Shown: positions 1-64,000 of the stretch, in pieces
Layout of the letters: each line of letters opens with the position of its first letter
Numbering within the stretch: position 1 is the stretch's first letter
Made by a program: the position numbers and the translations under genes
NCBI RefSeq assembly: GCF_002831645.1
Contig: NZ_CP025117.1
Coordinates: 248,001 to 312,000 of the forward strand
From: Olleya sp. Bg11-27
GTDB taxonomy: Bacteria; Bacteroidota; Bacteroidia; Flavobacteriales; Flavobacteriaceae
Reading direction: 5' to 3'
DNA length: 64,000 bases
The notes under the pieces: model-generated
Databases searched by the model: none
What the model was told of the DNA's origin: nothing
Seen by the model: only the letters and a program-made list of their open reading frames with translations

Positions 1-378
1 CAAGATTGGGAGGCTATCACAACATTATTCAAAAACCATTTTGAAAGTATCGCACCAAATGGCGTTAAAGTAAAAGTAACACCGCATCACGGTGGACAAG
101 GTTACGTAACACCAATTGACAGCGTAGGGTATCAGGCAGCCAGCAAGGCTTACCAAGAAACCTTTGGAAAAACACCAATACCACAACGTAGTGGAGGAAG
201 TATTCCAATAGTTGCTTTATTCGAACAAGAATTAAAAAGCAAAACTATTTTAATGGGCTTTGGTTTAGACAGCGATGCAATCCACAGTCCAAACGAACAT
301 TTTGGAGTATGGAACTACTTAAAAGGAATCGAAACTATTCCGTATTTTTACAAGTATTTTACAGAAATGTATAAATAA
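1..378 (+). CDS. M20-family metallodipeptidase, C-terminal part (5' end outside window)
   Basis: The frame is open from the first base to TAA at 376-378 and gives 125 residues. The text has the C-terminal signature of M20 dipeptidases: a lid-domain stretch with HHGG, then RSGGSIPI, and the closing GFGLDSDAIHSPNEHF, whose His is a zinc or substrate ligand in the family. These are cytosolic zinc peptidases that cleave dipeptides. The catalytic N-terminal half is off the window, so completeness cannot be judged. A repeat-like double hairpin (386-500) follows the stop codon. Confidence 0.8.
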   Translation, partial: QDWEAITTLFKNHFESIAPNGVKVKVTPHHGGQGYVTPIDSVGYQAASKAYQETFGKTPIPQRSGGSIPIVALFEQELKSKTILMGFGLDSDAIHSPNEHFGVWNYLKGIETIPYFYKYFTEMYK

Positions 379-385
379 TTATTAG

Positions 386-500
386 GGTGTCTCCACCTTT
401 TGCTTTTTAGTAGCAAAAGGTGGTCACGTCATCCGCTATATCTTTATTTTGCCATATATGGCAGCAAAATAAAGGATGCCACTACTACCGCTTACACAAA
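386..500. repeat. REP-like element with two perfect hairpins
   Basis: Two consecutive inverted repeats lie between the dipeptidase stop and the transporter start. Arms 393-404 and 412-423 (12 bp, 7-nt loop) are perfect. Arms 442-452 and 464-474 (11 bp) are also perfect, and a GCCATATATGGC palindrome sits at 451-462 in the second loop. The flanks CATCCGCTATAT and GGATGCCACTAC resemble a dispersed element I recall from flavobacterial intergenic regions. It may also help end transcription of the dipeptidase gene. No second copy was found in this window. Confidence 0.55.
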
Positions 501-510
501 ACCAATCAAG

Positions 511-1374
511 ATGAAAGACCAACATTTAAAGCGCGTTTTAGAACTCACCTTTGCCACACTACTCATTAGCACTTCTGGTAGTTTAGGACGCTACATAGAT
601 ATGCCTGCTCCCGTTACCATTTGGTTTAGAAGTGGACTAGCGATGTTAATTCTTTTAGCTTACTGTAAGTATAAAAAAATAAAACTTAAAATTGAATCCA
701 AAAAAGATTTAGGCGCTTTTGTGCTAAGCGCACTATTTATGGCTTCGCATTGGATAACCTATTTTATAGCCTTGCAGCTCTCAAGTGTTGCTATTGGTAT
801 GCTAGCTTTATTTACCTATCCAATAATGACTGCTTTTTTAGAACCCTTGTTTTCCAAAACAAAATTCGATTACATGCATCTGTTGTTAGGTGCAATGGTC
901 ATATTAGGGATTTATATCTTGTCACCAGAATTAGATTTTCAAAGTGATTCCGTAAAAGGGATTATGTTTGGTCTACTCTCGGCTTTCTGCTATGCACTAC
1001 GTATTTTAATCCTCAAACAATACGTTACTTCTTATCATGGAAGTAGTTTAATGTTTTTCCAACTATTAATTATTACTATTGTATTAGCACCAGCATTGTT
1101 TTTTCTAGAGACTACAAATATTACGACTCAGTTTCCATATGTTATCATTCTAGCAGTAGTAACTACAGCTATTGGACACACTTTATTTGTTCAAAGTCTG
1201 AATCATTTTAAAGTTAGTACCGCCAGTATTATTGGAAGTACACAACCTATTTTTGGAATTATAATCGCTTTTTTCTTTTTAAACGAAATCCCCAATTGGA
1301 ATACATTTTTTGGAGGTATGCTAATCCTATCTACAGTTGTAATAGAGAGTTTACGGTCTAGAAAAACTGCTTAA
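511..1374 (+). CDS. DMT-superfamily (EamA) transporter
   Basis: The 287-residue protein has about ten hydrophobic helices and two EamA halves, as in drug/metabolite exporters of the inner membrane. The frame stays open upstream to a TTG at 400, but that extension translates the double-hairpin repeat (residues such as SSKRWSRHPLYL) and is very unlikely to be protein. I therefore chose the ATG at 511 (MKDQHLKRV), which gives the usual family length. The substrate cannot be told from sequence. The convergent M28 peptidase gene ends 3 bp away. Confidence 0.8.
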   Translation: MKDQHLKRVLELTFATLLISTSGSLGRYIDMPAPVTIWFRSGLAMLILLAYCKYKKIKLKIESKKDLGAFVLSALFMASHWITYFIALQLSSVAIGMLALFTYPIMTAFLEPLFSKTKFDYMHLLLGAMVILGIYILSPELDFQSDSVKGIMFGLLSAFCYALRILILKQYVTSYHGSSLMFFQLLIITIVLAPALFFLETTNITTQFPYVIILAVVTTAIGHTLFVQSLNHFKVSTASIIGSTQPIFGIIIAFFFLNEIPNWNTFFGGMLILSTVVIESLRSRKTA

Positions 1375-1377
1375 CGA

Positions 1378-2748
1378 TTATTCTTTAATTAACTTTTGAT
1401 TACTCTTTTGTCCATCAACTTCTAAAAGAACAAAATAAACACCATGACTTAACTCTGACAACTCCAGTTGAGTCGCTCTTTCTTTAAGCGTTTGTGTTAG
1501 TACTACTTGACCATTGATAGTAACAATACTTACTTCGGCTTGATCAAACGGAGTCAACTCAACCGTTAAAACACTTTTTACTGGATTTGGAAAGAATTTA
1601 AAATCACCCGTATTAAAACTTGAGATATTTAACGTATTTACAGAAAAACAAGAACTAACTTCCATACAACTCCCGTTAGTAATTTCGACTTTATAATTAC
1701 CATTTACCGTTGGAGAATAACTCTGGTTAGTAGCACCAAAAATAACTGTTTCTGTATCACAATCAATCCATTGATACGTTGCTAGAGTTTCATTTGCAAG
1801 CAATGTCCCTGCATTTTGAGTAATCCTATTATCAACAGCTACAAGGCCTCCTTTAGTCACCATATACCCCGTAATTAGCTTAGTCAGTTGTAGATAATAT
1901 GGAAAATTCAAAGTACTATAACGGTCGTTAGAACTGTGATAAAAAGGAGTTTCATCATTTGTTTCCCAAGATTCACCTACTAAAACAGCGCTATACCCTT
2001 GATTCCAAAATCTTGAATGATCACTAGCTGTTGTCCCTGGATTAACCACATTAACATTTAATGTAAAACCATAGGTAGGATTATTTAAAATAGAAATAAT
2101 ATCATCTTTCATTGTTAGAGAATTTCCAAAATCCCTAACATCGATATCAAAATTATTATCGTTATTCCCATCATATCCCATCATGTCAATATTTAAAACA
2201 CCTAAAATATTATCTCCATTAGCTGCCGCTTGAGTAGCATAATAATTAGACCCTACTAATCCGTTTTCTTCCTCATCCCAAAGGGCATACACGATAGTAT
2301 TGTCTAAACACTGTGTAGATAACAACCTTGCTATTTCTAAAACAGCAGCTGTACCACTAGCATTATCATCTGCACAATAATCTGCAACCGAATCGTAATG
2401 GGCACACACCATATAAATAGCATCAGGGTTAGTTTTTCCTAATTGTGTTGCAATAACATTCCTGCGTCCCGTTTCTCCATTAATTAATTGGTTGGCTACG
2501 GTTAAATTATCTAGACCATTCAATTTTTCAAATAAATAATCGGCAGCCAAGTCATTATTGGCTTGTACTCTGTTTTGAATGGTCACAGAATTACCATTAA
2601 CAACAGTAGCTTGCTCACCAGTAAACTCTCTTAACGTTAATTGTAAAGAATCTAAGCTGACTTGATTTATAACCTCTGAAATAGTTTGGCTACTAGCAAA
2701 AAAAACGATAAAAAAAAATCCTAAAAAACTAACCAAATTCTTATTCAT
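1378..2748 (-). CDS. Secreted M28-family zinc peptidase with T9SS sorting tail
   Basis: The 456-residue protein starts with a signal peptide ending near FFASSQ. Residues about 110-260 carry the M28 zinc-peptidase motifs: HYDS, then DDNASG, the catalytic WDEEENGLVG, the metal-ligand region NIDMMGYDG and the late ASDHSRF His. The last ~75 residues (FFPNPVKSVLTVEL onward, ending SNQKLIKE) form a type A C-terminal sorting domain, so export through the type IX system to the cell surface or medium is expected. M28 enzymes are mostly aminopeptidases; the exact specificity here is unknown. Confidence 0.85.
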   Translation of the reverse strand: MNKNLVSFLGFFFIVFFASSQTISEVINQVSLDSLQLTLREFTGEQATVVNGNSVTIQNRVQANNDLAADYLFEKLNGLDNLTVANQLINGETGRRNVIATQLGKTNPDAIYMVCAHYDSVADYCADDNASGTAAVLEIARLLSTQCLDNTIVYALWDEEENGLVGSNYYATQAAANGDNILGVLNIDMMGYDGNNDNNFDIDVRDFGNSLTMKDDIISILNNPTYGFTLNVNVVNPGTTASDHSRFWNQGYSAVLVGESWETNDETPFYHSSNDRYSTLNFPYYLQLTKLITGYMVTKGGLVAVDNRITQNAGTLLANETLATYQWIDCDTETVIFGATNQSYSPTVNGNYKVEITNGSCMEVSSCFSVNTLNISSFNTGDFKFFPNPVKSVLTVELTPFDQAEVSIVTINGQVVLTQTLKERATQLELSELSHGVYFVLLEVDGQKSNQKLIKE

Positions 2749-2809
2749 GACCTCAATATATTAACGTTAATGATTATTCAAAGGTAGCATTTTAAAAGAA
2801 AAAACGGCT

Positions 2810-2868
2810 CTACATTTGTAGAATCAATTATTTGTTCTACATTTGTAGAAGTTAATCTAAACTTGTAG
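2810..2868 (+). promoter_or_regulatory. BlaI-type operator pair overlapping a -33/-7 promoter
   Basis: Two identical dyads CTACATTTGTAG lie at 2810-2821 and 2837-2848, and a half-site-like CTAAACTTGTAG at 2857-2868. Each full dyad contains TACA-N2-TGTA, the core known for BlaI/MecI operators. TACATTTG in the second dyad (2838-2845) matches the Bacteroidota -7 box TAnnTTTG, and TTTG in the first lies 19 bp upstream, where a -33 element belongs. A BlaI dimer on either dyad would block the promoter. The predicted transcript starts about 20 nt before blaI, which fits autoregulation. Confidence 0.75.
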
Positions 2869-2870
2869 AC

Positions 2871-3236
2871 ATGCAATTATCAAAAACGGAAGAAGAATTA
2901 ATGAATCACCTATGGAAACTAGAAAAAGCTTTCATGAAAGATTTATTAGAAGCCTATCCAGAGCCAAAACCTGCTAATACAACCGTTGCAACTTTATTAA
3001 AGCGAATGACCGACAAAGGTTTTGTTGGTTATACAAAGTTTGGAAACTCAAGACAATACTATCCTTTGGTTAAAAAAAAGGACTATTTCTCCAGGCATGT
3101 TAATGGCCTAATTAAAAACTTTTTTAATAACAGCAGTTCACAGTTTGCGTCTTTTTTTACAAAAGAAACGGATTTAAGCAAAACCGAATTAGAAGAGTTA
3201 AGAGCAATAATTGACAACGAAATTAAAAACAAGTAA
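2871..3236 (+). CDS. BlaI/MecI-family transcriptional repressor
   Basis: The 121-residue protein has the BlaI winged helix (SKTEEELMNHLWKLEKA, then NTTVATLLKRMTDKGFVGY) and a short C-terminal dimerisation region. Repressors of this family sit on DNA dyads and are released when a partner M56 sensor protease is activated. That partner is the next gene, 2 bp downstream, so the two form an operon. The operator dyads just upstream point to autoregulation. There is no beta-lactamase next to the pair; the regulated target may be an envelope-stress function rather than drug resistance. Confidence 0.88.
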   Translation: MQLSKTEEELMNHLWKLEKAFMKDLLEAYPEPKPANTTVATLLKRMTDKGFVGYTKFGNSRQYYPLVKKKDYFSRHVNGLIKNFFNNSSSQFASFFTKETDLSKTELEELRAIIDNEIKNK

Positions 3237-3238
3237 TC

Positions 3239-5410
3239 ATGGAACTAATTGTATTAAAATCCAGTGTTTGCCTTTTGGTTTTTCTATTGTATTACAAGAT
3301 AGCGTTAGAGCCATTAAGCATTCATAAATTTAAAAGAGTTTATTTATTGGTTACTATTGCAATCGCGGTAATCATACCTTTTATAACGTTTGTAAAATAT
3401 GTCGAGCCTACTTTTGACAATTCACCATTTATTTTTGATACTTCGACAACACTGCCATTAGACACACATTTTAAAATAGCAGAACAAACGAACTACTTAT
3501 CTAACATTTTATGGAGTATTTATGCTTTAGGAGTAGGCTTATTCTTTATTAGATTTTGCGTTAATCTATTTCAAATAATTTCAAAAATCAGAAAACATAC
3601 TAAAGTTAAAAGCAATTCTTTTATCAATGTATTGATGGAACATTTAGATATTCCGCATACCTTTTTCAATTTCATCTTTCTCAATAAAAACAAGTTTGAA
3701 AACAATCAAATCCCTGCTGAAGTCTTACTACACGAACAAACGCACGCAAAACAAAAACATAGTTTAGATATTATAATTATCGAAGTAATACAAATACTAT
3801 TTTGGTTTAACCCACTACTATATTGGCTTAAAAAAGAAATTAAACTTAATCATGAGTTTTTAGCTGATCAAGACGTTATAAACCAAGGTATCGACACTAA
3901 AACTTATCAAACAATTTTATTACAATTCTCGTCTAATCAACAAGAATTAGCATTCGTTAATGCTATCAATTATTCATCAATCAAAAAACGTTTCACACTT
4001 ATGAACACACAAACACCACAGCCAACCGTTCGGCTACGCAGCTTATTACTACTACCTCTTTTAGGGCTTTTAGTTTACAGTTTTAGCAGTACTAAAGAGC
4101 TTGAAAAAGAAATAACTCCTGATATACATTTTCAAGATGAAAAAGCAACAAATATTGATAAAAGCAACATAATAAAACAAATTGAAGCAACTTTAGAGAA
4201 TAATAAAGAAATAAGAATCAATTACGTTAATCAAAATTCATCATTACTAGTTAACGAAATAGAATGTGATGGCTGTCAACTTAATCTTACTAAGAAAGGT
4301 ATAGCAGAGTTAATTTTAAGCACAACTCACAAAGAAGAAATAACTAGCTTTAAATTAAAAATTCCAGGAGTTACAACATCACATAATAAAGGAAACACAC
4401 TTAATGACCAAAGTCGTCAATCCTTATCAACAATTAAAAAAGGAGACTTTATCATGCTTTTTGACATAGCTTCTGAGTCTAAGAAATATAAATCTATAAG
4501 AATACAATTAGTATACAAAGATGATGAAAACTATTCAGAGTCACCTGAAGTAAAAAAAGGAGAAGAGTCTAGTATTCCTCCACCACCTCCTGTAAATCCT
4601 AATACAACTCCAGAGGAGAAAGCAAAACAGGCAAAGGTTATAGAAAAACACAATAAAGACAATAAAATCACAAATGAAAGAGTTTATAAAAACCCTCCAC
4701 TACCACATCCTGCTCCATTAAAGTCAGATAAAAACACTGGATTTATAGCCATAAATGGGCAACAACATTTTTACACAACAATAAATGGTAAAACTAAATA
4801 TTATAATCGTTGGGGAATTGAAGTTGATAGCAAAGGAACCAAATTATCCTCTACCCAAACTGACGGTAGCAAAGTTGTACCAGGTCAAAAAATAACTAAA
4901 ATTCACAAAGACGGTAAATTGATTAGTGAATTTAAAAAAACCTGGGAAGATGATGACTTTAGCACACCTCCTACTACTCCTTCTCCTTTCCATCCTGCTA
5001 AAACAGAACTAAATGACAAAAGGTCAAAAATAGAAGCAAGGCGCAATGAAATAATGTCAAAAAGAAAAGAAAAATTAGAACAATTAAAAAACGAAAGAAC
5101 TGCAAAAAAAAAGAAACGAATAGAACAGTTGGAACAAAGAAAACTGGAAATGATAGAGCAACGTAAAAAAACAGAAAACACTCTCCCGCCGCCACCTCCA
5201 ATAAGCACTAAAGACCACGTTGTCAAAATGGCAAAGAAAGGAGCTTCTTTTTACTATAATGGGGACGCTATTACCTCTGATAAAGCAATAGATTTAGTAA
5301 AAAACAATTCTAATCTAAATATCTCCTCCAAGACAAACAATGGTTCATCTACAGTATATATTTCAGAAAAACCAATACATACGCTTAATGGAAAAGTTAT
5401 AAACGAATAA
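3239..5410 (+). CDS. BlaR1-like M56 membrane metalloprotease with long C-terminal extension
   Basis: The first ~280 residues match M56/BlaR1 sensors: N-terminal helices, HEQTH at residues 165-169, a second Glu/His region (HEFLADQ) and a last helix near 265-285. The remaining ~440 residues are unusual: a stretch about 310-420 containing a CDGC motif, proline runs (about 443-450 and again near 635), a highly charged Lys/Glu coiled-coil-like segment (about 595-640), and no penicillin-binding sensor domain. The input is therefore probably not a beta-lactam. It follows blaI by 2 bp and ends at a strong terminator. Confidence 0.82.
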   Translation: MELIVLKSSVCLLVFLLYYKIALEPLSIHKFKRVYLLVTIAIAVIIPFITFVKYVEPTFDNSPFIFDTSTTLPLDTHFKIAEQTNYLSNILWSIYALGVGLFFIRFCVNLFQIISKIRKHTKVKSNSFINVLMEHLDIPHTFFNFIFLNKNKFENNQIPAEVLLHEQTHAKQKHSLDIIIIEVIQILFWFNPLLYWLKKEIKLNHEFLADQDVINQGIDTKTYQTILLQFSSNQQELAFVNAINYSSIKKRFTLMNTQTPQPTVRLRSLLLLPLLGLLVYSFSSTKELEKEITPDIHFQDEKATNIDKSNIIKQIEATLENNKEIRINYVNQNSSLLVNEIECDGCQLNLTKKGIAELILSTTHKEEITSFKLKIPGVTTSHNKGNTLNDQSRQSLSTIKKGDFIMLFDIASESKKYKSIRIQLVYKDDENYSESPEVKKGEESSIPPPPPVNPNTTPEEKAKQAKVIEKHNKDNKITNERVYKNPPLPHPAPLKSDKNTGFIAINGQQHFYTTINGKTKYYNRWGIEVDSKGTKLSSTQTDGSKVVPGQKITKIHKDGKLISEFKKTWEDDDFSTPPTTPSPFHPAKTELNDKRSKIEARRNEIMSKRKEKLEQLKNERTAKKKKRIEQLEQRKLEMIEQRKKTENTLPPPPPISTKDHVVKMAKKGASFYYNGDAITSDKAIDLVKNNSNLNISSKTNNGSSTVYISEKPIHTLNGKVINE

Positions 5411-5429
5411 TTAAATGCTTTTACATCAC

Positions 5430-5462
5430 AAAAAAACCTCAAATAATTTGAGGTTTTTTTTT
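5430..5462 (+). terminator. Rho-independent terminator after the M56 gene
   Basis: The sequence AACCTCAAAT-AATTTGAGGTT forms a short perfect stem flanked by A and T runs (T9 on the + strand). It lies about 20 nt after the stop codon of the BlaR1-like gene. Confidence 0.85.
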
Positions 5463-5534
5463 GCTTTAAACTGTAACAAAATCAAACCTTTAGCGTTCTA
5501 ATAGATAGCATCAATCAATCAAAACAATCACATC

Positions 5535-6635
5535 ATGTTAAATCATTTTTTTATTATCTGTTCTGGAGCGGATACAGCGATACTAAAAACATCCTCCATT
5601 GGCGAACAAAATAAATATGCAGGAATAGGCGCCACAATCTTTTTTACTGCAATACTAGCTTTTATAGCTTCAAGCTACGCACTTTACACCATTTTTGAAA
5701 GCATATTCACGTCTATGGGATTTGGATTAGTTTGGGGGCTTTTAATTTTTAATCTAGACCGGTTTATTGTGTCAACCATCAAAAAAAGAGGTTCATTTTT
5801 CAATCAATTGCTTCAAGCAACACCTAGACTAATTTTAGCTTTAATTATTGCTATTGTAATATCAAAACCTTTAGAGCTTAAGATCTTTGAAAAAGAAATC
5901 AATCAAGTCTTATTAACCGAAAAAAATGCAATGACACTGCAAAATCAAGACGACATTGCTTTGCAATTTTCACCTAAAGAAACCGAATTGAAACAACAAA
6001 TCCTTAACCTTCAAAATGAAATAGATGCTAAAGCAGCAGAAGTAAACACATTATACAGCACATATATTACAGAAGCAGAAGGTACTTCCGGATCAAACAA
6101 ATTAGGAAAAGGCCCTGTTTACAAAGAAAAAAGGGATAAACACGATACAGCCTTAGCTGAATTACAATTACTAAAAACAGAGTCCAAAGATAAAGTTGCT
6201 ACAATTGAAGCTGAATTACTTTTACTAAAAACCAAATACGATAGTCAAGTTGCCAATACACAACCTATAATTGATGGCTTTGATGGTTTAATGGCACGTG
6301 TGACTGCTTTAAACACTTTACCTTGGATCCCTTCCTTTTTTATATTTTTATTGTTTCTAGCTATTGAAACGTCTCCAATTATAGCTAAATTATTAGCTCC
6401 AAAAGGCGAATATGATTTTAAATTAGAAGACCAAGAAACAGCTATAAAAACAGTAGTTGAACAACGTGTAAAAGAAAGAGCATTATCTGTCACTGCTGAT
6501 TTTAAAATAAACGATAAAATATATAGCGATCTATCTGAAGATGATGAAATCTATCAGTACAAGCAAAAAAAAGCACGTGCATTACTGCAACTTCAAGCCG
6601 ATGCATTTTACAAACAACAAGAAAAAGCATTGTAA
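5535..6635 (+). CDS. DUF4407 family membrane protein
   Basis: The 366-residue protein has helices at about 30-75 and 90-115, the family's NLDRFIVSTIKKRG stretch after the second helix, a long charged coiled-coil region (about 140-255) and another hydrophobic helix near 265-285. The topology and the NLDR motif match DUF4407 proteins, which have no established function. It stands alone, between terminators on both sides. Confidence 0.75.
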   Translation: MLNHFFIICSGADTAILKTSSIGEQNKYAGIGATIFFTAILAFIASSYALYTIFESIFTSMGFGLVWGLLIFNLDRFIVSTIKKRGSFFNQLLQATPRLILALIIAIVISKPLELKIFEKEINQVLLTEKNAMTLQNQDDIALQFSPKETELKQQILNLQNEIDAKAAEVNTLYSTYITEAEGTSGSNKLGKGPVYKEKRDKHDTALAELQLLKTESKDKVATIEAELLLLKTKYDSQVANTQPIIDGFDGLMARVTALNTLPWIPSFFIFLLFLAIETSPIIAKLLAPKGEYDFKLEDQETAIKTVVEQRVKERALSVTADFKINDKIYSDLSEDDEIYQYKQKKARALLQLQADAFYKQQEKAL

Positions 6636-6636
6636 C

Positions 6637-6671
6637 AAAAAAGGCTTCAATTAATAATTGAAGCCTTTTTT
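6637..6671. terminator. Bidirectional terminator
   Basis: The perfect stem AAGGCTTCAATT / AATTGAAGCCTT with A and T runs on its two sides lies between the convergent DUF4407 and PhnA genes and can serve both. Confidence 0.85.
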
Positions 6672-6688
6672 ATATGTTGTCATTAAGA

Positions 6689-7267
6689 TTATAGTTTCTT
6701 AACGTATTCAGTAATAATAACGGTAAGTGTTGGTCCTACTTTACCTTCAATATAAGTTGCGTTTTCACGATCTAATCTAATATTTCTAACGGCTGTCCCT
6801 TGTTTAGCAACTTGGCTAGATCCTTTAATTTTAAGATCTTTAACTAAAACGACACTATCTCCAGTTTCTAAAATTACACCATTAACATCTCTATGGATAA
6901 TTTTATCTGCTTCATCTTTATGCTCGTCCGTTAATCTAGCGATTGCTAAATTATCTTCGTCCAAGTACATCATGTCTAACAAATCTTTTGGCCAACCTTC
7001 ACCTCTTAATCGTTGTAACATTCTCCAAGCCATAATCTGAACAGCCACATGCTCCGACCACATACTATCGTTTAAACATCTCCAATGGTTAACATCCATC
7101 TCTGTGTTTTTTTCGATTTGATCATAACAGGTTCCGCAAACTAATACGCAAGTATCTACAGTTTCTGTTAATGATGGCGGAATATTATATTGTCTGGTAT
7201 CTATATTAGAAGTACATAACTCGCAAGTTGTATTGCTTCTTTCTTGTAACATTTGAAGTACGCTCAT
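6689..7267 (-). CDS. PhnA-domain zinc-ribbon protein
   Basis: The 192-residue protein has an N-terminal zinc ribbon (CELC and, ~30 residues on, CGTC) and a C-terminal PhnA domain with DSVVLVKDLKIKGSS and a closing GPTLTVIITEYVKKL. The name comes from the E. coli phosphonate operon, but the protein's role there was never firmly shown and no phosphonate genes are nearby. It is probably a cytosolic protein of unknown function with its own promoter. Confidence 0.8.
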   Translation of the reverse strand: MSVLQMLQERSNTTCELCTSNIDTRQYNIPPSLTETVDTCVLVCGTCYDQIEKNTEMDVNHWRCLNDSMWSEHVAVQIMAWRMLQRLRGEGWPKDLLDMMYLDEDNLAIARLTDEHKDEADKIIHRDVNGVILETGDSVVLVKDLKIKGSSQVAKQGTAVRNIRLDRENATYIEGKVGPTLTVIITEYVKKL

Positions 7268-7330
7268 GAAAATTGTTTTTTGATGCGTACAAATATAGTA
7301 ATTGCTTTGTGTTTTTCTACATAAAGTAGA

Positions 7331-8332
7331 TTAAGATGCTTGTTGAATTGCTTTAACCAAGCCTTTAGCAACATATACTTCTAATAATTTAGAGTTATTA
7401 GCGGTAAATGTAACCTCCTTTGCACTTGCAGGGATTAAAACAGTTTCTCCCATTTTAAGCGTTTCGATATGATTTGCTATTGCAATGTCGACCTCACCTT
7501 CTACACACATAAAAATGATAAACGAATCTAAATCTGAATAATCAATAATTTTATGCGCTGTAACATCTAAAATATTAGTTGTAAAATAATCGCAGTTAAC
7601 CAAATTAGCACTAGTATTAGGTTGTAATGTATAGTCTGCTTTTCCGTTAGAATCAAATTGTTTGGTCGCCTGCTCTGCTAACTTGGTATGCAGTTCTCTT
7701 TTCTGCCCAGAATCATCTGTTCTATCCCAATCGTACACACGATAGGTAATATCTGAGGTTTGCTGAATTTCTGCAGCTAAAACACCTGCACCTATTGCAT
7801 GAATTTTTCCTGCTGGAATAAAAAAACTATCTCCTTTTTTAACTTGTTCTCTATTAAATACTGAAGCTACATTTTGCGCCGTAATATGATTTAAAAGCTC
7901 TGGATCTGTTGTTTTATCTTTTAAACCTAATACAATATCTGCATTAGCATCACTATCCATTATATACCACATCTCTGTCTTTCCAAAACTATCATGATGT
8001 TTTTTAGCCATTTTATTATCTGGATGTACTTGTACTGACAAATCAGTTTTAGCATCCAAAAATTTAATTAATAGAGGAAAATTACAACCAAAATTCGCAA
8101 AGTTTTCTGCCCCTAAAAGGTCTGCTTTATGTGTTGCTATTAAGTCTTTTAAATTAGCACCTTTATAGTCTCCATTATTAACTTCCGAAATATTCCCATT
8201 GACATCAGAAATCTCCCAGCTCTCACCAACATTATCTTTATCTGTAGCTTTCCCTAAAAGTTGCCCTAGTTTGTTTCCGCCCCAAATTTTCTCTTTTAAG
8301 ATGGGATTAAATTTTATTGGATAGACTTTCAT
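7331..8332 (-). CDS. manA: Mannose-6-phosphate isomerase, class I
   Basis: The 333-residue cupin enzyme interconverts mannose-6-phosphate and fructose-6-phosphate. The zinc-site motifs are visible: QVHPDNKMAKKHH, then GKTEMWY, and later FFIPAGKIHAIGAG. Length is normal for the short bacterial form. It feeds GDP-mannose synthesis and lies directly downstream (10 bp) of the receiver-glycosyltransferase operon, so it may be co-transcribed with it and supply sugar for the polysaccharide made by this locus. Confidence 0.88.
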   Translation of the reverse strand: MKVYPIKFNPILKEKIWGGNKLGQLLGKATDKDNVGESWEISDVNGNISEVNNGDYKGANLKDLIATHKADLLGAENFANFGCNFPLLIKFLDAKTDLSVQVHPDNKMAKKHHDSFGKTEMWYIMDSDANADIVLGLKDKTTDPELLNHITAQNVASVFNREQVKKGDSFFIPAGKIHAIGAGVLAAEIQQTSDITYRVYDWDRTDDSGQKRELHTKLAEQATKQFDSNGKADYTLQPNTSANLVNCDYFTTNILDVTAHKIIDYSDLDSFIIFMCVEGEVDIAIANHIETLKMGETVLIPASAKEVTFTANNSKLLEVYVAKGLVKAIQQAS

Positions 8333-8342
8333 AATGACTGAT

Positions 8343-8840
8343 TTATAGTTTACTTAAATACTGACGGTGCACAAATTTGTTTTTTACATTCAATTTTTTC
8401 AAATACTCTACTACTGAAAACAAACTTTGAAATAATGTTAATTTAATACCGCGATCTTTTAATTTTTGTGTATTATAATCTTCAATAACCTCATGATTTT
8501 CGTTAATTGCTTTTACTAAACCGTTTAATCCTTGGTATTTAATATTCAGTAAATTGGTACAGACATACCCTAAATGTTTTAAATTAAATTGATTAAACAT
8601 AAATCTAGCGCCTGCTCTTACTGCTGATACGTCCGATTTAAATTTTCTGATATCTACTACAGATACATTGGGTAATCTAGAGTCTTTAATATCTTGTAAT
8701 GCTAAAAGCGTATTGTCCTTACTTGCATTATTAACTAAACAGAATTGAATGTCTTTGGACTGTCTAAGCTGATTAGTAAAAATAGCTATGTCTATATCTT
8801 TCTCATTATTATGAAAGATTATTATGATACCTGTTTTCAT
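8343..8840 (-). CDS. Degenerate GT2-like protein without catalytic DxD
   Basis: The 165-residue protein resembles the N-terminal nucleotide-binding half of GT2 glycosyltransferases (IIIIFHNNEKDID, then LVNNASKDNT). Where the upstream neighbour has FLDADLS, this protein has YVCTNLLNI, so the metal-binding DxD is missing and the acceptor half is absent. It is probably a non-catalytic relative or partner of the receiver-GT2 fusion, 48 bp upstream in the same operon. It is intact as a reading frame and not obviously a pseudogene. Confidence 0.6.
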   Translation of the reverse strand: MKTGIIIIFHNNEKDIDIAIFTNQLRQSKDIQFCLVNNASKDNTLLALQDIKDSRLPNVSVVDIRKFKSDVSAVRAGARFMFNQFNLKHLGYVCTNLLNIKYQGLNGLVKAINENHEVIEDYNTQKLKDRGIKLTLFQSLFSVVEYLKKLNVKNKFVHRQYLSKL

Positions 8841-8888
8841 GATTTGGGGATTTAGAAAGTTTGGTAATTAAGTTACTTATAATTAATG

Positions 8889-10052
8889 TTATGCTGCTTT
8901 TTTAGTGTTTTGCTTTTTGTTTCTGTAAACCCAAGCAATCTGTCCTAATTGTCCAACGATTTTTACTGAATCTTTCATTGATAATTTAGAACCATCGGCA
9001 TGAATCCACCTTTTTAATGGTTGTTCACATAGCATAGCTTTAGCTTCTTTTAATCCAAAATGAATACTCATTCTTTTAAAAATCTCTACATCAAAAATCC
9101 ATTGTGTTATAAATTTTTCGCCAAAAGCGATATCGATAACATCTTTACGGAAAATTTTAGCACCACATTGCGTGTCTTTAAAATCCATTTTTAGAATCTT
9201 TCTGATTATAAAATTAATGGTTAGACTAATTATTTTTCTAGCAGACTCTTTTGTAATGTCAGCTCCCATTCTTGAGATTCTAGAACCACTTACAATTTTA
9301 AACTCTGAAGTTTCTATCGTTTTAACTAGGTCATCAAAATCTGCTAAATCTGTAGATAAATCAGCATCTAAAAAACCGATATAATCTAAATCCTCTTTTT
9401 TAGCCATGTGTAACATTCCTAAACGTACTGCTTCTGCTTTTCCTCCATTTTTCTCGCAGTCATACACGGTAATAAAGTCTTCTCTTCCTTTTTTTAATTC
9501 GTTTAAAACTTCTAACGTTTTATCCTTACTACCATCATTTACAAAACATAAATGGTAACCTGAATTTTTATCAATATAGCTAGTAAACTCATCACTTAAC
9601 AAACGCTCTTCTTCATTATAACAAGGTATAACAACACCTACGCAACGCTCTTGAATCATCACATTACTTGTAGACACAGTATTTTGCCCTTCAGGAACAC
9701 CAATCAATCGTTTTACACGTGCGCTAATTTCATTTAAACTTAATGGCTTTTTCATGTAGTCATTAATTCCTAAATCAAAACCTTCCGTAATAGTTTCATC
9801 TTTTGTATCCCCACTCAGTACCATTATTGGTATTTGAGAGTTTTTAGTAATTCTAATATGCTTTACAACTTCTAACCCAGAAACACCTGGCATATTAATA
9901 TCTACAATAACTAAATCAGGTTTAAAGGATTCGTATAATTCTAATCCTTTAGCGGCATCAGTTTCAATTTTTACTTCATAACCTAATTCGGCTAATCTTT
10001 TTTGTAACGGAAGTAAAACTAGTTGCTGGTCGTCGATGGCTAAAACTCTCAT
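8889..10052 (-). CDS. Response-regulator receiver fused to a GT2 glycosyltransferase
   Basis: Residues 1-120 form a CheY-like receiver: acidic pair D7-D8, phosphoacceptor D51 in IVDINMPGVSG, and the KKPLS lysine. Residues ~135-365 form a GT2 domain like dolichyl-phosphate mannosyl/glucosyltransferases (VVIPCYNEEERL, FVNDGSKDKT, catalytic FLDADLS, QCGAKIFRKD). There is no membrane helix at the C-terminus. Phosphorylation would directly gate a sugar transferase, probably one that loads a polyprenyl-phosphate carrier. Its promoter carries the LytTR-type direct-repeat site at 10135-10167. Confidence 0.88.
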   Translation of the reverse strand: MRVLAIDDQQLVLLPLQKRLAELGYEVKIETDAAKGLELYESFKPDLVIVDINMPGVSGLEVVKHIRITKNSQIPIMVLSGDTKDETITEGFDLGINDYMKKPLSLNEISARVKRLIGVPEGQNTVSTSNVMIQERCVGVVIPCYNEEERLLSDEFTSYIDKNSGYHLCFVNDGSKDKTLEVLNELKKGREDFITVYDCEKNGGKAEAVRLGMLHMAKKEDLDYIGFLDADLSTDLADFDDLVKTIETSEFKIVSGSRISRMGADITKESARKIISLTINFIIRKILKMDFKDTQCGAKIFRKDVIDIAFGEKFITQWIFDVEIFKRMSIHFGLKEAKAMLCEQPLKRWIHADGSKLSMKDSVKIVGQLGQIAWVYRNKKQNTKKAA

Positions 10053-10082
10053 ATTGGGGCGGTTTGTTTATTATTGATGGTA

Positions 10083-10167
10083 CAAAAATACAAGGAAAGG
10101 TATTTTTTAAACTGCATTTTAGTTTAACCTATAGTTAAGTGTCGACGAATGGTCGTTTGCTATAGAC
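10083..10167 (-). promoter_or_regulatory. Promoter with direct-repeat activator site (site 1)
   Basis: Read on the minus strand: TCTATAG (10166-10160), 14 nt, TCGACAC (10145-10139) in the context CCATTCGTCGACACTTAA; then 48 bp; then TATTTTTG (10090-10083), matching the Bacteroidota -7 box TAnnTTTG. The repeat period is 21 bp. It drives the receiver-GT2 operon, with an expected leader of about 25 nt. The site lies in the 272-bp gap shared with the divergent operon starting at 10325 and could serve that too. Confidence 0.75.
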
Positions 10168-10324
10168 AATTAAAAATGCAAGCACTATTATATTTATTTA
10201 TCTTTACCATATTACTATGGCTTAGGCTTTAAAAAAAACAGCTTTATCTAGCATTATCTATTAAATATAAGAGATTATTTTAGATATCACTCCTAACCTT
10301 CAGTAAATTACATAAAAAAAACCA

Positions 10325-13300
10325 TTGAAAGAAACCTCAAATAAATTCTTAATATCAGCGATTCTCTTAGGATTGGCATTTCATGGTAGTGCCATATTTT
10401 TTACTTTGGAAACCACCTATGATGCGTTGATACACTTGTTTTTTGCCGATCATTATGCCAATAGTTGGTTTGAACCTTGGAATTACGAATGGTATACGGG
10501 TTTTACCGTGCAAAGCTACCCACCTTTAGTACATCAGACCATAGGATTATTCTCTCTAATTGGTGGTTTAAAATTCGGAATGTTTAGTGTCGCCTTAATT
10601 GCTATCGTACTATTTATTACTGGAGCCTATCGTTTTTCTTTAATGATGACTGGAAACAAAACGGTTGCAGGGTACGCGACAGCTTTGGCTGTCTTTTCAT
10701 CATCTTTTGTAGAAACCCTTCATATTTTTGGACAACTACCAAGTATTATTGGAGTTTCTGTATTAATGCATGCCTTGCCAGAAATCTATTTATGGTTAAA
10801 AACAGGTAAGCTATGGTACTTAGCGACCTCTTTATCTTTAATAGCCGTCACAGTAACTTCTCATCACGTCACGCCTATTTTCGGGATGATCTTTTTTATA
10901 TTTCCACTTATAGGAATGGTAATTATGGACGTGTCCCGAGAGCAAGTCAGCACCATGAAAGAAGTGACCTTTAAAATATTTTTAAATAGCTTTTTTAAAC
11001 TTTTTAAACGCATTGTTAGTTTTGGAATGTTGTCTTTAGTGCTAATTGTGGGCTGTATTTTCCCCTATTGGTTAAACTCTAAAGCCAACCCAATTACACA
11101 AGTCCCTATTCCGCATGGCTCTCGTGATAATTTTTTAGAAATCACATCTTCTGGATTAGTATTCTTTTTAATTCCTTGGGGCGTTCTATTGGTTGTATTA
11201 CCTTATATTTTTTACAGATATTATAGTAAACGTTATTTGTTTTTTGGTTTATCCATAACCATTTGCACCATTTTAGGAACTGGAGGAACCACACCAGTGC
11301 CTTTAAAAATGCTAGGCGAAACTGCTTTTAATATTTTAACTTTAGATAGGTTTACGCTCTGGGCCTCTATCCTATCCATCCCCATGTTAGGTGAATTTGC
11401 TTATCGTTTTGTGGAAGGCGATTTAAAGGCACTGATACAATCTAAATTTGGAGCCATTTACCATCGTATAATTGGCGGTATATTGGCAGGGTTATTTGTG
11501 TTTATGGTCATTTTTACTATGAGTTTAAACTACTTTAGGCCATCGCAACCACAGAAAATAAAGATGTTACCAATTGTGAATTTCTTAAATCAAGATGATC
11601 ATGACAAATGGCGATTTTTAACTCTAGGTTTTGGTGATCAAATGGCTTGGCTTAGTGCACAAACAGATGCCATGACTGTCGACGGAAACTACCATTCTGC
11701 TAGACGATTACCAGAATTAACGACAAGACCCATCGAGCGTTTAGAGAATTCTAAATTCAAAGGTGTTGCCGGTATTGGCTCGTTACAGCAGTTTTTAACG
11801 ACTCCTGAAAAATATAATCTTAAGTACATATTTTCCAACGACAAATTCTACGATCCCATTCTTTATTTCTGTGGCTGGCAACGCTTACGACAATTAGAAA
11901 ATGGTATTATGGTTTGGGAACGACTCAATATCCCTCCAGTATCGGCTATTTTACCAAAAGAAGATGTTGCCAAGTGGGTTAAAATTATGTGGGGAATCAT
12001 TCCTTTTTTAACCGTTTTAGTCGCTTTTGTATTAAACATACAAATGCTTTGGGTCAACATGCTAAAAACACGCATCAAACCATTACCAGATTTTTTAAAA
12101 TATAAAACAACGTATACTAAATTTCCAAGACCTGTTTTATTCATCACTCATATTTGGTCAATTATATTGGCTATTGTATTATTTTATGGTATTTATTTAT
12201 TCTACCTAAAAAATGATTCGCAACGCAGCCCAGAAAATGCGATCATAGCGTATTATGATGCTTTAGATTTTAAGGAATTTGAAAAAGCGCATAGTTTAAT
12301 CGATCCTGAAAACACCTTACCTATTGCACAATATATGTTAGAGATTTCGGTCACCGACGGGCTACTAAGTAGTTATGCAAAAATGGATGCTATTGAAACC
12401 GAAATCACTAAACACAACGACAGCACTGTCTCTGCGAAAGTGACTAGCCAATGGATTACACCTTTAGAAAAAATTGAAAAAATTGATTATAAATCATTGT
12501 CAAGACGTAAAGGAAAATGGTACTTACAACCTGATGATTTAAATAATGACTTACCACCAGACCAACTGTATTCTGCTAATGCAACACAATACTTTAATCA
12601 AGGTCGTAGACGTATTACAACAGAACAGACACATCATGAAGATATTTTAAAACAACCCGTTTTAGAAGTCATATCAGCAAAACTAGTACACTATGATGGT
12701 AGTTATGCTATTATTGGAGAAGTCCAGAATATAGACAATGTTCCTGCAGATGTTATTTTAAAAGGCACCCTGTATAACGACGACAATAAACAACTAGCAA
12801 CCTACAACGCTAAATACCATGTCAAACATAAACTAATGCCTAAGGAATCTAGTAGCTTCCGCATTAATTTTGAAGGCATTGCTTGGTCTAGAACACAAGA
12901 TTCCATTCCTGACACCTTTAATCCAGATGAATTTACTCCTGTTGAATTTGAAGAACAACCGACAAAATTCAATTTGCAAGTTGCTGGTAATGTCTCTGGT
13001 TCTGATTTATATAAAAGCGTAGTCCTAAGCGATATAAATCTAACTAAAAAAACCATTAATGGGAATTTGTTTAATAGTGGCATCCAAGAAATCACAATAC
13101 CTCAGCTATTAATTACGTATTATGATGAAAACAAAATAATGGTTTGGGTAGATCATTTATTTGTAAAAGAAGGTGTGAGACAGCAACGTAAACAAGATTT
13201 TGAGTACCAGATACTAAAAGACGGTATTGTCAAAATTATTAACGACAGCATGAAAAACATTTTTATAAACGGGTTACCAAATGAAGATATTGCGAGTAAA

Positions 13301-13414
13301 ATAGTACCTAACAGAATTGAAAACCATGGCGATGCGCAATTACAACAAATTGACCACCCTGATTTTAGTTATATTAAAATAGAGATTAACACATACATAG
13401 GAAGCCCAAATTAA
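10325..13414 (+). CDS. Very large polytopic membrane protein of the EPS locus (PTPS-related domain type)
   Basis: The 1029-residue protein has about a dozen hydrophobic helices in residues 1-420, two more near 550-575 and 605-630, and a ~390-residue hydrophilic C-terminal part. The N-terminal region (LETTYDALIHLFFADHYA, then YEWYTGFTVQSYPP) resembles large bacterial membrane proteins annotated with a 6-pyruvoyl-tetrahydropterin-synthase-related domain; GT-C-like sugar transferase or polymerase activity is possible but unproven. The frame begins at a TTG codon (10325), because an in-frame stop lies 10 bp upstream and no ATG precedes the first helix. It overlaps the next gene by 1 bp. Confidence 0.65.
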   Translation: MKETSNKFLISAILLGLAFHGSAIFFTLETTYDALIHLFFADHYANSWFEPWNYEWYTGFTVQSYPPLVHQTIGLFSLIGGLKFGMFSVALIAIVLFITGAYRFSLMMTGNKTVAGYATALAVFSSSFVETLHIFGQLPSIIGVSVLMHALPEIYLWLKTGKLWYLATSLSLIAVTVTSHHVTPIFGMIFFIFPLIGMVIMDVSREQVSTMKEVTFKIFLNSFFKLFKRIVSFGMLSLVLIVGCIFPYWLNSKANPITQVPIPHGSRDNFLEITSSGLVFFLIPWGVLLVVLPYIFYRYYSKRYLFFGLSITICTILGTGGTTPVPLKMLGETAFNILTLDRFTLWASILSIPMLGEFAYRFVEGDLKALIQSKFGAIYHRIIGGILAGLFVFMVIFTMSLNYFRPSQPQKIKMLPIVNFLNQDDHDKWRFLTLGFGDQMAWLSAQTDAMTVDGNYHSARRLPELTTRPIERLENSKFKGVAGIGSLQQFLTTPEKYNLKYIFSNDKFYDPILYFCGWQRLRQLENGIMVWERLNIPPVSAILPKEDVAKWVKIMWGIIPFLTVLVAFVLNIQMLWVNMLKTRIKPLPDFLKYKTTYTKFPRPVLFITHIWSIILAIVLFYGIYLFYLKNDSQRSPENAIIAYYDALDFKEFEKAHSLIDPENTLPIAQYMLEISVTDGLLSSYAKMDAIETEITKHNDSTVSAKVTSQWITPLEKIEKIDYKSLSRRKGKWYLQPDDLNNDLPPDQLYSANATQYFNQGRRRITTEQTHHEDILKQPVLEVISAKLVHYDGSYAIIGEVQNIDNVPADVILKGTLYNDDNKQLATYNAKYHVKHKLMPKESSSFRINFEGIAWSRTQDSIPDTFNPDEFTPVEFEEQPTKFNLQVAGNVSGSDLYKSVVLSDINLTKKTINGNLFNSGIQEITIPQLLITYYDENKIMVWVDHLFVKEGVRQQRKQDFEYQILKDGIVKIINDSMKNIFINGLPNEDIASKIVPNRIENHGDAQLQQIDHPDFSYIKIEINTYIGSPN

Positions 13415-14631
13415 TGCAGCTTAAACATATATATTTAGCCCTTTTAAGTTTGATTTTATTATCATCCTTTGCTGTTGCGCAACAAAGTGACACTGTAAAT
13501 GCAATTGTATTAACAACCACACAAGCCAATTACCAAGCCGGCAATCCAATTGTATTAAAATTTACAACATCAGCAGCTGAAAAACCATTATTGTACTGCT
13601 CTAACAGTTACGGTTCGACCTTAGTGTCTGCTACCTTAAAGAACAATACTTTACATTATAAAATACCTGAAAACATTACTAAAAAAAGAGGTATCAATAC
13701 TTGGAAACTCTTAGACAAACACACACCCCTTTCAGGGACTTTTACTATTCACCCAAATACAGAAGTAGCGAACATGGAAACCTATATTGGTCCTCCTAGC
13801 ATTGAAGCTGGTGGAACGGATTATACAATGCTAGTTGTTATTCCTACAGACTCCTTAGACAATCCATTAGCCGAAAACACATTAATAAACGCAAAGCACC
13901 AATTTTTAGCTTCAGAAGAAAATGATGCTATTTTTACTAAATATTTAATTTCGTACAAAAATATAAACTCAAAAAAAGAAAGTGGGCGCATGCTTGTCTC
14001 TTCAGAGTGCTTAGGAATTAATTCTAAAGAATTTACGATAAACGTGACGGCTGCCATTCCTACAGATTTTAAAATTTCAGCCGCGCGACCCCATCATTAT
14101 GCCGATGGAAACCAAGTAACAACGTTTTATACTTCGGTATTAACAGACAAGCAAAACAATATTGTTAGTGATGGTACATTTGTTACCTTTTTTATCACGA
14201 ATGAAAAGGGAAATATTTTAAAAACTACAGGAACAACTATTGAAGGAGTTGTACAAGCTAAAATGATACATCCTGATTACGCAGACCGTTGGAGTATTAA
14301 AGCTTATGTTGATGGCATGTCAGAAAGCAATACGATATCACTTAACTACAAACAAGTTATTGAAGACTTCGAAGTTGCTTTTACTGATAAAAACAGAGCA
14401 ATAACTGTTGGCCCTTTGCAAAGTTTTATGAAGCAAATGATTCCCGATGGATTACATGTAACCCTTCAAATTTATAAAGACGGTTCACTTTTAGACACGA
14501 TTATAAAAACATCATTTAATGGGTACGTCAATTTCAACTTAAAGCCAGCTATTTATGCTACTGGCCATTATAATTTCAGCATTAAAACCGCTGGAAAATC
14601 AAAAGAATTCAACACAATTAAACTATGGTAG
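13414..14631 (+). CDS. Secreted Ig-like domain protein of the EPS operon
   Basis: The 405-residue protein has a clear signal peptide (about 1-22, ending SFAVAQ) followed only by beta-rich sequence that looks like three or four Ig/Big-type domains (one with NQVTTFYTSVLTDKQNN, typical of bacterial Ig repeats). No catalytic motif or T9SS tail was seen. It is translationally coupled on both sides: 1-bp overlap with the membrane protein before it and 7 bp with the hydrolase after it. A periplasmic or surface scaffold role for polysaccharide export is a guess. Confidence 0.65.
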   Translation: MQLKHIYLALLSLILLSSFAVAQQSDTVNAIVLTTTQANYQAGNPIVLKFTTSAAEKPLLYCSNSYGSTLVSATLKNNTLHYKIPENITKKRGINTWKLLDKHTPLSGTFTIHPNTEVANMETYIGPPSIEAGGTDYTMLVVIPTDSLDNPLAENTLINAKHQFLASEENDAIFTKYLISYKNINSKKESGRMLVSSECLGINSKEFTINVTAAIPTDFKISAARPHHYADGNQVTTFYTSVLTDKQNNIVSDGTFVTFFITNEKGNILKTTGTTIEGVVQAKMIHPDYADRWSIKAYVDGMSESNTISLNYKQVIEDFEVAFTDKNRAITVGPLQSFMKQMIPDGLHVTLQIYKDGSLLDTIIKTSFNGYVNFNLKPAIYATGHYNFSIKTAGKSKEFNTIKLW

Positions 14632-16139
14632 GTCTTAATAAAAACATACTACGTACCATATTAATCATCTCATATATTATGATTGTAGCCTTAATTATTT
14701 CTGGTATTAGTGCGTTGTTTAGTTATCTAAATACGGGAGCCGATCGAAGTAAAATGCTACATACCGAAATTAGAAAAGTAGAACAATACATCCCTAAAGT
14801 AGCTTGGGAGCCTTTACAAAATGAAGGAAGAGCAATGGACAATCAAACCCTTAATGCTCTAGAAAATGATTATTTAGACGCTTGGTACGTCAAACAAGTG
14901 GCTTACAGAACCAATAAAACTGCCGGTATTAAAGATTATTATACAGACAGTGCTAGACAAAACATCCTTGATTTTATAGCTTTAAATAAAGCAGACACCA
15001 TTAGTATTGAAGCGACAACGCTAAACCATAAACCTACTTTAGAGTTTTTTAGTGAAGATGGACAATTAGCAGTGATTACAGATCGTGATGTTGTCGAATA
15101 TAAACGTGTTTTTAAAAATGAAGCATTAGTTTTAGAAACCACAGAAACTTCTACCTATAAAATGGTGTTTTTATTAGAAGATGGTTTTTGGCGTATTAGA
15201 CATTTAGTCAAAGAAATGAGCAATCCTTTTGTAGTTGAAGCAAACAAAATCAATACCGATAGCTTAACACTTAAAGGTATTAACTACTATCCAAAAGCAA
15301 CACCTTGGAACATGTTTGGAGATGCTTTTTCTAAAGACACGATCAGCAATGATTTTAAAATAATAAAAGATGCTGGATTAAATTCTGTACGATTATTTGT
15401 GCAATATGATGATTTTGGCAAAGCAGAAGTCAACCCGTTAAAGTTGGAAAAACTAAAACAAACCTTAGATGCTGCAGAAGAGAACAACCTAAAAGTGGTC
15501 TTAACATTATTTGATTTTTATGGCGATTATTCCGTAATGAATTGGACGTTAAACCAACATCATGCAAAAAAAATAGTCTCTACTTTTAAAGATCACAACG
15601 CTATTATGGCTTGGGATATCAAAAACGAACCCAACTTAGATTTTGATTCTAGAGGAGAAGACTTAGTAGTCTCTTGGTTAGACAATATGATAGATGCAGT
15701 AAAATCTGTTGACTCGATTCACCCAGTAACTATTGGATGGTCAAATACACAAAGTGCAACTATTTTAAAAGATAAAGTTGATTTTGTATCGTTTCATTAC
15801 TATGAAGATTTAAGCGCATTAGACACAGCTATAAAAACCATGCGCAAAGACATTCCGAATAAAAAACTAGTGTTACAAGAATTTGGAATCTCCTCTTATT
15901 CTGGTTTCTGGAAACCTTTTGGCAGCTCTGAAGAAGATCAAGCTAATTATCACAAAAAAATCCAAGAGATCATCGCGTCTAATAATCTGCAATTCATGTC
16001 TTGGACGCTATACGATTTTGTTGATGTGCCTAAGGCAGTTGTAGGTAGTCGACCTTGGCGTCGTAATACCCAAAAACATTTTGGGTTTATTGACAAAAAC
16101 GGGGCAAAAAAGGCGTCATTTAAATACATTACGAATTAA
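14625..16139 (+). CDS. Membrane-anchored GH5-like glycoside hydrolase
   Basis: The 504-residue protein has one N-terminal helix (about 12-35), a ~110-residue small domain (about 80-195) and a TIM-barrel hydrolase domain from ~215. The barrel shows AWDIKNEPN with the probable acid/base E335 and LVLQEFGISS with the probable nucleophile E419, plus SFHYYED between them, as in clan GH-A families such as GH5. Orientation suggests the enzyme acts in the periplasm. As last gene of the operon it may trim or release the polysaccharide, as hydrolases do in cellulose or alginate operons. Confidence 0.78.
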   Translation: MVGLNKNILRTILIISYIMIVALIISGISALFSYLNTGADRSKMLHTEIRKVEQYIPKVAWEPLQNEGRAMDNQTLNALENDYLDAWYVKQVAYRTNKTAGIKDYYTDSARQNILDFIALNKADTISIEATTLNHKPTLEFFSEDGQLAVITDRDVVEYKRVFKNEALVLETTETSTYKMVFLLEDGFWRIRHLVKEMSNPFVVEANKINTDSLTLKGINYYPKATPWNMFGDAFSKDTISNDFKIIKDAGLNSVRLFVQYDDFGKAEVNPLKLEKLKQTLDAAEENNLKVVLTLFDFYGDYSVMNWTLNQHHAKKIVSTFKDHNAIMAWDIKNEPNLDFDSRGEDLVVSWLDNMIDAVKSVDSIHPVTIGWSNTQSATILKDKVDFVSFHYYEDLSALDTAIKTMRKDIPNKKLVLQEFGISSYSGFWKPFGSSEEDQANYHKKIQEIIASNNLQFMSWTLYDFVDVPKAVVGSRPWRRNTQKHFGFIDKNGAKKASFKYITN

Positions 16140-16152
16140 TGTATTGGGCTTG

Positions 16153-16295
16153 ACGCGCTGTCATTCAGAGCAATTTAAAAGAGTCTTAACTTAGAGTAGG
16201 TGTTAAAGTTTAAACAGAATCTTCCATCATTAGCAATGCTAAATACCAGAAATTAAAATATACTTTTTAGTTTCAGTAGCGCCTGAATGACATAC
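16153..16295. repeat. Inverted pair of TGTCATTCAGAGC-type intergenic repeat ends
   Basis: TGTCATTCAGAGC begins near 16159, and its inverse CGCCTGAATGACA lies near 16282-16294, framing about 110 bp of non-coding sequence after the hydrolase gene. Related copies occur near 17909, 25396 and 26551. The family resembles a dispersed flavobacterial repeat (TGTCATTC-AGAGC-GAAGCGAAGAATC). All copies lie 3' of genes. Confidence 0.5.
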
Positions 16296-16398
16296 AGTAA
16301 GCGTATTAATGCTTGGGGCAAAAAAGGCTTCATTTATTTATTTTATTCGATAGTAGTAGGTTCTATCACAATAGCTTTTCTAATAGTGCTATTAACTA

Positions 16399-17589
16399 TT
16401 ATTTTTTTGTTTTTTTTTTGATGATCGCATTAAATTGATTCAAATACATATCGGCAATCTTTTCCATTGGGTAGGCAGTTGCTGCTTCATAATTTGCTTG
16501 CCCTAAAACTATTCTGTGTGTATCATTAGTAACTATAGCTTCAATTGCTGTCGCTAAACTCTCAACAGATGTTGGTTCAAAAAATTCACCTTGATACCCT
16601 TCATCTTTCACTAATAAAGCAAGGTCTCCTAAATCGGGCATAACCACTGCTTTTCCATAACTTCCTGCCTGGTGCAATACACCGGAGCTTCCAGTTGTAG
16701 AGGTATATGGAAATACAACTACTGCACTTTCCTGAAACAAGGTTGGCACCTCATACTCTTCTACATAACCCGTAAAACGTACTTGTGGAACATGCTTATA
16801 GTCGTCTTGTACTTTTGCTAAATAACCAGGCACATTTGGATTGTCCGTTCCTGCAATAACAACTTCAAGGTCTAGCCCTGTGGATGCTCTTACTTTCTCA
16901 ACCGCTTCAATCATAGATTCTACTTTTTTATAAGTTCCAAACTTCCCAAAAGTCATCACTTGTAAAGGCCCTTCAGGCAAGCTATATTCTGGTTTTTCTT
17001 CAGAAATTTCAAATGTTCCGTGCGGAATTAAAACCACATTATTTACTTTATATTTTTTTTCTAAAATAGCAACATATTTTTGCATAGTTACCGCAACCGT
17101 ATCTGCTTGTAAAATTAATCGCGTTAAACTAGTCCCTATAAACCCATAGGCTTTTTGCATGATTTTATTAGACGTAAATCCTGCGGATCCTAAATCTACT
17201 TCTTCCAATATATTATGTAATAACACGATATTAGGTATCTTTTTCAACTTACAAACCAACGGTAACATTAACCCTAAAGCTGCCGCAATTTTTTTGTCCC
17301 CAAACTTCATAAATTGTAAGTTGAACAATACAGCATCTGGTTTTGTGCTATTAATCGCTTTAGTCACATTTATAATATTTGTGTAGCTATTAAATGCCCA
17401 ACATTCTTTTACTGTAATTTTACAGCCTTTTTCTGTAAACGCAATATCTTTTGCACCCTCTGTTTTGTCTGTTAGTAACACTATTTCGGTAACATTGTCT
17501 TTTTGTCTAAAATGTTTTACTAAATGATAAGCATACTCATTTAAGGTTACTTTACTTGGAGGATACGCGGTTACGATGGCTAGTTTCAT
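16399..17589 (-). CDS. GT4-family glycosyltransferase
   Basis: The 396-residue protein has a GT-B fold of the GT4 type: N-terminal MKLAIVTAYPPSK, a central VMTFGKFGTYKKVE donor-domain start at about 205, VVIAGTDNPN, and the nucleotide-sugar site GSSGVLHQAGSYGKAVVMPD near 305-325. It is a retaining, NDP-sugar-dependent cytosolic transferase of polysaccharide assembly. It is monocistronic with a long leader, and its promoter carries a direct-repeat site like those of the other EPS operons. Confidence 0.85.
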   Translation of the reverse strand: MKLAIVTAYPPSKVTLNEYAYHLVKHFRQKDNVTEIVLLTDKTEGAKDIAFTEKGCKITVKECWAFNSYTNIINVTKAINSTKPDAVLFNLQFMKFGDKKIAAALGLMLPLVCKLKKIPNIVLLHNILEEVDLGSAGFTSNKIMQKAYGFIGTSLTRLILQADTVAVTMQKYVAILEKKYKVNNVVLIPHGTFEISEEKPEYSLPEGPLQVMTFGKFGTYKKVESMIEAVEKVRASTGLDLEVVIAGTDNPNVPGYLAKVQDDYKHVPQVRFTGYVEEYEVPTLFQESAVVVFPYTSTTGSSGVLHQAGSYGKAVVMPDLGDLALLVKDEGYQGEFFEPTSVESLATAIEAIVTNDTHRIVLGQANYEAATAYPMEKIADMYLNQFNAIIKKKTKK

Positions 17590-17705
17590 GGGGGACTTTG
17601 TTATTACTTATTGATTAAATCTTGTTACATTCAGTTAAGTAAAAACTTTTAAATTCTGAATGCTTTATTTTATGAGTTTTAATATATTGTTTCTTAATTA
17701 CACTA

Positions 17706-17790
17706 CAAATTTGCGTTATTAAAGTCATTAATAGTGATGAGTTTAGATAGTTTACCAGTTACTGTAGACGAATGGTAAGAAAGTATAGAT
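17706..17790 (-). promoter_or_regulatory. Promoter with direct-repeat activator site (site 2)
   Basis: Minus strand: TCTATAC (17789-17783), 14 nt, TCTACAG (17768-17762) within CCATTCGTCTACAG, 48 bp, then CAAATTTG (17713-17706), one mismatch from TAnnTTTG. The repeat period is 21 bp and the 48-bp offset equals that of sites 1 and 5. The leader to the GT4 start codon is unusually long, about 110 nt. Confidence 0.7.
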
Positions 17791-17979
17791 TTCCATTTCT
17801 TAAAAACGCTAATCATACTGTTATTCAATATAGTAAACTTTTTTAATCATATATAAACCTTGTACACAAAATCATTTAAGTTAGCAGTCTTTACTATATG
17901 GATTCTTCGCGCCGCTCTGAATGACAAACCAATCAAAAAATCAAATACACTGATATAATCTGAGTCTTCATCAACCAGA

Positions 17980-18006
17980 AAAAGTTGTAGTTTTAAACCA
18001 CAACAT
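17980..18006 (-). terminator. Terminator after the flippase gene
   Basis: On the minus strand GTTGTGGTTT pairs with AAACTACAAC (10 bp, one G-T) and is followed by TTTTTC. It lies about 40 nt beyond the stop codon of the flippase gene. Confidence 0.7.
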
Positions 18007-18045
18007 TTTTCCTTGTTTATTTATATAAGACTAATTAATATAAAT

Positions 18046-19290
18046 TTATTTTTTGAATTTAGAATCAAACATAAAAAAGAGCACTTGTATTACTAACAAT
18101 AAAACCATTGCTATAATTTGCATATGCACTACTTGTTCTAAACTTTCATGAAAAAAGACAACTAATCCCATTTGAAGCGTTCCAAAAACACCTGAAATAA
18201 CGACAGGAATATATCTGTCCAATGATAAATAATAGTAAGCAAAGATATTAGAGATAGCAAACAAGCCAGTAGCCAGAGCGTATTTCCATAATAAAGGTGC
18301 CATTGCTAAATAACTATCACCAAATAATAGTGTTATGGCTGTTCTAGGAAATAACGCACAGCCAATAACAATTGTCGTTGCGATTGCTGCAATATAACCT
18401 ACGTATTTAAATAATATTGGCGCTGTTGCTTTACCTTCCTTTTTAAGCTGAACCACTGTTGGTAGTAACAACATGACAAACATCCAAGCCACAAAATATA
18501 CTATACGACCAATCAAAGCTAGTGACGCATATAATCCTGCGTCGTAAGAGTCAAAGTAATGTTTAACCAATAAGATATCACTATTGTTAATTATTATCTG
18601 TGTTAGCTCGTAAAATGCCGTTATTACAAAAAAGCTTTTAACTTGTTTGGATTGACTAGCTTCAATTGCAATAGTCTTTTTAAAATTTAAATTTTTGAAT
18701 TTAAAAGGCACTAAACCAAAACCAAAAGAAATTAAAATCCCAACCGCAATAACTACAGAAGATTGCATATCAAATAAAAAGATTAAACCTAAAGTGATTA
18801 CTAATCGGCTTAACATTTCGGCTTGATAAGTAATGGATAATGATTTAAATTCTTTTTTACCCTGAAACACGCCTCTATTCACACTCATTAAAAAATAGAT
18901 TGGCACTCCAATTCCAAATATGGTAAACATTGCAGAAGACGAAGTATTAAATACCGATTGTAACTGTTTGGCAAAAACAATAATTAAAGCACCAAAGCCT
19001 AAACCAACAACCGTTGCGTTTTTATAAATTGTAGCAACAAAATTGGTAAACGTTTCGTTTTCAAAAATCACAGAAAATTTAGCCGTTACTAATTGAAACG
19101 TCATCGCCACAAAAGATAACACCAGCAAAAAAGTAATTAATACTGCGGCATCCGCAAATTGAGCAGGACCTAAAACACGTCCTAAAATAAGATTGTACAA
19201 ATAATTCCCTCCATTGACTGCTAAAACACTTAGCATAAACACTTGTTCCGGAGTTACTTTTTTAGTTTTTAAAAGAGTTAAAATAGACAT
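18046..19290 (-). CDS. Wzx-like polysaccharide flippase (MOP superfamily)
   Basis: The 414-residue protein has about twelve hydrophobic helices spread over its whole length and the early LGPAQFADAAVLITF stretch that resembles oligosaccharide flippases of the MATE/MOP type. Such proteins move lipid-linked oligosaccharide across the inner membrane. It follows the STAS gene by 26 bp and shares its promoter (site 3). No Wzy polymerase is recognisable in the window, so the polymerisation step is unassigned. Confidence 0.8.
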   Translation of the reverse strand: MSILTLLKTKKVTPEQVFMLSVLAVNGGNYLYNLILGRVLGPAQFADAAVLITFLLVLSFVAMTFQLVTAKFSVIFENETFTNFVATIYKNATVVGLGFGALIIVFAKQLQSVFNTSSSAMFTIFGIGVPIYFLMSVNRGVFQGKKEFKSLSITYQAEMLSRLVITLGLIFLFDMQSSVVIAVGILISFGFGLVPFKFKNLNFKKTIAIEASQSKQVKSFFVITAFYELTQIIINNSDILLVKHYFDSYDAGLYASLALIGRIVYFVAWMFVMLLLPTVVQLKKEGKATAPILFKYVGYIAAIATTIVIGCALFPRTAITLLFGDSYLAMAPLLWKYALATGLFAISNIFAYYYLSLDRYIPVVISGVFGTLQMGLVVFFHESLEQVVHMQIIAMVLLLVIQVLFFMFDSKFKK

Positions 19291-19316
19291 CTTATAGGTT
19301 GGTTTGGGGTTACTAA

Positions 19317-19595
19317 TTAGGCTACTTTAGGATACTGAAATGCTTCGTAGATTACTTCACTTCTATTTCCTTCTACAAAAAACATCATGTTATTTTTTAC
19401 GCCATTGACATACATTGCTTTTAATATTTGCATTGCAGACTCGTCAATATCTTTTACCTTATCGATATTTAAAGTTACATTTTTAAAAGCATTTAAAATA
19501 AAATTAAAATGAGATTTAAAATTATTTACAGTTTCAGTATTTAATGTTCCTTCTAAAGTAATTGTATTATCTTGTTGTGTAATTCTAAGTGCCAT
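19317..19595 (-). CDS. STAS-domain anti-anti-sigma-like protein
   Basis: The 92-residue protein is a lone STAS domain: beta start ALRITQQDN, then LNIDKVKDIDESAMQILKAMY, where S53 occupies the usual phosphoserine position (family motif DSSG). I chose ATG at 19595; an upstream TTG frame to 19637 runs into the predicted -7 box (19635-19642). STAS proteins usually bind a switch kinase, yet no RsbW-like kinase is in the window. Here the gene leads the flippase operon, so it may regulate polysaccharide export. Confidence 0.75.
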   Translation of the reverse strand: MALRITQQDNTITLEGTLNTETVNNFKSHFNFILNAFKNVTLNIDKVKDIDESAMQILKAMYVNGVKNNMMFFVEGNRSEVIYEAFQYPKVA

Positions 19596-19634
19596 AAGTG
19601 TTATATTTAAATTATTATTGTCTGATTTCTGACA

Positions 19635-19698
19635 CAAAGATGCAACACAACTCCCTCAAATTCAGATGTATTTCGACGAGTGGACCATTGGTGTAGAT
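19635..19698 (-). promoter_or_regulatory. Promoter with direct-repeat activator site (site 3)
   Basis: Minus strand: TCTACAC (19697-19691), 14 nt, TCGAAAT (19676-19670) within CCACTCGTCGA, 27 bp, then CATCTTTG (19642-19635), one mismatch from TAnnTTTG. The repeat period is 21 bp as elsewhere, but the offset to the -7 box is 21 bp shorter than at sites 1, 2 and 5, which is two helical turns. It drives the STAS-flippase operon and sits ~45 bp upstream of the divergent TPR/barrel gene. Confidence 0.62.
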
Positions 19699-19741
19699 GA
19701 ATGAATGGATATGAATGCCTAACTTGCAAGTGAATTAAAAC

Positions 19742-21808
19742 ATGAACATGAAACTCAAATTTCTCACCCTACTTACCCTACTATTAACTGTTGCTTTTAG
19801 TCATGCTCAAGATATGCAAGAAGGCTTTACCTATTTAGAAACGGGTAAGTACGCTAAAGCGGAAACATTTTTCAGTACGATATTAAAAGAGTATCCAGAC
19901 AATAAGACTGCTAGGCTATGTTATGGTCGTGCTATTGGGTTAAACGGAAAACCAGAAGACGCCAATACCCTTTTTACAAATCTATTAGCAGACTACCCAA
20001 CGGATTTTGAGGTGAAATTAAATTATGGCGAATCGTTATTATGGACTAGTAATTTTCCAAAAGCAAAAACCTACTTTAAAAGTTTAATAGACGAAGACCC
20101 AAAAAGTTTTCCAGCATTATTAAGTTATGCCAATACCCTATCCAATTTAAAGGAATATGAAGCGGCCCTAAAATATGTCGATAAAGCTTTAGACGTTTTA
20201 CCAGGAAATCCAAATGCATTAACCTCCAAAAAATACATGTATTTAGGCTATGCCTATCAAAAGCAACAAGTACAACAGTATGATGAAGCAGAAATATTAC
20301 TTAAAAAAAACCTAGCATTGTTTAATAACGACAAAGACACCTTATTAAACTTAGCTAACTTATATTTAATTGCAAACAGATTAGACGATGCCCAAGCAAC
20401 CTATGCTATTTTAGCTGAAAACCCTGAAAATAAAATTACAGCATTAAACGGCTCTGCTTTAGTATCTCACCTAAACGGAAAAGAAAAAGAGGCTTTACAA
20501 TTAAGTCAACAAGCTTATGATAGTTTAGAGGCTTCTACAGATCCAACAGTAACGCAACAAACCACAGAGCGTTATGCACAAGCTTTAATTTGGAATAAAA
20601 AATATAAAACTGCGGATACGCTTATCGCGAAATTAATCGAAACTAAACCTAATGATAATTGGGTTTTAGCTTTACGTGCTACCCTTAATATTTATAAAAG
20701 TGATTTTAAAAAGAGTGTTATGGACTATGACCAAATTTTGGTTAATGATAGTACATCGTTTGATGGTAACTTAGGAAATGCAAACGCGCTAAAAGCTTTA
20801 GGAAAATATGATGCAGCTTATACCTCTGCAGAAAACACCTTAAAATTTTACGACAACCAAAAGGATGCATCCAATTTTATAAAAAACCTCAACACAACCT
20901 TTACACCAAATTACGAAGGAAAAACATCGTACACCTTTGATAATGGAGACAACGAAGCTTTTGCTTTTAATAACAATTTAGAGTTTCCGTTTTCAACAAA
21001 ATTCAAACTTTTAGGAAGTTATAACTATAGAAGCACCAATAACCCAGTGACTAATAATGAAGCGACATCACATGACGTTAACTTTGGGCTTTCTTATCAG
21101 CTACTTCCAAACGTAACCTTTAAAGGTACTGCAGGACTAACCTCTGCAAAGGCAACCACTAATGATTACACACAATTATTAACAGATCTATCCTTTAATA
21201 TTAAACCTTTTAAATTACAAGATTTAACTGTTGGTTACAAACGTGAATTACAAAGTTTTAATGCCGAGTTATTAGATCGTGAAATTGTACAGAATAACTT
21301 TTATGCCAACTACAGCTTAAACACCAATTTTAATGTCGGTTGGTTTACACAATACTTTTACACCAGTCAGAGTGATGACAATGCAAGAAACCTTTTATTT
21401 ACCTCATTATATTATAACATTTTACCAAAACCATCACTTAAAGCAGGTATCAACTACCAATACATTACTTTTAAAAATCAAGTCCCAACCATTTATTTTT
21501 CTCCTGAAACCTTTAATGCTGCTGAAGTATTTGCAAACATTATTAAAGATGAAGCCATTACAAAACCTAAAGAATGGTTTTACGAATTAACGGCTGCCAC
21601 AGGATTACAATATATAGATGACGATAGTAGCCAAAGCACCTACAGAATACAAGGAAAATTAGGTTACAAATTCTCGGAACGTTGCTTAGCTAACCTATTT
21701 ACAACACGTAGTAATATTGCATCCGCCACTGCTGCAGGATTTACTTTTAACGAAATTGGTTTACGCTTTAAATGGCTTTTATTTGAGAAGCCTGTTTTTA
21801 GAGACTAA
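19742..21808 (+). CDS. TPR and outer-membrane beta-barrel protein (YaiO/BcsC/PgaA-like)
   Basis: The 688-residue protein has a signal peptide (ending AFSHAQ, about residue 23), roughly ten TPR-like helical repeats over residues 25-380, and a C-terminal ~300-residue domain of alternating beta strands (KTSYTFDNGDNEAF to the end), ending in a charged segment. This TPR-plus-barrel plan is that of polysaccharide export porins. It probably spans the outer membrane and receives the EPS. The start could also be the second Met, two codons on (19748). Confidence 0.8.
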   Translation: MNMKLKFLTLLTLLLTVAFSHAQDMQEGFTYLETGKYAKAETFFSTILKEYPDNKTARLCYGRAIGLNGKPEDANTLFTNLLADYPTDFEVKLNYGESLLWTSNFPKAKTYFKSLIDEDPKSFPALLSYANTLSNLKEYEAALKYVDKALDVLPGNPNALTSKKYMYLGYAYQKQQVQQYDEAEILLKKNLALFNNDKDTLLNLANLYLIANRLDDAQATYAILAENPENKITALNGSALVSHLNGKEKEALQLSQQAYDSLEASTDPTVTQQTTERYAQALIWNKKYKTADTLIAKLIETKPNDNWVLALRATLNIYKSDFKKSVMDYDQILVNDSTSFDGNLGNANALKALGKYDAAYTSAENTLKFYDNQKDASNFIKNLNTTFTPNYEGKTSYTFDNGDNEAFAFNNNLEFPFSTKFKLLGSYNYRSTNNPVTNNEATSHDVNFGLSYQLLPNVTFKGTAGLTSAKATTNDYTQLLTDLSFNIKPFKLQDLTVGYKRELQSFNAELLDREIVQNNFYANYSLNTNFNVGWFTQYFYTSQSDDNARNLLFTSLYYNILPKPSLKAGINYQYITFKNQVPTIYFSPETFNAAEVFANIIKDEAITKPKEWFYELTAATGLQYIDDDSSQSTYRIQGKLGYKFSERCLANLFTTRSNIASATAAGFTFNEIGLRFKWLLFEKPVFRD

Positions 21809-21852
21809 ATCTAATAACGCTTAAAATAAAACATAAATAATAAAAAAAAAAA

Positions 21853-21885
21853 AAAAACACAAGCATTACGCTTGTGTTTTTAGTA
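21853..21885. terminator. Bidirectional terminator
   Basis: AAACACAAGC-ATTAC-GCTTGTGTTT forms a 10-bp perfect stem flanked by a run of about fifteen A (left) and T5 (right). It separates the convergent barrel and redoxin genes. Confidence 0.88.
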
Positions 21886-21905
21886 TAAAGGATAGTGCTA
21901 TTAAA

Positions 21906-22640
21906 TTATCCTCTACTTGCTTTTACTGGACATCCTATTGCCTTTGTTAAAGTAACCGCTGGTTTTTCTCCGGCTTCTAATGCTTTAATCGCGTCTTCAA
22001 CATATTTAACTTTTACATCCTCTGGTGATTTAGAATTATCATCAATTGCACCAATATATTGGACTTTACGATCTTTATCCAATACAAATACGTGCGGTGT
22101 TCTTACAGCTCCGTATTGTGGATATATTTTTTGTCCTTCATCAACTAAGTATGCAAACGGAAATCCTTTTTCTTTAGCTCTAGCTTGCATTGCGGCATAA
22201 CCTTCTTTTTCGTTTTCAGGGCTATTTGGATTGATTGCTATTACAGCATACCCTTGTGGCGCGTATGTATTGTGTAACGCGATTAAACGGTCTTCATATA
22301 ATTTTGCAAAAGGACACTCGTTACAAGTAAAGGTTACAATATACCCTTTAGCATCTTTTACACTTGCTAAAGACACCATTGCGCCATCTACATTTTTAAG
22401 ATTAAAATCCGTTGCAACGTCTCCAATGTTATACCCTCCAATTTCTTCTAACGTTTTAGTTTGCTCTGGACTACCGCCTTTTGGTGGTCCTTTTCTATCA
22501 CCTCCATGCGGTGGGCCTTTTCGGTCACCCTCATGATGCTTATCGTCCGGTCCATGTTTATGATCTCCTTTGTCCTTACAAGACACTAGTACAATTGCAC
22601 ACAATGCAATCATAGATAATACTGCAGTTATTCTTTTCAT
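21906..22640 (-). CDS. Redoxin-family lipoprotein with His/Gly/Pro-rich linker
   Basis: The 244-residue protein has a lipoprotein signal (IVLVSC, Cys at ~21), a linker of ~40 residues rich in His, Asp, Lys, Gly and Pro (HKHGPDDKHHEGD), and an AhpC/TSA-like thioredoxin fold with CNECPFAKLYEDR (a C-x2-C active site) and RTPHVFVLD. The tail holds AIGCPVK, an extra Cys conserved in this redoxin subgroup. It probably sits in the envelope; the His-rich linker may bind metal. It follows the TlpA-like gene by 6 bp, so they form an operon. Confidence 0.78.
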   Translation of the reverse strand: MKRITAVLSMIALCAIVLVSCKDKGDHKHGPDDKHHEGDRKGPPHGGDRKGPPKGGSPEQTKTLEEIGGYNIGDVATDFNLKNVDGAMVSLASVKDAKGYIVTFTCNECPFAKLYEDRLIALHNTYAPQGYAVIAINPNSPENEKEGYAAMQARAKEKGFPFAYLVDEGQKIYPQYGAVRTPHVFVLDKDRKVQYIGAIDDNSKSPEDVKVKYVEDAIKALEAGEKPAVTLTKAIGCPVKASRG

Positions 22641-22646
22641 CTTAAA

Positions 22647-23186
22647 TTAGTTATTAATTGTATTATTTATTTCAGTTTCTAAATCAGTTTCACTTTCAAA
22701 CGAGCGCTCAAAAAACGCACGCTTTGTATTATTAAAAATAATGGTATACGGTATGGCTCCCGACCAATTAGGATCTATTTTATTTATCCAGGTATTAGCA
22801 TCGGGGTCATCTAAAATCACTACTTTATTAGTAATATTTTTTTGCTTTAAAAAGGGCTTTAGTTTGGTCTCAATATCTTTAGGAAAATCCATACTAACCA
22901 ATAACACCTCAACCTCAGGATGTTTATCTGCATAAGCTTTTATATATGGTAGTTCTTTAACGCAAGGGGCGCACCACATAGCCCAGAAATTAACAATGTA
23001 AGTTTTGTTATGCTCTGTATATAACAAAGGTTCTAACTGGTCAAAATTATAAACAGGAATAGTATCGTTATTTGCAATAACTACAGCATTACTTTTAGTA
23101 TTGTTACAGCTTACAACTAAGCAGAACACAACCAACATCATAAGTGGTCGTTGCCATTTTTGTTTTAAAAAGAATGTTTTTTCCAA
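22647..23186 (-). CDS. TlpA-like thioredoxin lipoprotein
   Basis: The 179-residue protein has a lipoprotein signal (LVVSC, Cys at ~27) and a thioredoxin fold with the active site NFWAMWCAPCVKELPYI and the cis-Pro region GAIPYTIIF. Proteins of this type are periplasm-facing disulfide reductants, often for cytochrome c assembly or oxidative stress. It is the first gene of a two-gene operon with the redoxin. Confidence 0.82.
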   Translation of the reverse strand: MEKTFFLKQKWQRPLMMLVVFCLVVSCNNTKSNAVVIANNDTIPVYNFDQLEPLLYTEHNKTYIVNFWAMWCAPCVKELPYIKAYADKHPEVEVLLVSMDFPKDIETKLKPFLKQKNITNKVVILDDPDANTWINKIDPNWSGAIPYTIIFNNTKRAFFERSFESETDLETEINNTINN

Positions 23187-23246
23187 AATTAAGATAGGAT
23201 TAAAAACATTAGACTTTTTAAATCTAGGAAGGTTTAATTTGGGGTA

Positions 23247-25202
23247 CTAATTATTAAACTTAATATAATCCATTATTATTTTAGGTTTTGATTTTGGTAA
23301 ACTAATTTGTGTTTCCTCAACATAAACATCTTTCATTTTTTCTTTTATTGGTATTGGGTTCTTAAAAAAACTTTCTAGATTATCTGAAAACTCATCTTCA
23401 TTATGATAATATTTAATCTTTGAATGAAAAAAATCATCAATTTTAACACCACTTCCAGTTGTCTTAATCCGACCTTTTCCAAAAGTTCCATTTTCAAAAT
23501 AGTTTTCTATCAAAGAAAAGTCCGTTATCGAAACACCTTCAATTTCATAACCAGAAAAAATAGGGTAATTTGTAATAACTAATTTAACTAATGGTTTAGA
23601 GAAGCAAATCTCACTTTCAAATTCTTTAAAATTATTCTTTAAAAAATCAGTTTTACGTTTTACCTGATTAGCACCTTCAGACAACCTCTCATTCATATTA
23701 AAATAATCTCTAGGATCAAATGGGTATTTAATGCATTTCACCTCTGCTACTATTGTGATATTCTTTAATTCTAATATTAAATCAATCTCTTCAAATTCAC
23801 CTTTGTTATTTCTGAAAATATTTCTTTTAGAAAGATCCCCTTTAAAATCTTTATTTTTCAAAGTATTAACTAACATACTTTTTATATAATTCTCAAATAA
23901 CTCACCTCGTTTATCTAAATCATAGCCTCCCTTTTCAAGCCAAAAATCAAGCATTCTCAAAATATTAGGATATAATAGAGGTAACATTATTGGAACTAAA
24001 TATTTTCCAAATTCTATAATTGGTCTTTCCCAAATATTGTAATATCCATCATTATGACAAAACAGCCCTATTGTTTGATTAACTTGTTTTATCGAATAGC
24101 TTGTCTTTGCTGTTATATATTGTACTAAATCATATTTTTTTATCTTGATTTTATAAAGATTAAAAGAAAAAACACTTTCCTCTGTTTCTTCTTTTTTTAG
24201 CTCTTGAGCTTTATGAAACAAATATTGTACTTCTGTATATATCAGTAAAACATCATACAGGTTAATATTAATTAAATTAGGTAAGTTTTCATTTCTAATA
24301 AATCCATAATATGTTATTAAGCTCGCATAAGATTGCAACTCTAAAAAGACCGATTCTTTCTCATAACCATCTGCTAAAGTGTACTTCAACTCATTGTTAA
24401 TTATTTCAACACTTTTTAACCTTTTAGCTTTTCTTTTCTTATTTGCTTCTTTTATAATTAGCTTGTAGAACATGGTCTTGTATTGAAAATTTTTCAACAA
24501 CATCATTCTAGTAGAAAATATATTTCTACGTAATCTATACTCTCCGATCTTGTTTAAAAACTGCCTTTCAACATCTATTAATTTTATTTTCAATTCATTA
24601 GTCTCTTTCAAGTAATTAATAGAATAGTCTTCCCAAACAGCAATATCATAACTAACCTTTATTACCACATAGATATTAGCATAACCTAATAGATTAGCAC
24701 AACTATCTATATTACATAATTCAAAATCAATATTATTACTGTCTACATAATTTTTAAACACCTCATTCATTACCAAGTTTAATCCATCATGACTTGCCTC
24801 TAAAGCCCCCTGCGAATCTATTTCTCCTAGTTCCGGAATACTTGATTTCAAAGTACTATTAACCATTGAGTCATAATCCAAATCTTTTCTACTATTAAAC
24901 ATTTTCCTTTCATGCTGTCCTATTAGATATAAATTTCTATTTGAGAATGTTATAAGTATTTCGAGAAACGTTTCTTTTGATAAATTGTTTTTTCCTATTG
25001 TATCTTCGTAGTAATTTTTTAAATCATTAAAATAGGAATTAAAAAATATTGAATACAATACACCATGTCTCAGTGGCAAATCTTCATTTAACCTTGGTGA
25101 TTTTTTTAGATATTCCAAGATATAGTCAATATCAAATTCTGAATTATAAGGCATAAACCTTTTATCTTTTCTAATTTTACTTTTAATCTTTGATTTTGAC
25201 AT
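23247..25202 (-). CDS. Large protein with a C-terminal PD-(D/E)XK nuclease-like domain
   Basis: I do not recognise the 651-residue protein as a whole. Residues ~1-420 are mostly helical and Lys/Asn-rich. Residues ~430-520 show RGELFENYIKSML, then EEIDLILEL and IVAEVKC: D474, E487 and K489 fit the D-(X)n-ExK catalytic core of PD-(D/E)XK nucleases. There is no methyltransferase or helicase next door. Base composition looks more AT-rich than the flanking genes, which could mean acquisition by transfer. A single-gene defence nuclease is possible but unproven. Confidence 0.6.
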   Translation of the reverse strand: MSKSKIKSKIRKDKRFMPYNSEFDIDYILEYLKKSPRLNEDLPLRHGVLYSIFFNSYFNDLKNYYEDTIGKNNLSKETFLEILITFSNRNLYLIGQHERKMFNSRKDLDYDSMVNSTLKSSIPELGEIDSQGALEASHDGLNLVMNEVFKNYVDSNNIDFELCNIDSCANLLGYANIYVVIKVSYDIAVWEDYSINYLKETNELKIKLIDVERQFLNKIGEYRLRRNIFSTRMMLLKNFQYKTMFYKLIIKEANKKRKAKRLKSVEIINNELKYTLADGYEKESVFLELQSYASLITYYGFIRNENLPNLININLYDVLLIYTEVQYLFHKAQELKKEETEESVFSFNLYKIKIKKYDLVQYITAKTSYSIKQVNQTIGLFCHNDGYYNIWERPIIEFGKYLVPIMLPLLYPNILRMLDFWLEKGGYDLDKRGELFENYIKSMLVNTLKNKDFKGDLSKRNIFRNNKGEFEEIDLILELKNITIVAEVKCIKYPFDPRDYFNMNERLSEGANQVKRKTDFLKNNFKEFESEICFSKPLVKLVITNYPIFSGYEIEGVSITDFSLIENYFENGTFGKGRIKTTGSGVKIDDFFHSKIKYYHNEDEFSDNLESFFKNPIPIKEKMKDVYVEETQISLPKSKPKIIMDYIKFNN

Positions 25203-25229
25203 TAAAGTGTTTTAAATAACAAGTATTAA

Positions 25230-25273
25230 TAAATATACCACTTAAATAAAACCTAGAATTACGGTTTTCCGTA
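25230..25273 (-). promoter_or_regulatory. Promoter module with CCGTAATTCTAG element (copy A)
   Basis: Minus strand: GGAAAACCGTAATTCTAGG (25270-25252), 15 bp from CTAG to TATATTTA (25237-25230), a -7-like box, with the start codon about 28 nt beyond. TACGG-AAAA-CCGTA at 25273-25260 is a perfect palindrome. The same element at the same spacing precedes the PD40 gene (copy B, 26461-26501). Confidence 0.5.
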
Positions 25274-25392
25274 TTCAGTATGTTAAATTTTCAAAAAGAA
25301 AAAAAATCTTCAGTCTTCCTCTTTGAAAATGACAAGTCGTGTCAAAATTCAATTATAAAAAAAGACATTAAGATTATAAAGCTAACTTCAAT

Positions 25393-25425
25393 CCTGTCAT
25401 TAAGAGCACAGCGAATACTCTCGAC
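25393..25425. repeat. Degenerate TGTCATT-AGAGC repeat copy
   Basis: CTGTCATTAAGAGCACAGCG at about 25395-25414, followed by AATACTCTC, resembles the repeat copies at 16153-16295 and 17905-17925. It lies just downstream of the PD40 gene. Confidence 0.4.
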
Positions 25426-25445
25426 TAATAAAAACAATAATTATC

Positions 25446-26426
25446 TTACAACCCTAACTCTAGTGCATCTAATCCAATGGCGTAAATATTCGCTGTTCCG
25501 TTTTGAGCTCTATTAGCAAATGCTTTTAATTCTTTTACTGTGTTTATTTTAGATGAATCAACGACAAATCTTTCACTTGAAAAATAGAAATTGTTTCGGT
25601 TAACATCCACAAAAGGACAAAAATCTAACTTTTCGGAATTAATGTCTTTCCCCATGTTCTTAGATGGACTCCAATGACCACTCTTATCTTTTACGCTATA
25701 ATATAAATCGCCACCTCCAAAACCATCTGCCCTTCCGTAAGAACTAAATATCAATACATTTTCTTCAGGAGTAACATAAGCATTAAACTCATAATACTTT
25801 GTATTTATAGTACTATCTAAAACGGTTGCTTTTTGATAAACGCCATTGACTTTTTTGGACATAAAAATATCTTCTTTACCAATTCCTTCTGCTTTAGTTG
25901 CTGTAAAATAAAGATTCCCATTATTGCTAACAGAAGGATAAAATTCGTCTTCCTCTGTATTGATAGTCGTGTTTAACGCTTTTGGTTGTCCCCATTGACC
26001 ATCTGTTTTAGTACTGTACCAAATATTATAATCTTTACGTGTACTATCCTTGTCTATTGGTCTATTGGATGCAAAAAACAAGGTATTGCCTTGGTTCGCA
26101 TAAAACGGTTCGATATCTTGATAAGTGCCCGAAAAAGAAACTAATTCTGGATCACTCCAGACTCCATCTACTTTATCAAGCTGCACTAAACTTCTTCTTT
26201 GCTGTTTGTAATCGCCTAAAGTATAGATTAACTGATTCCCATCAGGCGAAATAGCAAGATCACGCTCGTATAATCCAGTAGAAACAACACCATCTCCAAA
26301 TAGCGCAACACTATTTGTGGTTACTTCTAAATTTAATGTGACTGCCTGTTCTGTTTTAGTGTCTTTGCAACTTAAATTAATTAAAGCTATAACCAAAACT
26401 AATAATGGCGTGTATTTTAATCTCAT
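25446..26426 (-). CDS. PD40/WD40-like beta-propeller lipoprotein
   Basis: The 326-residue protein has a lipoprotein signal (ALINLSC, Cys at 20) and five or six PD40-type blades: LAISPDGNQLIYT, TLFFASNRP, NLYFTATKA, VLIFSSYGRADGFGGGDLYYS and NFYFSSERF. Such propellers resemble the TolB domain and OmpA-linked PD40 proteins of Bacteroidota. It is expected on the outer-membrane side and binds protein or peptidoglycan in relatives; the partner is unknown. Confidence 0.8.
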   Translation of the reverse strand: MRLKYTPLLVLVIALINLSCKDTKTEQAVTLNLEVTTNSVALFGDGVVSTGLYERDLAISPDGNQLIYTLGDYKQQRRSLVQLDKVDGVWSDPELVSFSGTYQDIEPFYANQGNTLFFASNRPIDKDSTRKDYNIWYSTKTDGQWGQPKALNTTINTEEDEFYPSVSNNGNLYFTATKAEGIGKEDIFMSKKVNGVYQKATVLDSTINTKYYEFNAYVTPEENVLIFSSYGRADGFGGGDLYYSVKDKSGHWSPSKNMGKDINSEKLDFCPFVDVNRNNFYFSSERFVVDSSKINTVKELKAFANRAQNGTANIYAIGLDALELGL

Positions 26427-26460
26427 GGGTTATAATTTAGAAGAGTTATTGTTAGACGCC

Positions 26461-26501
26461 TAAAGATACTACTAAAATCAAATCTAGAATTACGGTATTC
26501 C
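26461..26501 (-). promoter_or_regulatory. Promoter module with CCGTAATTCTAG element (copy B)
   Basis: Minus strand: GGAATACCGTAATTCTAG (26501-26484), 15 bp, TATCTTTA (26468-26461). Spacing and about two thirds of the bases over ~60 bp match copy A upstream of the nuclease-like gene, although here the palindrome is only half conserved. Confidence 0.5.
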
Positions 26502-26547
26502 AAATGCGCTATGCTTAATTTTTAAAAAACACTAAAGCCTCAACAAC

Positions 26548-26580
26548 AAGCCGATTAATATCATTAAATGCACAGCGAAC
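26548..26580. repeat. Degenerate TGTCATT-AGAGC repeat copy
   Basis: ATCATTAAATGCACAGCGAA at about 26550-26569 is a weaker relative of the copy at 25393-25425 and lies in the equivalent place, 3' of the APC permease gene. Confidence 0.35.
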
Positions 26581-26596
26581 CATCTCTAATTAACGA

Positions 26597-27880
26597 TTAC
26601 TTTTTAAAGCCAACAGTTTTATACACCCACTCCATTACAAAGCAAAACAAAATAATACCTAAAGCGACTAAAACACCAGTGACATTAGTTTCAAATTGCT
26701 GAACAATAAGCGTACAAAAAGCCAATAAACACAAAACACTAGCTATTAAATGAATGCTTTTTTTAGACTCTAATTCTTGATACTTTTTAAAACCGATATA
26801 GTTAACTAGACAAAAAATCAACAAAAAACCGGCACTTCCGGCTGTCGAAATACTTTCAAGATTAAAGACATTAACCAATATAATGGATAAGATAGCAGTT
26901 ATTAAATAACCAATAGGTTTGCCCCAAAAAATATGGCAAAAATAACGTGGTAATTCTTGATCTTCGGCAATGTCATAATTGACACGTCCACTTCCTAAAA
27001 TGGTTGCATTAATAGCCGAAAAGGTAGATATTAGTGCCGTAATGGTAATAATAGTAAATCCGACTTGCCCCAAAGTAGGTGCCGCAGCCTGTGCTAAAAC
27101 ATAGTCTTTAGCGCTTGCTATTTTATCAAAAGGTAAAGACCCAACGGTAACTATGGCAATTAAAATATACAAAACAACCACAAAACCGACTGCTCCAAAA
27201 TAGGCCTTTTCGGTATTTTTTTCGCGGTCTTTTAAGTCTGAAATAGAGTTGGCTATTAGCTCAAAACCTTCATAAGCTACAAAAATCACCATTCCTCCAG
27301 AGAGTAATAAAAAAGGACTTTCCCAATTACTGGGCTGTAATTGATGTAAATTTTCTGGGTGTAAGGAAAAACCATAAAACCCAATCCCAATAAAGGCTAC
27401 TAATATCAACAATTTTACAATAACTGCAACAGACTCTATACGACCAACCAGACTGACACTTAAATAATTAACAGCCAAGGCTATTATAATTATAGACGTT
27501 TGACAAATACGTACGTCGATAGCCTTGTCTCCTGTAATCAAAAACAACTCGGCAGCATAAGATCCAAATGCCGAAGCATATAAAGCTAACATCACAATAT
27601 AACTTATCCAAAGTAGATTGTTTATTCCTCCGGCAAACACCCCATTTCCAAATTGTTGATGCACAAACCTAACGGTCCCTCCGTTTTCTGGAAATTTTCT
27701 AGACAATTTAGCATAAGAATAAGCCGTTAACAAGGCGATAATACCTGCAAATAAAAAAGCGACTGGGGTACCTCCTTTTGCTAACGACACAGCCAATCCA
27801 AGAACGGCAAAAATACCACCACCAACCATACCTCCGATACCAATGGAAATAGCATCTTTTAATGTTATTTGTTTACTCAT
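26597..27880 (-). CDS. APC-family amino acid permease
   Basis: The 427-residue inner-membrane protein has about twelve helices and the APC start signature IGIGGMVGGGIFAVLG in helix 1. The helix 6-8 region (GGMVIFVAYEGFELIANS, then INATILGSGR) matches amino acid/polyamine transporters. Substrate is unknown. A -7-like TACCTTTA at 27906-27899 with TTG about 22 bp upstream fits its promoter. It is monocistronic. Confidence 0.83.
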   Translation of the reverse strand: MSKQITLKDAISIGIGGMVGGGIFAVLGLAVSLAKGGTPVAFLFAGIIALLTAYSYAKLSRKFPENGGTVRFVHQQFGNGVFAGGINNLLWISYIVMLALYASAFGSYAAELFLITGDKAIDVRICQTSIIIIALAVNYLSVSLVGRIESVAVIVKLLILVAFIGIGFYGFSLHPENLHQLQPSNWESPFLLLSGGMVIFVAYEGFELIANSISDLKDREKNTEKAYFGAVGFVVVLYILIAIVTVGSLPFDKIASAKDYVLAQAAAPTLGQVGFTIITITALISTFSAINATILGSGRVNYDIAEDQELPRYFCHIFWGKPIGYLITAILSIILVNVFNLESISTAGSAGFLLIFCLVNYIGFKKYQELESKKSIHLIASVLCLLAFCTLIVQQFETNVTGVLVALGIILFCFVMEWVYKTVGFKK

Positions 27881-28230
27881 TAATTTTGTGTTTAAATCAT
27901 AAAGGTAATCATAATAAAAAAAGCACTTTCAAGCCTATTTTTCATGAAACAACAACGAAAATCAGTCACAATAAGCTGCAAACCGAACAACTTTTGTTTT
28001 TGGCAATAAAACACAACATTAACATTATAAAACACTGATAAACTACCGATTCACTTTTAAAAATAAACGATGAACAGAATAAAAAATAACAAAAATTATG
28101 TTTTTTAGCTGACAATTATACTTTTAATCTATACTAAATATTATATTTGTAATTAACCAGTTATATTTTCGCTAAAATCAATCAAACCAACACTTTAAAG
28201 CCCTAACTTTTTAGTAATAACCCCCTAACC
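27881..28230. promoter_or_regulatory. Divergent promoter region between permease and PAS kinase
   Basis: This 350-bp gap holds a minus-strand -7-like TACCTTTA (27906-27899) for the permease and a plus-strand TATATTTG (28142-28149), an exact TAnnTTTG box, about 80 nt before the kinase start. I see no ORF, direct-repeat site or clear RNA structure in the rest. Confidence 0.5.
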
Positions 28231-29745
28231 ATGAAAGAACTTTACACTCAGTTATTTCAAAAACACAAGACCGAAGACAACACCACATTAACTTACATGG
28301 ATTCTCTACAAAGAGACATTGCGATTGGCTCTTGGGAAGTCAACCTTCAAGACAACACTGTTACTTGGAGTGCTATGACAAAAACCATTCATGAGGTAGA
28401 ACAAGATTATCAACCCGATACCAAAGAAGGTATTAATTTTTTTTTAGAAGGCTACAACCGCGACTTAATCAATCTATTATTTACTCGTGCGGTTAATAAT
28501 CAAGAACCATATGACCGAGAGTTTCAATTAAAAACAGCAAAAAACAATATCAAATGGGTCCGCATTGTCGCTTATCCTGTATTAGAAAATAATGTCACCC
28601 GCAAAGTCATTGGCGTTTTACAAGATATTACCGAAAAAAACAATACGCTTAACGAACTGAAATTAAAAGAAGAACTAATACGTACTACTTTTGAACATGC
28701 TCCAAACGCCATGGCTTTAGTTAGTTTGTCAGGTAGAATAATAACATTAAACAAAAGTTTTTGTGATTACTTAGGATATACAAAAGAAGAGCTTATTGGC
28801 GTTAAAATAAATAAACTGTCTCACCCAGACGATATAGATCTTATTCCTGCCAATATTAAAAAACTGATCGATGGGGAGTCCGATAAATTTCAATGTGAAA
28901 AACGCTATATCAAAAAAGAGGGGTCGTTTATAAATTGCATATTATCTATATCTATATTAAGAGACGAAAAGAACCAACCTGTTCATTTTATATCACATCT
29001 GATAGACATATCAGAACGTAAAGTGGCTTACAAAAAAGTAGAAACACTATTAGCCACAACAAAAAACCAAAATGAAAAGTTGTTAAATTTCGCCCATATT
29101 GTATCTCATAATTTACGATCGCATGCTGGTAACCTAGAAATGTTATTAGATATAATGAAAACCGACATGCCTGAATGTACAGAAAACGAGTTTTTTCCTT
29201 TAATACAAGAGGCTGTCAATAATCTAAGTGAAACTATTTGTAATTTAAATGAAGTCTCAATAATAAATTCTAAAAAACAAAAAAACTTAAAAAGCATCAA
29301 TTTATTAAAATGCACCAATACTGCTTTAGCCAATTTTAAAGCAAAAATTATTGATACAAATGCTAAAATAAATTTGTCTATCGACAGTGCATTAAACGTT
29401 TTAGCAATTCCGGCCTACCTGGATAGTATTTTATTAAACCTAATATCTAATAGTATTAAATACAAAAGGCCAGACGTCCATCCTGTAATTACTATAACTG
29501 CGGAAAAAATCGAAGATTATATAAAAATCACCGTTGCAGATAATGGGCTTGGTATTAATTTGGATCTTCATAAAAATAAAATTTTCGGACTATACAAAAC
29601 CTTTCATAAACATAAAGAAGCAAGAGGCTTAGGTCTTTATATTACAAAAAATCAAATTGAAGCCATGCAGGGTACAATTGAAGTGGCAAGTAAAATAAAT
29701 CAGGGCACAACCTTTACAATATTATTAAAAGATGAAACACATTAA
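28231..29745 (+). CDS. Cytosolic PAS histidine kinase
   Basis: The 504-residue protein has no membrane helix. It carries two PAS/PAC modules (about 25-145 with WVRIVAYPVLENN, and 150-270), a HisKA-like helix with the phospho-acceptor in FAHIVSHNLRSHAGN (~290-304), and an HATPase domain (NLISNSIKYKRP as N-box, DNGLGI as G1, GLGLYITKNQIE as G2). The acceptor motif SHNLRSH differs from the SHDLKSP of the kinases in the H-NOX operon. It overlaps its receiver partner by 14 bp. Confidence 0.88.
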   Translation: MKELYTQLFQKHKTEDNTTLTYMDSLQRDIAIGSWEVNLQDNTVTWSAMTKTIHEVEQDYQPDTKEGINFFLEGYNRDLINLLFTRAVNNQEPYDREFQLKTAKNNIKWVRIVAYPVLENNVTRKVIGVLQDITEKNNTLNELKLKEELIRTTFEHAPNAMALVSLSGRIITLNKSFCDYLGYTKEELIGVKINKLSHPDDIDLIPANIKKLIDGESDKFQCEKRYIKKEGSFINCILSISILRDEKNQPVHFISHLIDISERKVAYKKVETLLATTKNQNEKLLNFAHIVSHNLRSHAGNLEMLLDIMKTDMPECTENEFFPLIQEAVNNLSETICNLNEVSIINSKKQKNLKSINLLKCTNTALANFKAKIIDTNAKINLSIDSALNVLAIPAYLDSILLNLISNSIKYKRPDVHPVITITAEKIEDYIKITVADNGLGINLDLHKNKIFGLYKTFHKHKEARGLGLYITKNQIEAMQGTIEVASKINQGTTFTILLKDETH

Positions 29746-30136
29746 TTCCACCTGCCTAATTGATGATGATCACATCTTTATTTATGCAGTAAAAAGAATA
29801 CTTAAAACATCTCAGCTATGTGACGATTTTACCGTTTTTAATAATGGAGAAGATGCTATAAATGGATTAAAAAAAGCAGTAACCGAAAAACAACATATTC
29901 CTGATTTAATCTTGTTAGATATTAACATGCCCATCATGGATGGTTGGCAATTTTTAGATGAATTTAAAAAACTAAAAACTTCAAAAAAAATCACACTTTA
30001 CATTGTCAGCTCTTCTGTGGATCCCGCTGATCTTAATAAAGCGAAAGAATACGAACAAATAACAGACTTTATAGTAAAACCGATAACAAGAAGCAACCTT
30101 ATAAAAACGCTTGAACAAATAGATATCGGCCAATAA
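29732..30136 (+). CDS. Single-domain response regulator
   Basis: The 134-residue protein is a lone CheY/Rcp1-like receiver: acidic pocket D11-D13, phosphoacceptor D63 in LLDINMPIMDG, conserved Ser region IVSSSVDP and lysine in FIVKPITRS. It has no output domain. It starts within the end of the PAS kinase gene, so the pair is translationally coupled and probably cognate. Confidence 0.9.
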   Translation: MKHINSTCLIDDDHIFIYAVKRILKTSQLCDDFTVFNNGEDAINGLKKAVTEKQHIPDLILLDINMPIMDGWQFLDEFKKLKTSKKITLYIVSSSVDPADLNKAKEYEQITDFIVKPITRSNLIKTLEQIDIGQ

Positions 30137-30193
30137 CATTTTGCAACCAACATTGTATACTAACCGATTCTTATTCAACTTATTTTTCTAAAC

Positions 30194-30227
30194 AAAAAAG
30201 GGGCAAAAGATTGCGCTTTCACCCCCT
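30194..30227 (-). terminator. Terminator after the T9SS protein gene
   Basis: On the minus strand GGGTGAAAG pairs with CTTTTGCCC (two G-T pairs, loop CGCAAT) and is followed by TTTTTT. A second inverted repeat, GGGAACC / GGTTCCC (30231-30237 and 30265-30271), lies just before it. Confidence 0.75.
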
Positions 30228-30303
30228 GTAGGGAACCAATTGTAAAATGCTATTATTAGTTCTTAGGTTCCCACACCATCAATCAAAAACTATAAAGAAA
30301 GCC

Positions 30304-32907
30304 CTATTTAACTAGTAACTTTAAGGGATTATAGTGCATTTGTGTACTTGACAATTTACAGATGTATAATCCTGTACTTAAATTTTGTTTTTCTAATGCA
30401 ATCTGATTTTTTCCAGGCTGCGCTGTTACAGTTGTATTATATACCATCTTACCTAATTGGTTATAAATTGTTAACTGTACTGTTTCTGTATTATTTACCG
30501 TAAAATGTAGATTTGCAGTATCAACCATTGGATTTGGATAAATCGCTAGGCTATTTGTATTAGCTTCAAAATTGGTAGTAGACAAGCTACTTTTATTAGA
30601 AAAGCGCACATTTTGCAAATTCATTTCTTTAGTCGTTGTTATACCGTCTTCACTTACAATAGTAAACACAATTGTTACAATATCATTCGCATCGAACTCT
30701 GCTCCTAATGTTGATGCAAAATCTACGAATGGTATCTCAACCTCTTCAAAATCGTCTGTCAAAGCAATAGTTGTCTTGTATTGCTCTTCCCAATTAGTGA
30801 TACTTTGTTTAACTAAAGTAATTTCTAGGTTACCAGTTCCTTTTGCTTGCAAATTAAAACTATCATAAGCTGTTAAATCCACAGCCTTAAAACGTGGTGT
30901 CAGCGCTCTGTAAGTTGCAAAATAAGTACTTGTTGTTGCATTAAGTATTACGTTTCTTTCTACTGGAAAGTCTTGCTCATCAAAGGCAATTGTATTTTCT
31001 GTAACCTCATATGTATTAACTATTGTGCTCCCTTCAGAATCATCTACGCCCCAAGGACCATCAGACATAAATAAATCATCTGGTGTATTTAAACCATCAC
31101 CAATCCTAAACCCTACATCAAATAAATGTCCTGTTTGCACCGTTATATCTGTAATATAATTTTCATCTAAATCCAAGTTAGAAGATGTGTAATCAAAAGC
31201 ACTGGTTTCAGTAACTCTAAATCCAGAATCAAAAGTTACAGCATTAGTTGCATTAGTATTTATAATTTGAAGGTCTAATGCACCATTATTGTACTTCCCT
31301 TTTCTCACAAATACGGTTGGCGGTGTTGACAATTGATAATCAGAAATTGATTTTTCTGCATCTAATAAATTTAGTACTTCTTGAGCTAAACTATACAGAT
31401 CATCCATCGAATCTGACCATATTTGAAAATTATAAAACGTTACGTTTTCTTCATATAAGTCTAAATTCCAATGTGATTCTATTGCGAAATTAGCGTCATT
31501 ATTTTTCACCTTGGCTGCTAAGCTTATTACATATTCAAAACTACCATCAGCATTTTTTATAATTGATTTAATAAATGCTTGGTCATTAATATCCATAGTT
31601 GATACTGAAATTAACTCTGCACCTAATAATCTATCGCAAATATATTTAGTGTGCTCATACACTCCATTTTCAGTTTTCAAAGCTAACACTGATGCTATTG
31701 AAGCGCCATTCTGCATGTAATCTACAGAGTAAACCTCTGTTGCATTTGTAATATTTAATAAATCTAATGGTGTTGAGTCGATTGCATAATCCTCATTAAT
31801 AGTTGTTAGCGGTACAAAATCTTGCAATTGAAAACTATTGCTTGTTGTCCTGTATGCTGTATTACCTGTATCTCTTGAGACACGCTTTGCTGTTTTCTGA
31901 TTAAACTTATAACTATTTTTAGCACGATTAAAATTACGTTTGTTAATCGCTTCCGATAATCTTCCATTACTTTCTAATCCACCATCATTAGCGGTTGTAG
32001 GCGCTGCAATAACGGCACAACTTCCAAAACCAGAACAAGAAGGGTCTTCACAATCAATTAAACCATCGCCGTCATCATCAATTCCATTATCACAAATTTC
32101 TTGTAACACAGGAGCTGTTGGACAACGCGCACCATCATTACTAGCACTTGAAGGTCCAAATGCAAATAAATTGGAGTCCATAGATGAGGTTGCGGTTACA
32201 TCTTGTACATTTTGAATCGCATAAATAGTTCCTGTTTGGTTTGCTGACACATAAAAACGTCCGTCTGCATCAAAATAAACAGCACCATAAGTATAATTTA
32301 ATCCTGATAAAATTGGCACTTCACCCAGTGACTGAACCACACTGGTTATTGGGTCAATACGGTATAAAATATTCGAATTTTTTTCTACTGCATATAAATT
32401 TCCATCTACTGCATTAAAAGCCCAATCATGGATGCTAATATTTTGAGAGAGGTTTTCTGTAGACAAATACTGTGTGTATGTTGGTGAGTCTGGATCTAAA
32501 TCAACTTTAAAGTAGCTTGTTCCACCAGCTTTAAAATAATAAATTCCCTCTGGACTAATATCTCCAACATATTTATTCCCTGATGATAATTCTGGAATAG
32601 TAAATGAAGTCGTTTGAAAATCGTCCCCTATTCTTACAATTGTTTGAGAAGGCGAACTTAAATAGCCCCAAATATAACCATCAGCAGCATTATAAGCTGT
32701 TGCATTTATATTCCCTGGAGTAACATCACTTGCTACTAAATAAGAATTACCAGACGCCAAATCGATCGCATACACATCATTGTACTGAAATAAGTACGCA
32801 TTAACATCACAGTTAAATGGCGTGTCTTGTGCTTGATTTGAAAAACTAAAAAGCAATACCGTAAGTAAGGCTATTCGATTTTTTAAATAATGTAGTTTTG
32901 TTGTCAT
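30304..32907 (-). CDS. Large secreted protein with propeller-like N-terminus and T9SS sorting tail
   Basis: The 867-residue protein has a signal peptide (ending SNQAQ, ~27). Residues ~30-265 look like a DUF6923-type beta-propeller (LYAVEKNSNILYRIDP, YGAVYFDADGRFYVS). A calcium-type DNGIDDDGDGLIDCEDP motif follows at ~275. A long beta-rich middle contains a carbohydrate-binding-like module (~640-770). The tail (IYPNPMVDTANLHF to the end) is a type A sorting domain. It is exported to the surface through T9SS. Its promoter carries the direct-repeat site, so it is a candidate member of the LytTR regulon. Confidence 0.78.
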   Translation of the reverse strand: MTTKLHYLKNRIALLTVLLFSFSNQAQDTPFNCDVNAYLFQYNDVYAIDLASGNSYLVASDVTPGNINATAYNAADGYIWGYLSSPSQTIVRIGDDFQTTSFTIPELSSGNKYVGDISPEGIYYFKAGGTSYFKVDLDPDSPTYTQYLSTENLSQNISIHDWAFNAVDGNLYAVEKNSNILYRIDPITSVVQSLGEVPILSGLNYTYGAVYFDADGRFYVSANQTGTIYAIQNVQDVTATSSMDSNLFAFGPSSASNDGARCPTAPVLQEICDNGIDDDGDGLIDCEDPSCSGFGSCAVIAAPTTANDGGLESNGRLSEAINKRNFNRAKNSYKFNQKTAKRVSRDTGNTAYRTTSNSFQLQDFVPLTTINEDYAIDSTPLDLLNITNATEVYSVDYMQNGASIASVLALKTENGVYEHTKYICDRLLGAELISVSTMDINDQAFIKSIIKNADGSFEYVISLAAKVKNNDANFAIESHWNLDLYEENVTFYNFQIWSDSMDDLYSLAQEVLNLLDAEKSISDYQLSTPPTVFVRKGKYNNGALDLQIINTNATNAVTFDSGFRVTETSAFDYTSSNLDLDENYITDITVQTGHLFDVGFRIGDGLNTPDDLFMSDGPWGVDDSEGSTIVNTYEVTENTIAFDEQDFPVERNVILNATTSTYFATYRALTPRFKAVDLTAYDSFNLQAKGTGNLEITLVKQSITNWEEQYKTTIALTDDFEEVEIPFVDFASTLGAEFDANDIVTIVFTIVSEDGITTTKEMNLQNVRFSNKSSLSTTNFEANTNSLAIYPNPMVDTANLHFTVNNTETVQLTIYNQLGKMVYNTTVTAQPGKNQIALEKQNLSTGLYICKLSSTQMHYNPLKLLVK

Positions 32908-32931
32908 GGGATGGGGGTTTTAATTACAAGA

Positions 32932-33015
32932 CAAATTTACTTTAGAAATGAGTCTTAAATTGAATTTTTCGATTAGCAAAATTTAAGTATCGACGAATGG
33001 CAATAAAGTGTAGAT
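32932..33015 (-). promoter_or_regulatory. Promoter with direct-repeat activator site (site 4)
   Basis: Minus strand: TCTACAC (33014-33008), 14 nt, TCGATAC (32993-32987) within CCATTCGTCGATACTTAA, 47 bp, then TAAATTTG (32939-32932), an exact TAnnTTTG box. The repeat period is 21 bp. It drives the large T9SS protein gene. Confidence 0.78.
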
Positions 33016-33031
33016 TAGCTGATTTTCAACA

Positions 33032-33529
33032 CTATAACTTCACAAATATATTAGTAAAATAATGACGTCCTTCAGCATCTTTTTTAGTTGAAATCCCAAA
33101 ATCAGTAACATTTGGATTTTCTATATTTTCTCTATGCCCATCACTATTCAACCACGCGTTAACTAAAGCTTGCGCACTACTAAAACCATATCCTACATTC
33201 TCTGAAACGGTTATTGCATTAACCACATCTTTTAAATTTTGAGATCTTACATAAAAATAATCATGACTTGCTGCACCTTGATTAACCATATAGTGGTTAT
33301 GCGCAATAGCCTCCTTGGAAGCTTCATTTAAAATAGTTAACACCCTTAAATCTTTAGAAATTCTGTGGGCATTAATCAGCTCCAATATCTCATAGTCTAG
33401 CTCAGTATATTCTACATTTACAACGCTTGCTTTATATTCATTCGGAAGCTCTATTTCATCCTCTTGAACTGAACAAGACATTAAAAATGCACTTAATAAG
33501 ACTGTTGTGATAATAGCTAATTTTTTCAT
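33032..33529 (-). CDS. CAP-domain (SCP/PR1-like) lipoprotein
   Basis: The 165-residue protein has a lipobox (FLMSC, Cys at ~19) and a CAP domain: LINAHRISKDL, HNHYMVNQGAASHDYF, SENVGYG, ALVNAWLNSDGHRENIENP and the closing YFTNIFVKL. The His/Glu cavity residues of the family are present. A TTG-started extension to 33553 overlaps the predicted -7 box, so ATG at 33529 is used. The promoter carries site 5. Function of bacterial CAP lipoproteins is poorly known; a surface role is likely. Confidence 0.83.
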   Translation of the reverse strand: MKKLAIITTVLLSAFLMSCSVQEDEIELPNEYKASVVNVEYTELDYEILELINAHRISKDLRVLTILNEASKEAIAHNHYMVNQGAASHDYFYVRSQNLKDVVNAITVSENVGYGFSSAQALVNAWLNSDGHRENIENPNVTDFGISTKKDAEGRHYFTNIFVKL

Positions 33530-33550
33530 CGTGATTGGTTTATTTGATGA

Positions 33551-33635
33551 CAAAACTAGCTTGAAAGGCCGCCTGAGTTACGAATATTCGATTAACTCAA
33601 TTTTAAGTGTCGACGAATAGCTAAATCGTTTAGTT
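33551..33635 (-). promoter_or_regulatory. Promoter with direct-repeat activator site (site 5)
   Basis: Minus strand: ACTAAAC (33634-33628), 14 nt, TCGACAC (33613-33607) within CTATTCGTCGACACTTAA, 48 bp, then TAGTTTTG (33558-33551), an exact TAnnTTTG box. The leader is about 20 nt. Sites 4 and 5 also share TAATCGAA about 12-14 bp after the second repeat. Confidence 0.76.
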
Positions 33636-33762
33636 AAACGGTTTTATATGTTTTTAATCGGTTTTTTCAGTAACATACAAGCACATAAAGAAGCATTTAC
33701 ACAGCTAAAAGATCTCATAAAACGTCTTTCAACAAACACATAAACTATTAAGAAAAGAGACT

Positions 33763-34485
33763 TTAAAGCAAGTTCAATCGTTTCATAAGCTCTGGCCTAT
33801 TAGAACGACTTACAGGGATAACGTCCTTTTTAATTAGCACACTATTATCTTCAATATCAATAATTTTTTTAATATTAATAATATAAGACCGGTGTACTTT
33901 TAAGAATAAACTATCGGGTAATTTTTCTTCTATTTTCTTTAAAGTCGAATGGACTGTATAGTTTTTATCTTCAGTTTTAACCTGAATATAATCCCCCTTG
34001 GCTTCCACTAAATAAATACTAGGAATATCTATTTTAATTAAACGTCTATCGATATTAACATATAAGTCATTACCAGATGATGTTTCCACTTTTTCAGACT
34101 CTGAAACAGGTATCGCAGGCGTTGCGGGCACATCATGCATGGCTTCAGCCTTATCAATTCCTTTTTGAAAGCGTTCTTGTGTGATTGGCTTCACCAAATA
34201 ATCTACAATACAATCGTATTCAAATGCCTGAATGGCAAATTTGGGATCTGACGTTGTTAATACTATTTTTGGTGGATTTTTAAGTGTTTCTATAAAATCA
34301 AAACCAGTAAAATCTGGCATATGTATATCTAAAAAAATCAAATCGACTTCGTTCTGATTTAAATACTTTATGGCTTGCATAGCGTTTGGAAACGCCTCTA
34401 AAACATTAAGACTTGGCACATTTGAACATAACTGTGTTATAATCATTCTTGCTGTGGCTTCGTCGTCAATGATAATGCAATTCAT
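33763..34485 (-). CDS. LytTR-family response regulator, output of the split phosphorelay
   Basis: The 240-residue protein has a receiver domain (acidic pair D7-D8, phosphoacceptor D53 in IFLDIHMPDFTG, LVKPI lysine) and a C-terminal LytTR DNA-binding domain from ~140 (IDIPSIYLVEAKGDYIQVKT, HSTLKKIEEKLP, FLKVHRSYIINIKKI). LytTR domains bind two short direct repeats about 21-22 bp apart, which is exactly the layout of the six sites found here. It is the last gene of the H-NOX/FIST operon, 10 bp after the Hpt gene. Confidence 0.92.
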   Translation of the reverse strand: MNCIIIDDEATARMIITQLCSNVPSLNVLEAFPNAMQAIKYLNQNEVDLIFLDIHMPDFTGFDFIETLKNPPKIVLTTSDPKFAIQAFEYDCIVDYLVKPITQERFQKGIDKAEAMHDVPATPAIPVSESEKVETSSGNDLYVNIDRRLIKIDIPSIYLVEAKGDYIQVKTEDKNYTVHSTLKKIEEKLPDSLFLKVHRSYIINIKKIIDIEDNSVLIKKDVIPVSRSNRPELMKRLNLL

Positions 34486-34495
34486 AAATTTTTAT

Positions 34496-34813
34496 TTAGA
34501 TATCTTCAAGGTATTTGGTTATAGTATCTAATATAGCTTCAAATTGTTCTTTCTCGTCGGTTTTTCCGTCTTCTAAACTTATTTCGTAAGCCACTGCAAC
34601 CTCATAACTTTTCTCAAGGCCTAAAATACTAATTTTATGCTTAAGTTTATGCACATTATCTGCTGCTAACTTATAATTTTCAGCATTAAAGTTATCAAAA
34701 TACACTTGTCTCTCTTCAGGAAACTCTTTTTTGATGATATCTATTAGTTTTTGCTTAAAGGCTTCATCTCCTCCAGACAAATTATTAATGTAAGATTGAT
34801 TAGGCTGTTCCAT
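34496..34813 (-). CDS. Hpt-domain phosphotransfer protein
   Basis: The 105-residue all-helical protein has the Hpt signature AADNVHKLKHKISILGL, with H55 at the phospho-accepting position (family motif AHxLKG). It overlaps the end of the upstream kinase gene by 14 bp and precedes the LytTR gene by 10 bp. Because neither kinase in the operon has its own receiver, this protein most likely passes phosphate from the single-domain receiver to LytTR. Confidence 0.88.
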   Translation of the reverse strand: MEQPNQSYINNLSGGDEAFKQKLIDIIKKEFPEERQVYFDNFNAENYKLAADNVHKLKHKISILGLEKSYEVAVAYEISLEDGKTDEKEQFEAILDTITKYLEDI

Positions 34814-35864
34814 TCGGGGCTTTTTTTAGGGTGAAATAAAATGTAGTTCCAATATTAACTTGAGATTCAAGCCATATCTTACCACCATATAACTCAACAA
34901 TTTTCTTTACAATAGATAATCCAATCCCAGAAGACTCGGGGTTATTTTCTAATTTTAAAAAGGTTTTAAAAATTTTATCAAAGTAGGTTTCTTCAATACC
35001 TTTTCCATTATCTTGTATAAAAAATTGCCAATAATCATGTTTGTCTTCTACTCCAACATTAATAATACCATGCTCCTTATCATTATACTTTATAGCATTA
35101 CCAATTAGGTTTTGAAACAATTGTTGCAATCGATATTTATCCCCTTTTATTATGGGTAATTTGGTTTTTGTAAAGTTAATATGCTGTGGAATATGAATAC
35201 TATTTAATATATCGTCAATAAGTTTATCTACATCAACATCGTAAATCTCTATTTCGTTTTTGCCAATCGTTGAATATTCTAAAATACCAGTAATTAGGGT
35301 ATCCATTTTTTCAACATTAGTTCTAATAAGATGCAAAGTAGATTTTCCATTAGCATCCAACACATCCTTATAGTCATCGGATAACCAAGCTGTTAATGCA
35401 TCTATGCTTCGCAATGGCGATTTCAAATCATGAGACACCATATGTGCATAATCACTAAGTTCTTGATTTTGATGCGCCAACTCGTTTAACATAGACTGTT
35501 TTTGCTTATTCACCTCGATAATCTCTTTAGTTTGATTATCAATAAAATCAACTAAATTAGAACCGGTCAATTCAATATTTTCAGACGTTTTGTCCTCCTT
35601 TAAGTCATAAAACTTAAGTGTGTTAATAACGCTTTTTAGCTTATCAATGACCTCTTTCTGTTCATCAGCTTCTTGTTGCAATTTTCTATTAGCACTATAT
35701 AATTCGTCAGAACTAATAGCCATAGCCCTTTGAATCATTACTGATTGTTCGTCAAAATTATTATAAGACAAATCCACAGCATTGATAAATGTCTTCAAAT
35801 CCGTATTATTCTTGAGTTCTTCACTTAAAAATTTACGTATTTGTCTTTTTAATAATGAGTTCAT
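34800..35864 (-). CDS. Histidine kinase partnered with the FIST protein
   Basis: The 354-residue cytosolic kinase has an N-terminal helical/coiled-coil region (about 1-130, including SSDELYSANRKLQQ, typical of FIST-associated kinases) and no PAS domain. HisKA follows with YAHMVSHDLKSPLRS (~140-155), then HATPase with LIGNAIKYND, DNGKGIEE and SGIGLSIVKKIVE. It has no sensor domain of its own, so it probably receives its signal from the FIST protein, whose stop codon overlaps its ATG by 1 bp. Confidence 0.9.
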   Translation of the reverse strand: MNSLLKRQIRKFLSEELKNNTDLKTFINAVDLSYNNFDEQSVMIQRAMAISSDELYSANRKLQQEADEQKEVIDKLKSVINTLKFYDLKEDKTSENIELTGSNLVDFIDNQTKEIIEVNKQKQSMLNELAHQNQELSDYAHMVSHDLKSPLRSIDALTAWLSDDYKDVLDANGKSTLHLIRTNVEKMDTLITGILEYSTIGKNEIEIYDVDVDKLIDDILNSIHIPQHINFTKTKLPIIKGDKYRLQQLFQNLIGNAIKYNDKEHGIINVGVEDKHDYWQFFIQDNGKGIEETYFDKIFKTFLKLENNPESSGIGLSIVKKIVELYGGKIWLESQVNIGTTFYFTLKKAPNGTA

Positions 35865-36997
35865 TATTCGCTAATTAGCGTTATAGTCATCGTCTGATTA
35901 TGTAATTGGCAAGCCATTTCGCCATGAAAAGGTGCAATTTCGCCATAAGAATAAAACCCAGTGATTACTGTATCACTACCCAACACATCAATAACTTCTT
36001 CGACCTCTTCTTCCACACGTTGGTCTAACACTAGTTTTCTACCAATACAACTAACTAGTATCGCTAACTCCGGCTTGTTCTTCCTATAACCTAACGCTTG
36101 TTTTGCTGCACGTTCTGATGCATTTGCGATATTATCTACATTGGTCATCATTAGCTGTACTTTAGAGTTTTCTTTAATATCTCCAGCTAAAACAACAGCA
36201 TTCTCTTCTTCATTAATATTTAAAATAGACCTAACAATAGATTGTTTTTCATCTGTAGATGTTACGTTTAATGGATATAACAAAGCTGCTCCAGGTAAAT
36301 CTTTAGCCTTATCTCCTAAGTATTTTTTATACAAATCTAAGGCTGGTTGCCCATCTAACTCATATAAAATATTGTCTTTCGACTTTGTAACGATGCGTTT
36401 TGGACCAAAAGGTGTCCATCCCCCATGAATTGAAAATGAAATCTCCAAGGTATCTCCATAAAAGCCAATCGCTACCAACTCGCCTTCTTTCGGATTCTCA
36501 TTGTAAGACGCTAATGTTTTTTCAAAACGTGCATCATCACCACATAACCCACCAGTAATTACTAAATTATCATCCGTAGAAGCACTCATTCCTTTTGTTA
36601 GCTGACTTCCGTTAACAAAACTACCTTCTGAGACTACAAACACATATTTTAAATCTTCTTGGGGCAATTGCTCAATAAGATCTTTTCCTGTTTTAAAACT
36701 ATCTAAATCAGAATTTAAAACATTACTAGTTTTAATTACAAACTTACTTTTTTCAAACTCGATAGCAGTAATAGTAATACTATCTTGATTTACTGTATTT
36801 GATGAAATCTCTGCACATGAAGACGCAAAAACAATATGTCCATCAGGAAAAAGTTGTCTAATCTCTTCGTAAACCAAACTATCCTCCAACATATACCGAT
36901 TACCAAAAACTAAAACCAAAGGTGCTTTTAAGTCTTGCTTTTCAATAACATATTCCCACTCTTCATCCTTATGCTTGACTAACTGTACTGTTTTCAT
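35864..36997 (-). CDS. FIST N/C-domain sensor protein (NosP-like candidate)
   Basis: The 377-residue soluble protein has FIST_N (residues ~25-215: VFASSCAEI, ITGGLCGDDARFEKT) and FIST_C (~220-375: SIHGGWTPFGPKRIVTKS, LDGQPALDLYKKYLG, and the closing GFYSYGEIAPF). FIST proteins are signal-binding partners of kinases, and one branch (NosP) binds haem and NO. Whether this copy binds haem cannot be told from sequence alone. Gene spacing is 2 bp to the PAS kinase upstream and a 1-bp overlap with the kinase downstream. Confidence 0.88.
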   Translation of the reverse strand: MKTVQLVKHKDEEWEYVIEKQDLKAPLVLVFGNRYMLEDSLVYEEIRQLFPDGHIVFASSCAEISSNTVNQDSITITAIEFEKSKFVIKTSNVLNSDLDSFKTGKDLIEQLPQEDLKYVFVVSEGSFVNGSQLTKGMSASTDDNLVITGGLCGDDARFEKTLASYNENPKEGELVAIGFYGDTLEISFSIHGGWTPFGPKRIVTKSKDNILYELDGQPALDLYKKYLGDKAKDLPGAALLYPLNVTSTDEKQSIVRSILNINEEENAVVLAGDIKENSKVQLMMTNVDNIANASERAAKQALGYRKNKPELAILVSCIGRKLVLDQRVEEEVEEVIDVLGSDTVITGFYSYGEIAPFHGEMACQLHNQTMTITLISE

Positions 36998-36999
36998 TG

Positions 37000-38958
37000 C
37001 TATTTTTTTAATGTGAAATAAAAAGTAGTTCCTACATTTGGCTCACTATCTAACCAGATTTCACCTTCATGTAAATTGACGATTTTTTTGACAATAGACA
37101 ATCCAATTCCTGAGGAATCCTTACTCTTCTTTAACGAATGGAATATCTTAAATATTTTATCATGGTACTTTTTATCAATACCAATACCATTATCTTTTAT
37201 TGAAAATTTGTAATGACTTTTTAAATCTTCGACATCAATGACAATACTACCATTTTCTTTATCTATAAACTTAACCGAATTGCTAATTAGGTTCTGAAAC
37301 ACCTGCTGTAGCTTGGTCTTATCTCCTATTATATTAGGCAAAACATTAAGACTCTTAATCTCTATATGATCTGGAATATACAATATGCTAACCAGCTCGC
37401 TAACCATACTATTTAAATCCACATTGACCTTAACAGAGTTATCTGCTCCAACACTAGAGTAATTTAACACGTCCGTAATTAACTGTTCCATCTTCTCTAA
37501 AGTGGTTTCAATAAGTCCAAAATTTTGAAGACTAACAGCATCCAACTTTCCTTTATTATCTTCTTTCAACCAGCTAACTAGTGCGTCTATACTTCGTAAA
37601 GGCGACTTTAGGTCATGAGACACGATATGTGCATACTCCTGAAGCTCGTCATTACTTTTCGCTAATTTACTTAATAATTTTTCCTTCTGAATTTCTAGAT
37701 TTTTAGTCTCTGTCACATCTAAATGAATCCCAATAGATCCAATGACTTCTCCATCTATATTATAATTTGGCGCACCACTAACTAACCAATGTCTTGTTTT
37801 TCCTTTCTTACATATAGCCTTAAACTCATAAGAGTTTGACTCTCCTTTGTTACGTTTTTTTCGTTCTTCCTTTAGTATTTCAGAATCCTCTTCAGCAGCA
37901 AAAAGCGCTCGTGCATTTTTACCTTTCACTTCTGCTTCTGTATAACCAGACATTTTTTCAAAACTATGATTTACCATTAGGATTTCGTCGTTGTTATTCA
38001 ACTCCACCATTCCTAAATTCATATTTGCAATAATGTTGTAATACTTCTGCTTCTGTGCCTCCAAACTTTTTCTATAAGTACGTTTTAAAGTAACATCTGT
38101 AAAGGTCCACAGGTAACCTTTATATTGGTCACCCGCAACTATTGGCATGTAACTACGTTCTAAAATTTTACCGTCGACCATTTCTAATTCGTCACCAATA
38201 ACCGTTTTTTTATCAACATCTATAGAACGCATCCTTTGTATAAAACCATCAGGATCTTTAAACAGCACCTTATTGTGTTCTGATGCTGCAACGCAATCCA
38301 TCCCGATTAAATCTTTAGGGTTTGCCTTTATGTCAAAAAGTTCACAAAATTTATTATTAGTAAGTACTATATTACGGTTTTCGTCTTCCAAAACAATTCC
38401 GTTATCTAAATTTAAAATTAATGTTGCCAATCGGTTTTCAGACTCGATAAGCTTTTCTGCAGATTTTTTTTGATCAGTAATATCCCTAACAATACCTTGA
38501 GCTGCCACAGGCTTTTTATTAGAATCAAAAATAACACTTGCATTGATATGCACCCATTTTACCTCTTTTGATTTGGTATAAACACGTGCTTCATAATCTT
38601 TAAAGAAACCTTTAGTTTGCAACTCTAAAAAAGAAGATATCGCGTATTGATAATCTTCTTTATATATAAGGTTTACAACGTTTATTTTATCTCTAGCAAT
38701 ATCATAACCAAATAACTTAATCGCTGCTTCGTTAAATTTTATAACATTACCCTGCAAATCCATAACCACGTAGGCATCTAGAATATTTTCAAAAACCCCC
38801 TCTAATTGTGATGATTTTTCATCTAACAACTGCTCAAGTCTTTGAGACGTTAAGTAAAGCTCTCTTGATTTTTCCTCAAGAATTTTTTCTGCTGCTTTTC
38901 TTGCTGCCTTTTCACGCTTTAAAGCACGTTGTAGTATTTCTGTTTGGTCTTGACTCAT
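37000..38958 (-). CDS. Triple-PAS histidine kinase partnered with H-NOX
   Basis: The 652-residue cytosolic kinase starts with a coiled coil (~1-50, ALKREKAARKAAEKIL, a segment I associate with H-NOX-linked kinases). Three PAS modules follow (about 52-165, 175-290, 305-420), then HisKA with YAHIVSHDLKSPLRS (~440-455) and HATPase with LISNSVKFID, DNGIGID and SGIGLSIVKKIV. It has no receiver domain, so it must hand phosphate to a separate receiver. Its start overlaps the H-NOX stop by 1 bp, the usual arrangement for a sensor and its kinase. Confidence 0.92.
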   Translation of the reverse strand: MSQDQTEILQRALKREKAARKAAEKILEEKSRELYLTSQRLEQLLDEKSSQLEGVFENILDAYVVMDLQGNVIKFNEAAIKLFGYDIARDKINVVNLIYKEDYQYAISSFLELQTKGFFKDYEARVYTKSKEVKWVHINASVIFDSNKKPVAAQGIVRDITDQKKSAEKLIESENRLATLILNLDNGIVLEDENRNIVLTNNKFCELFDIKANPKDLIGMDCVAASEHNKVLFKDPDGFIQRMRSIDVDKKTVIGDELEMVDGKILERSYMPIVAGDQYKGYLWTFTDVTLKRTYRKSLEAQKQKYYNIIANMNLGMVELNNNDEILMVNHSFEKMSGYTEAEVKGKNARALFAAEEDSEILKEERKKRNKGESNSYEFKAICKKGKTRHWLVSGAPNYNIDGEVIGSIGIHLDVTETKNLEIQKEKLLSKLAKSNDELQEYAHIVSHDLKSPLRSIDALVSWLKEDNKGKLDAVSLQNFGLIETTLEKMEQLITDVLNYSSVGADNSVKVNVDLNSMVSELVSILYIPDHIEIKSLNVLPNIIGDKTKLQQVFQNLISNSVKFIDKENGSIVIDVEDLKSHYKFSIKDNGIGIDKKYHDKIFKIFHSLKKSKDSSGIGLSIVKKIVNLHEGEIWLDSEPNVGTTFYFTLKK

Positions 38959-39497
38959 TAATTTTTATGAATAACAAATCTAACTTCCGTTCCGTCCTCC
39001 TTAATTTTTTGTAAATCTATTGTTGCGGTTGAATTAAAATGCTCGAATGTTTTGTTCATCAACCCTAAACCAAAATGATGCATTGCTCTACTTGAGGTAT
39101 AAATCATTATTAAAGAGTTTTCCGTTTTCTCAACAACTTCAAAAGTTGGCAATTCTGCATCTGGATAAATTTTCCTAACTTCTACATGAATATGATTTTC
39201 TATAGATGAAATCATTTCAATAGGATCTTTATAAGTTGCTAAAAGCCCAGGATAACTTTTTTCAATAACACTAAAAAAGTGTTCAGCATAAACTAGTAAA
39301 AGGTTGTCTATTGATATGCCTGTGTTTTCACTTAAATGACTCAATAATTGAAGCATTTCAGAAAAACTATATGTTCCTACAGCAGTATAAACACCTTCAG
39401 ACTCTAACGTAGAGCTTGTTATGATGTTATCCACCATTTCTAGACCAAATTTATCCTCTACTAACTCTAAAAATTCTGTAAAAACAATTCCTTTCAT
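38958..39497 (-). CDS. H-NOX haem-nitric-oxide-binding sensor protein
   Basis: The 179-residue protein matches a stand-alone H-NOX domain: start MKGIVFTEFLELVEDKFG, proximal haem ligand H104 in NHIHVEVRKIYPDAELPTF, and the haem-propionate triad Y133-x-S135-x-R137 (YTSSR). At the position of the distal tyrosine that stabilises O2 in thermophile H-NOX there is F142, so an NO-selective, O2-excluding pocket is predicted. Stand-alone H-NOX proteins normally inhibit a partner kinase when NO is bound; the partner here is the next gene. Confidence 0.92.
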   Translation of the reverse strand: MKGIVFTEFLELVEDKFGLEMVDNIITSSTLESEGVYTAVGTYSFSEMLQLLSHLSENTGISIDNLLLVYAEHFFSVIEKSYPGLLATYKDPIEMISSIENHIHVEVRKIYPDAELPTFEVVEKTENSLIMIYTSSRAMHHFGLGLMNKTFEHFNSTATIDLQKIKEDGTEVRFVIHKN

Positions 39498-39499
39498 TT

Positions 39500-39913
39500 T
39501 TAAACTACAATTAATTCATTAATACTCCAATATGCTAATAATTTTTCAATTTTACTAACATAATCTTCATATTTTAATGGTTTTATAACATATCCTGCAA
39601 CACCGATTTTGTAACATTCCAATAAATCTTTTTGATTGTTAGACGTTGTTAATATGATGGTAGGAATGTACTTTAGGACAGGATCTTTTTTTAGAATACC
39701 TAAAAATTCAATACCGTTAATTTTTGGCATATTTAAATCTAGCAAAATTATATCTGGTAAATTATCTTTATTTTCTAAAAGCTCTAATGCTTCCTCTCCG
39801 TTATTGGCTTCAATAATATGGTGATTTAATTGTAAAGCTGAAGTTGTTCTGTTCAACTTCATTTTTTCAATCATATCATCTTCAATTAGAAGAATTTTAA
39901 GTGTTTTTGACAT
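39500..39913 (-). CDS. Single-domain response regulator leading the H-NOX operon
   Basis: The 137-residue Rcp1/CheY-like receiver has acidic residues E11-D12-D13, phosphoacceptor D59 in ILLDLNMPKING, TTSN in the switch region and the VIKPLK lysine. There is no output domain. It is the first gene of the operon, 2 bp before H-NOX. In a split relay it is the natural intermediate between the kinases and the Hpt protein. Confidence 0.9.
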   Translation of the reverse strand: MSKTLKILLIEDDMIEKMKLNRTTSALQLNHHIIEANNGEEALELLENKDNLPDIILLDLNMPKINGIEFLGILKKDPVLKYIPTIILTTSNNQKDLLECYKIGVAGYVIKPLKYEDYVSKIEKLLAYWSINELIVV

Positions 39914-39940
39914 TGTGAGGGTGTATTATTTTCTATTAAA

Positions 39941-40044
39941 CAAAACTATCACAAATTACACTCACAAAAATTTAATTTCGTTTATACTGGTTTTAGTAAT
40001 GCTGAATAACGTTTAAGTGTCGACGAATGGAAATTGAGTATTTT
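39941..40044 (-). promoter_or_regulatory. Promoter with direct-repeat activator site (site 6), autoregulatory
   Basis: Minus strand: a weak first repeat AAAATAC (40044-40038), 14 nt, TCGACAC (40023-40017) within CCATTCGTCGACACTTAA (identical to site 1), 68 bp, then TAGTTTTG (39948-39941), an exact TAnnTTTG box. The offset is 20 bp longer than at sites 1, 2 and 5. A closer degenerate box (TAATTTG, about 58 bp away) is also possible. It stands before the operon encoding the LytTR regulator, so the operon probably controls itself. Confidence 0.68.
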
Positions 40045-40324
40045 AACTTTTACAATATGCTATCGATTTTATAGTGTTATTCTTAGCATGGCGCTTAATC
40101 TTATCTAACTCTAATAAAAAATTTAATGAATACTCATTTAAGTCTTTTTTACTTAAATGAACTTCTAGGAAGGAAATAAACTCTAACTGTTTTAAACTAG
40201 AATGTAACACTCTGCAGCTTTTTAATTTTAAGTCTGGTTTCACAAGCGACACATTAAGAGAAGTGCTTGATTCTAAGCTTTGATTGAACACTTTGAATAA
40301 TCTTTCGAATTGAGGGAATTTCAT
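40043..40324 (-). CDS. Small hypothetical protein
   Basis: The 93-residue frame with an ATG start encodes a mixed helical, Lys/Leu-rich soluble protein without recognisable motif. Codon use resembles the neighbours. It ends only about 20 bp from the promoter of the H-NOX operon, which lies on the same strand downstream. I cannot assign a function. Confidence 0.5.
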   Translation of the reverse strand: MKFPQFERLFKVFNQSLESSTSLNVSLVKPDLKLKSCRVLHSSLKQLEFISFLEVHLSKKDLNEYSLNFLLELDKIKRHAKNNTIKSIAYCKS

Positions 40325-40440
40325 GATTTGAGGTCTTTATACTTCAAAAATAAGGACACCCGTACTGCTTATTAAAACTATTCTACAATTACACCTTTAC
40401 TAACGGCAAATTGCAGTTTAGTATCGATAAGTCTCTTTTT

Positions 40441-40803
40441 TCACTCTAATTCTGAACGCATTTTTTTAGTCATTCCTTTTACAACCATAGCATAAGAATG
40501 ATCAATTAGCTCAGAAATAAATTTTGGTGATAAATCGTTTTTATGGATATACAACGTGTTCCAATGTTTTTTATTCATATGCCAACCAGGCTCAATACTC
40601 TCATGTGCTTCACGAAGTTTGATAGCATACTCTGGATCACATTTTAAGTTTATTGCCGCTAAGCCTTTATCCCATTTCTCCAAAGAGACTAGAGCAAACA
40701 TTTTACCCAATACTTTAAACACTAAAGTATTGACGTCAAAAGGAAAATCTTCTGTTACTTTTAGCTTACTTAAACAATGCTCCCTAAGCTGCTCAATATT
40801 CAT
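40441..40803 (-). CDS. MmcQ/YjbR-family protein
   Basis: The 120-residue protein matches MmcQ/YjbR: MNIEQLREHCLSK at the start, LGKMFALVSLEKWDKG in the middle, and the NKKHWNTLYIHKNDLSPKFISELIDHSY block near the end. These small proteins have a CyaY-like DNA-binding fold and no settled role. It is probably cytosolic and monocistronic. Confidence 0.85.
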   Translation of the reverse strand: MNIEQLREHCLSKLKVTEDFPFDVNTLVFKVLGKMFALVSLEKWDKGLAAINLKCDPEYAIKLREAHESIEPGWHMNKKHWNTLYIHKNDLSPKFISELIDHSYAMVVKGMTKKMRSELE

Positions 40804-40821
40804 AAAAAAGCAAGATAAAAT

Positions 40822-40959
40822 CTAGTTTTGTTGGGTAGGTTTAGATTTATAAGACGTTTTTTTAAGTTTTTTATAAGTTACTTTATCCTCCATATGGATT
40901 AAGGCAGGAATATCTAAGCTAATCAAGGTCTCATTAATGTATTGAAAAAATCTATTCAT
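40822..40959 (-). CDS. Possible 45-residue small protein
   Basis: A short frame from ATG at 40959 to TAG at 40822 encodes a basic peptide (starts MNRFFQYINETLISLDI, ends KSKPTQQN) in the ~270-bp gap upstream of the MmcQ/YjbR gene. It fills the gap and looks codon-biased like its neighbours, but nothing else supports it. Confidence 0.4.
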   Translation of the reverse strand: MNRFFQYINETLISLDIPALIHMEDKVTYKKLKKTSYKSKPTQQN

Positions 40960-41074
40960 AATCTAGGGGTTAATTTTCTGACAGCTAATATCTTAAAACA
41001 AAAAAAACATCTCATTAAAGATAATAAAAAAAAACTAAAAATCAGACTAACAGCAGATAATATCGATGAAAAAC

Positions 41075-41683
41075 CTATTCTAATTTTAATTTCTCATTAG
41101 ATTTTAGCGTTAAAGCACTATAATCCAATCGCCACCCTATGGTTTCTACAATATTCTCCACTAAAAGCAACGACTCTAGCGCTTCTTTTCTAGCGACATT
41201 ATACAAACCGCTTTCTGGGACTTTATCTCTAATATGTTGCTTTGCTTCTTCACTTAAATTAGTAAGGTCTGTGGCTTCAAACTTATTAAAGTAACCATCT
41301 GTTTTATCGTAATAATTAATGTTAGTCTCTATAGATAGAATTTCTGGTTGTGGAAAATGACTAATAGTAACTATCTTCTTTTTATGATTAGACGTTAATT
41401 CAATTTTATCAAAATCGTATCCAACATAAGCTTTTGCATTAATGACTACTAAGGCTTTTTTCTTACTTGAAACAAGTTTTAAAAACCGTTCCTTAACGTC
41501 TTCATAGTGATAGATTTCTGCAAAATCTCCTTCTACAGTAATAAATTTACAGACTTTTTTTATTTTGTCTAATAATATAACAGACTGTGCTGTCACTTTC
41601 TTTTTAGATTGCAAATGACTATATAGAGTATACAGCCCCAATCCAATAATACCTCCAATAATTAATGTAAAAAATGTTCCCAT
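41075..41683 (-). CDS. DUF4230 family membrane-anchored protein
   Basis: The 202-residue protein has one N-terminal helix (about 5-22) followed by a DUF4230-type domain (SVILLDKIKKVCKFITVEGDFAEIYHY, then VVINAKAYVGYDFDKIEL). Function is unknown. It directly abuts the cyclase gene (0-bp gap), suggesting co-transcription. Confidence 0.78.
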   Translation of the reverse strand: MGTFFTLIIGGIIGLGLYTLYSHLQSKKKVTAQSVILLDKIKKVCKFITVEGDFAEIYHYEDVKERFLKLVSSKKKALVVINAKAYVGYDFDKIELTSNHKKKIVTISHFPQPEILSIETNINYYDKTDGYFNKFEATDLTNLSEEAKQHIRDKVPESGLYNVARKEALESLLLVENIVETIGWRLDYSALTLKSNEKLKLE

Positions 41684-42433
41684 TTATTTTTCTATTTTAT
41701 ATAAAATCGGCTTACTTGGTGTTGCATCATTTTCGATTGGTGCAATTTGAAGATTTAAAATATATTTGCCATCTTGGACTTTGTTTGACACATAAATAAA
41801 CTCCGTTATTGTGGCGTCTTTTCTAATCTTATCATTAAAATCCCAAAACGCTTTATGCGCTAATAATTTACCTTCATCCTTTTCTTTATCTATACTTGGT
41901 AGATCTATCAACAAGTGTTTTACGCCAATTTTTCTAATAAAAACAGCAGCTTCCTCTGTTAAATAAGGCCAATTAGTATTGGAATATTGTCTCGATTTTT
42001 TAGCTTTAGTATTTGGCATGGTTCTAATAACCAATGCTTGTGGTTTACGTTGCTTTAAAAGATATTGCAATTGTGCTTTTGAGATCACTTGATCCTCTCC
42101 AACTTGTTCCGGTGCCACAGAAATAACTTCGGCTAAAAAGAAAAACTGTTTTAAGCATTTGTTTACACTGTAAAATTGCTCTGTAATATGACCAACACAC
42201 TCCGTATGCGTCCCATGAGCATGTGGATTAAACTGAATATTATTAAAATTAATTGACGCACCTTCTTTTACACTTGCGGTCCAATCGTTAAGTTTAACTG
42301 GGGCTATTATAGGCGCATCAATATACCATGCATTTGCATTGGTTTCTGAAGCACGAAGCGGCATGGAGATATCTAAAGGCTCTGCTAAATTAACTGTGTA
42401 TTTTTTGGTGTTTATGGTTATTGTAGAAATCAT
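41684..42433 (-). CDS. Cyclase-family (kynurenine formamidase-like) hydrolase
   Basis: The 249-residue protein has the family metal site in HAHGTHTECVGHI (usual HxGTHxD; here the last residue is Glu) and the downstream LLIDLPSID block. Members hydrolyse N-formylkynurenine or related amides. The D-to-E change at the metal motif and absence of other tryptophan-degradation genes leave the substrate open. Confidence 0.75.
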   Translation of the reverse strand: MISTITINTKKYTVNLAEPLDISMPLRASETNANAWYIDAPIIAPVKLNDWTASVKEGASINFNNIQFNPHAHGTHTECVGHITEQFYSVNKCLKQFFFLAEVISVAPEQVGEDQVISKAQLQYLLKQRKPQALVIRTMPNTKAKKSRQYSNTNWPYLTEEAAVFIRKIGVKHLLIDLPSIDKEKDEGKLLAHKAFWDFNDKIRKDATITEFIYVSNKVQDGKYILNLQIAPIENDATPSKPILYKIEK

Positions 42434-42515
42434 GTTAACTGTACTTGTTTCTGTGAGTTTTTAGGTTTGTTCCGTATGAGAATAAAAAATACAAATTAAT
42501 ACCAAAACGCGAAAA

Positions 42516-43691
42516 TTAATTCAGCATAAATAAGTCCGAAGCAATCCCATCGCTAAGAAACTTACCAGTTTTTGTCGTTTTTAAGCTGTTATCCTCAATA
42601 TACAACATTTGTTTATTAACATACTGACTAGCTTGTTGCAACAAGTATTCCAAAAAGCATTTTCCAAATTGTTTTTCTACCTCTGCAAGTGAGACCCCCC
42701 AAATAGTGCGCAAACCGGTCATCACAAACTCATTATACTTATCATTTAAGCTCAAAACCTCAACCTCTAACGGTAATTGCTCTTGGTTAATTTTAGCAAT
42801 GTAAATCGAATTATTTTTCACATTCCAAGCGCGTTGTTCTCCATTAAAACTGTGCGCAGAAGGACCGATCCCTAAATATGGTTTACCCAACCAATAGGCG
42901 CTATTATTTTTGCTATAATACGCCTTTTTACCAAAATTAGATAACTCATAATGATCAAAACCAGCTTGACCTAACCGCTCTATTAAAATATGAAATTGGT
43001 CATGTGCTAAATCGTCGTCAACATTATCAATAATTCCCTTTGCTATAAAACTGGCTAATGCTGTTTTAGGTTCCACCGTTAAAGCGTAACTAGAAATATG
43101 AGGAATTCCGAAACTTAGTGCGGTATTAATATTTTCTAACCACTCTGCATTGGTACTATTTGGGATACCATAAATTAAATCTAAACTTATGTTATCAAAA
43201 TATTGTGTCGCAAACTGTAAACAACGTTTAGCTTCCTCTGCATTATGCGCCCGATTCATGAGTTTTAAATCCTTTTCATGAAATGACTGCACACCAATAC
43301 TAAGCCTATTAATCCCTGTACTTTTTAACGCTTCAAATTTTGATTGATACAAAGATTGCACTTCGACTGCACTCAATGTAACATCATTATCTATAATTAA
43401 ATCATCCGGATTAGCTTCTAAAGTAATTTCAGGACTATCTATGACTTTATAATTTAAATAGACACTATCAATCAAATATTGCAACTCGTCTGCTGACAAC
43501 ACACTTGGTGTCCCGCCTCCAAAATAAATGGTTTCTACCGTTATATCTTTAAACTCGTCTTTACGTAATTCTAGTTCTTTCGCTAAAGCAAAAATAAGCT
43601 GGTCTTTCTTTTTCATTGACGTCGAAAAATGAAAGTCACAATAATGACATGCTTGCTTGCAAAATGGTATGTGTATGTATATTCCTGACAT
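42516..43691 (-). CDS. hemW: HemW-like radical SAM haem chaperone
   Basis: The 391-residue protein has the radical SAM cluster motif FCKQACHYCDFHF (CxxxCxxC) at ~10, GGGTPSVL at ~60, the NRLSIGVQSF stretch and a C-terminal HemW region. It lacks the extra N-terminal part and the second-SAM features of true oxygen-independent coproporphyrinogen oxidase HemN, so haem insertion is the likelier role. A haem chaperone a few kb from two haem-sensor candidates is probably coincidental. Confidence 0.85.
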   Translation of the reverse strand: MSGIYIHIPFCKQACHYCDFHFSTSMKKKDQLIFALAKELELRKDEFKDITVETIYFGGGTPSVLSADELQYLIDSVYLNYKVIDSPEITLEANPDDLIIDNDVTLSAVEVQSLYQSKFEALKSTGINRLSIGVQSFHEKDLKLMNRAHNAEEAKRCLQFATQYFDNISLDLIYGIPNSTNAEWLENINTALSFGIPHISSYALTVEPKTALASFIAKGIIDNVDDDLAHDQFHILIERLGQAGFDHYELSNFGKKAYYSKNNSAYWLGKPYLGIGPSAHSFNGEQRAWNVKNNSIYIAKINQEQLPLEVEVLSLNDKYNEFVMTGLRTIWGVSLAEVEKQFGKCFLEYLLQQASQYVNKQMLYIEDNSLKTTKTGKFLSDGIASDLFMLN

Positions 43692-43766
43692 ATTTAATTA
43701 TAAATAATCACCTCTTATTTCTTCTTATCGTTTCTAATATTAAAACAGATAATTGATAATTAATTA

Positions 43767-44321
43767 TTACTTCTTGACGCGCTTTTCATTCTGCTTAACA
43801 AAACTGTCCCAACCAGAATAACTCTTTCCTATTTCTATACGTCCTTGATTGTAAAAATGACACACAGCAGCACCTAGTCCATCCATGGAATCTAAATTTT
43901 TAGGTAAGGTTTTAATTCCCAACATGCTTTGCAACATTTTTGCAACCTGCTCTTTACTCGCGTTTCCGCTTCCTGTAATGGCCATTTTAATTTTTTTAGG
44001 CGCATACTCAGTAATCGGAACTTCTCGCGACAACCCAGCTGCCATAGCTACACCTTGCGCACGACCTAACTTAAGCATACTTTGTACGTTTTTCCCAAAG
44101 AAGGGTGCTTCAATAGCAATCTCATCCGGATGATATGTTTCAATCAGCTCAATGGTACGCTCAAAAATAAGTTTCAGTTTTAGATAATGATCATCATACT
44201 TTTTTAAGTCTAATTCATTTAACTGTAATAAACTCATTTTTTTGTTAACCACCTTTATCAAACCAAATCCCATAATGGTTGTTCCTGGATCGATTCCTAA
44301 TATAATTTGTTCTTTGCTCAT
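43767..44321 (-). CDS. ruvC: Holliday junction resolvase RuvC
   Basis: The 184-residue endonuclease has the four acidic catalytic positions in order: IILGIDPGTTIMGFGL (Asp), EIAIEAPFFGKN (Glu), and MDGLGAAVCHFY (Asp pair). It acts with RuvAB on Holliday junctions. Length is normal. It immediately follows the outer-membrane protein gene on the same strand. Confidence 0.93.
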   Translation of the reverse strand: MSKEQIILGIDPGTTIMGFGLIKVVNKKMSLLQLNELDLKKYDDHYLKLKLIFERTIELIETYHPDEIAIEAPFFGKNVQSMLKLGRAQGVAMAAGLSREVPITEYAPKKIKMAITGSGNASKEQVAKMLQSMLGIKTLPKNLDSMDGLGAAVCHFYNQGRIEIGKSYSGWDSFVKQNEKRVKK

Positions 44322-44951
44322 TTAATTACAAGTATAACAACCACTTAATGATACCGCTACACCAACAGTTACAGTTAGCAAGTTTCCATTAAAGGACCCG
44401 AAACCCTCTGTAATGGGATCAAAGTCTTTTCCAAATCCATAAATATAGGACGCATCAATAAAAGCGGACACCGACCGACTAAGTCCATAATGAAATTCTA
44501 ATCCTGCCATTCCGTTTAAAAAAGAGGTTTTATTATCACCGTAATCCCCTAAAGGTTTAATCATAGAATAGCCTGGACCAATATGAAAAACAACACCTGT
44601 GTCAATTGGTAAAAAGCTAAAAAACCTAGTCCCATCGTATACAAACTGTAAATTAATACGGGTATAATTGGTTTTAAATTCTGGTGTATCATCTGCATTT
44701 GCAAAACGATTATAACCAAAATCCAATTTAGCCCCTAATTGTGGTGTAAACATGCGCTGAAGCCCTAAATTAATTGTCGGAAAGTTAATCGTATTTGCTT
44801 CAAAAGGAGTAACTAATCCTTCTTGCGATGGGCTATTAATACCCACAGAAATTAAGGCTTTCCATTTACTTGTTTCTAATTGTGCGCTAGCTGTACTTAC
44901 TGCAAAAACAGTCATTAGAATAATACAATAGTGTTTGATAGTAGATAACAT
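44322..44951 (-). CDS. Outer-membrane beta-barrel protein
   Basis: The 209-residue protein starts with a signal peptide (about 1-24, ending STASAQ) and continues as an eight-stranded barrel-like pattern (LGAKLDFGYNRFAN, AGLEFHYGLSRSVSAFID). It ends oddly in SGCYTCN, with two cysteines two residues apart. I used ATG at 44951; the longer frame starts with TTG at 44978 and spoils the signal peptide. Confidence 0.72.
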   Translation of the reverse strand: MLSTIKHYCIILMTVFAVSTASAQLETSKWKALISVGINSPSQEGLVTPFEANTINFPTINLGLQRMFTPQLGAKLDFGYNRFANADDTPEFKTNYTRINLQFVYDGTRFFSFLPIDTGVVFHIGPGYSMIKPLGDYGDNKTSFLNGMAGLEFHYGLSRSVSAFIDASYIYGFGKDFDPITEGFGSFNGNLLTVTVGVAVSLSGCYTCN

Positions 44952-45001
44952 TGTGTAATAATTTAGTTTAATTTGCAAACGTCTAAATTGGCGCCTCTAT
45001 T

Positions 45002-45970
45002 ATGCACAAAAGCTTGCCTGACAAAACTAAACAATTCTTTTTTGTACTTATTAAATTAAGTATAGTTGTTGGCGCTTTTTATTTTATTTATCACAAATTG
45101 CTTAATAACGATAGTTTAAATTTTAATCAATTTTGGCGATTTTTAAACGATACTAAGCTCTTTTCTGTAAAAAACAGTCTGTTTTTAGTAGGCTTATCCG
45201 TATTAAATTGGTTTTTCGAGATAACAAAATGGCGTTATTTAGTCTCTAAAGCTAGAACCCTTTCCTTTTTAGAAGCCACTGCACAAAGTTTAGGATCACT
45301 TACGGCATCTTTATTTACACCAAATCGTATTGGGGAATATGGCGCAAAAGCTATCTACTATTTAAAACCATTAAGAAAACGGATCTTACTAATAAATCTA
45401 ATTAGCAACATGATGCAAATGGGTATTACTGTTATTTTAGGAAGTATTGGTTTTCTATTCTATTACAAAACTTATGAAATAAACATCAACTATTTCAAAC
45501 TCTCAAGAGGGTTACTTATCCTGATTGCTTTAGTAACACTTGTAAGTATTGGTATAACCCAAAGCAAATATAAAATCAAAGGGTTTTCTCTTATAAAAAT
45601 TTATGATTTCACCTATAACCTTGGCATTAAATATTTAACTATCGGATTATTATTATCGTTAGTGCGCTATGTTATTTTCTCATTTCAGTTCTACTTTATT
45701 TTATCCCTTTTTAATGTCCCGTTGCACTATTGGGACGCGATGATCATCATAACAACACTATATTTACTAGCCTCTATCATTCCTAGTATAACCATTTTTG
45801 ATGTGCTAATCAAAGGAAGTGTTGCCATATACCTATTTAGTTTGGCTGACATTACAGCACTACCTATTTTAAGTTGTGTCCTTTTGATGTGGCTTCTAAA
45901 TTTTGCACTACCAAGTATAGTCGGCAGCTATTTTGTATTAAATTTTAATTTACCAAAAACCAAAAACTAA
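45002..45970 (+). CDS. Lysylphosphatidylglycerol-synthase-TM-like (flippase-like) membrane protein
   Basis: The 322-residue protein has about eight hydrophobic helices and the family pattern SLGSLTASLFTPNRIGEYGAKAIYY in its first half. This is the membrane part of MprF-type proteins (UPF0104), here without the catalytic aminoacyl domain. It overlaps the following GT2 gene by 1 bp, and the pair probably acts on a lipid in the inner membrane. Confidence 0.8.
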   Translation: MHKSLPDKTKQFFFVLIKLSIVVGAFYFIYHKLLNNDSLNFNQFWRFLNDTKLFSVKNSLFLVGLSVLNWFFEITKWRYLVSKARTLSFLEATAQSLGSLTASLFTPNRIGEYGAKAIYYLKPLRKRILLINLISNMMQMGITVILGSIGFLFYYKTYEININYFKLSRGLLILIALVTLVSIGITQSKYKIKGFSLIKIYDFTYNLGIKYLTIGLLLSLVRYVIFSFQFYFILSLFNVPLHYWDAMIIITTLYLLASIIPSITIFDVLIKGSVAIYLFSLADITALPILSCVLLMWLLNFALPSIVGSYFVLNFNLPKTKN

Positions 45971-47103
45971 TGAGCATTACTTTTGTTATCATTATCATAC
46001 TGTATCTTTTTTTAATAGGCCTTTTTATTCTAGGGTTTGACAAAGTAAAACCCTTTAGACTCCAAGACATCATACCCAAAACAACGTTTACAGTTATCAT
46101 CCCGTTCAGGAATGAAGCTGAAAATTTATCACAATTATTGGATTCTATTTTTACATTGAACTATCCACCCCATCTATTTGAAATCATTTTAGTGGATGAT
46201 GACTCAGAAGACAACTCTATTGAAATAATTAATTACTTTTTATCACAAAACCAATCCAAAACGATTGACATTAAAATCACAAAGAATCAAAGACAGACTA
46301 ATTCGCCAAAAAAAGACGCTATTACTACCGCTATTAAACAAGCAACAAACCAATGGATTATTACTACGGATGCGGACTGCGTATTACCAAATTACTGGTT
46401 AGATAGTTTTGACAACTGCATACAGAACACCAATTCAAAAATGATTGTTGGACCTGTTGATTACACTAATAATTCAGGCTTATTAAACGCGTTTCAAACA
46501 TTAGATTTTTTAAGCTTAATTGGTGCGACCATTAGTGGCTTTGGAATTAACAAACCTTTTTTATGTAATGGTGCAAATCTAGCTTACAAAAAAGTTTTTT
46601 TTGCAAATCTACAAGGTTTTGAAGGCAATACTAACATTGCGAGTGGTGATGATATTTTCTTGATGGAAAAAGCACTAAAACAAGATAAAAAGGCTGTAAA
46701 ATACTTAAAAAGCGAACATGCCATTGTCACTACTAAACCACAAAAAACAATACAAACATTACTATCTCAACGCATACGTTGGGCCAGTAAAACCAGTAAC
46801 TATAAAAACAATTTTGCTAAACTTGTTGGCCTAATCGTTTTAATTGCAAACGCTAGTATTGTTGTAAGCTTTGTTTTAGTGACTTTAGGTCTATTAGCAC
46901 TGAAACCTTTTGCTTACCTCTTTTTTATAAAAATTGCAATTGACTTTTTATTAATCTATAAAACCAGTCAGTTTTTTAATAAAGAAAGTGTCCTAAAACA
47001 TTACACTTGGAGTTGTTTAATCTATCCTTTTTTTAATGTTTATGTCGCTTTTATCTCAATGTTTTCTTCCTACAAATGGAAAGGCCGATCTTTCAAGAAA
47101 TAG
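45970..47103 (+). CDS. GT2 glycosyltransferase with C-terminal membrane helices
   Basis: The 377-residue protein has an N-terminal helix, a GT2 domain (FTVIIPFRNEAENLSQLL, VDDDSEDNS, catalytic DADCVLP at ~136, a GDDIF motif and the acceptor QRIRW motif near 255-262) and three C-terminal helices. The QxxRW motif marks a processive-type or lipid-linked GT2. It is translationally coupled to the preceding flippase-like protein. Confidence 0.85.
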   Translation: MSITFVIIIILYLFLIGLFILGFDKVKPFRLQDIIPKTTFTVIIPFRNEAENLSQLLDSIFTLNYPPHLFEIILVDDDSEDNSIEIINYFLSQNQSKTIDIKITKNQRQTNSPKKDAITTAIKQATNQWIITTDADCVLPNYWLDSFDNCIQNTNSKMIVGPVDYTNNSGLLNAFQTLDFLSLIGATISGFGINKPFLCNGANLAYKKVFFANLQGFEGNTNIASGDDIFLMEKALKQDKKAVKYLKSEHAIVTTKPQKTIQTLLSQRIRWASKTSNYKNNFAKLVGLIVLIANASIVVSFVLVTLGLLALKPFAYLFFIKIAIDFLLIYKTSQFFNKESVLKHYTWSCLIYPFFNVYVAFISMFSSYKWKGRSFKK

Positions 47104-47153
47104 TATAATCCCTAAAAATATTTTACTTTAGCAGTAAACCAATCTACTACGTT

Positions 47154-48026
47154 ATGAAAACTGTAACTTTACTTTTAACATTAACCATAAGTGTTTTTAG
47201 CTTTGCTCAAACAACCTACACAGTAAACAATGAAACCTTAGAGCTTAAAACCGAGGTTGAAGGCACTTATGATTTACTCTGGAATACTTTTGATGGCAAA
47301 TACCGTTACTTTATCAAAAATGAAGACGAACAGCTAACCGAACTAACGAACACAAAAGGAAGCGATAACAAATATAACAATGCGTATCAGGACACGTTAA
47401 AGGCTATTTTAGAAACAGATGCCTCTAAAGTTAAACTAACCTTACCTAGTCTAAAAAACTTTATCAATCAATCTAATGCTGCAAGTGACCCTAATTACAC
47501 TTTTGATACCAGTACACCCAAATTAAAAACTAGAGTTGGTGTTTTTGGCGGTATAACAAACAATCCATTTGTAACGAATCCCGATAATAAAAGTGTTCCT
47601 TTTTTTGGTGCAGAACTAGAGTTGTTTCAGGATACTCCAATAACCAAACATGCTGGTTTCTTAAATATTAGAACCGCTGGAGATACAGCAGATTTCAACT
47701 ATAGCTCTACTCAAATTGCTTTGGGCTATCGTTTTAGATTTATAAACACTTCAAAATTTAATATTTACGGGCAAACAAAATTCGCAACCTTTACAGCCTC
47801 AAAAACAACTTATAATATTGAAGATATTGACAACCTAGGAACTTTTAAAACAGAAGACAAGGCATCCACTAGTTTTGACATCCCTTTAGCTTTTGGTGTG
47901 GGAGCCGACTTTAAAGTTGGTAATGGCTACATTACTTTTGTATATGATAATGTATTTGCAATACTTCAGGACACTTCACATAACTTCCCAATGGATATTG
48001 CTTTAGGTTACAAGTTTAGCTTATAA
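47154..48026 (+). CDS. Outer-membrane beta-barrel-like protein
   Basis: The 290-residue protein has a signal peptide (about 1-18, ending SFAQ) and, after a ~100-residue N-terminal region, a C-terminal alternating-strand pattern (RVGVFGGITNN, QIALGYRFRFIN, DIALGYKFSL at the end). The end in an aromatic/Leu strand suits a small outer-membrane barrel. No specific family recognised. Confidence 0.65.
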   Translation: MKTVTLLLTLTISVFSFAQTTYTVNNETLELKTEVEGTYDLLWNTFDGKYRYFIKNEDEQLTELTNTKGSDNKYNNAYQDTLKAILETDASKVKLTLPSLKNFINQSNAASDPNYTFDTSTPKLKTRVGVFGGITNNPFVTNPDNKSVPFFGAELELFQDTPITKHAGFLNIRTAGDTADFNYSSTQIALGYRFRFINTSKFNIYGQTKFATFTASKTTYNIEDIDNLGTFKTEDKASTSFDIPLAFGVGADFKVGNGYITFVYDNVFAILQDTSHNFPMDIALGYKFSL

Positions 48027-48082
48027 AACAGGTTATTATTCGGTTTTAAACCGAAATCAAAACAAGTAACTCTTCATTCACT

Positions 48083-48559
48083 TTAGTTAACTTTAAGTAT
48101 AATCGGTAATTTAAACTGCGTTTTTACGTGTTGACCACGTTTAACTGCAGGCAGTATTTTAGGCAATGTATTCAAACTTTCGACTATTGAAGCTTTTAAA
48201 TTTGGAATTTCGTGAGTGGTTATACTATCAATTTCTATAGCATTAATTTCAAGTTCGCCAGTTTCCGAAATCAAAAAAGACAACATAATAGTGTCATTAA
48301 CATCCTGACTAACAATAATCGCCTGACTTTGAAGTCTTTCTGAAATATGATTAGCTAATGTCGTTTCAAAACAATCCTTAATATCATGTTTAAACTGTAA
48401 AGATTCGCAAACTGAAAAGCTAGGATAATTATCAATTTCGCTCCAATTAAACGTTTTTAACTCTTCTCTTAAAATAGCTTCAGGCGTTGTTTTTTTTACG
48501 TCAAAATACTGGCAGGAAACCACCACTAAAAAGAGTAAAAGAACAGCTATTTGTTTCAT
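48083..48559 (-). CDS. Lipoprotein related to the TonB-C tail of the BlaR1-like protein
   Basis: The 158-residue protein has a lipobox (LVVVSC, Cys at 16) and a domain whose pattern (FSVCESL, KDCFETTLANHIS, LPKILPAVKRGQ, LPIILKVN at the end) closely parallels the last ~125 residues of the BlaR1-like protein at 50598-51893. It looks like a free-standing copy of that TonB-C-type module and may bind the same partner. Confidence 0.7.
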   Translation of the reverse strand: MKQIAVLLLFLVVVSCQYFDVKKTTPEAILREELKTFNWSEIDNYPSFSVCESLQFKHDIKDCFETTLANHISERLQSQAIIVSQDVNDTIMLSFLISETGELEINAIEIDSITTHEIPNLKASIVESLNTLPKILPAVKRGQHVKTQFKLPIILKVN

Positions 48560-48616
48560 AATTAACTAATATAGCGGAAAAGTACAACTTTTTTAGATGA
48601 GTAAAACTTCTATTTA

Positions 48617-49318
48617 TTAATTCCTCTTAACTACAAACAAATTAGAATACGTCGTATCGTCTTTAGTAATTTTTAAAACATAAACACCATCTTCTAGTTT
48701 GTCAACATTTATACTTTCATTTAAATCACCTTTCACAAAACGTTTGTTATATTGTTTTACTAATACACCATTAGTCATATAAACAGCAAAATTATATTCC
48801 CCTTGAATCACTTCTTTAAATGCAATATTTAACTCACTAACTGCAGGGTTTGGATATAAGCTGATATTTTCTTTAGACAATGATGATATTGCCTCATCAC
48901 AACACACAACCTCTTGTATCACTTTACTTGTCTTAGCACCTAAAGTAATCGTTTTAACAAGTGTTTTACCATCTCTTAAAAGAGTAAACCTCACTGTATC
49001 AAAAGGCTCATATGCCTTTACAGCATTCATTGCATCACCACGTCTGTTAACTTCTAAACCATCAATAGCCACTATAAGGTCGTAAGGCTGTAATTTATTA
49101 TCTGCTGCCGCAGTACCTTCAATTACTTTTAAAATGACAACTCCCTTGTCTGAATCACTCTCTTTATTACAAGGACTTCCAAATTGCACACCTAAAAAAG
49201 CCGTTTCGTAAACAATCTTATCTATTGTACATGTATTTTTGCAATCTTGGTTTATTTGTGCTTGTAACGCTGTTGTAAAACATAATAACACAAAAACTAA
49301 AGGTAAAAATCTTTTCAT
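48617..49318 (-). CDS. Secreted PDZ-domain protein with T9SS sorting tail
   Basis: The 233-residue protein has a signal peptide (ending TALQAQ, ~20), a PDZ domain (about 45-130: GVVILKVIEGTAAADN, LQPYDLIVAIDG) and a type A sorting tail (LYPNPAVSELNIAF to the end). There is no protease domain, so it is a binding protein. It also has a CDKNTC-like cysteine pair near the N-terminus (QDCKNTC). Confidence 0.78.
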   Translation of the reverse strand: MKRFLPLVFVLLCFTTALQAQINQDCKNTCTIDKIVYETAFLGVQFGSPCNKESDSDKGVVILKVIEGTAAADNKLQPYDLIVAIDGLEVNRRGDAMNAVKAYEPFDTVRFTLLRDGKTLVKTITLGAKTSKVIQEVVCCDEAISSLSKENISLYPNPAVSELNIAFKEVIQGEYNFAVYMTNGVLVKQYNKRFVKGDLNESINVDKLEDGVYVLKITKDDTTYSNLFVVKRN

Positions 49319-49457
49319 ACGAGACTATTTTTTTAATAATTATGAAGATATAGTAATTTTAACACAAAAATATAAAAGCAACTAAAAAAGTTTAATTTCA
49401 TAGATAAAAAACACGTTTTGTGCTGATAAAAGGTAGTATTATAAAAACAAAATGATA

Positions 49458-50597
49458 TTATTCGGTTTTATTTTGAAATTTATCACTTCTTAATTCTTCA
49501 AGCTTTAGTTTTAAAATTTCTGAATATTTACCATTAGGAAACTGATTACAAAATGTATCAACCGCCTTGCTTTTCTCTTCCATATCTTTATAATACATCA
49601 ATTGCGTAAAAGTTTTAAAAAAATATGAAGATTCTACTTTTGGATTCTCATTTATAGCATGCGCAAAAGCTTCTATAGCTTGAGGACGCTTGTCTTGTAA
49701 ATTATACAAAACACCTAATTTACGATAGGCTTCATCTAAAGGTATATCTTTTATATTTATGGCATCTAAAACATGTTCTTCAGCCAATTGGTATTCATAA
49801 ATACTTTCATAATTTAAACCTAAAAGATAATGAATATTCGCATCCTTTGGATTGGTAGCTAAAGCCAACTTCAAGTATTTAATGGCTTTGCTATAATTAT
49901 AGACCTTAGTATAACAAACACCAAGTTTTTCATAAACGAAGGATGTCGTTTCACCCAAATCTAAAAGCCTTAAAAACTGATTTATAGATTTATGATAAGC
50001 CGCTTGGCAATAGTAATTTTGAGCACTCAAGCCTATCAACCTTCTGTTATTAGCGTAAGATTGCAATCCTTTTACCACATAGTCTTCAACTTTTATAAAT
50101 GCTCTTTTTTGAAGATTAAATTTAGCCAGTTCATAAATAGCCTTTTGATGTGTATCATCCAATTGATAGACCTTATTAAAATACGCTTGAGCAACATCCT
50201 CTTTTCCTAAAGCATTATAAGTAAGTCCCAAATTAAACTGATAATTTGGATTAAATGGATCTGTTTCTACTAGTTCTATCAACAATCCTTTTGCTTGATT
50301 AAGCTGATTCGTTTGAAATAGCAATTTACTCTGTTCAAATTTCACTAAAGCGTTATTAGGATTAACCAGCAAGGCTTTACCATAGTAGAGTATTGCCTGA
50401 TCATAATTACCTAATAACACATAAGCTTTAGCTACTTTTTCAAAATATTGAGAACCACTTTCCAACTGTTTATAAAATGTAATTGCCTTGGCGTAGTATC
50501 CATAATTATACAAACTATCAGCCGTTTTTAAAACAGAAGTTTGTGCTTTAGCGGGGACGAAGATTAATAGACAAAAAATAAGACCTAATGGTTTCAT
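49458..50597 (-). CDS. TPR-repeat protein downstream of the BlaR1-like gene
   Basis: The 379-residue protein has a signal peptide (ending VPAKAQ, ~19) and eight or nine TPR units (for example AKAYVLLGNYDQAILYYGKA and YEKLGVCYTKVYNYSKAIKY). It directly abuts the BlaR1-like gene (0-bp gap), so it belongs to the second BlaI/BlaR1 operon and may serve as a periplasmic scaffold for that system. Confidence 0.8.
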   Translation of the reverse strand: MKPLGLIFCLLIFVPAKAQTSVLKTADSLYNYGYYAKAITFYKQLESGSQYFEKVAKAYVLLGNYDQAILYYGKALLVNPNNALVKFEQSKLLFQTNQLNQAKGLLIELVETDPFNPNYQFNLGLTYNALGKEDVAQAYFNKVYQLDDTHQKAIYELAKFNLQKRAFIKVEDYVVKGLQSYANNRRLIGLSAQNYYCQAAYHKSINQFLRLLDLGETTSFVYEKLGVCYTKVYNYSKAIKYLKLALATNPKDANIHYLLGLNYESIYEYQLAEEHVLDAINIKDIPLDEAYRKLGVLYNLQDKRPQAIEAFAHAINENPKVESSYFFKTFTQLMYYKDMEEKSKAVDTFCNQFPNGKYSEILKLKLEELRSDKFQNKTE

Positions 50598-51893
50598 TTA
50601 ATTAATCTTAAACATAATTGGTAAAGCATAAGTAACATTTACCGTTTTACCTTCGTGCATAGCTGGAGTAATTTTTGGCAAAGTTTTAATTAAACGTATT
50701 GCTTCTGCTTCTAAATCAGGATGAGGCGCTCGTGCTTTAACCTCAATAATTTGTCCAGTTTTATCTATTCGGAACATCACATTAATGCGTTTTTCGCCTT
50801 TTTCTAAGCCTAAATCTTTCCCTAATTTTGTATTAAAATTAGTTGCAATATGCCTTGTCACTTGATCTGAAAAGCATTTTTTCTGTTCAGATTTACCTGT
50901 TATTGACTGGCAAACCTCAAACATAGGAGACTGATCTAATTTTGAAAAAGGCACATCTAGTTGCAAATTGCTCGCATCATCCACATCAACATCTTCTACA
51001 ATAGTCATTTCTGTTGGTGTTATTTGATTGTTATCTGAATCTTTTGATACGGGCTCCCCATTGGAACAAGAAGAATACACCAACATCCCTAGCACCATAG
51101 GAACTAACAATAAATACTTCGCTAATTTTGTTTGTTTTGAATTTGATTTCTGTAACATAATAATTCGTTTTTTGATTAATGATTGTTTAAAAAAAGGATT
51201 GATAAAAGCATAGTCTTTCACACTGAAAACCTGCTGTAATAACTGTTGATAATACTGAGATTTATTAGCTTTAACTGCACTTTTGTCGGCAATAAACTCG
51301 TGTAAATTACTAACTCTATTTTGATAGATATAAACTAGTGGATTAAACCAGAAAATAATTTTTAAAGTTTCAAACCATAATAAATCGATGGTATGTTTAT
51401 GGGTTACATGAATCCGTTCATGTTCCAAAATATACTCTTTATCTATTTTAGAAATGTTGCTTCCTAAAAAAATATAATTAAAAAATGAAAATGCCGAATT
51501 GTTAGTTTTCAAATAAACAATAGTAAAATTAGCAGTCTTTATTTTTGTATTATCCCTGATTAGCTTGACTATTCTAAAGAGTTTCAACAAAAAAAATCCA
51601 AACATAACCACAGACACTATGAGATAAAGGGTACTAACTGTCGATATGGAATTTTCTATTTGATTTTGACCACTGACTTCAATAAAAATCTCTGGTAAAT
51701 TTATTAAATACCGTCCTGAAAACGTATGATTAAAACGTTCAATTTTAATAAGAGGAATCACTATTGACAATACGGAAGTGATTAATAAATACACCCTATT
51801 GTAGTTGAAAAAAGTTTCCCTTTTTAAAAATAGATCATATCCTATTAAAAAAAACAACTGAAATAATATAGTTTGAAAAATAAAGTGTAGCAT
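50598..51893 (-). CDS. BlaR1-like M56 metalloprotease with TonB-C domain
   Basis: The 431-residue protein has N-terminal helices, the M56 zinc motif HERIH at residues 158-162 with a later HEFIADK, a helix at ~258-275 and a C-terminal TonB-C-type domain (~345-431: INVMFRIDKTGQIIEVKAR, LPKITPAMHEGK). The C-terminal domain replaces the beta-lactam sensor of classical BlaR1. It follows its BlaI by 2 bp. Confidence 0.85.
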   Translation of the reverse strand: MLHFIFQTILFQLFFLIGYDLFLKRETFFNYNRVYLLITSVLSIVIPLIKIERFNHTFSGRYLINLPEIFIEVSGQNQIENSISTVSTLYLIVSVVMFGFFLLKLFRIVKLIRDNTKIKTANFTIVYLKTNNSAFSFFNYIFLGSNISKIDKEYILEHERIHVTHKHTIDLLWFETLKIIFWFNPLVYIYQNRVSNLHEFIADKSAVKANKSQYYQQLLQQVFSVKDYAFINPFFKQSLIKKRIIMLQKSNSKQTKLAKYLLLVPMVLGMLVYSSCSNGEPVSKDSDNNQITPTEMTIVEDVDVDDASNLQLDVPFSKLDQSPMFEVCQSITGKSEQKKCFSDQVTRHIATNFNTKLGKDLGLEKGEKRINVMFRIDKTGQIIEVKARAPHPDLEAEAIRLIKTLPKITPAMHEGKTVNVTYALPIMFKIN

Positions 51894-51895
51894 AA

Positions 51896-52255
51896 CTATT
51901 CTTTTTTATTAATGTCTTCCAAAACGGATTCTAACTCGTCCAAACTAATGTCATTTTTTTTAACAAAAAAGGATACCATACTTTTAAAAGAGCCTTGAAA
52001 ATAATTATCGACAAGCTTATTAATGGATTGATTACTATAATCTTGTTTTTTCAGTATCGGAAAATAAATATGTCCTTTACCTTGCTTTTCATAATTGACA
52101 AATCCCTTAGACTCTAGAATCCTGACAATAGTAGACACTGTATTATAAGCAGGTTTCGGGTCAGGGAATTCTTCAATAATTTGCTTTACATTAGCTTTAT
52201 TTAACTGCCATAAAACTTGCATGATATCTTCTTCTGCTTTGGTAAGTGCTTTCAT
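51896..52255 (-). CDS. BlaI/MecI-family transcriptional repressor (second copy)
   Basis: The 119-residue winged-helix protein (LTKAEEDIMQVLWQLNKA, then NTVSTIVRILESKGFVNYEK) is a paralogue of the BlaI at 2871. It is first gene of the operon with a BlaR1-like protein and a TPR protein. Three dyads of a different sequence precede it (52264-52328), so the two repressors probably do not share sites. Confidence 0.88.
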   Translation of the reverse strand: MKALTKAEEDIMQVLWQLNKANVKQIIEEFPDPKPAYNTVSTIVRILESKGFVNYEKQGKGHIYFPILKKQDYSNQSINKLVDNYFQGSFKSMVSFFVKKNDISLDELESVLEDINKKE

Positions 52256-52263
52256 TTTTTTAT

Positions 52264-52328
52264 AACTAATTTTTTAGTTGAACACAACAAATATAACTAA
52301 AAAGTTAGTTTGAACTAATTTTTTAGTT
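52264..52328 (-). promoter_or_regulatory. Three BlaI-type dyads around a -7 box
   Basis: AACTAA-N4-TTAGTT occurs at 52264-52279, 52295-52310 and 52313-52328. On the minus strand the middle dyad is followed by TATATTTG (TAnnTTTG, about 52296-52289), so repressor binding would cover the promoter of blaI. The same dyads lie upstream of the divergent DUF456 gene (starts 52378), which may be co-regulated. Confidence 0.75.
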
Positions 52329-52377
52329 ATAAAATTGTAACATATAGTTATTACAACAGTCTTATATAAAAAAGAAT

Positions 52378-52875
52378 ATGGATATTATATTTACATTATT
52401 AGGGTTTCTATTCATGGTTTTAGGATTAGCTGGAAGCTTACTACCTATTCTACCTGGACCACCTCTAAGTTGGCTTGGATTATTGTTAATATATATGACA
52501 GATGCAGTTCCAAACAATATTACTTTCTTAATAACAACATTAATAATTGCCCTTGCGATTTTTATTTTGGACTATTTTATACCGGCAATGGGCACAAAAC
52601 GTTTTGGCGGAAGTAAAGCAGGAGTTACAGGTTCCACTATCGGACTAATTATTGGTTTATTAGCACCAATACCTGGAGGCATAATTATAGGCCCCTTTGT
52701 CGGTGCATTTATCGGAGAAAAATCGAATAACGCTAATACAGATAAAGCATTAAAAGTTGCCTTTGGTTCTTTTTTAGGTTTTGTAACAGGAGCCTTTATA
52801 AAACTTATAATCGCGATTATTTATTTTGGATATTTTATACAAGCCTTTTGGTCCTATAAAAATCTCATGTTATAA
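52378..52875 (+). CDS. DUF456 family small membrane protein
   Basis: The 165-residue protein has four or five helices with Gly-rich loops (LPILPGPPLSWLGLLLIY, GGSKAGVTGSTIGLIIGLLAPIPGG), matching DUF456. Function unknown. It is divergent from the second blaI operon and shares its operator-bearing gap. Confidence 0.8.
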   Translation: MDIIFTLLGFLFMVLGLAGSLLPILPGPPLSWLGLLLIYMTDAVPNNITFLITTLIIALAIFILDYFIPAMGTKRFGGSKAGVTGSTIGLIIGLLAPIPGGIIIGPFVGAFIGEKSNNANTDKALKVAFGSFLGFVTGAFIKLIIAIIYFGYFIQAFWSYKNLML

Positions 52876-52881
52876 AATACA

Positions 52882-52909
52882 CAAAGCAGCATCGAGGGAT
52901 GCTGCTTTG
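52882..52909 (+). terminator. Terminator-like hairpin after the DUF456 gene
   Basis: CAAAGCAGCAT / ATGCTGCTTTG is an 11-bp perfect stem with a 6-nt loop, 6 nt after the stop codon. There is no proper T run after it, so it may stabilise the 3' end rather than terminate. Confidence 0.5.
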
Positions 52910-53016
52910 CTGTGTGTAAATGTAAATACTACTAATCAAACAAAGTTTGAGGGAATAATAATTAACTTTATTAAAGTTATAACTCAAATATATAAAATAC
53001 TGAGCTTTGCTGTTAC

Positions 53017-53049
53017 GGTTAAAACCACAGCTTAATTACGGTTTTAACC
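53017..53049. repeat. Inverted repeat GGTTAAAACC / GGTTTTAACC
   Basis: Two perfect 10-bp arms with a 13-nt loop lie in the 247-bp gap between the convergent DUF456 and LuxR-type regulator genes. Without a T run on either side it is a weak terminator candidate. Confidence 0.4.
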
Positions 53050-53122
53050 ACACGTTTGAATAGTACATTGGTCTTTAGCCTTTTTTTTTCTCTTAAAATA
53101 TTTTGAATTTTAACATTTAAGC

Positions 53123-53800
53123 TTAAATGTACCCTTTTTCCTTAGCTAAATCAATCAAAGTTTTGTCTTTACCGTCATCTACAGCAAACAGTTCTTTTAG
53201 ATTTTTTTTACGCTTTTCTATTGCACTCAAGGTTATACCTAAATGTTGCACCAAATCCTTTGTTCTAACACCTAACGATAAAAAATAAAGCATTTTGTGA
53301 TTTAAGTCATCTACCTCTATTGGATTGAAAATACTTCTCTTTATAATTTTATTTATAGTTCCTGTATAAAACGGAGGATTGTTTTGAATGGCATCAAAAG
53401 CACTAGCTAACTCACTAGAAGTTAAATCACTCTTAATTAAGAACCCTTCGGGATTAATCGTTTTAATGATGCTGTGTATTCGGTACACTTCATTAAACAT
53501 GGTCAATATGACTACTTTAGATTCTGGTTGCGTTTGTTTAACATACTTAGCTAAATCTTCACCAGACTTATAAATACCATCTTTTGACTGAGGAATACTG
53601 ATATCAAAAAAATAAATATCATACGGTTTACCAATATTTTTTGATTTTTGAATGGCGTCTAAAGCAGAATCGCAATCTGTAGCAATATCTATTTGCAATG
53701 TTTGATGTTCCTTTTTGTTTTCCAATAATGTATGTTGGTAGCCCTCAATAATCATTGGGTGATCATCTACCATTAATATTTTCAAAATCGTGTTCTCCAT
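53123..53800 (-). CDS. NarL/LuxR-type response regulator
   Basis: The 225-residue protein has a receiver domain (V11-D12-D13, phosphoacceptor D66 in FFDISIPQS, LIKSDLT in place of the usual KP) and a C-terminal helix-turn-helix (~160-215: MLYFLSLGVRTKDLVQHLGITLSAIEKRKKNLKE). It follows the TPR kinase by 3 bp and is its partner. Confidence 0.87.
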   Translation of the reverse strand: MENTILKILMVDDHPMIIEGYQHTLLENKKEHQTLQIDIATDCDSALDAIQKSKNIGKPYDIYFFDISIPQSKDGIYKSGEDLAKYVKQTQPESKVVILTMFNEVYRIHSIIKTINPEGFLIKSDLTSSELASAFDAIQNNPPFYTGTINKIIKRSIFNPIEVDDLNHKMLYFLSLGVRTKDLVQHLGITLSAIEKRKKNLKELFAVDDGKDKTLIDLAKEKGYI

Positions 53801-53803
53801 AGG

Positions 53804-55828
53804 CTAGTTTTCTAATATCGGAACGCTAATTGTTATTTTAGTTCCTTTACTTATTATACTATCAATAATTAATTTTCCATTTATCTCTTGCATTCTTGAA
53901 TCTATATTTTTTAGACCAATTCCTTTTTTGGCTTTTTGTAAATCAAACCCTTCTCCATTATCTGAAACGCTTAAAATTAGATTATTATTATCATTTAAAT
54001 GAAATGAAATATCAACCACTGTTGCCTTTGCGTGCTTATAAGTGTTTTGCATGGTTTCCTGTAAAATCCGATAAACATGAATCTTAATCTTATTATCTAG
54101 CGCATCCCAATTAATGCCCTCCTGAATATCAAGCTTGTAGGAAATATCATAAGCAGTCATTTGCGAGTCTACTAAAGTTTTTACAATGTCTAAATACCCT
54201 GATTTTCCAATAAAATCAGAATTTAACTCATGTGAAACTTTTCTTATTTCTTCTTCTATATTTTTAAGCTCTGTGATATAAACACTTCGTTTTTGGGTCG
54301 CTTCTATCGTTGTACTTAAATTAAGACCATCTAAACTCAAACGCACACCAAAGAGTTTCCCTAATATACCATCATGTATATCTTTTGAAATTCTATTTTT
54401 TTCAAGACTCCTAGCTTCATCAATTTTATCTTGCTGAGACAACATAAGGTTATAAATTTCTTCATTAGTTTTTTGTTGTTGTCTTTCAAATAATAATTCT
54501 TTATTTTTTTCACGTTGTGTTTTAATAACATATAAAAAAAACAAAACCCCTAACAAACCTATTGAAATAATAATCAACCATAGTCGCTGCCTAGACATTT
54601 GTTGATTTTCTTCTTTAATTTCTGCCGTTTCAAAATCAATTTTCATAAACTTATTCCGAACTGCTCGTTCAGCCAAAAGCAAACTATCGTTAAGTTTAAT
54701 ATATTCAAAAAGATATTCTTTAGAGGGTTCTCCTTTTTCAATTTTAGATCTCTGAAGGAGCGCTTTCAAAATAGTTTTATAATCTTTCAAATCTTTCCCT
54801 GAATTATATGCTATTGCAGAATAATAAGCTGCCGAATCTAATTGATTGGTAGATTGGAAATAGGCAGAAAAATTTAAACTCACGGTCATCTTTATATTTT
54901 TATCCAAAATTGAATCACTTAAATTAAAAGCTTGCCTATACAATTTTTCGATTTTTTTATTCGAATCTTTTCCTCTCAAAAACATTGAATATGCTAAGTC
55001 ATTAATGACGTAAGCGTAAGACGAAGGATCTTTACTACGTAATCTATTATCTTGAAGAATATTGTTATATTTCTCTATTGCATTATTGTAATCCTTTTTT
55101 TTACGATAGGTTGAAGCAATATTAATCTTGGAATATATTTGATTAAAGAAATTAATATTAATATCCGTAATGCCGCTATTATTTTTTAATGCCTTATTAT
55201 GATAATCAATAGAATTATCATATTGCTGCAATTCGCCAGATATAATTCCAAGGGTATTATATAAAGACCAAAGTGTATCTAAGTTATAATTATCTTTTGG
55301 CAATTTATCAAACAAGCTAATTGCCCTTATAACATTATTCTGAGCACCAATATAATCTCTTTCAGTTTCTTGGATATTCGCCATATTAACTAATACGGCC
55401 GCCTGATTTTTATGGTCATTTAATTTATCATAAAGTTTGACAGCATTATAATAATAATAATAAGCACTATCTGATTTATGATTTTGACTATACGAATAAC
55501 CTAAACAATAATTTGCATTGGCTATTGAAGCTGTATCACGAAGTTTTTTAGATAGAGAAAGGTTTTCAAAATTAATCAACTTTAAATCATTATAATTTTG
55601 ATTTAAAATATACAAGTACGATAACCTTTTTTTACTGACAAGTATCGTTGTATCTTGATTCGTTTCTATAGAAAATTTAATAGCTTTTTTCGCAAAACTA
55701 ATTTGCTCGGAAATAGTAAAATTATCATCTTTAGATAAAAGGCGATAATGATAAATTGAATCAGACGTTTGACTCAAACCTAAACTAGTAAATAGTATTA
55801 TTACTAATAATGGAAAATATTTCATCAA
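53804..55828 (-). CDS. TPR-sensor histidine kinase (HisKA_3 type)
   Basis: The 674-residue protein has a signal peptide (1-19), five to seven TPR repeats (about 95-370) facing the periplasm, one helix (~415-435) and a cytosolic NarX-type kinase part. The phosphoacceptor lies in EKNRISKDIHDGILGKLFG (~475-493), and the ATPase has ETMQNTYKHAKA, DNGEGFD and KKGIGLKNI. This TPR-kinase plan is common in Bacteroidota, where the TPR domain is thought to sense a peptide or protein. Five secreted-peptide genes lie just upstream. Confidence 0.87.
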   Translation of the reverse strand: MMKYFPLLVIILFTSLGLSQTSDSIYHYRLLSKDDNFTISEQISFAKKAIKFSIETNQDTTILVSKKRLSYLYILNQNYNDLKLINFENLSLSKKLRDTASIANANYCLGYSYSQNHKSDSAYYYYYNAVKLYDKLNDHKNQAAVLVNMANIQETERDYIGAQNNVIRAISLFDKLPKDNYNLDTLWSLYNTLGIISGELQQYDNSIDYHNKALKNNSGITDININFFNQIYSKINIASTYRKKKDYNNAIEKYNNILQDNRLRSKDPSSYAYVINDLAYSMFLRGKDSNKKIEKLYRQAFNLSDSILDKNIKMTVSLNFSAYFQSTNQLDSAAYYSAIAYNSGKDLKDYKTILKALLQRSKIEKGEPSKEYLFEYIKLNDSLLLAERAVRNKFMKIDFETAEIKEENQQMSRQRLWLIIISIGLLGVLFFLYVIKTQREKNKELLFERQQQKTNEEIYNLMLSQQDKIDEARSLEKNRISKDIHDGILGKLFGVRLSLDGLNLSTTIEATQKRSVYITELKNIEEEIRKVSHELNSDFIGKSGYLDIVKTLVDSQMTAYDISYKLDIQEGINWDALDNKIKIHVYRILQETMQNTYKHAKATVVDISFHLNDNNNLILSVSDNGEGFDLQKAKKGIGLKNIDSRMQEINGKLIIDSIISKGTKITISVPILEN

Positions 55829-55876
55829 TCTGATAGAAAATTTTTGTTATTCTCAAATTTATAACAAAATAGATAA

Positions 55877-55927
55877 ATTCAAACAATTATGGCTCCCATA
55901 ATTTATGAGGGCCATAATTGTTTGAAT
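55877..55927 (-). repeat. Long hairpin between peptide array and kinase gene
   Basis: Arms 55877-55893 and 55911-55927 are a perfect 17-bp inverted repeat (ATTCAAACAATTATGGC and its complement), and the loop nearly continues the stem. It sits between the last peptide gene (stop at 55936) and the kinase start (55828). There is no good T run, so it may be a terminator-like, RNA-stability or protein-binding element. Confidence 0.6.
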
Positions 55928-55935
55928 AAATATGA

Positions 55936-56115
55936 TTATCCTTGAGAAGGGGCTTTATCTTTTTTAATACCACTAGTTGCTAACAACTTACTATCCGCCT
56001 GCTTTACTACTTCTTTTGAAAGTTTCTGGTTAAACTCAGAATTATCTAAAGCACTTACTCCTGTTAATAATACGATTGAACAAATAGCTACTAATGTAAT
56101 TTTTAGGGTTTTCAT
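55936..56115 (-). CDS. Small secreted peptide gene, copy 5 (divergent)
   Basis: The 59-residue protein has the same signal peptide as its four neighbours (MKTLKITLVAICSIVLLTGV, then SAL) and the same tail (LLATSGIKKDKAPSQG), but a different middle (NSEFNQKLSKEVVKQADSK instead of the ADKTNNKEVKQAEIK type). It is the member of the array nearest the kinase gene. Confidence 0.8.
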   Translation of the reverse strand: MKTLKITLVAICSIVLLTGVSALDNSEFNQKLSKEVVKQADSKLLATSGIKKDKAPSQG

Positions 56116-56184
56116 AATGATAAATTTTTAAGTGAAAATTGGAAAGGTTTAGTTAATCTTAAGAATACTAATTTTAAAAGTAGA

Positions 56185-56367
56185 TTATCCTTGAGAAGGG
56201 GCTTTATCTTTTTTAATACCGCTAGTTGCTAATAATTTAATCTCAGCTTGCTTTACTTCCTTATTATTCGTTTTGTCTGCAGTTGCTACCACAGTATTTA
56301 AAGCACTTACTCCTGTTAATAATACGATTGAACAAATAGCTACTAATGTAATTTTTAGGGTTTTCAT
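56185..56367 (-). CDS. Small secreted peptide gene, copy 4
   Basis: The 60-residue protein has a ~23-residue signal peptide (hydrophobic VAICSIVLLTGV) and a charged mature part of ~37 residues ending GIKKDKAPSQG. Identical at the protein level to copy 2 (56689-56871). No known family recognised; the start is a clear ATG. Confidence 0.8.
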   Translation of the reverse strand: MKTLKITLVAICSIVLLTGVSALNTVVATADKTNNKEVKQAEIKLLATSGIKKDKAPSQG

Positions 56368-56436
56368 AATGATAAATTTTTAAGTGAAAATTGGAAAGGT
56401 TTAGTTAATCTTAAGAATACTAATTTTAAAAGTAGA

Positions 56437-56619
56437 TTATCCTTGAGAAGGGGCTTTATCTTTTTTAATACCGCTAGTTGCTAATAATTTAATCTCAGCT
56501 TGCTTTACTTCCTTATTATTCGTTTTGTCTGCAGTTGCTACTGCAGTATTTAAAGCACTTACTCCTGTTAATAATACGATTGAACAAATGGCTACTAATG
56601 TAATTTTTAGGGTTTTCAT
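56437..56619 (-). CDS. Small secreted peptide gene, copy 3
   Basis: The 60-residue protein is identical to its neighbours except for Ala for Val at residue 26 (NTAVATA). Signal peptide and GIKKDKAPSQG tail are unchanged. Confidence 0.8.
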   Translation of the reverse strand: MKTLKITLVAICSIVLLTGVSALNTAVATADKTNNKEVKQAEIKLLATSGIKKDKAPSQG

Positions 56620-56688
56620 AATGATAAATTTTTAAGTGAAAATTGGAAAGGTTTAGTTAATCTTAAGAATACTAATTTTAAAAGTAGA

Positions 56689-56871
56689 TTATCCTTGAGA
56701 AGGGGCTTTATCTTTTTTAATACCGCTAGTTGCTAATAATTTAATCTCAGCTTGCTTTACTTCCTTATTATTCGTTTTGTCTGCAGTTGCTACCACAGTA
56801 TTTAAAGCACTTACTCCTGTTAATAATACGATTGAACAAATAGCTACTAATGTAATTTTTAGGGTTTTCAT
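56689..56871 (-). CDS. Small secreted peptide gene, copy 2
   Basis: The 60-residue protein is identical to copy 4 (NTVVATA). It is one of four near-identical units at exact 252-bp spacing. Confidence 0.8.
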   Translation of the reverse strand: MKTLKITLVAICSIVLLTGVSALNTVVATADKTNNKEVKQAEIKLLATSGIKKDKAPSQG

Positions 56872-56940
56872 AATGATAAATTTTTAAGTGAAAATTGGAA
56901 AGGTTTAGTTAATCTTAGGAATATTAATTTTAAAAGTAGA

Positions 56941-57123
56941 TTATCCTTGAGAAGGTGCTTTATCTTTTTTAATACCGCTAGTTGCTAATAGTTTTATCTC
57001 AGCTTGCTTTACTTCCTTATTATTCGTTTTATCTGCAGTTGGTACTGCAGTATTTAAAGCACTTACTCCTGTTAATAATACGATTGAACAAATGGCTACT
57101 AATGTAATTTTTAGGGTTTTCAT
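56941..57123 (-). CDS. Small secreted peptide gene, copy 1 (promoter-proximal)
   Basis: The 60-residue protein differs from copy 3 only by Pro for Ala at residue 28 (NTAVPTA). It is the first unit of the array. A TAAATTTG box (minus strand, 57184-57177) with TTTG 22 bp upstream is the only clear promoter, so the array is probably one transcript read from here. Confidence 0.8.
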   Translation of the reverse strand: MKTLKITLVAICSIVLLTGVSALNTAVPTADKTNNKEVKQAEIKLLATSGIKKDKAPSQG

Positions 57124-57176
57124 AATATAGATTATTTATAGTTAATTATTAAGTTATACTCGAAACTTAGGTCTTG

Positions 57177-57214
57177 CAAATTTAAGAAAATAACACTAAA
57201 ATACTACAAATCAA
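57177..57214 (-). promoter_or_regulatory. Promoter of the peptide array
   Basis: Minus strand TTTG, 22 bp, TAAATTTG (57184-57177): exact Bacteroidota -7 box with a -33 element at acceptable distance. The leader to the first peptide ATG is about 45 nt. Confidence 0.6.
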
Positions 57215-57501
57215 ATATTTACATCGTGCATTATTCAATAAATAATTTAATAGCTTTAATATGAAGATAAAATTAGAGGAAATTTTTAAAGCCAGATGAC
57301 AGTCTCATTTCGAAAAGGAAATATACTAAATTACTCGGCGTAAAGCAAATAAGACAGACCAAGTGTCTGTAAACAAAAAAGCATCCCAATTTTCTATAAG
57401 AAAAAAGGAAAGCTTTCCATCGGTTCAAGCTATTAACTAGCTTTCTACCAGTTTGATGGACTACTACATCCATCAAAACAACACAACTAAATTTTATTGC
57501 G

Positions 57502-57530
57502 AAAAAAAGCTCCGATAAATCGGAGCTTTT
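57502..57530 (-). terminator. Terminator after tRNA-Asp
   Basis: On the minus strand AAGCTCCGA-TTTA-TCGGAGCTT is a perfect stem followed by T7. It lies about 12 nt beyond the tRNA 3' end. Confidence 0.88.
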
Positions 57531-57541
57531 AGCAATTTTTG

Positions 57542-57615
57542 CGGTCTGGACGGGATTCGAACCCGCGACCTTCGCCGTGACAGGGCGACATTCTAACCAG
57601 CTGAACTACCAGACC
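57542..57615 (-). tRNA. tRNA-Asp (GTC)
   Basis: The minus strand gives a 74-nt cloverleaf: acceptor GGTCTGG / CCAGACC with discriminator G, D-arm TTCAGCTGGTTAGAA, anticodon arm with CCTGTCACG (anticodon GTC) and T-arm GGGTTCGAATCCC. The 3' CCA is not encoded. Identity follows from the anticodon. Confidence 0.95.
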
Positions 57616-57691
57616 GTTGCGTTATTGCGAGTGCAAAGATAGTCTTCTTTATGGATGTACCAAACTTTTTTACACTTTTTTTTCATTTTTT

Positions 57692-58621
57692 TTAAATAAA
57701 TTTTTCTCGAGCCACCATATAGCCCGTTAAAACAGCATCAAACGATTGGTTAACATCGGCTTCAACGTACTTAATCTTATACTGTAAACATTTCATTTTC
57801 AGCTCTTCAAAATAACCAAACACTGCTTTTTCATAATTTTCTTTGACCTGATCTGCATATAAGTTCACAAAATCACCAGTTTCAATATCAATAAATCTTT
57901 TTGGCTTATTATTAAAATTAAAGTTCATTTCTTTCGATTTATCATAAACATGAAACAAAACAACCTCATGTTTATTATGTTTTAAATGTCGTAATGCTTC
58001 AAATAATTTAACCTCATCTGTGGTCGTTTGAAACATATCGGTAAAAACAAAGATTAAAGAGCGCCTGTGAATCTTTTCTGCAATCTCATGCAAATAGGCG
58101 TAAGTCTCCGTTTGCTTGCTTACAGGCTTTGATTTGACCGCCTGCTCCAATTGATGGATCAACATCTGATGGTGACGTTCACTTCCTTTCTCAGGAGCGT
58201 AAAAATCGTACTTATCACTATATATACTTAATCCTACTGCATCACGTTGCTTTTTTAATATATGCATTAAGGACGCAGAGGCTAAAGCCGAAAAAGCAAT
58301 CTTATTTAAATTATCAATGGAAAAACTATCTTGTTCTGGATAGTGCATAGAACTACTGTTATCTAAAATAATATGACAACGCAAATTAGTTTCATCATCA
58401 TAACGCTTAGTATACAGCTTATCAGTTTTAGCAAACAGCTTCCAATCAATATGACGTGTACTTTCTCCCTGATTGTAGATTTTATGCTCTGCAAACTCTG
58501 CAGAGAAGCCATGAAACGGACTTTTGTGCATCCCAGATATAAAACCCTCAACCACTTGCTTAGCTAAGTGTTCGAGGTTTTTAAATCCGCCTGCTTTATT
58601 AAGTTCGTCTTGTAACTTCAT
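57692..58621 (-). CDS. DUF58 / vWA-like protein
   Basis: The 309-residue cytosolic protein has the DUF58 signature around residue 50-70 (NQGESTRHIDWKLFAKTDKL) and a vWA-like metal site LDNSSSM (DxSxS) near 92-97. DUF58 proteins often work with MoxR ATPases in chaperone-like complexes, but no MoxR gene is in the window. Its ATG overlaps the end of the ClpP gene by 1 bp, so the two are coupled. Confidence 0.83.
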   Translation of the reverse strand: MKLQDELNKAGGFKNLEHLAKQVVEGFISGMHKSPFHGFSAEFAEHKIYNQGESTRHIDWKLFAKTDKLYTKRYDDETNLRCHIILDNSSSMHYPEQDSFSIDNLNKIAFSALASASLMHILKKQRDAVGLSIYSDKYDFYAPEKGSERHHQMLIHQLEQAVKSKPVSKQTETYAYLHEIAEKIHRRSLIFVFTDMFQTTTDEVKLFEALRHLKHNKHEVVLFHVYDKSKEMNFNFNNKPKRFIDIETGDFVNLYADQVKENYEKAVFGYFEELKMKCLQYKIKYVEADVNQSFDAVLTGYMVAREKFI

Positions 58622-59166
58622 TACTCTGCTATACCATCAACAATACCGTAAGCTAAGCTTTCATCTGCACCCATCCAATGGTCACGATTAAAATCTTTCA
58701 TTACTTTCTCATAGGTCTGTCCACAGTTATCTGCTAAGATATGCGCACTTAACTCTTTAGTTTTTACAATTTCTTGAGCTGTAATCTCAATATCACTAGC
58801 CTGTCCACGTGCACCTCCACTTGGCTGGTGAATCATAACTCTTGCATGCGGTTGGATAAAACGTTTCCCTTTAGCTCCAACAGATAACAAAATAGACCCC
58901 ATAGATGCAGCTAAACCTGTACAAACAGTAGACACATCACTTTTCAGTCCTTTAATACAGTCATACATTGCAAATCCAGAAGTTACATATCCACCTGGAC
59001 TATTAATATACAATGTAATATCCTTAGTCTCTAAGCTATCTAAATATAACAATCTATCTATGACATGCTTTGCCGTTTTATCATCAACTGCTCCCCAAAG
59101 AAATACTTTACGTTCTTCTAACAATTTTGCATCAATTGCATCTTGTACTTTTATTGTTTTACTCAT
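58621..59166 (-). CDS. ClpP-family serine protease, short paralogue
   Basis: The 181-residue protein has the ClpP triad: Ser in GLAASMGS (~86), His in VMIHQPSGGARG (~111) and Asp late in KDFNRDHWMGADE (~160). At 181 residues it is shorter than the usual ~195-225-residue ClpP and lacks the usual N-terminal axial-loop part. It is likely a second ClpP, not the main one encoded with clpX. It is coupled to DUF58. Confidence 0.8.
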   Translation of the reverse strand: MSKTIKVQDAIDAKLLEERKVFLWGAVDDKTAKHVIDRLLYLDSLETKDITLYINSPGGYVTSGFAMYDCIKGLKSDVSTVCTGLAASMGSILLSVGAKGKRFIQPHARVMIHQPSGGARGQASDIEITAQEIVKTKELSAHILADNCGQTYEKVMKDFNRDHWMGADESLAYGIVDGIAE

Positions 59167-59318
59167 TTTCTATTTTTTTGTTCGTTTAAACTTTATCTAT
59201 TTTCAAAATTACTTCTAAAAGAAAGAAAGAACCTCCTTAATACTAAAGACACTCTTCTTATTATAAAAGCCATTTTGTAAATGTACTTTTAAAATAATTA
59301 TTTCTAGTGTCCTCTAAA

Positions 59319-59352
59319 AATAAAAAAGGTTTGCCATTACAGCAAACCTTTT
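59319..59352 (-). terminator. Terminator after trxA
   Basis: On the minus strand AAAAGGTTTGC-TGTAATG-GCAAACCTTTT forms a perfect 11-bp stem followed by more T. It lies about 25 nt beyond the thioredoxin stop codon. Confidence 0.88.
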
Positions 59353-59375
59353 ATCAATACTTTAATAAAATTGAC

Positions 59376-59693
59376 CTATAATAAAGCGTCTAATGCTTCA
59401 GAATAAGCTGTTTTTGGTGCTACACCTACTTGACGTCCTACTACTTCACCATTTTGAAATACTAAAACCGTTGGGATGTTACGTACACCATATTTTGCTG
59501 CAAATTCTTGATTTGCGTCTACATCTACTTTACCTACAATAGCTTTACCTTCATATTCAGTACTTAGCTCATCAATGATTGGTCCAACCATACGACAAGG
59601 TCCACACCAAGCTGCCCAAAAGTCAACGACTACTGGCTTATCGCTTTTTAATACTGTTTCTTCGAAGTTTGCATCTGTGATTTCTAATGCCAT
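59376..59693 (-). CDS. trxA: Thioredoxin
   Basis: The 105-residue cytosolic protein has the canonical active site VVDFWAAWCGPCRMVGP and cis-Pro loop VRNIPTVLVF. It is the general disulfide reductant; length is standard. It is monocistronic, with its own terminator. Confidence 0.95.
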   Translation of the reverse strand: MALEITDANFEETVLKSDKPVVVDFWAAWCGPCRMVGPIIDELSTEYEGKAIVGKVDVDANQEFAAKYGVRNIPTVLVFQNGEVVGRQVGVAPKTAYSEALDALL

Positions 59694-59890
59694 AATATTA
59701 TGTTTTAATTGTGTTTTACTACGTGTTAATATGCAATATTAGTCAAAAATTATGCGAAAGCTTACAACCTAACAATTTGTTTTACCTATTGTAGCATTGG
59801 TTTGCTTTATCCCTTTTACAGGGAATGAACGCCAGAGCCCTACTATTTTCAACATCTTACAGAATAAAGGAAGATGCTAACAACTTGCTT

Positions 59891-62800
59891 TTATTGATTA
59901 ATCAAGTAATGAATCTGTTGCTCTTGCAACTCATTCAGCAACTCATTAGTCACTTGTATTTTTTGCTTTCGACTAATCATTGTTAATTTAATTTTATCCC
60001 GGTTATCGTACACTAAAAAGTTAAGCGCATGATTACCTGGATGCATCGAAATTAATTCTTTTAAAAATCTAATTTTTTCAGCTTCAAGCTCCTTAATATT
60101 TAACTGTATAGATATTTTTCTAACATTTTTCTCCATGACATCATGTAATAACTGGAAGCTATTAAACTGTAATCTTGGATCACTCTTTTTACCAGTATCA
60201 CGATTAACCCAACCTTCTCTAACAAAAGCCTTAACGTGTACAAATGTGTTTTGCAATAAAAACGGACGGTGTTTTAGATACTCTTCTCCAAAGACTCTAA
60301 ACTCAAACGTATCGGTATAATCTTCAATGGTAAACATTGCCCAACCTTTACCTTGTTTACTAACACGATGTTGTACATCTGTAACAACACCTCCAAAAGT
60401 AATTTCTTTATTAACGTGAGCGCTTAAGTCATTAAAATCCGAAATTGTTCCATTACAAAACGATTTCATTTCTGTCCTAAAGTCATCTAAAGGATGCCCT
60501 GAAATATAAACCCCAACGACCTCCCGTTCTCGAGATAGTTTTTCCATGGTTCCCCAAGTTTCACATTCAGGAATCACAGGTTCTTCGATCTGCACATCAC
60601 TATCACCACCAAACATGCTGACTTGTGCAGAATTTTCATTTTCTTGATGTTTAGCTCCGTATTTTATCGCCTTTTCTAAAAAGGTTAATTCGCTTCCATC
60701 TTTAAAAAAGTATTGCGCACGATGTGTATCTCCTAGCTCATCAAACCCACCAGCTAATGCCAAGTTTTCAAATGCCTTTTTGTTAGCTGCACGTAAATCA
60801 ATACGTTTCGCTAAATCAAATATAGAGGTAAAAGGTCCGTCCTCATCTCTATTATTAACAATAGTCATTACAGCGCCATGTCCAACCCCTTTTATAGCTC
60901 CCATACCAAAACGCACCGCATTATCCTTGTTTACAGAAAATTTATAATAAGATTCATTAACGTCTGGACCAAGTACTGGAAGCTTCATACGCTTACACTC
61001 GTCCATAAAAAACGTCACCTGCTTAATGTCATTCATGTTATTAGACAATACCGCAGCCATATATTCGGCTGGATAATGTGCTTTTAAATACGCCGTTTGA
61101 TAAGCAATCCATGCATAACACGTCGAGTGCGATTTGTTAAAGGCGTAACTAGCAAAAGCTTCCCAATCCTTCCAAATTTTCTCAAGCTTTTTAGCATCAT
61201 GCCCTTTAGCACTAGCCTGCTCGATAAATTTTGGTTTCATTTTATCCAAAACCGCAATTTGCTTCTTACCCATGGCCTTACGCAGGACATCGGCTTCACC
61301 CTTTGTAAAATCTGCTAAAGACTGAGACAGCAGCATTACTTGCTCTTGATATACTGTAATTCCGTACGTTTCTTTTAAGTACTCTTCCATTGCTGGTAAA
61401 TCGTACTCAATATCCTCATCACCATGCTTTCTACGTACAAAGCTTGGTATGTATTCCATTGGACCAGGTCTGTACAATGCATTCATGGCAATTAAATCGT
61501 CAAAAACGGTAGGTTTAAGATCTTTTAAATGCTTCTGCATTCCAGGAGATTCATATTGAAATACCCCAACCGTTTCTCCACGTTGAAACAACTCGTAAGT
61601 CTTTTCATCATCCAGAGGAAAACTATCTGGATCTAATAATATATCATGTTTAGCTTTAACTAATTTTACGGTATCTTTAATAAGCGTTAGCGTTTTAAGC
61701 CCCAAGAAATCCATCTTTAACAGTCCAGCATCCTCTACTACAGAGTTATCAAACTGTGTGACATACAAGTCTGAATCTTTTGCCAAAGCCACTGGCACGA
61801 ACTTAGTAATATCATCTGGAGTAATAATTACACCACAGGCATGTATCCCTGTGTTTCGAACAGACCCTTCTAATGATCGTGCAATATTTACGGTTTCGGC
61901 AGATAAATCATTTCCATCCGAAATATTTAAAAGCTCGTTAATTTTTTCTAAATCTTCCGCTCTAAACTTTTGCCCTAATTCTTTTTCGGTTAAACCGAAA
62001 ATCTTGCCAAGCTTGGACATTGTAGGAATCAGTTTTGCAATCCTATCCGCATCAAATAAAGGTAAATCTAGGACACGCGCTGTATCTCTAATCGAAGACT
62101 TTGCAGCCATCGTACCGTAAGTAATAATCTGGGCTACTTGACTACTTCCATACTTTTCGATAACGTAATCCATTACACGAGATCGTCCTTCGTCATCAAA
62201 ATCAATATCAATATCGGGCATACTTACACGATCCGGATTCAGGAAACGCTCAAAAAGTAAGTTATACAATAACGGATCAATATTAGTAATCCATAAACAG
62301 TAAGCAACTACAGATCCTGCTGCCGATCCACGTCCTGGACCTACAGAAACGTCCATTTTTCTGGCTTCCCGAATAAAATCCTCTACAATCAAGAAATACC
62401 CAGGATACCCAGTTTTCTCAATAACGCTTAGCTCAAAATCTAGTCTTTCAATAACAACATCGGACAACTCTTCTCCGTATCGCTTTTTAGCACCAACATA
62501 CGTTAAGTGCCTTAAAAGCGCATTTTCCCCTCGTTTTCCACCATCAATTTTATCCTCTTCACTAGCAAACTGTTCCGGAATATCAAACGCAGGCAATAAT
62601 ACATCCCTAGCTAATTGATACCCTTCAATTTTATCGACCACTTCTTGAATATTGGAAATGGATTCCGGCACATCCTTAAACAAGCTTTTCATCTGGTCTC
62701 CAGACTTAAAGTAGTATTCTTGGTTAGGTAATCCATAACGGTATCCCCTACCACGACCAATTGGTGTGGCTTGTTTTTCACCATCTTTTACACACAATAA

Positions 62801-64000
62801 AATATCATGCGCATTGGCATCACCCTGCTTAGCATAATAGGTATTATTCGAAGCTATTAACTTAACATCATGTTGTCTTGCTAATTTTATTAAAACAGGG
62901 TTGACACGGTTTTCATCTTCCTGATCGTGTCGCATCAGCTCTACATACAAATCGTCACCAAATGTTTCTTTCCACCAAATCAAGGCTTCTTCAGCTTGAT
63001 TTTCTCCAACATTTAAAATCTTACTTGGGACTTCTCCATATAAATTACCTGTTAAACAGATCAGGTCTTCTTTATATTCTTCAATGAGTTTTTTATCAAT
63101 CCTTGGTATGTAATAAAACCCATTAACATAGGCATGAGACGATAACTTTGCAAGGTTGTGGTATCCATTTTTATTTTTTGCCATTAAGACAATTTGATAC
63201 CCGTTGTCTTTTCTGCTTTTGTCTGTATGATCTTCACACACAAAAAACTCACAACCAATAATTGGTTTTATTTCTTTAACCGTTGTTGTGGTTCCGCTAG
63301 CTGCTGCTTCTTCTATTTTAGATTTTGCGGCTTTATTATATTTATTAGCAGCATTTACAAAATGAAATGCTCCCATCATGTTAGCATGATCCGTTAATGC
63401 TACTGCCGGCATACCATGCTCTGCAGCAACCGTAATAAGATCAGCGACACTCATTGTTGACTGTAATACAGAAAACTGAGAGTGGTTATGTAAATGCACA
63501 AAGTCTACTGCCTGTAGATCCTTGATGTTTTCTTTAATCTCTGCCGTACTAATCTCGTTAGTATCCTGCTTTTGTAATTTTTCTTGAATTTTAGCACTTT
63601 CCCTTTTCAGGTTAATATGCTTTAACCCTATTAACTGTATGGTTTGCGGATTCGCTTTATTAAATTGCTCAAAATATTCTGGAGCAACATCTAACTGTTC
63701 TTTAGTATATTTTTTTAGACGTATTAATTCTAAAAAACAACGTGTTGTAGCCTCTACATCGGCTGTAGCATTGTGCGCTTCCCCAAAGGGTTTGTCAAAC
63801 AAAAACTGATGTAACTCGGTTAAGGTTGGTAATTTAAAACGACCATAACGCCCACCAGGTAACTCACACAAGGCAGCTGTTTGCTCAGTACACGTATCTA
63901 AAACTGGTAATTCTTGTAGTGGATTTTCTACATTTCCACGAACAAACTCGGCACCCATAATATTCAGGTCAAACTTGACGTTCTGACCGACCACAAATTT
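59891..64000 (-). CDS. dnaE: DNA polymerase III alpha subunit with fused exonuclease (5' end outside window)
   Basis: About 1370 codons are visible; the frame continues through 64000. The visible N-terminal ~110 residues are the end of a DnaQ-like 3'-5' exonuclease (VVGQNVKFDLNI, then EAHNATADVEATTRCFLELI, holding the late His/Asp of the DEDD set). Then follow PHP (VHLHNHSQFSVLQ), polymerase palm (PDIDIDFDDEGRS), the LYRPGPMEYIP region and the C-terminal OB fold. This is the replicative polymerase; the fused proofreading domain is normal for Bacteroidota. The apparent GTG start at 63994 is only a window-edge effect. Confidence 0.95.
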   Translation of the reverse strand, partial: KFVVGQNVKFDLNIMGAEFVRGNVENPLQELPVLDTCTEQTAALCELPGGRYGRFKLPTLTELHQFLFDKPFGEAHNATADVEATTRCFLELIRLKKYTKEQLDVAPEYFEQFNKANPQTIQLIGLKHINLKRESAKIQEKLQKQDTNEISTAEIKENIKDLQAVDFVHLHNHSQFSVLQSTMSVADLITVAAEHGMPAVALTDHANMMGAFHFVNAANKYNKAAKSKIEEAAASGTTTTVKEIKPIIGCEFFVCEDHTDKSRKDNGYQIVLMAKNKNGYHNLAKLSSHAYVNGFYYIPRIDKKLIEEYKEDLICLTGNLYGEVPSKILNVGENQAEEALIWWKETFGDDLYVELMRHDQEDENRVNPVLIKLARQHDVKLIASNNTYYAKQGDANAHDILLCVKDGEKQATPIGRGRGYRYGLPNQEYYFKSGDQMKSLFKDVPESISNIQEVVDKIEGYQLARDVLLPAFDIPEQFASEEDKIDGGKRGENALLRHLTYVGAKKRYGEELSDVVIERLDFELSVIEKTGYPGYFLIVEDFIREARKMDVSVGPGRGSAAGSVVAYCLWITNIDPLLYNLLFERFLNPDRVSMPDIDIDFDDEGRSRVMDYVIEKYGSSQVAQIITYGTMAAKSSIRDTARVLDLPLFDADRIAKLIPTMSKLGKIFGLTEKELGQKFRAEDLEKINELLNISDGNDLSAETVNIARSLEGSVRNTGIHACGVIITPDDITKFVPVALAKDSDLYVTQFDNSVVEDAGLLKMDFLGLKTLTLIKDTVKLVKAKHDILLDPDSFPLDDEKTYELFQRGETVGVFQYESPGMQKHLKDLKPTVFDDLIAMNALYRPGPMEYIPSFVRRKHGDEDIEYDLPAMEEYLKETYGITVYQEQVMLLSQSLADFTKGEADVLRKAMGKKQIAVLDKMKPKFIEQASAKGHDAKKLEKIWKDWEAFASYAFNKSHSTCYAWIAYQTAYLKAHYPAEYMAAVLSNNMNDIKQVTFFMDECKRMKLPVLGPDVNESYYKFSVNKDNAVRFGMGAIKGVGHGAVMTIVNNRDEDGPFTSIFDLAKRIDLRAANKKAFENLALAGGFDELGDTHRAQYFFKDGSELTFLEKAIKYGAKHQENENSAQVSMFGGDSDVQIEEPVIPECETWGTMEKLSREREVVGVYISGHPLDDFRTEMKSFCNGTISDFNDLSAHVNKEITFGGVVTDVQHRVSKQGKGWAMFTIEDYTDTFEFRVFGEEYLKHRPFLLQNTFVHVKAFVREGWVNRDTGKKSDPRLQFNSFQLLHDVMEKNVRKISIQLNIKELEAEKIRFLKELISMHPGNHALNFLVYDNRDKIKLTMISRKQKIQVTNELLNELQEQQIHYLINQ

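Follow-up and report, generated by a model that had tools for sequence, protein, structure and literature searches.

The window, that is, the whole stretch of 64,000 nucleotides of the Olleya sp. Bg11-27 genome that was analysed, carries a minus-strand signalling operon in which the genes follow in the order receiver, H-NOX, PAS kinase, FIST, kinase, Hpt-like protein and, last, LytTR, with a repeat site at its head. The same type of site precedes further genes on this strand, most of them encoding apparent polysaccharide or secreted proteins. The genes discussed below are the following.

39500..39913, minus strand: RR1, stand-alone receiver domain
38958..39497, minus strand: H-NOX heme sensor, close to the Kordia algicida H-NOX structure 6BDD
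37000..38958, minus strand: HK1, PAS histidine kinase
35864..36997, minus strand: FIST (NosP-like) protein
34800..35864, minus strand: HK2, histidine kinase
34496..34813, minus strand: Hpt-like phosphotransfer protein
33763..34485, minus strand: LytTR response regulator (PF00072 and PF04397, both above cut-off), proposed binder of all six operators
33032..33553, minus strand: CAP-superfamily protein, candidate target
30304..32907, minus strand: DUF6923 protein with a T9SS sorting domain, candidate target
18046..19637, minus strand: STAS protein and polysaccharide flippase (18046-19290), candidate targets
16399..17589, minus strand: glycosyltransferase group 1 (GT1), candidate target
8889..10052, minus strand: response-regulator receiver fused to a family 2 glycosyltransferase (REC-GT2), candidate target
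8343-8840, minus strand: GT2 fragment, after REC-GT2
7331-8332, minus strand: phosphomannose isomerase-like gene, also after REC-GT2

The H-NOX protein matches the HNOB family in Pfam (E 1.2e-38), and in the alignment with 6BDD the proximal His and the sequence YTSSR are conserved; the proximal His and YxSxR are H-NOX motifs, and family knowledge points to NO as the probable ligand. The gene set of a His-Asp-His-Asp phosphorelay, with putative phosphotransfer, is present in the form of separate kinases (both match HisKA/HATPase in Pfam), a receiver, an output receiver and the Hpt-like protein, which has no Pfam match. The best PDB matches of the model of this protein (pLDDT 91.9) are HPt domains, with Foldseek E values of at least 0.095, and its His55 (column 54, since the alignment omits the Met) is shared by all 17 aligned sequences. 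NCBIfam is uninformative for the 1029-aa, 405-aa and flippase proteins. Among nine unassigned downstream genes, Pfam recognizes one UDP-sugar dehydrogenase and two phosphoribosyltransferase-like proteins, with no match for the other six. The starts of STAS and CAP are listed as TTG (19637 and 33553, respectively), and ATG codons at about 19595 and about 33529 are likelier.

The basic unit of the window operators is a 21-bp direct repeat with CCATTCGTCGACAC as its best copy, and this 14-mer carries most of the information. There are three slots for the unit, ending 26-27, 47-48 and 68-69 bp upstream of a TAnnTTTG -7 box, which is taken as -12 to -5 (position from the available text of PMC9723704). 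The operators and boxes are as follows.

10118..10173, minus strand: REC-GT2 operator, TTAATTGTCTATAG in slot 68, CCATTCGTCGACAC in slot 47 (10139-10152), slot 26 degenerate (2/14)
10083..10090, minus strand: REC-GT2 -7 box TATTTTTG, 48 bp after the core
17741..17796, minus strand: GT1 operator, ATGGAAATCTATAC in slot 68, CCATTCGTCTACAG in slot 47, TAAACTATCTAAAC in slot 26
17706..17713, minus strand: GT1 -7-like box CAAATTTG, one mismatch, offset 48
19670..19704, minus strand: STAS-flippase operator, TCATTCATCTACAC in slot 47, CCACTCGTCGAAAT in slot 26
19635..19642, minus strand: STAS-flippase -7-like box CATCTTTG, one mismatch, offset 27 (= 48 - 21)
32966..33021, minus strand: DUF6923/T9SS operator, CAGCTAATCTACAC in slot 68, CCATTCGTCGATAC in slot 47, TTGCTAATCGAAAA in slot 26 (6/14)
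32932..32939, minus strand: DUF6923/T9SS -7 box TAAATTTG, offset 47
33586..33641, minus strand: CAP operator, CCGTTTAACTAAAC in slot 68, CTATTCGTCGACAC in slot 47, slot 26 degenerate (3/14)
33551..33558, minus strand: CAP -7 box TAGTTTTG, offset 48
39975..40030, minus strand: signalling-operon operator (proposed autoregulation), CCATTCGTCGACAC in slot 68, TTATTCAGCATTAC in slot 47 (7/14), AGTATAAACGAAAT in slot 26 (5/14)
39941..39948, minus strand: signalling-operon -7 box TAGTTTTG, offset 68 (= 47 + 21)

By offset measurement, all six window promoters, which serve unrelated genes, fall in this register. The -7 box is an exact TAnnTTTG in four of the six and has one mismatch at sites 17762 and 19670; slot 26 is degenerate in five of the six (2-7/14). 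The original prediction had placed six sites on the minus strand, starting at 10139, 17762, 19670, 32987, 33607 and 40017; all six are there, with the 21-bp repeat spacing claimed for each, and the offset of 47 or 48 bp claimed in four cases was measured as 48, 48, 47 and 48. The remaining two sites indeed lack this offset and yet share the register, displaced by 21 bp (box CATCTTTG at 27 for site 19670, box TAGTTTTG at 68 for site 40017). The claimed unit, TCGACAC, is real but too short, the 14-mer being longer and holding most of the information. The first half AAAATAC, proposed at 40017, did not survive scrutiny: its 14-mer scores like background (4/14), and the likelier second unit is TTATTCAGCATTAC, 21 bp downstream. 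A chance origin had been considered unlikely, in agreement with the 14 window matches of the pattern at up to three mismatches; 100 shuffles gave 4.46 on average and never more than 10. That prediction did not extend to the promoter-registered three-slot array, the signalling operon with its H-NOX, FIST and Hpt genes, the recurrence of polysaccharide functions among the targets or the preservation of the arrangement across the family.

The promoter arrangement recurs in dozens of related genera. Orthologues of the window LytTR protein were delimited at a score gap (limit 242 bits, next 206), with one copy per genome, the second copy in G131 being left out; they are present in 83 of 199 genomes of the family. 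In 80 named orthologue loci, CCATTCGTCKACAC with at most one mismatch has 163 matches on the strand of the LytTR gene, none on the opposite strand and none for the reversed pattern, and 75 of the 80 loci contain a match around the orthologous LytTR gene. Synteny is maintained as well, the nearest window-homologous gene within 700 bp of 152 operators being RR1 (71), DUF6923 (34), GT1 (20), CAP (11), STAS (5) or none (11). FIST is found in only 52 of the 80 loci and so is not essential. An in-register -7-like box accompanies 106 of 136 operators in genomes of other genera (60 loci, 52 genera), a sample that favours positive loci because the 60, which represent 52 of the 83 orthologue genomes, were chosen mostly in descending order of match quality but include some lower ones preferred for having matches. 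Register controls shifted by 2-19 bp capture 2-14 of the 136 operators, and shifts of 1 and 20 bp, both of which overlap real offsets, capture 78 and 37; RR1 promoters fit the register less well (28/47). When neighbouring units (at least 8/14, the core's own slot excluded) are counted, operators of the 47/48 class have a second unit 21 bp upstream in 18/84 cases, 21 bp downstream in 34/84 and 42 bp away on either side in 0/84, and those of the 68/69 class have one 21 bp downstream in 14/20, 42 bp downstream in 2/20 and 21 bp upstream in 0/20; units at other shifts amount to 0.6-0.9%. Units beside the core are weaker than the core itself, and the position one slot beyond the three is empty. Doubled cores are 21 bp apart in both sets in which they occur (11/11 and 14/14).

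The six elements are probably the operators of one autoregulated regulon, namely, three-slot arrays that bind the LytTR protein 33763-34485, activate transcription under the control of an H-NOX/FIST-tuned phosphorelay and have polysaccharide and secreted proteins as their output. The repeats are most likely the docking sites of a single regulator, through which a gas-sensing relay would act on surface-polysaccharide genes. The LytTR response regulator would bind up to three 21-bp direct-repeat units per array, all facing the same side of the helix, with centres near -46, -67 and -88, and, once bound, would most likely recruit the sigma-A RNA polymerase, that is, act as an activator. It would be fed by the phosphorelay of its own operon, presumably in the order of two kinases, stand-alone receiver, Hpt-like protein and LytTR receiver, with H-NOX and FIST tuning the relay, probably by sensing NO or another heme ligand. 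The predicted output comprises a surface polysaccharide (flippase, GT1, REC-GT2) and secreted proteins (CAP and DUF6923 with its T9SS tail), and the site at the head of the LytTR operon suggests autoregulation. The regulon appears to be mostly local, with some unlinked sites in relatives.

The same operators could belong to the window LytTR protein with the opposite sign: a regulator bound at the proximal unit would obstruct the polymerase, and this repression would be altered by phosphorylation. AlgR, a LytTR regulator, represses rhlA in biofilms (PMC4064291). Slot 26 is indeed near the -33 region, and the regulatory sign is unreadable from sequence. A -33 TTTG is found in 6/84, 1/21 and 0/3 cases compared with a loose background of 38/601, so that its lack is no commoner than background and, the latter being equally low, is neither special nor an argument for activation. 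Repression nevertheless seems unlikely, given that 84 of 106 anchored operators have their best unit in slot 47, which lies upstream of the -33 region, that a register kept constant across unrelated genes is commoner among activators, and that the characterised LytTR regulators are mostly activators.

That the sites form a LytTR-type regulon, as originally proposed, is supported by the layout of the repeats, which fits both the AlgR box, CCGTTCGTC, and the LytTR rule of direct repeats about 12 bp apart (available text of PMC4064291). A Pfam scan of 40 window proteins revealed no transcription-factor domain besides LytTR. A YjbR protein is encoded beside the operon, and we take its family to be one that is sometimes called DNA-binding. 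The link to this particular LytTR protein, initially a conjecture, gains comparative support. Across the 199 family genomes, own included, 78 of 78 core matches within 35 kb of the LytTR orthologue, four of them in the window, are on its strand. Core matches occur in 55 of the 83 genomes with the orthologue vs 20 of the 116 without it (Fisher p 2e-12), the latter being at background (23 matches vs 40 for the reversed control), a co-occurrence that associates the motif with the cluster as a whole rather than with any single protein. A core at 0-1 mismatch within 35 kb of the orthologue is present in only 45 of the 83 genomes; in the others, the sites may have drifted or contigs may break nearby.

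The sites might instead be bound by a different DNA-binding protein, for example one of the 11 further LytTR regulators that the genome encodes, leaving the LytTR of the cluster a bystander. The genome encodes 12 LytTR domains, and G008 has a LytS-type kinase gene preceded by a similar core, CCATTCGTCGAAAC, that is in register at offset 27, so that related regulators may read related words. We consider such a binder quite improbable: the motif stays at background in the 116 orthologue-less genomes, although 89 of these hold another relative (at E 1e-30, the LytTR protein has a match in 172 of the 199 genomes, in 83 of them the orthologue), and the repeat pair was not found within about 1.5 kb on each side of the other 11 LytTR genes. 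That the repeats are a mobile or RNA element, as several similar copies in one region might suggest, is extremely improbable and was rejected, given that Rfam at the gathering threshold yields only one tRNA, that 163 of 163 matches are on the strand of the gene and the register is kept, that the sequence between units is poorly conserved, and that the units, being upstream of the -7 box, lie outside the transcript.

Among 20 of the 22 matches far from the orthologue, six are in register and 11 lie under open frames of at least 100 codons; for 20 of the 23 matches in orthologue-less genomes, the respective counts are three and 15. Unlinked sites that keep the register were found in G100, 2.28 Mb along its contig, and in G118, at 1.19 Mb; both of these genomes are single contigs. 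At one locus of an orthologue-less genome (L076), RR1, 72% identical, is downstream of the match, which implies that the cluster is present on a contig end; the box there is out of register. Five genes beside far or orthologue-less matches include, by Pfam, one DUF4114 protein, one His_kinase and three without a match.

A whole-genome scan, proposed with the original prediction and performed here with the 14-mer, found all matches at 0-1 mismatch, four places in the 4.31-Mb genome, within the window. At two mismatches there are six places, one of which is site 17762; the other five, all beyond the window, fall within or next to open frames, and an in-register -7-like box was found at none of them. 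The total at up to two mismatches, 10 vs 7 for the reversed control, together with the escape of site 19670 (3 mismatches), indicates that the scan is specific only at 0-1 mismatch and that weak sites elsewhere are possible. A genome-wide regulon in Olleya sp. Bg11-27 is thus not supported by the outside matches, in a scan that weak sites like 19670 would escape.

The proposed activation by the window LytTR can be extended, tentatively and as a possibility rather than a probability, to a Flavobacteriaceae-wide heme/NO phosphorelay that would control surface polysaccharide via a standard three-slot LytTR array on the sigma-A promoter. Because the slot of the strong unit varies by gene (slot 68 for the signalling operon, slot 47 for most outputs, both 47 and 26 for STAS), slot occupancy might set the order and strength of the response of each promoter. 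If the proposed regulon is real, gas sensing is linked to the surface coat of marine bacteria, and flavobacterial H-NOX proteins, one with a crystal structure, gain a probable pathway and output. The three-slot layout would provide a concrete, searchable operator for Bacteroidetes, and the activation geometry at the unusual Bacteroidetes -7/-33 promoters would become directly testable.

The AlgR regulon of Pseudomonas aeruginosa resembles the system described here in that the window core CCATTCGTC agrees with the AlgR box at 8/9 bases, the regulator is a LytTR response regulator, and exopolysaccharide (alginate) genes are among the targets (PMC4064291). AlgR sites, however, need not be direct repeats with a 12-bp separation, and two at algD are far upstream, at -470 and -394 (PMC4064291), whereas in the present system the three slots keep a fixed distance from a Bacteroidetes sigma-A promoter and the operon includes H-NOX/FIST/Hpt genes. 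Among 295 genomes of the class, close orthologues of the window LytTR (E 1e-65) were found in 4, counting the window's genome, and only within its family; its best NCBIfam models, BtsR and LytR, are far below cut-off. AlgZ is of the His_kinase type, and the operon kinases here are of the HisKA/HATPase type.

The operators of AgrA, VirR and PlnC/D consist of two imperfect direct repeats separated by about 12 bp (PMC4064291). This distance puts the repeat starts near 21 bp from each other, as observed here. ComE also has a direct-repeat LytTR operator. All these operators are described as two repeats, in contrast to the up to three slots found here, where the slot of the strongest copy depends on the gene.

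The output regulators of Vibrio H-NOX pathways are, to our knowledge, not LytTR proteins. H-NOX-SypF of Vibrio fischeri (syp polysaccharide) and H-NOX/HqsK-LuxU of Vibrio parahaemolyticus are alike in that H-NOX modulates a kinase and an Hpt step, and these pathways control polysaccharide, biofilm or quorum-sensing genes (PMC8738867). The main text of this H-NOX review, in its available part, includes FIST among group-1 H-NOX neighbourhoods, with no mention of LytTR, Bacteroidet- or Kordia (PMC8738867), and no description of the regulon is found among the matches listed in the open-licence literature. The Kordia algicida H-NOX (6BDD) was studied as an isolated gas-binding protein, with no pathway mentioned in the available text; the window H-NOX aligns with it over 179 of 179 residues (E 4.6e-95), and the Kordia algicida locus (L206) carries the complete RR1-HNOX-HK1-FIST-HK2-HPT-LytTR set.

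Each of the six direct-repeat elements originally predicted in the window proved to lie at its predicted position on the minus strand (sites 10139, 17762, 19670, 32987, 33607 and 40017); the element pattern, with up to 3 mismatches, has 14 matches in the window versus a mean of 4.46 and a maximum of 10 in 100 shuffles. The -7 boxes of the six sites comprise 4 exact TAnnTTTG sequences and 2 with one mismatch. The proposed spacing of 47 or 48 bp between element and box was recovered in all four cases (48, 48, 47 and 48 bp at 10139, 17762, 32987 and 33607, respectively), and the remaining sites have their boxes at offset 27 (19670, CATCTTTG) and 68 (40017, TAGTTTTG). Because 27 = 48 - 21 and 68 = 47 + 21, all six sites share one register modulo 21.

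The LytTR regulator encoded in the window has orthologues in 83 of the 199 genomes of the family that were searched (a count that includes the Olleya genome itself), with the cut-off placed where the scores drop from 242 to 206 bits. Of 295 genomes drawn from across the class, only 4 encode an orthologue at E 1e-65, the Olleya genome among them, and all 4 belong to the same family. The 80 loci compared (1.59 Mb), out of 563 found, belong to marine members of the Flavobacteriaceae such as Winogradskyella, Lacinutrix, Algibacter, Psychroserpens, Olleya, Kordia algicida and Aquimarina. The core of the repeat unit, CCATTCGTCKACAC, at no more than 1 mismatch, has 163 matches, in 75 of the 80 loci; all share the orientation of the LytTR gene, with 0 on the opposite strand and 0 for the reversed pattern. 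When these were grouped into 152 operators and the nearest window-homologous gene was sought within 700 bp, this gene was the RR1 receiver in 71 (including five operators 549-570 bp away), DUF6923 in 34, GT1 in 20, CAP in 11 and STAS in 5; the other 11 operators have no such gene in that range. Exact TAnnTTTG boxes downstream of the operators are in register, that is, at 26/27, 47/48 or 68/69 bp, in 58 of 66 cases.

The same phasing holds in a set of 60 loci from 52 genera, with one genome per genus, where 150 core matches have the orientation of the gene and 7 the opposite one, with 5 for the control. Operators with up to 2 mismatches (136, in 49 of the 52 genera) have a -7-like box (at most 1 mismatch) in register in 106 cases, compared with 2-14 when the test is slid by 2-19 bp; slides of 1 and 20 bp, which both overlap the true offsets, give 78 and 37. 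Exact boxes are in register in 52 of 62 cases. By nearest gene, the fractions are 11/11 for REC-GT2, 7/7 for the flippase, 20/22 for GT1, 20/21 for DUF6923, 5/6 for STAS, 2/2 for CAP, only 28/47 for RR1, 0/1 for Hpt and 13/19 for others.

Where an operator contains two good cores, their spacing is 21 bp in all 11 such cases among the 80 loci and in all 14 among the 60. When the operators are aligned by their -7 box, the mean number of matches to the 14-mer of the repeat unit peaks at 47 (12.1), 68 (7.5) and 26 (6.7), with the next best value 5.2 at 55 and a baseline of 3.7, although these means include the cores that served as anchors. A count without those cores, in which a unit has at least 8 of 14 matches and the core's own slot is left out, gives for the 47/48 class a unit 21 bp upstream in 18/84 and downstream in 34/84, and 0/84 at 42 bp on either side; for the 68/69 class, 14/20 at 21 bp and 2/20 at 42 bp downstream, and 0/20 upstream; and 0.6-0.9% at other shifts (the 26/27 class, with only 2 members, is little informative). 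Thus, with flanking units 21 bp away and none one slot further, the units occupy three slots and no more. With the -7 box taken as -12 to -5 (PMC9723704), their centers fall near -46, -67 and -88. Descent from one promoter is an unlikely cause of this layout, because the promoters belong to different gene families.

Within the 4.31-Mb Olleya genome, the strong sites are local. The repeat TCGACAC, as initially proposed, is part of the constant region, but the most constant stretch is CCATTCGTCGACAC rather than TCGACAC alone. This 14-mer occurs at 0-1 mismatch in four places, all inside the window, and at 2 mismatches in six, namely, site 17762 and five outside the window, which are in or at open frames and have no in-register -7-like box (0/5). 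Only near-exact sites are specific, because the total at up to 2 mismatches is 10 versus 7 for the reversed control, and this threshold misses site 19670 (3 mismatches).

The main rival with regard to identity is that a different LytTR protein binds these sites. Olleya has 11 other LytTR genes; no repeat pair was found within ~1.5 kb of any of them, and the single match of that neighborhood search is the window locus itself. Across the 199 genomes, the core at up to 1 mismatch has 123 matches, of which 100 fall in 55 of the 83 orthologue genomes and 23 in 20 of the 116 others (Fisher p 2e-12). Of the 100, 78, from 45 genomes, map no more than 35 kb from the LytTR gene and share its strand in every case; the other 22 lie farther away. 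The reversed control gives 40 matches in genomes without and 35 in genomes with the orthologue, so that the motif does not rise above background away from the LytTR locus. The association of the core with the orthologue supports the suggested link to this particular protein, which is the probable regulator.

Of the 22 distant matches, 20 were examined and 6 of these are in register; of the 23 matches in genomes without the orthologue, 20 were examined and 3 are in register. In one single-contig genome (G100), 2.28 Mb of contig (or 1.76 Mb in the other direction, should the molecule be circular) separates the LytTR gene from an in-register site, and the gene that follows this site encodes a DUF4114 protein with 34% identity to the DUF6923 target over 220 columns; in another (G118), the site lies 1.19 Mb away, before a frame of 144 aa that has no match in Pfam; and in G147, it precedes, on another contig, a REC-GT2 83% identical to that of the window. 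Such sites favor a regulator that acts in trans. Separately, G008 carries a related core, CCATTCGTCGAAAC, in register at 27 (C53:49314-49327), and the gene after it encodes a LytS-type His_kinase; this may be a sister LytTR system that reads a word of its own. G131 encodes two adjoining LytTR orthologues (C1:1376298-1378238), 72% and 69% identical to that of the window, a tandem duplication.

The LytTR gene is the last of a same-strand run that encodes a receiver, an H-NOX protein, a PAS kinase, a FIST protein, a kinase and a protein of 105 aa. No Pfam family matches this last protein, but the best PDB matches of its AlphaFold model (pLDDT 91.9) are HPt domains (probability 1.00, TM 0.77, E 0.095), and its His55 (alignment column 54) is conserved in 17 of 17 aligned orthologues. 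The H-NOX protein aligns with PDB 6BDD across all 179 residues and shares with it the His and YTSSR stretches, which we take to be motifs of the H-NOX family. The closest H-NOX structures, 6BDD and 6BDE, carry the molecule name of an aldolase in the PDB copy searched, apparently a mislabel; 6BDD is the Kordia algicida H-NOX (PMC7356049), and the Kordia locus contains the whole signalling gene set. NosP, a second NO sensor, is among the FIST proteins (PMC8738867). Synteny is conserved around the gene: among the 80 loci, some of which are truncated by contig ends, Hpt and LytTR are present in 80, RR1 in 78, H-NOX in 76, HK1 in 67, HK2 in 65, DUF6923 in 64, TPR in 57, FIST in 52 and the flippase in 44. 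The cluster also contains, on the opposite strand (28231-30136, plus strand), a PAS histidine kinase paired with a stand-alone receiver, and none of the six operators precedes this pair.

The predicted targets are the signalling operon, GT1, STAS with the flippase, the CAP protein, a DUF6923 protein with a T9SS tail, and the following gene:

8889-10052, minus strand: REC-GT2, a family 2 glycosyltransferase joined in one protein to a response-regulator receiver domain

This fusion suggests sugar transfer under direct phosphorylation control. The gene downstream of one site in a relative, where no exact -7 box is present, encodes a UDP-sugar dehydrogenase. The target set suggests an output of surface polysaccharide and secreted proteins. 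The polysaccharide region also includes three adjoining genes (10325-16139, plus strand) for proteins of 1029, 405 and 504 aa; the first has no Pfam match and the last matches a GH2 C-terminal domain.

Taken together, the genomic comparisons indicate that this is a real, conserved, promoter-phased regulon of the LytTR type, with a heme-sensor phosphorelay gene set; among the matches listed, the open-licence literature searched showed no earlier description of it. Most likely, the phosphorylated LytTR protein would bind the array of direct repeats across the slots and recruit RNA polymerase. With regard to sign, the main rival is repression by the same protein; we infer an activator because the register is fixed, and the lack of a -33 TTTG is uninformative on this point because this word is equally rare in the background. 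In the known LytTR layout, direct repeats are ~12 bp apart, and a single base of nine separates the window unit from the AlgR word CCGTTCGTC (layout and word from PMC4064291).
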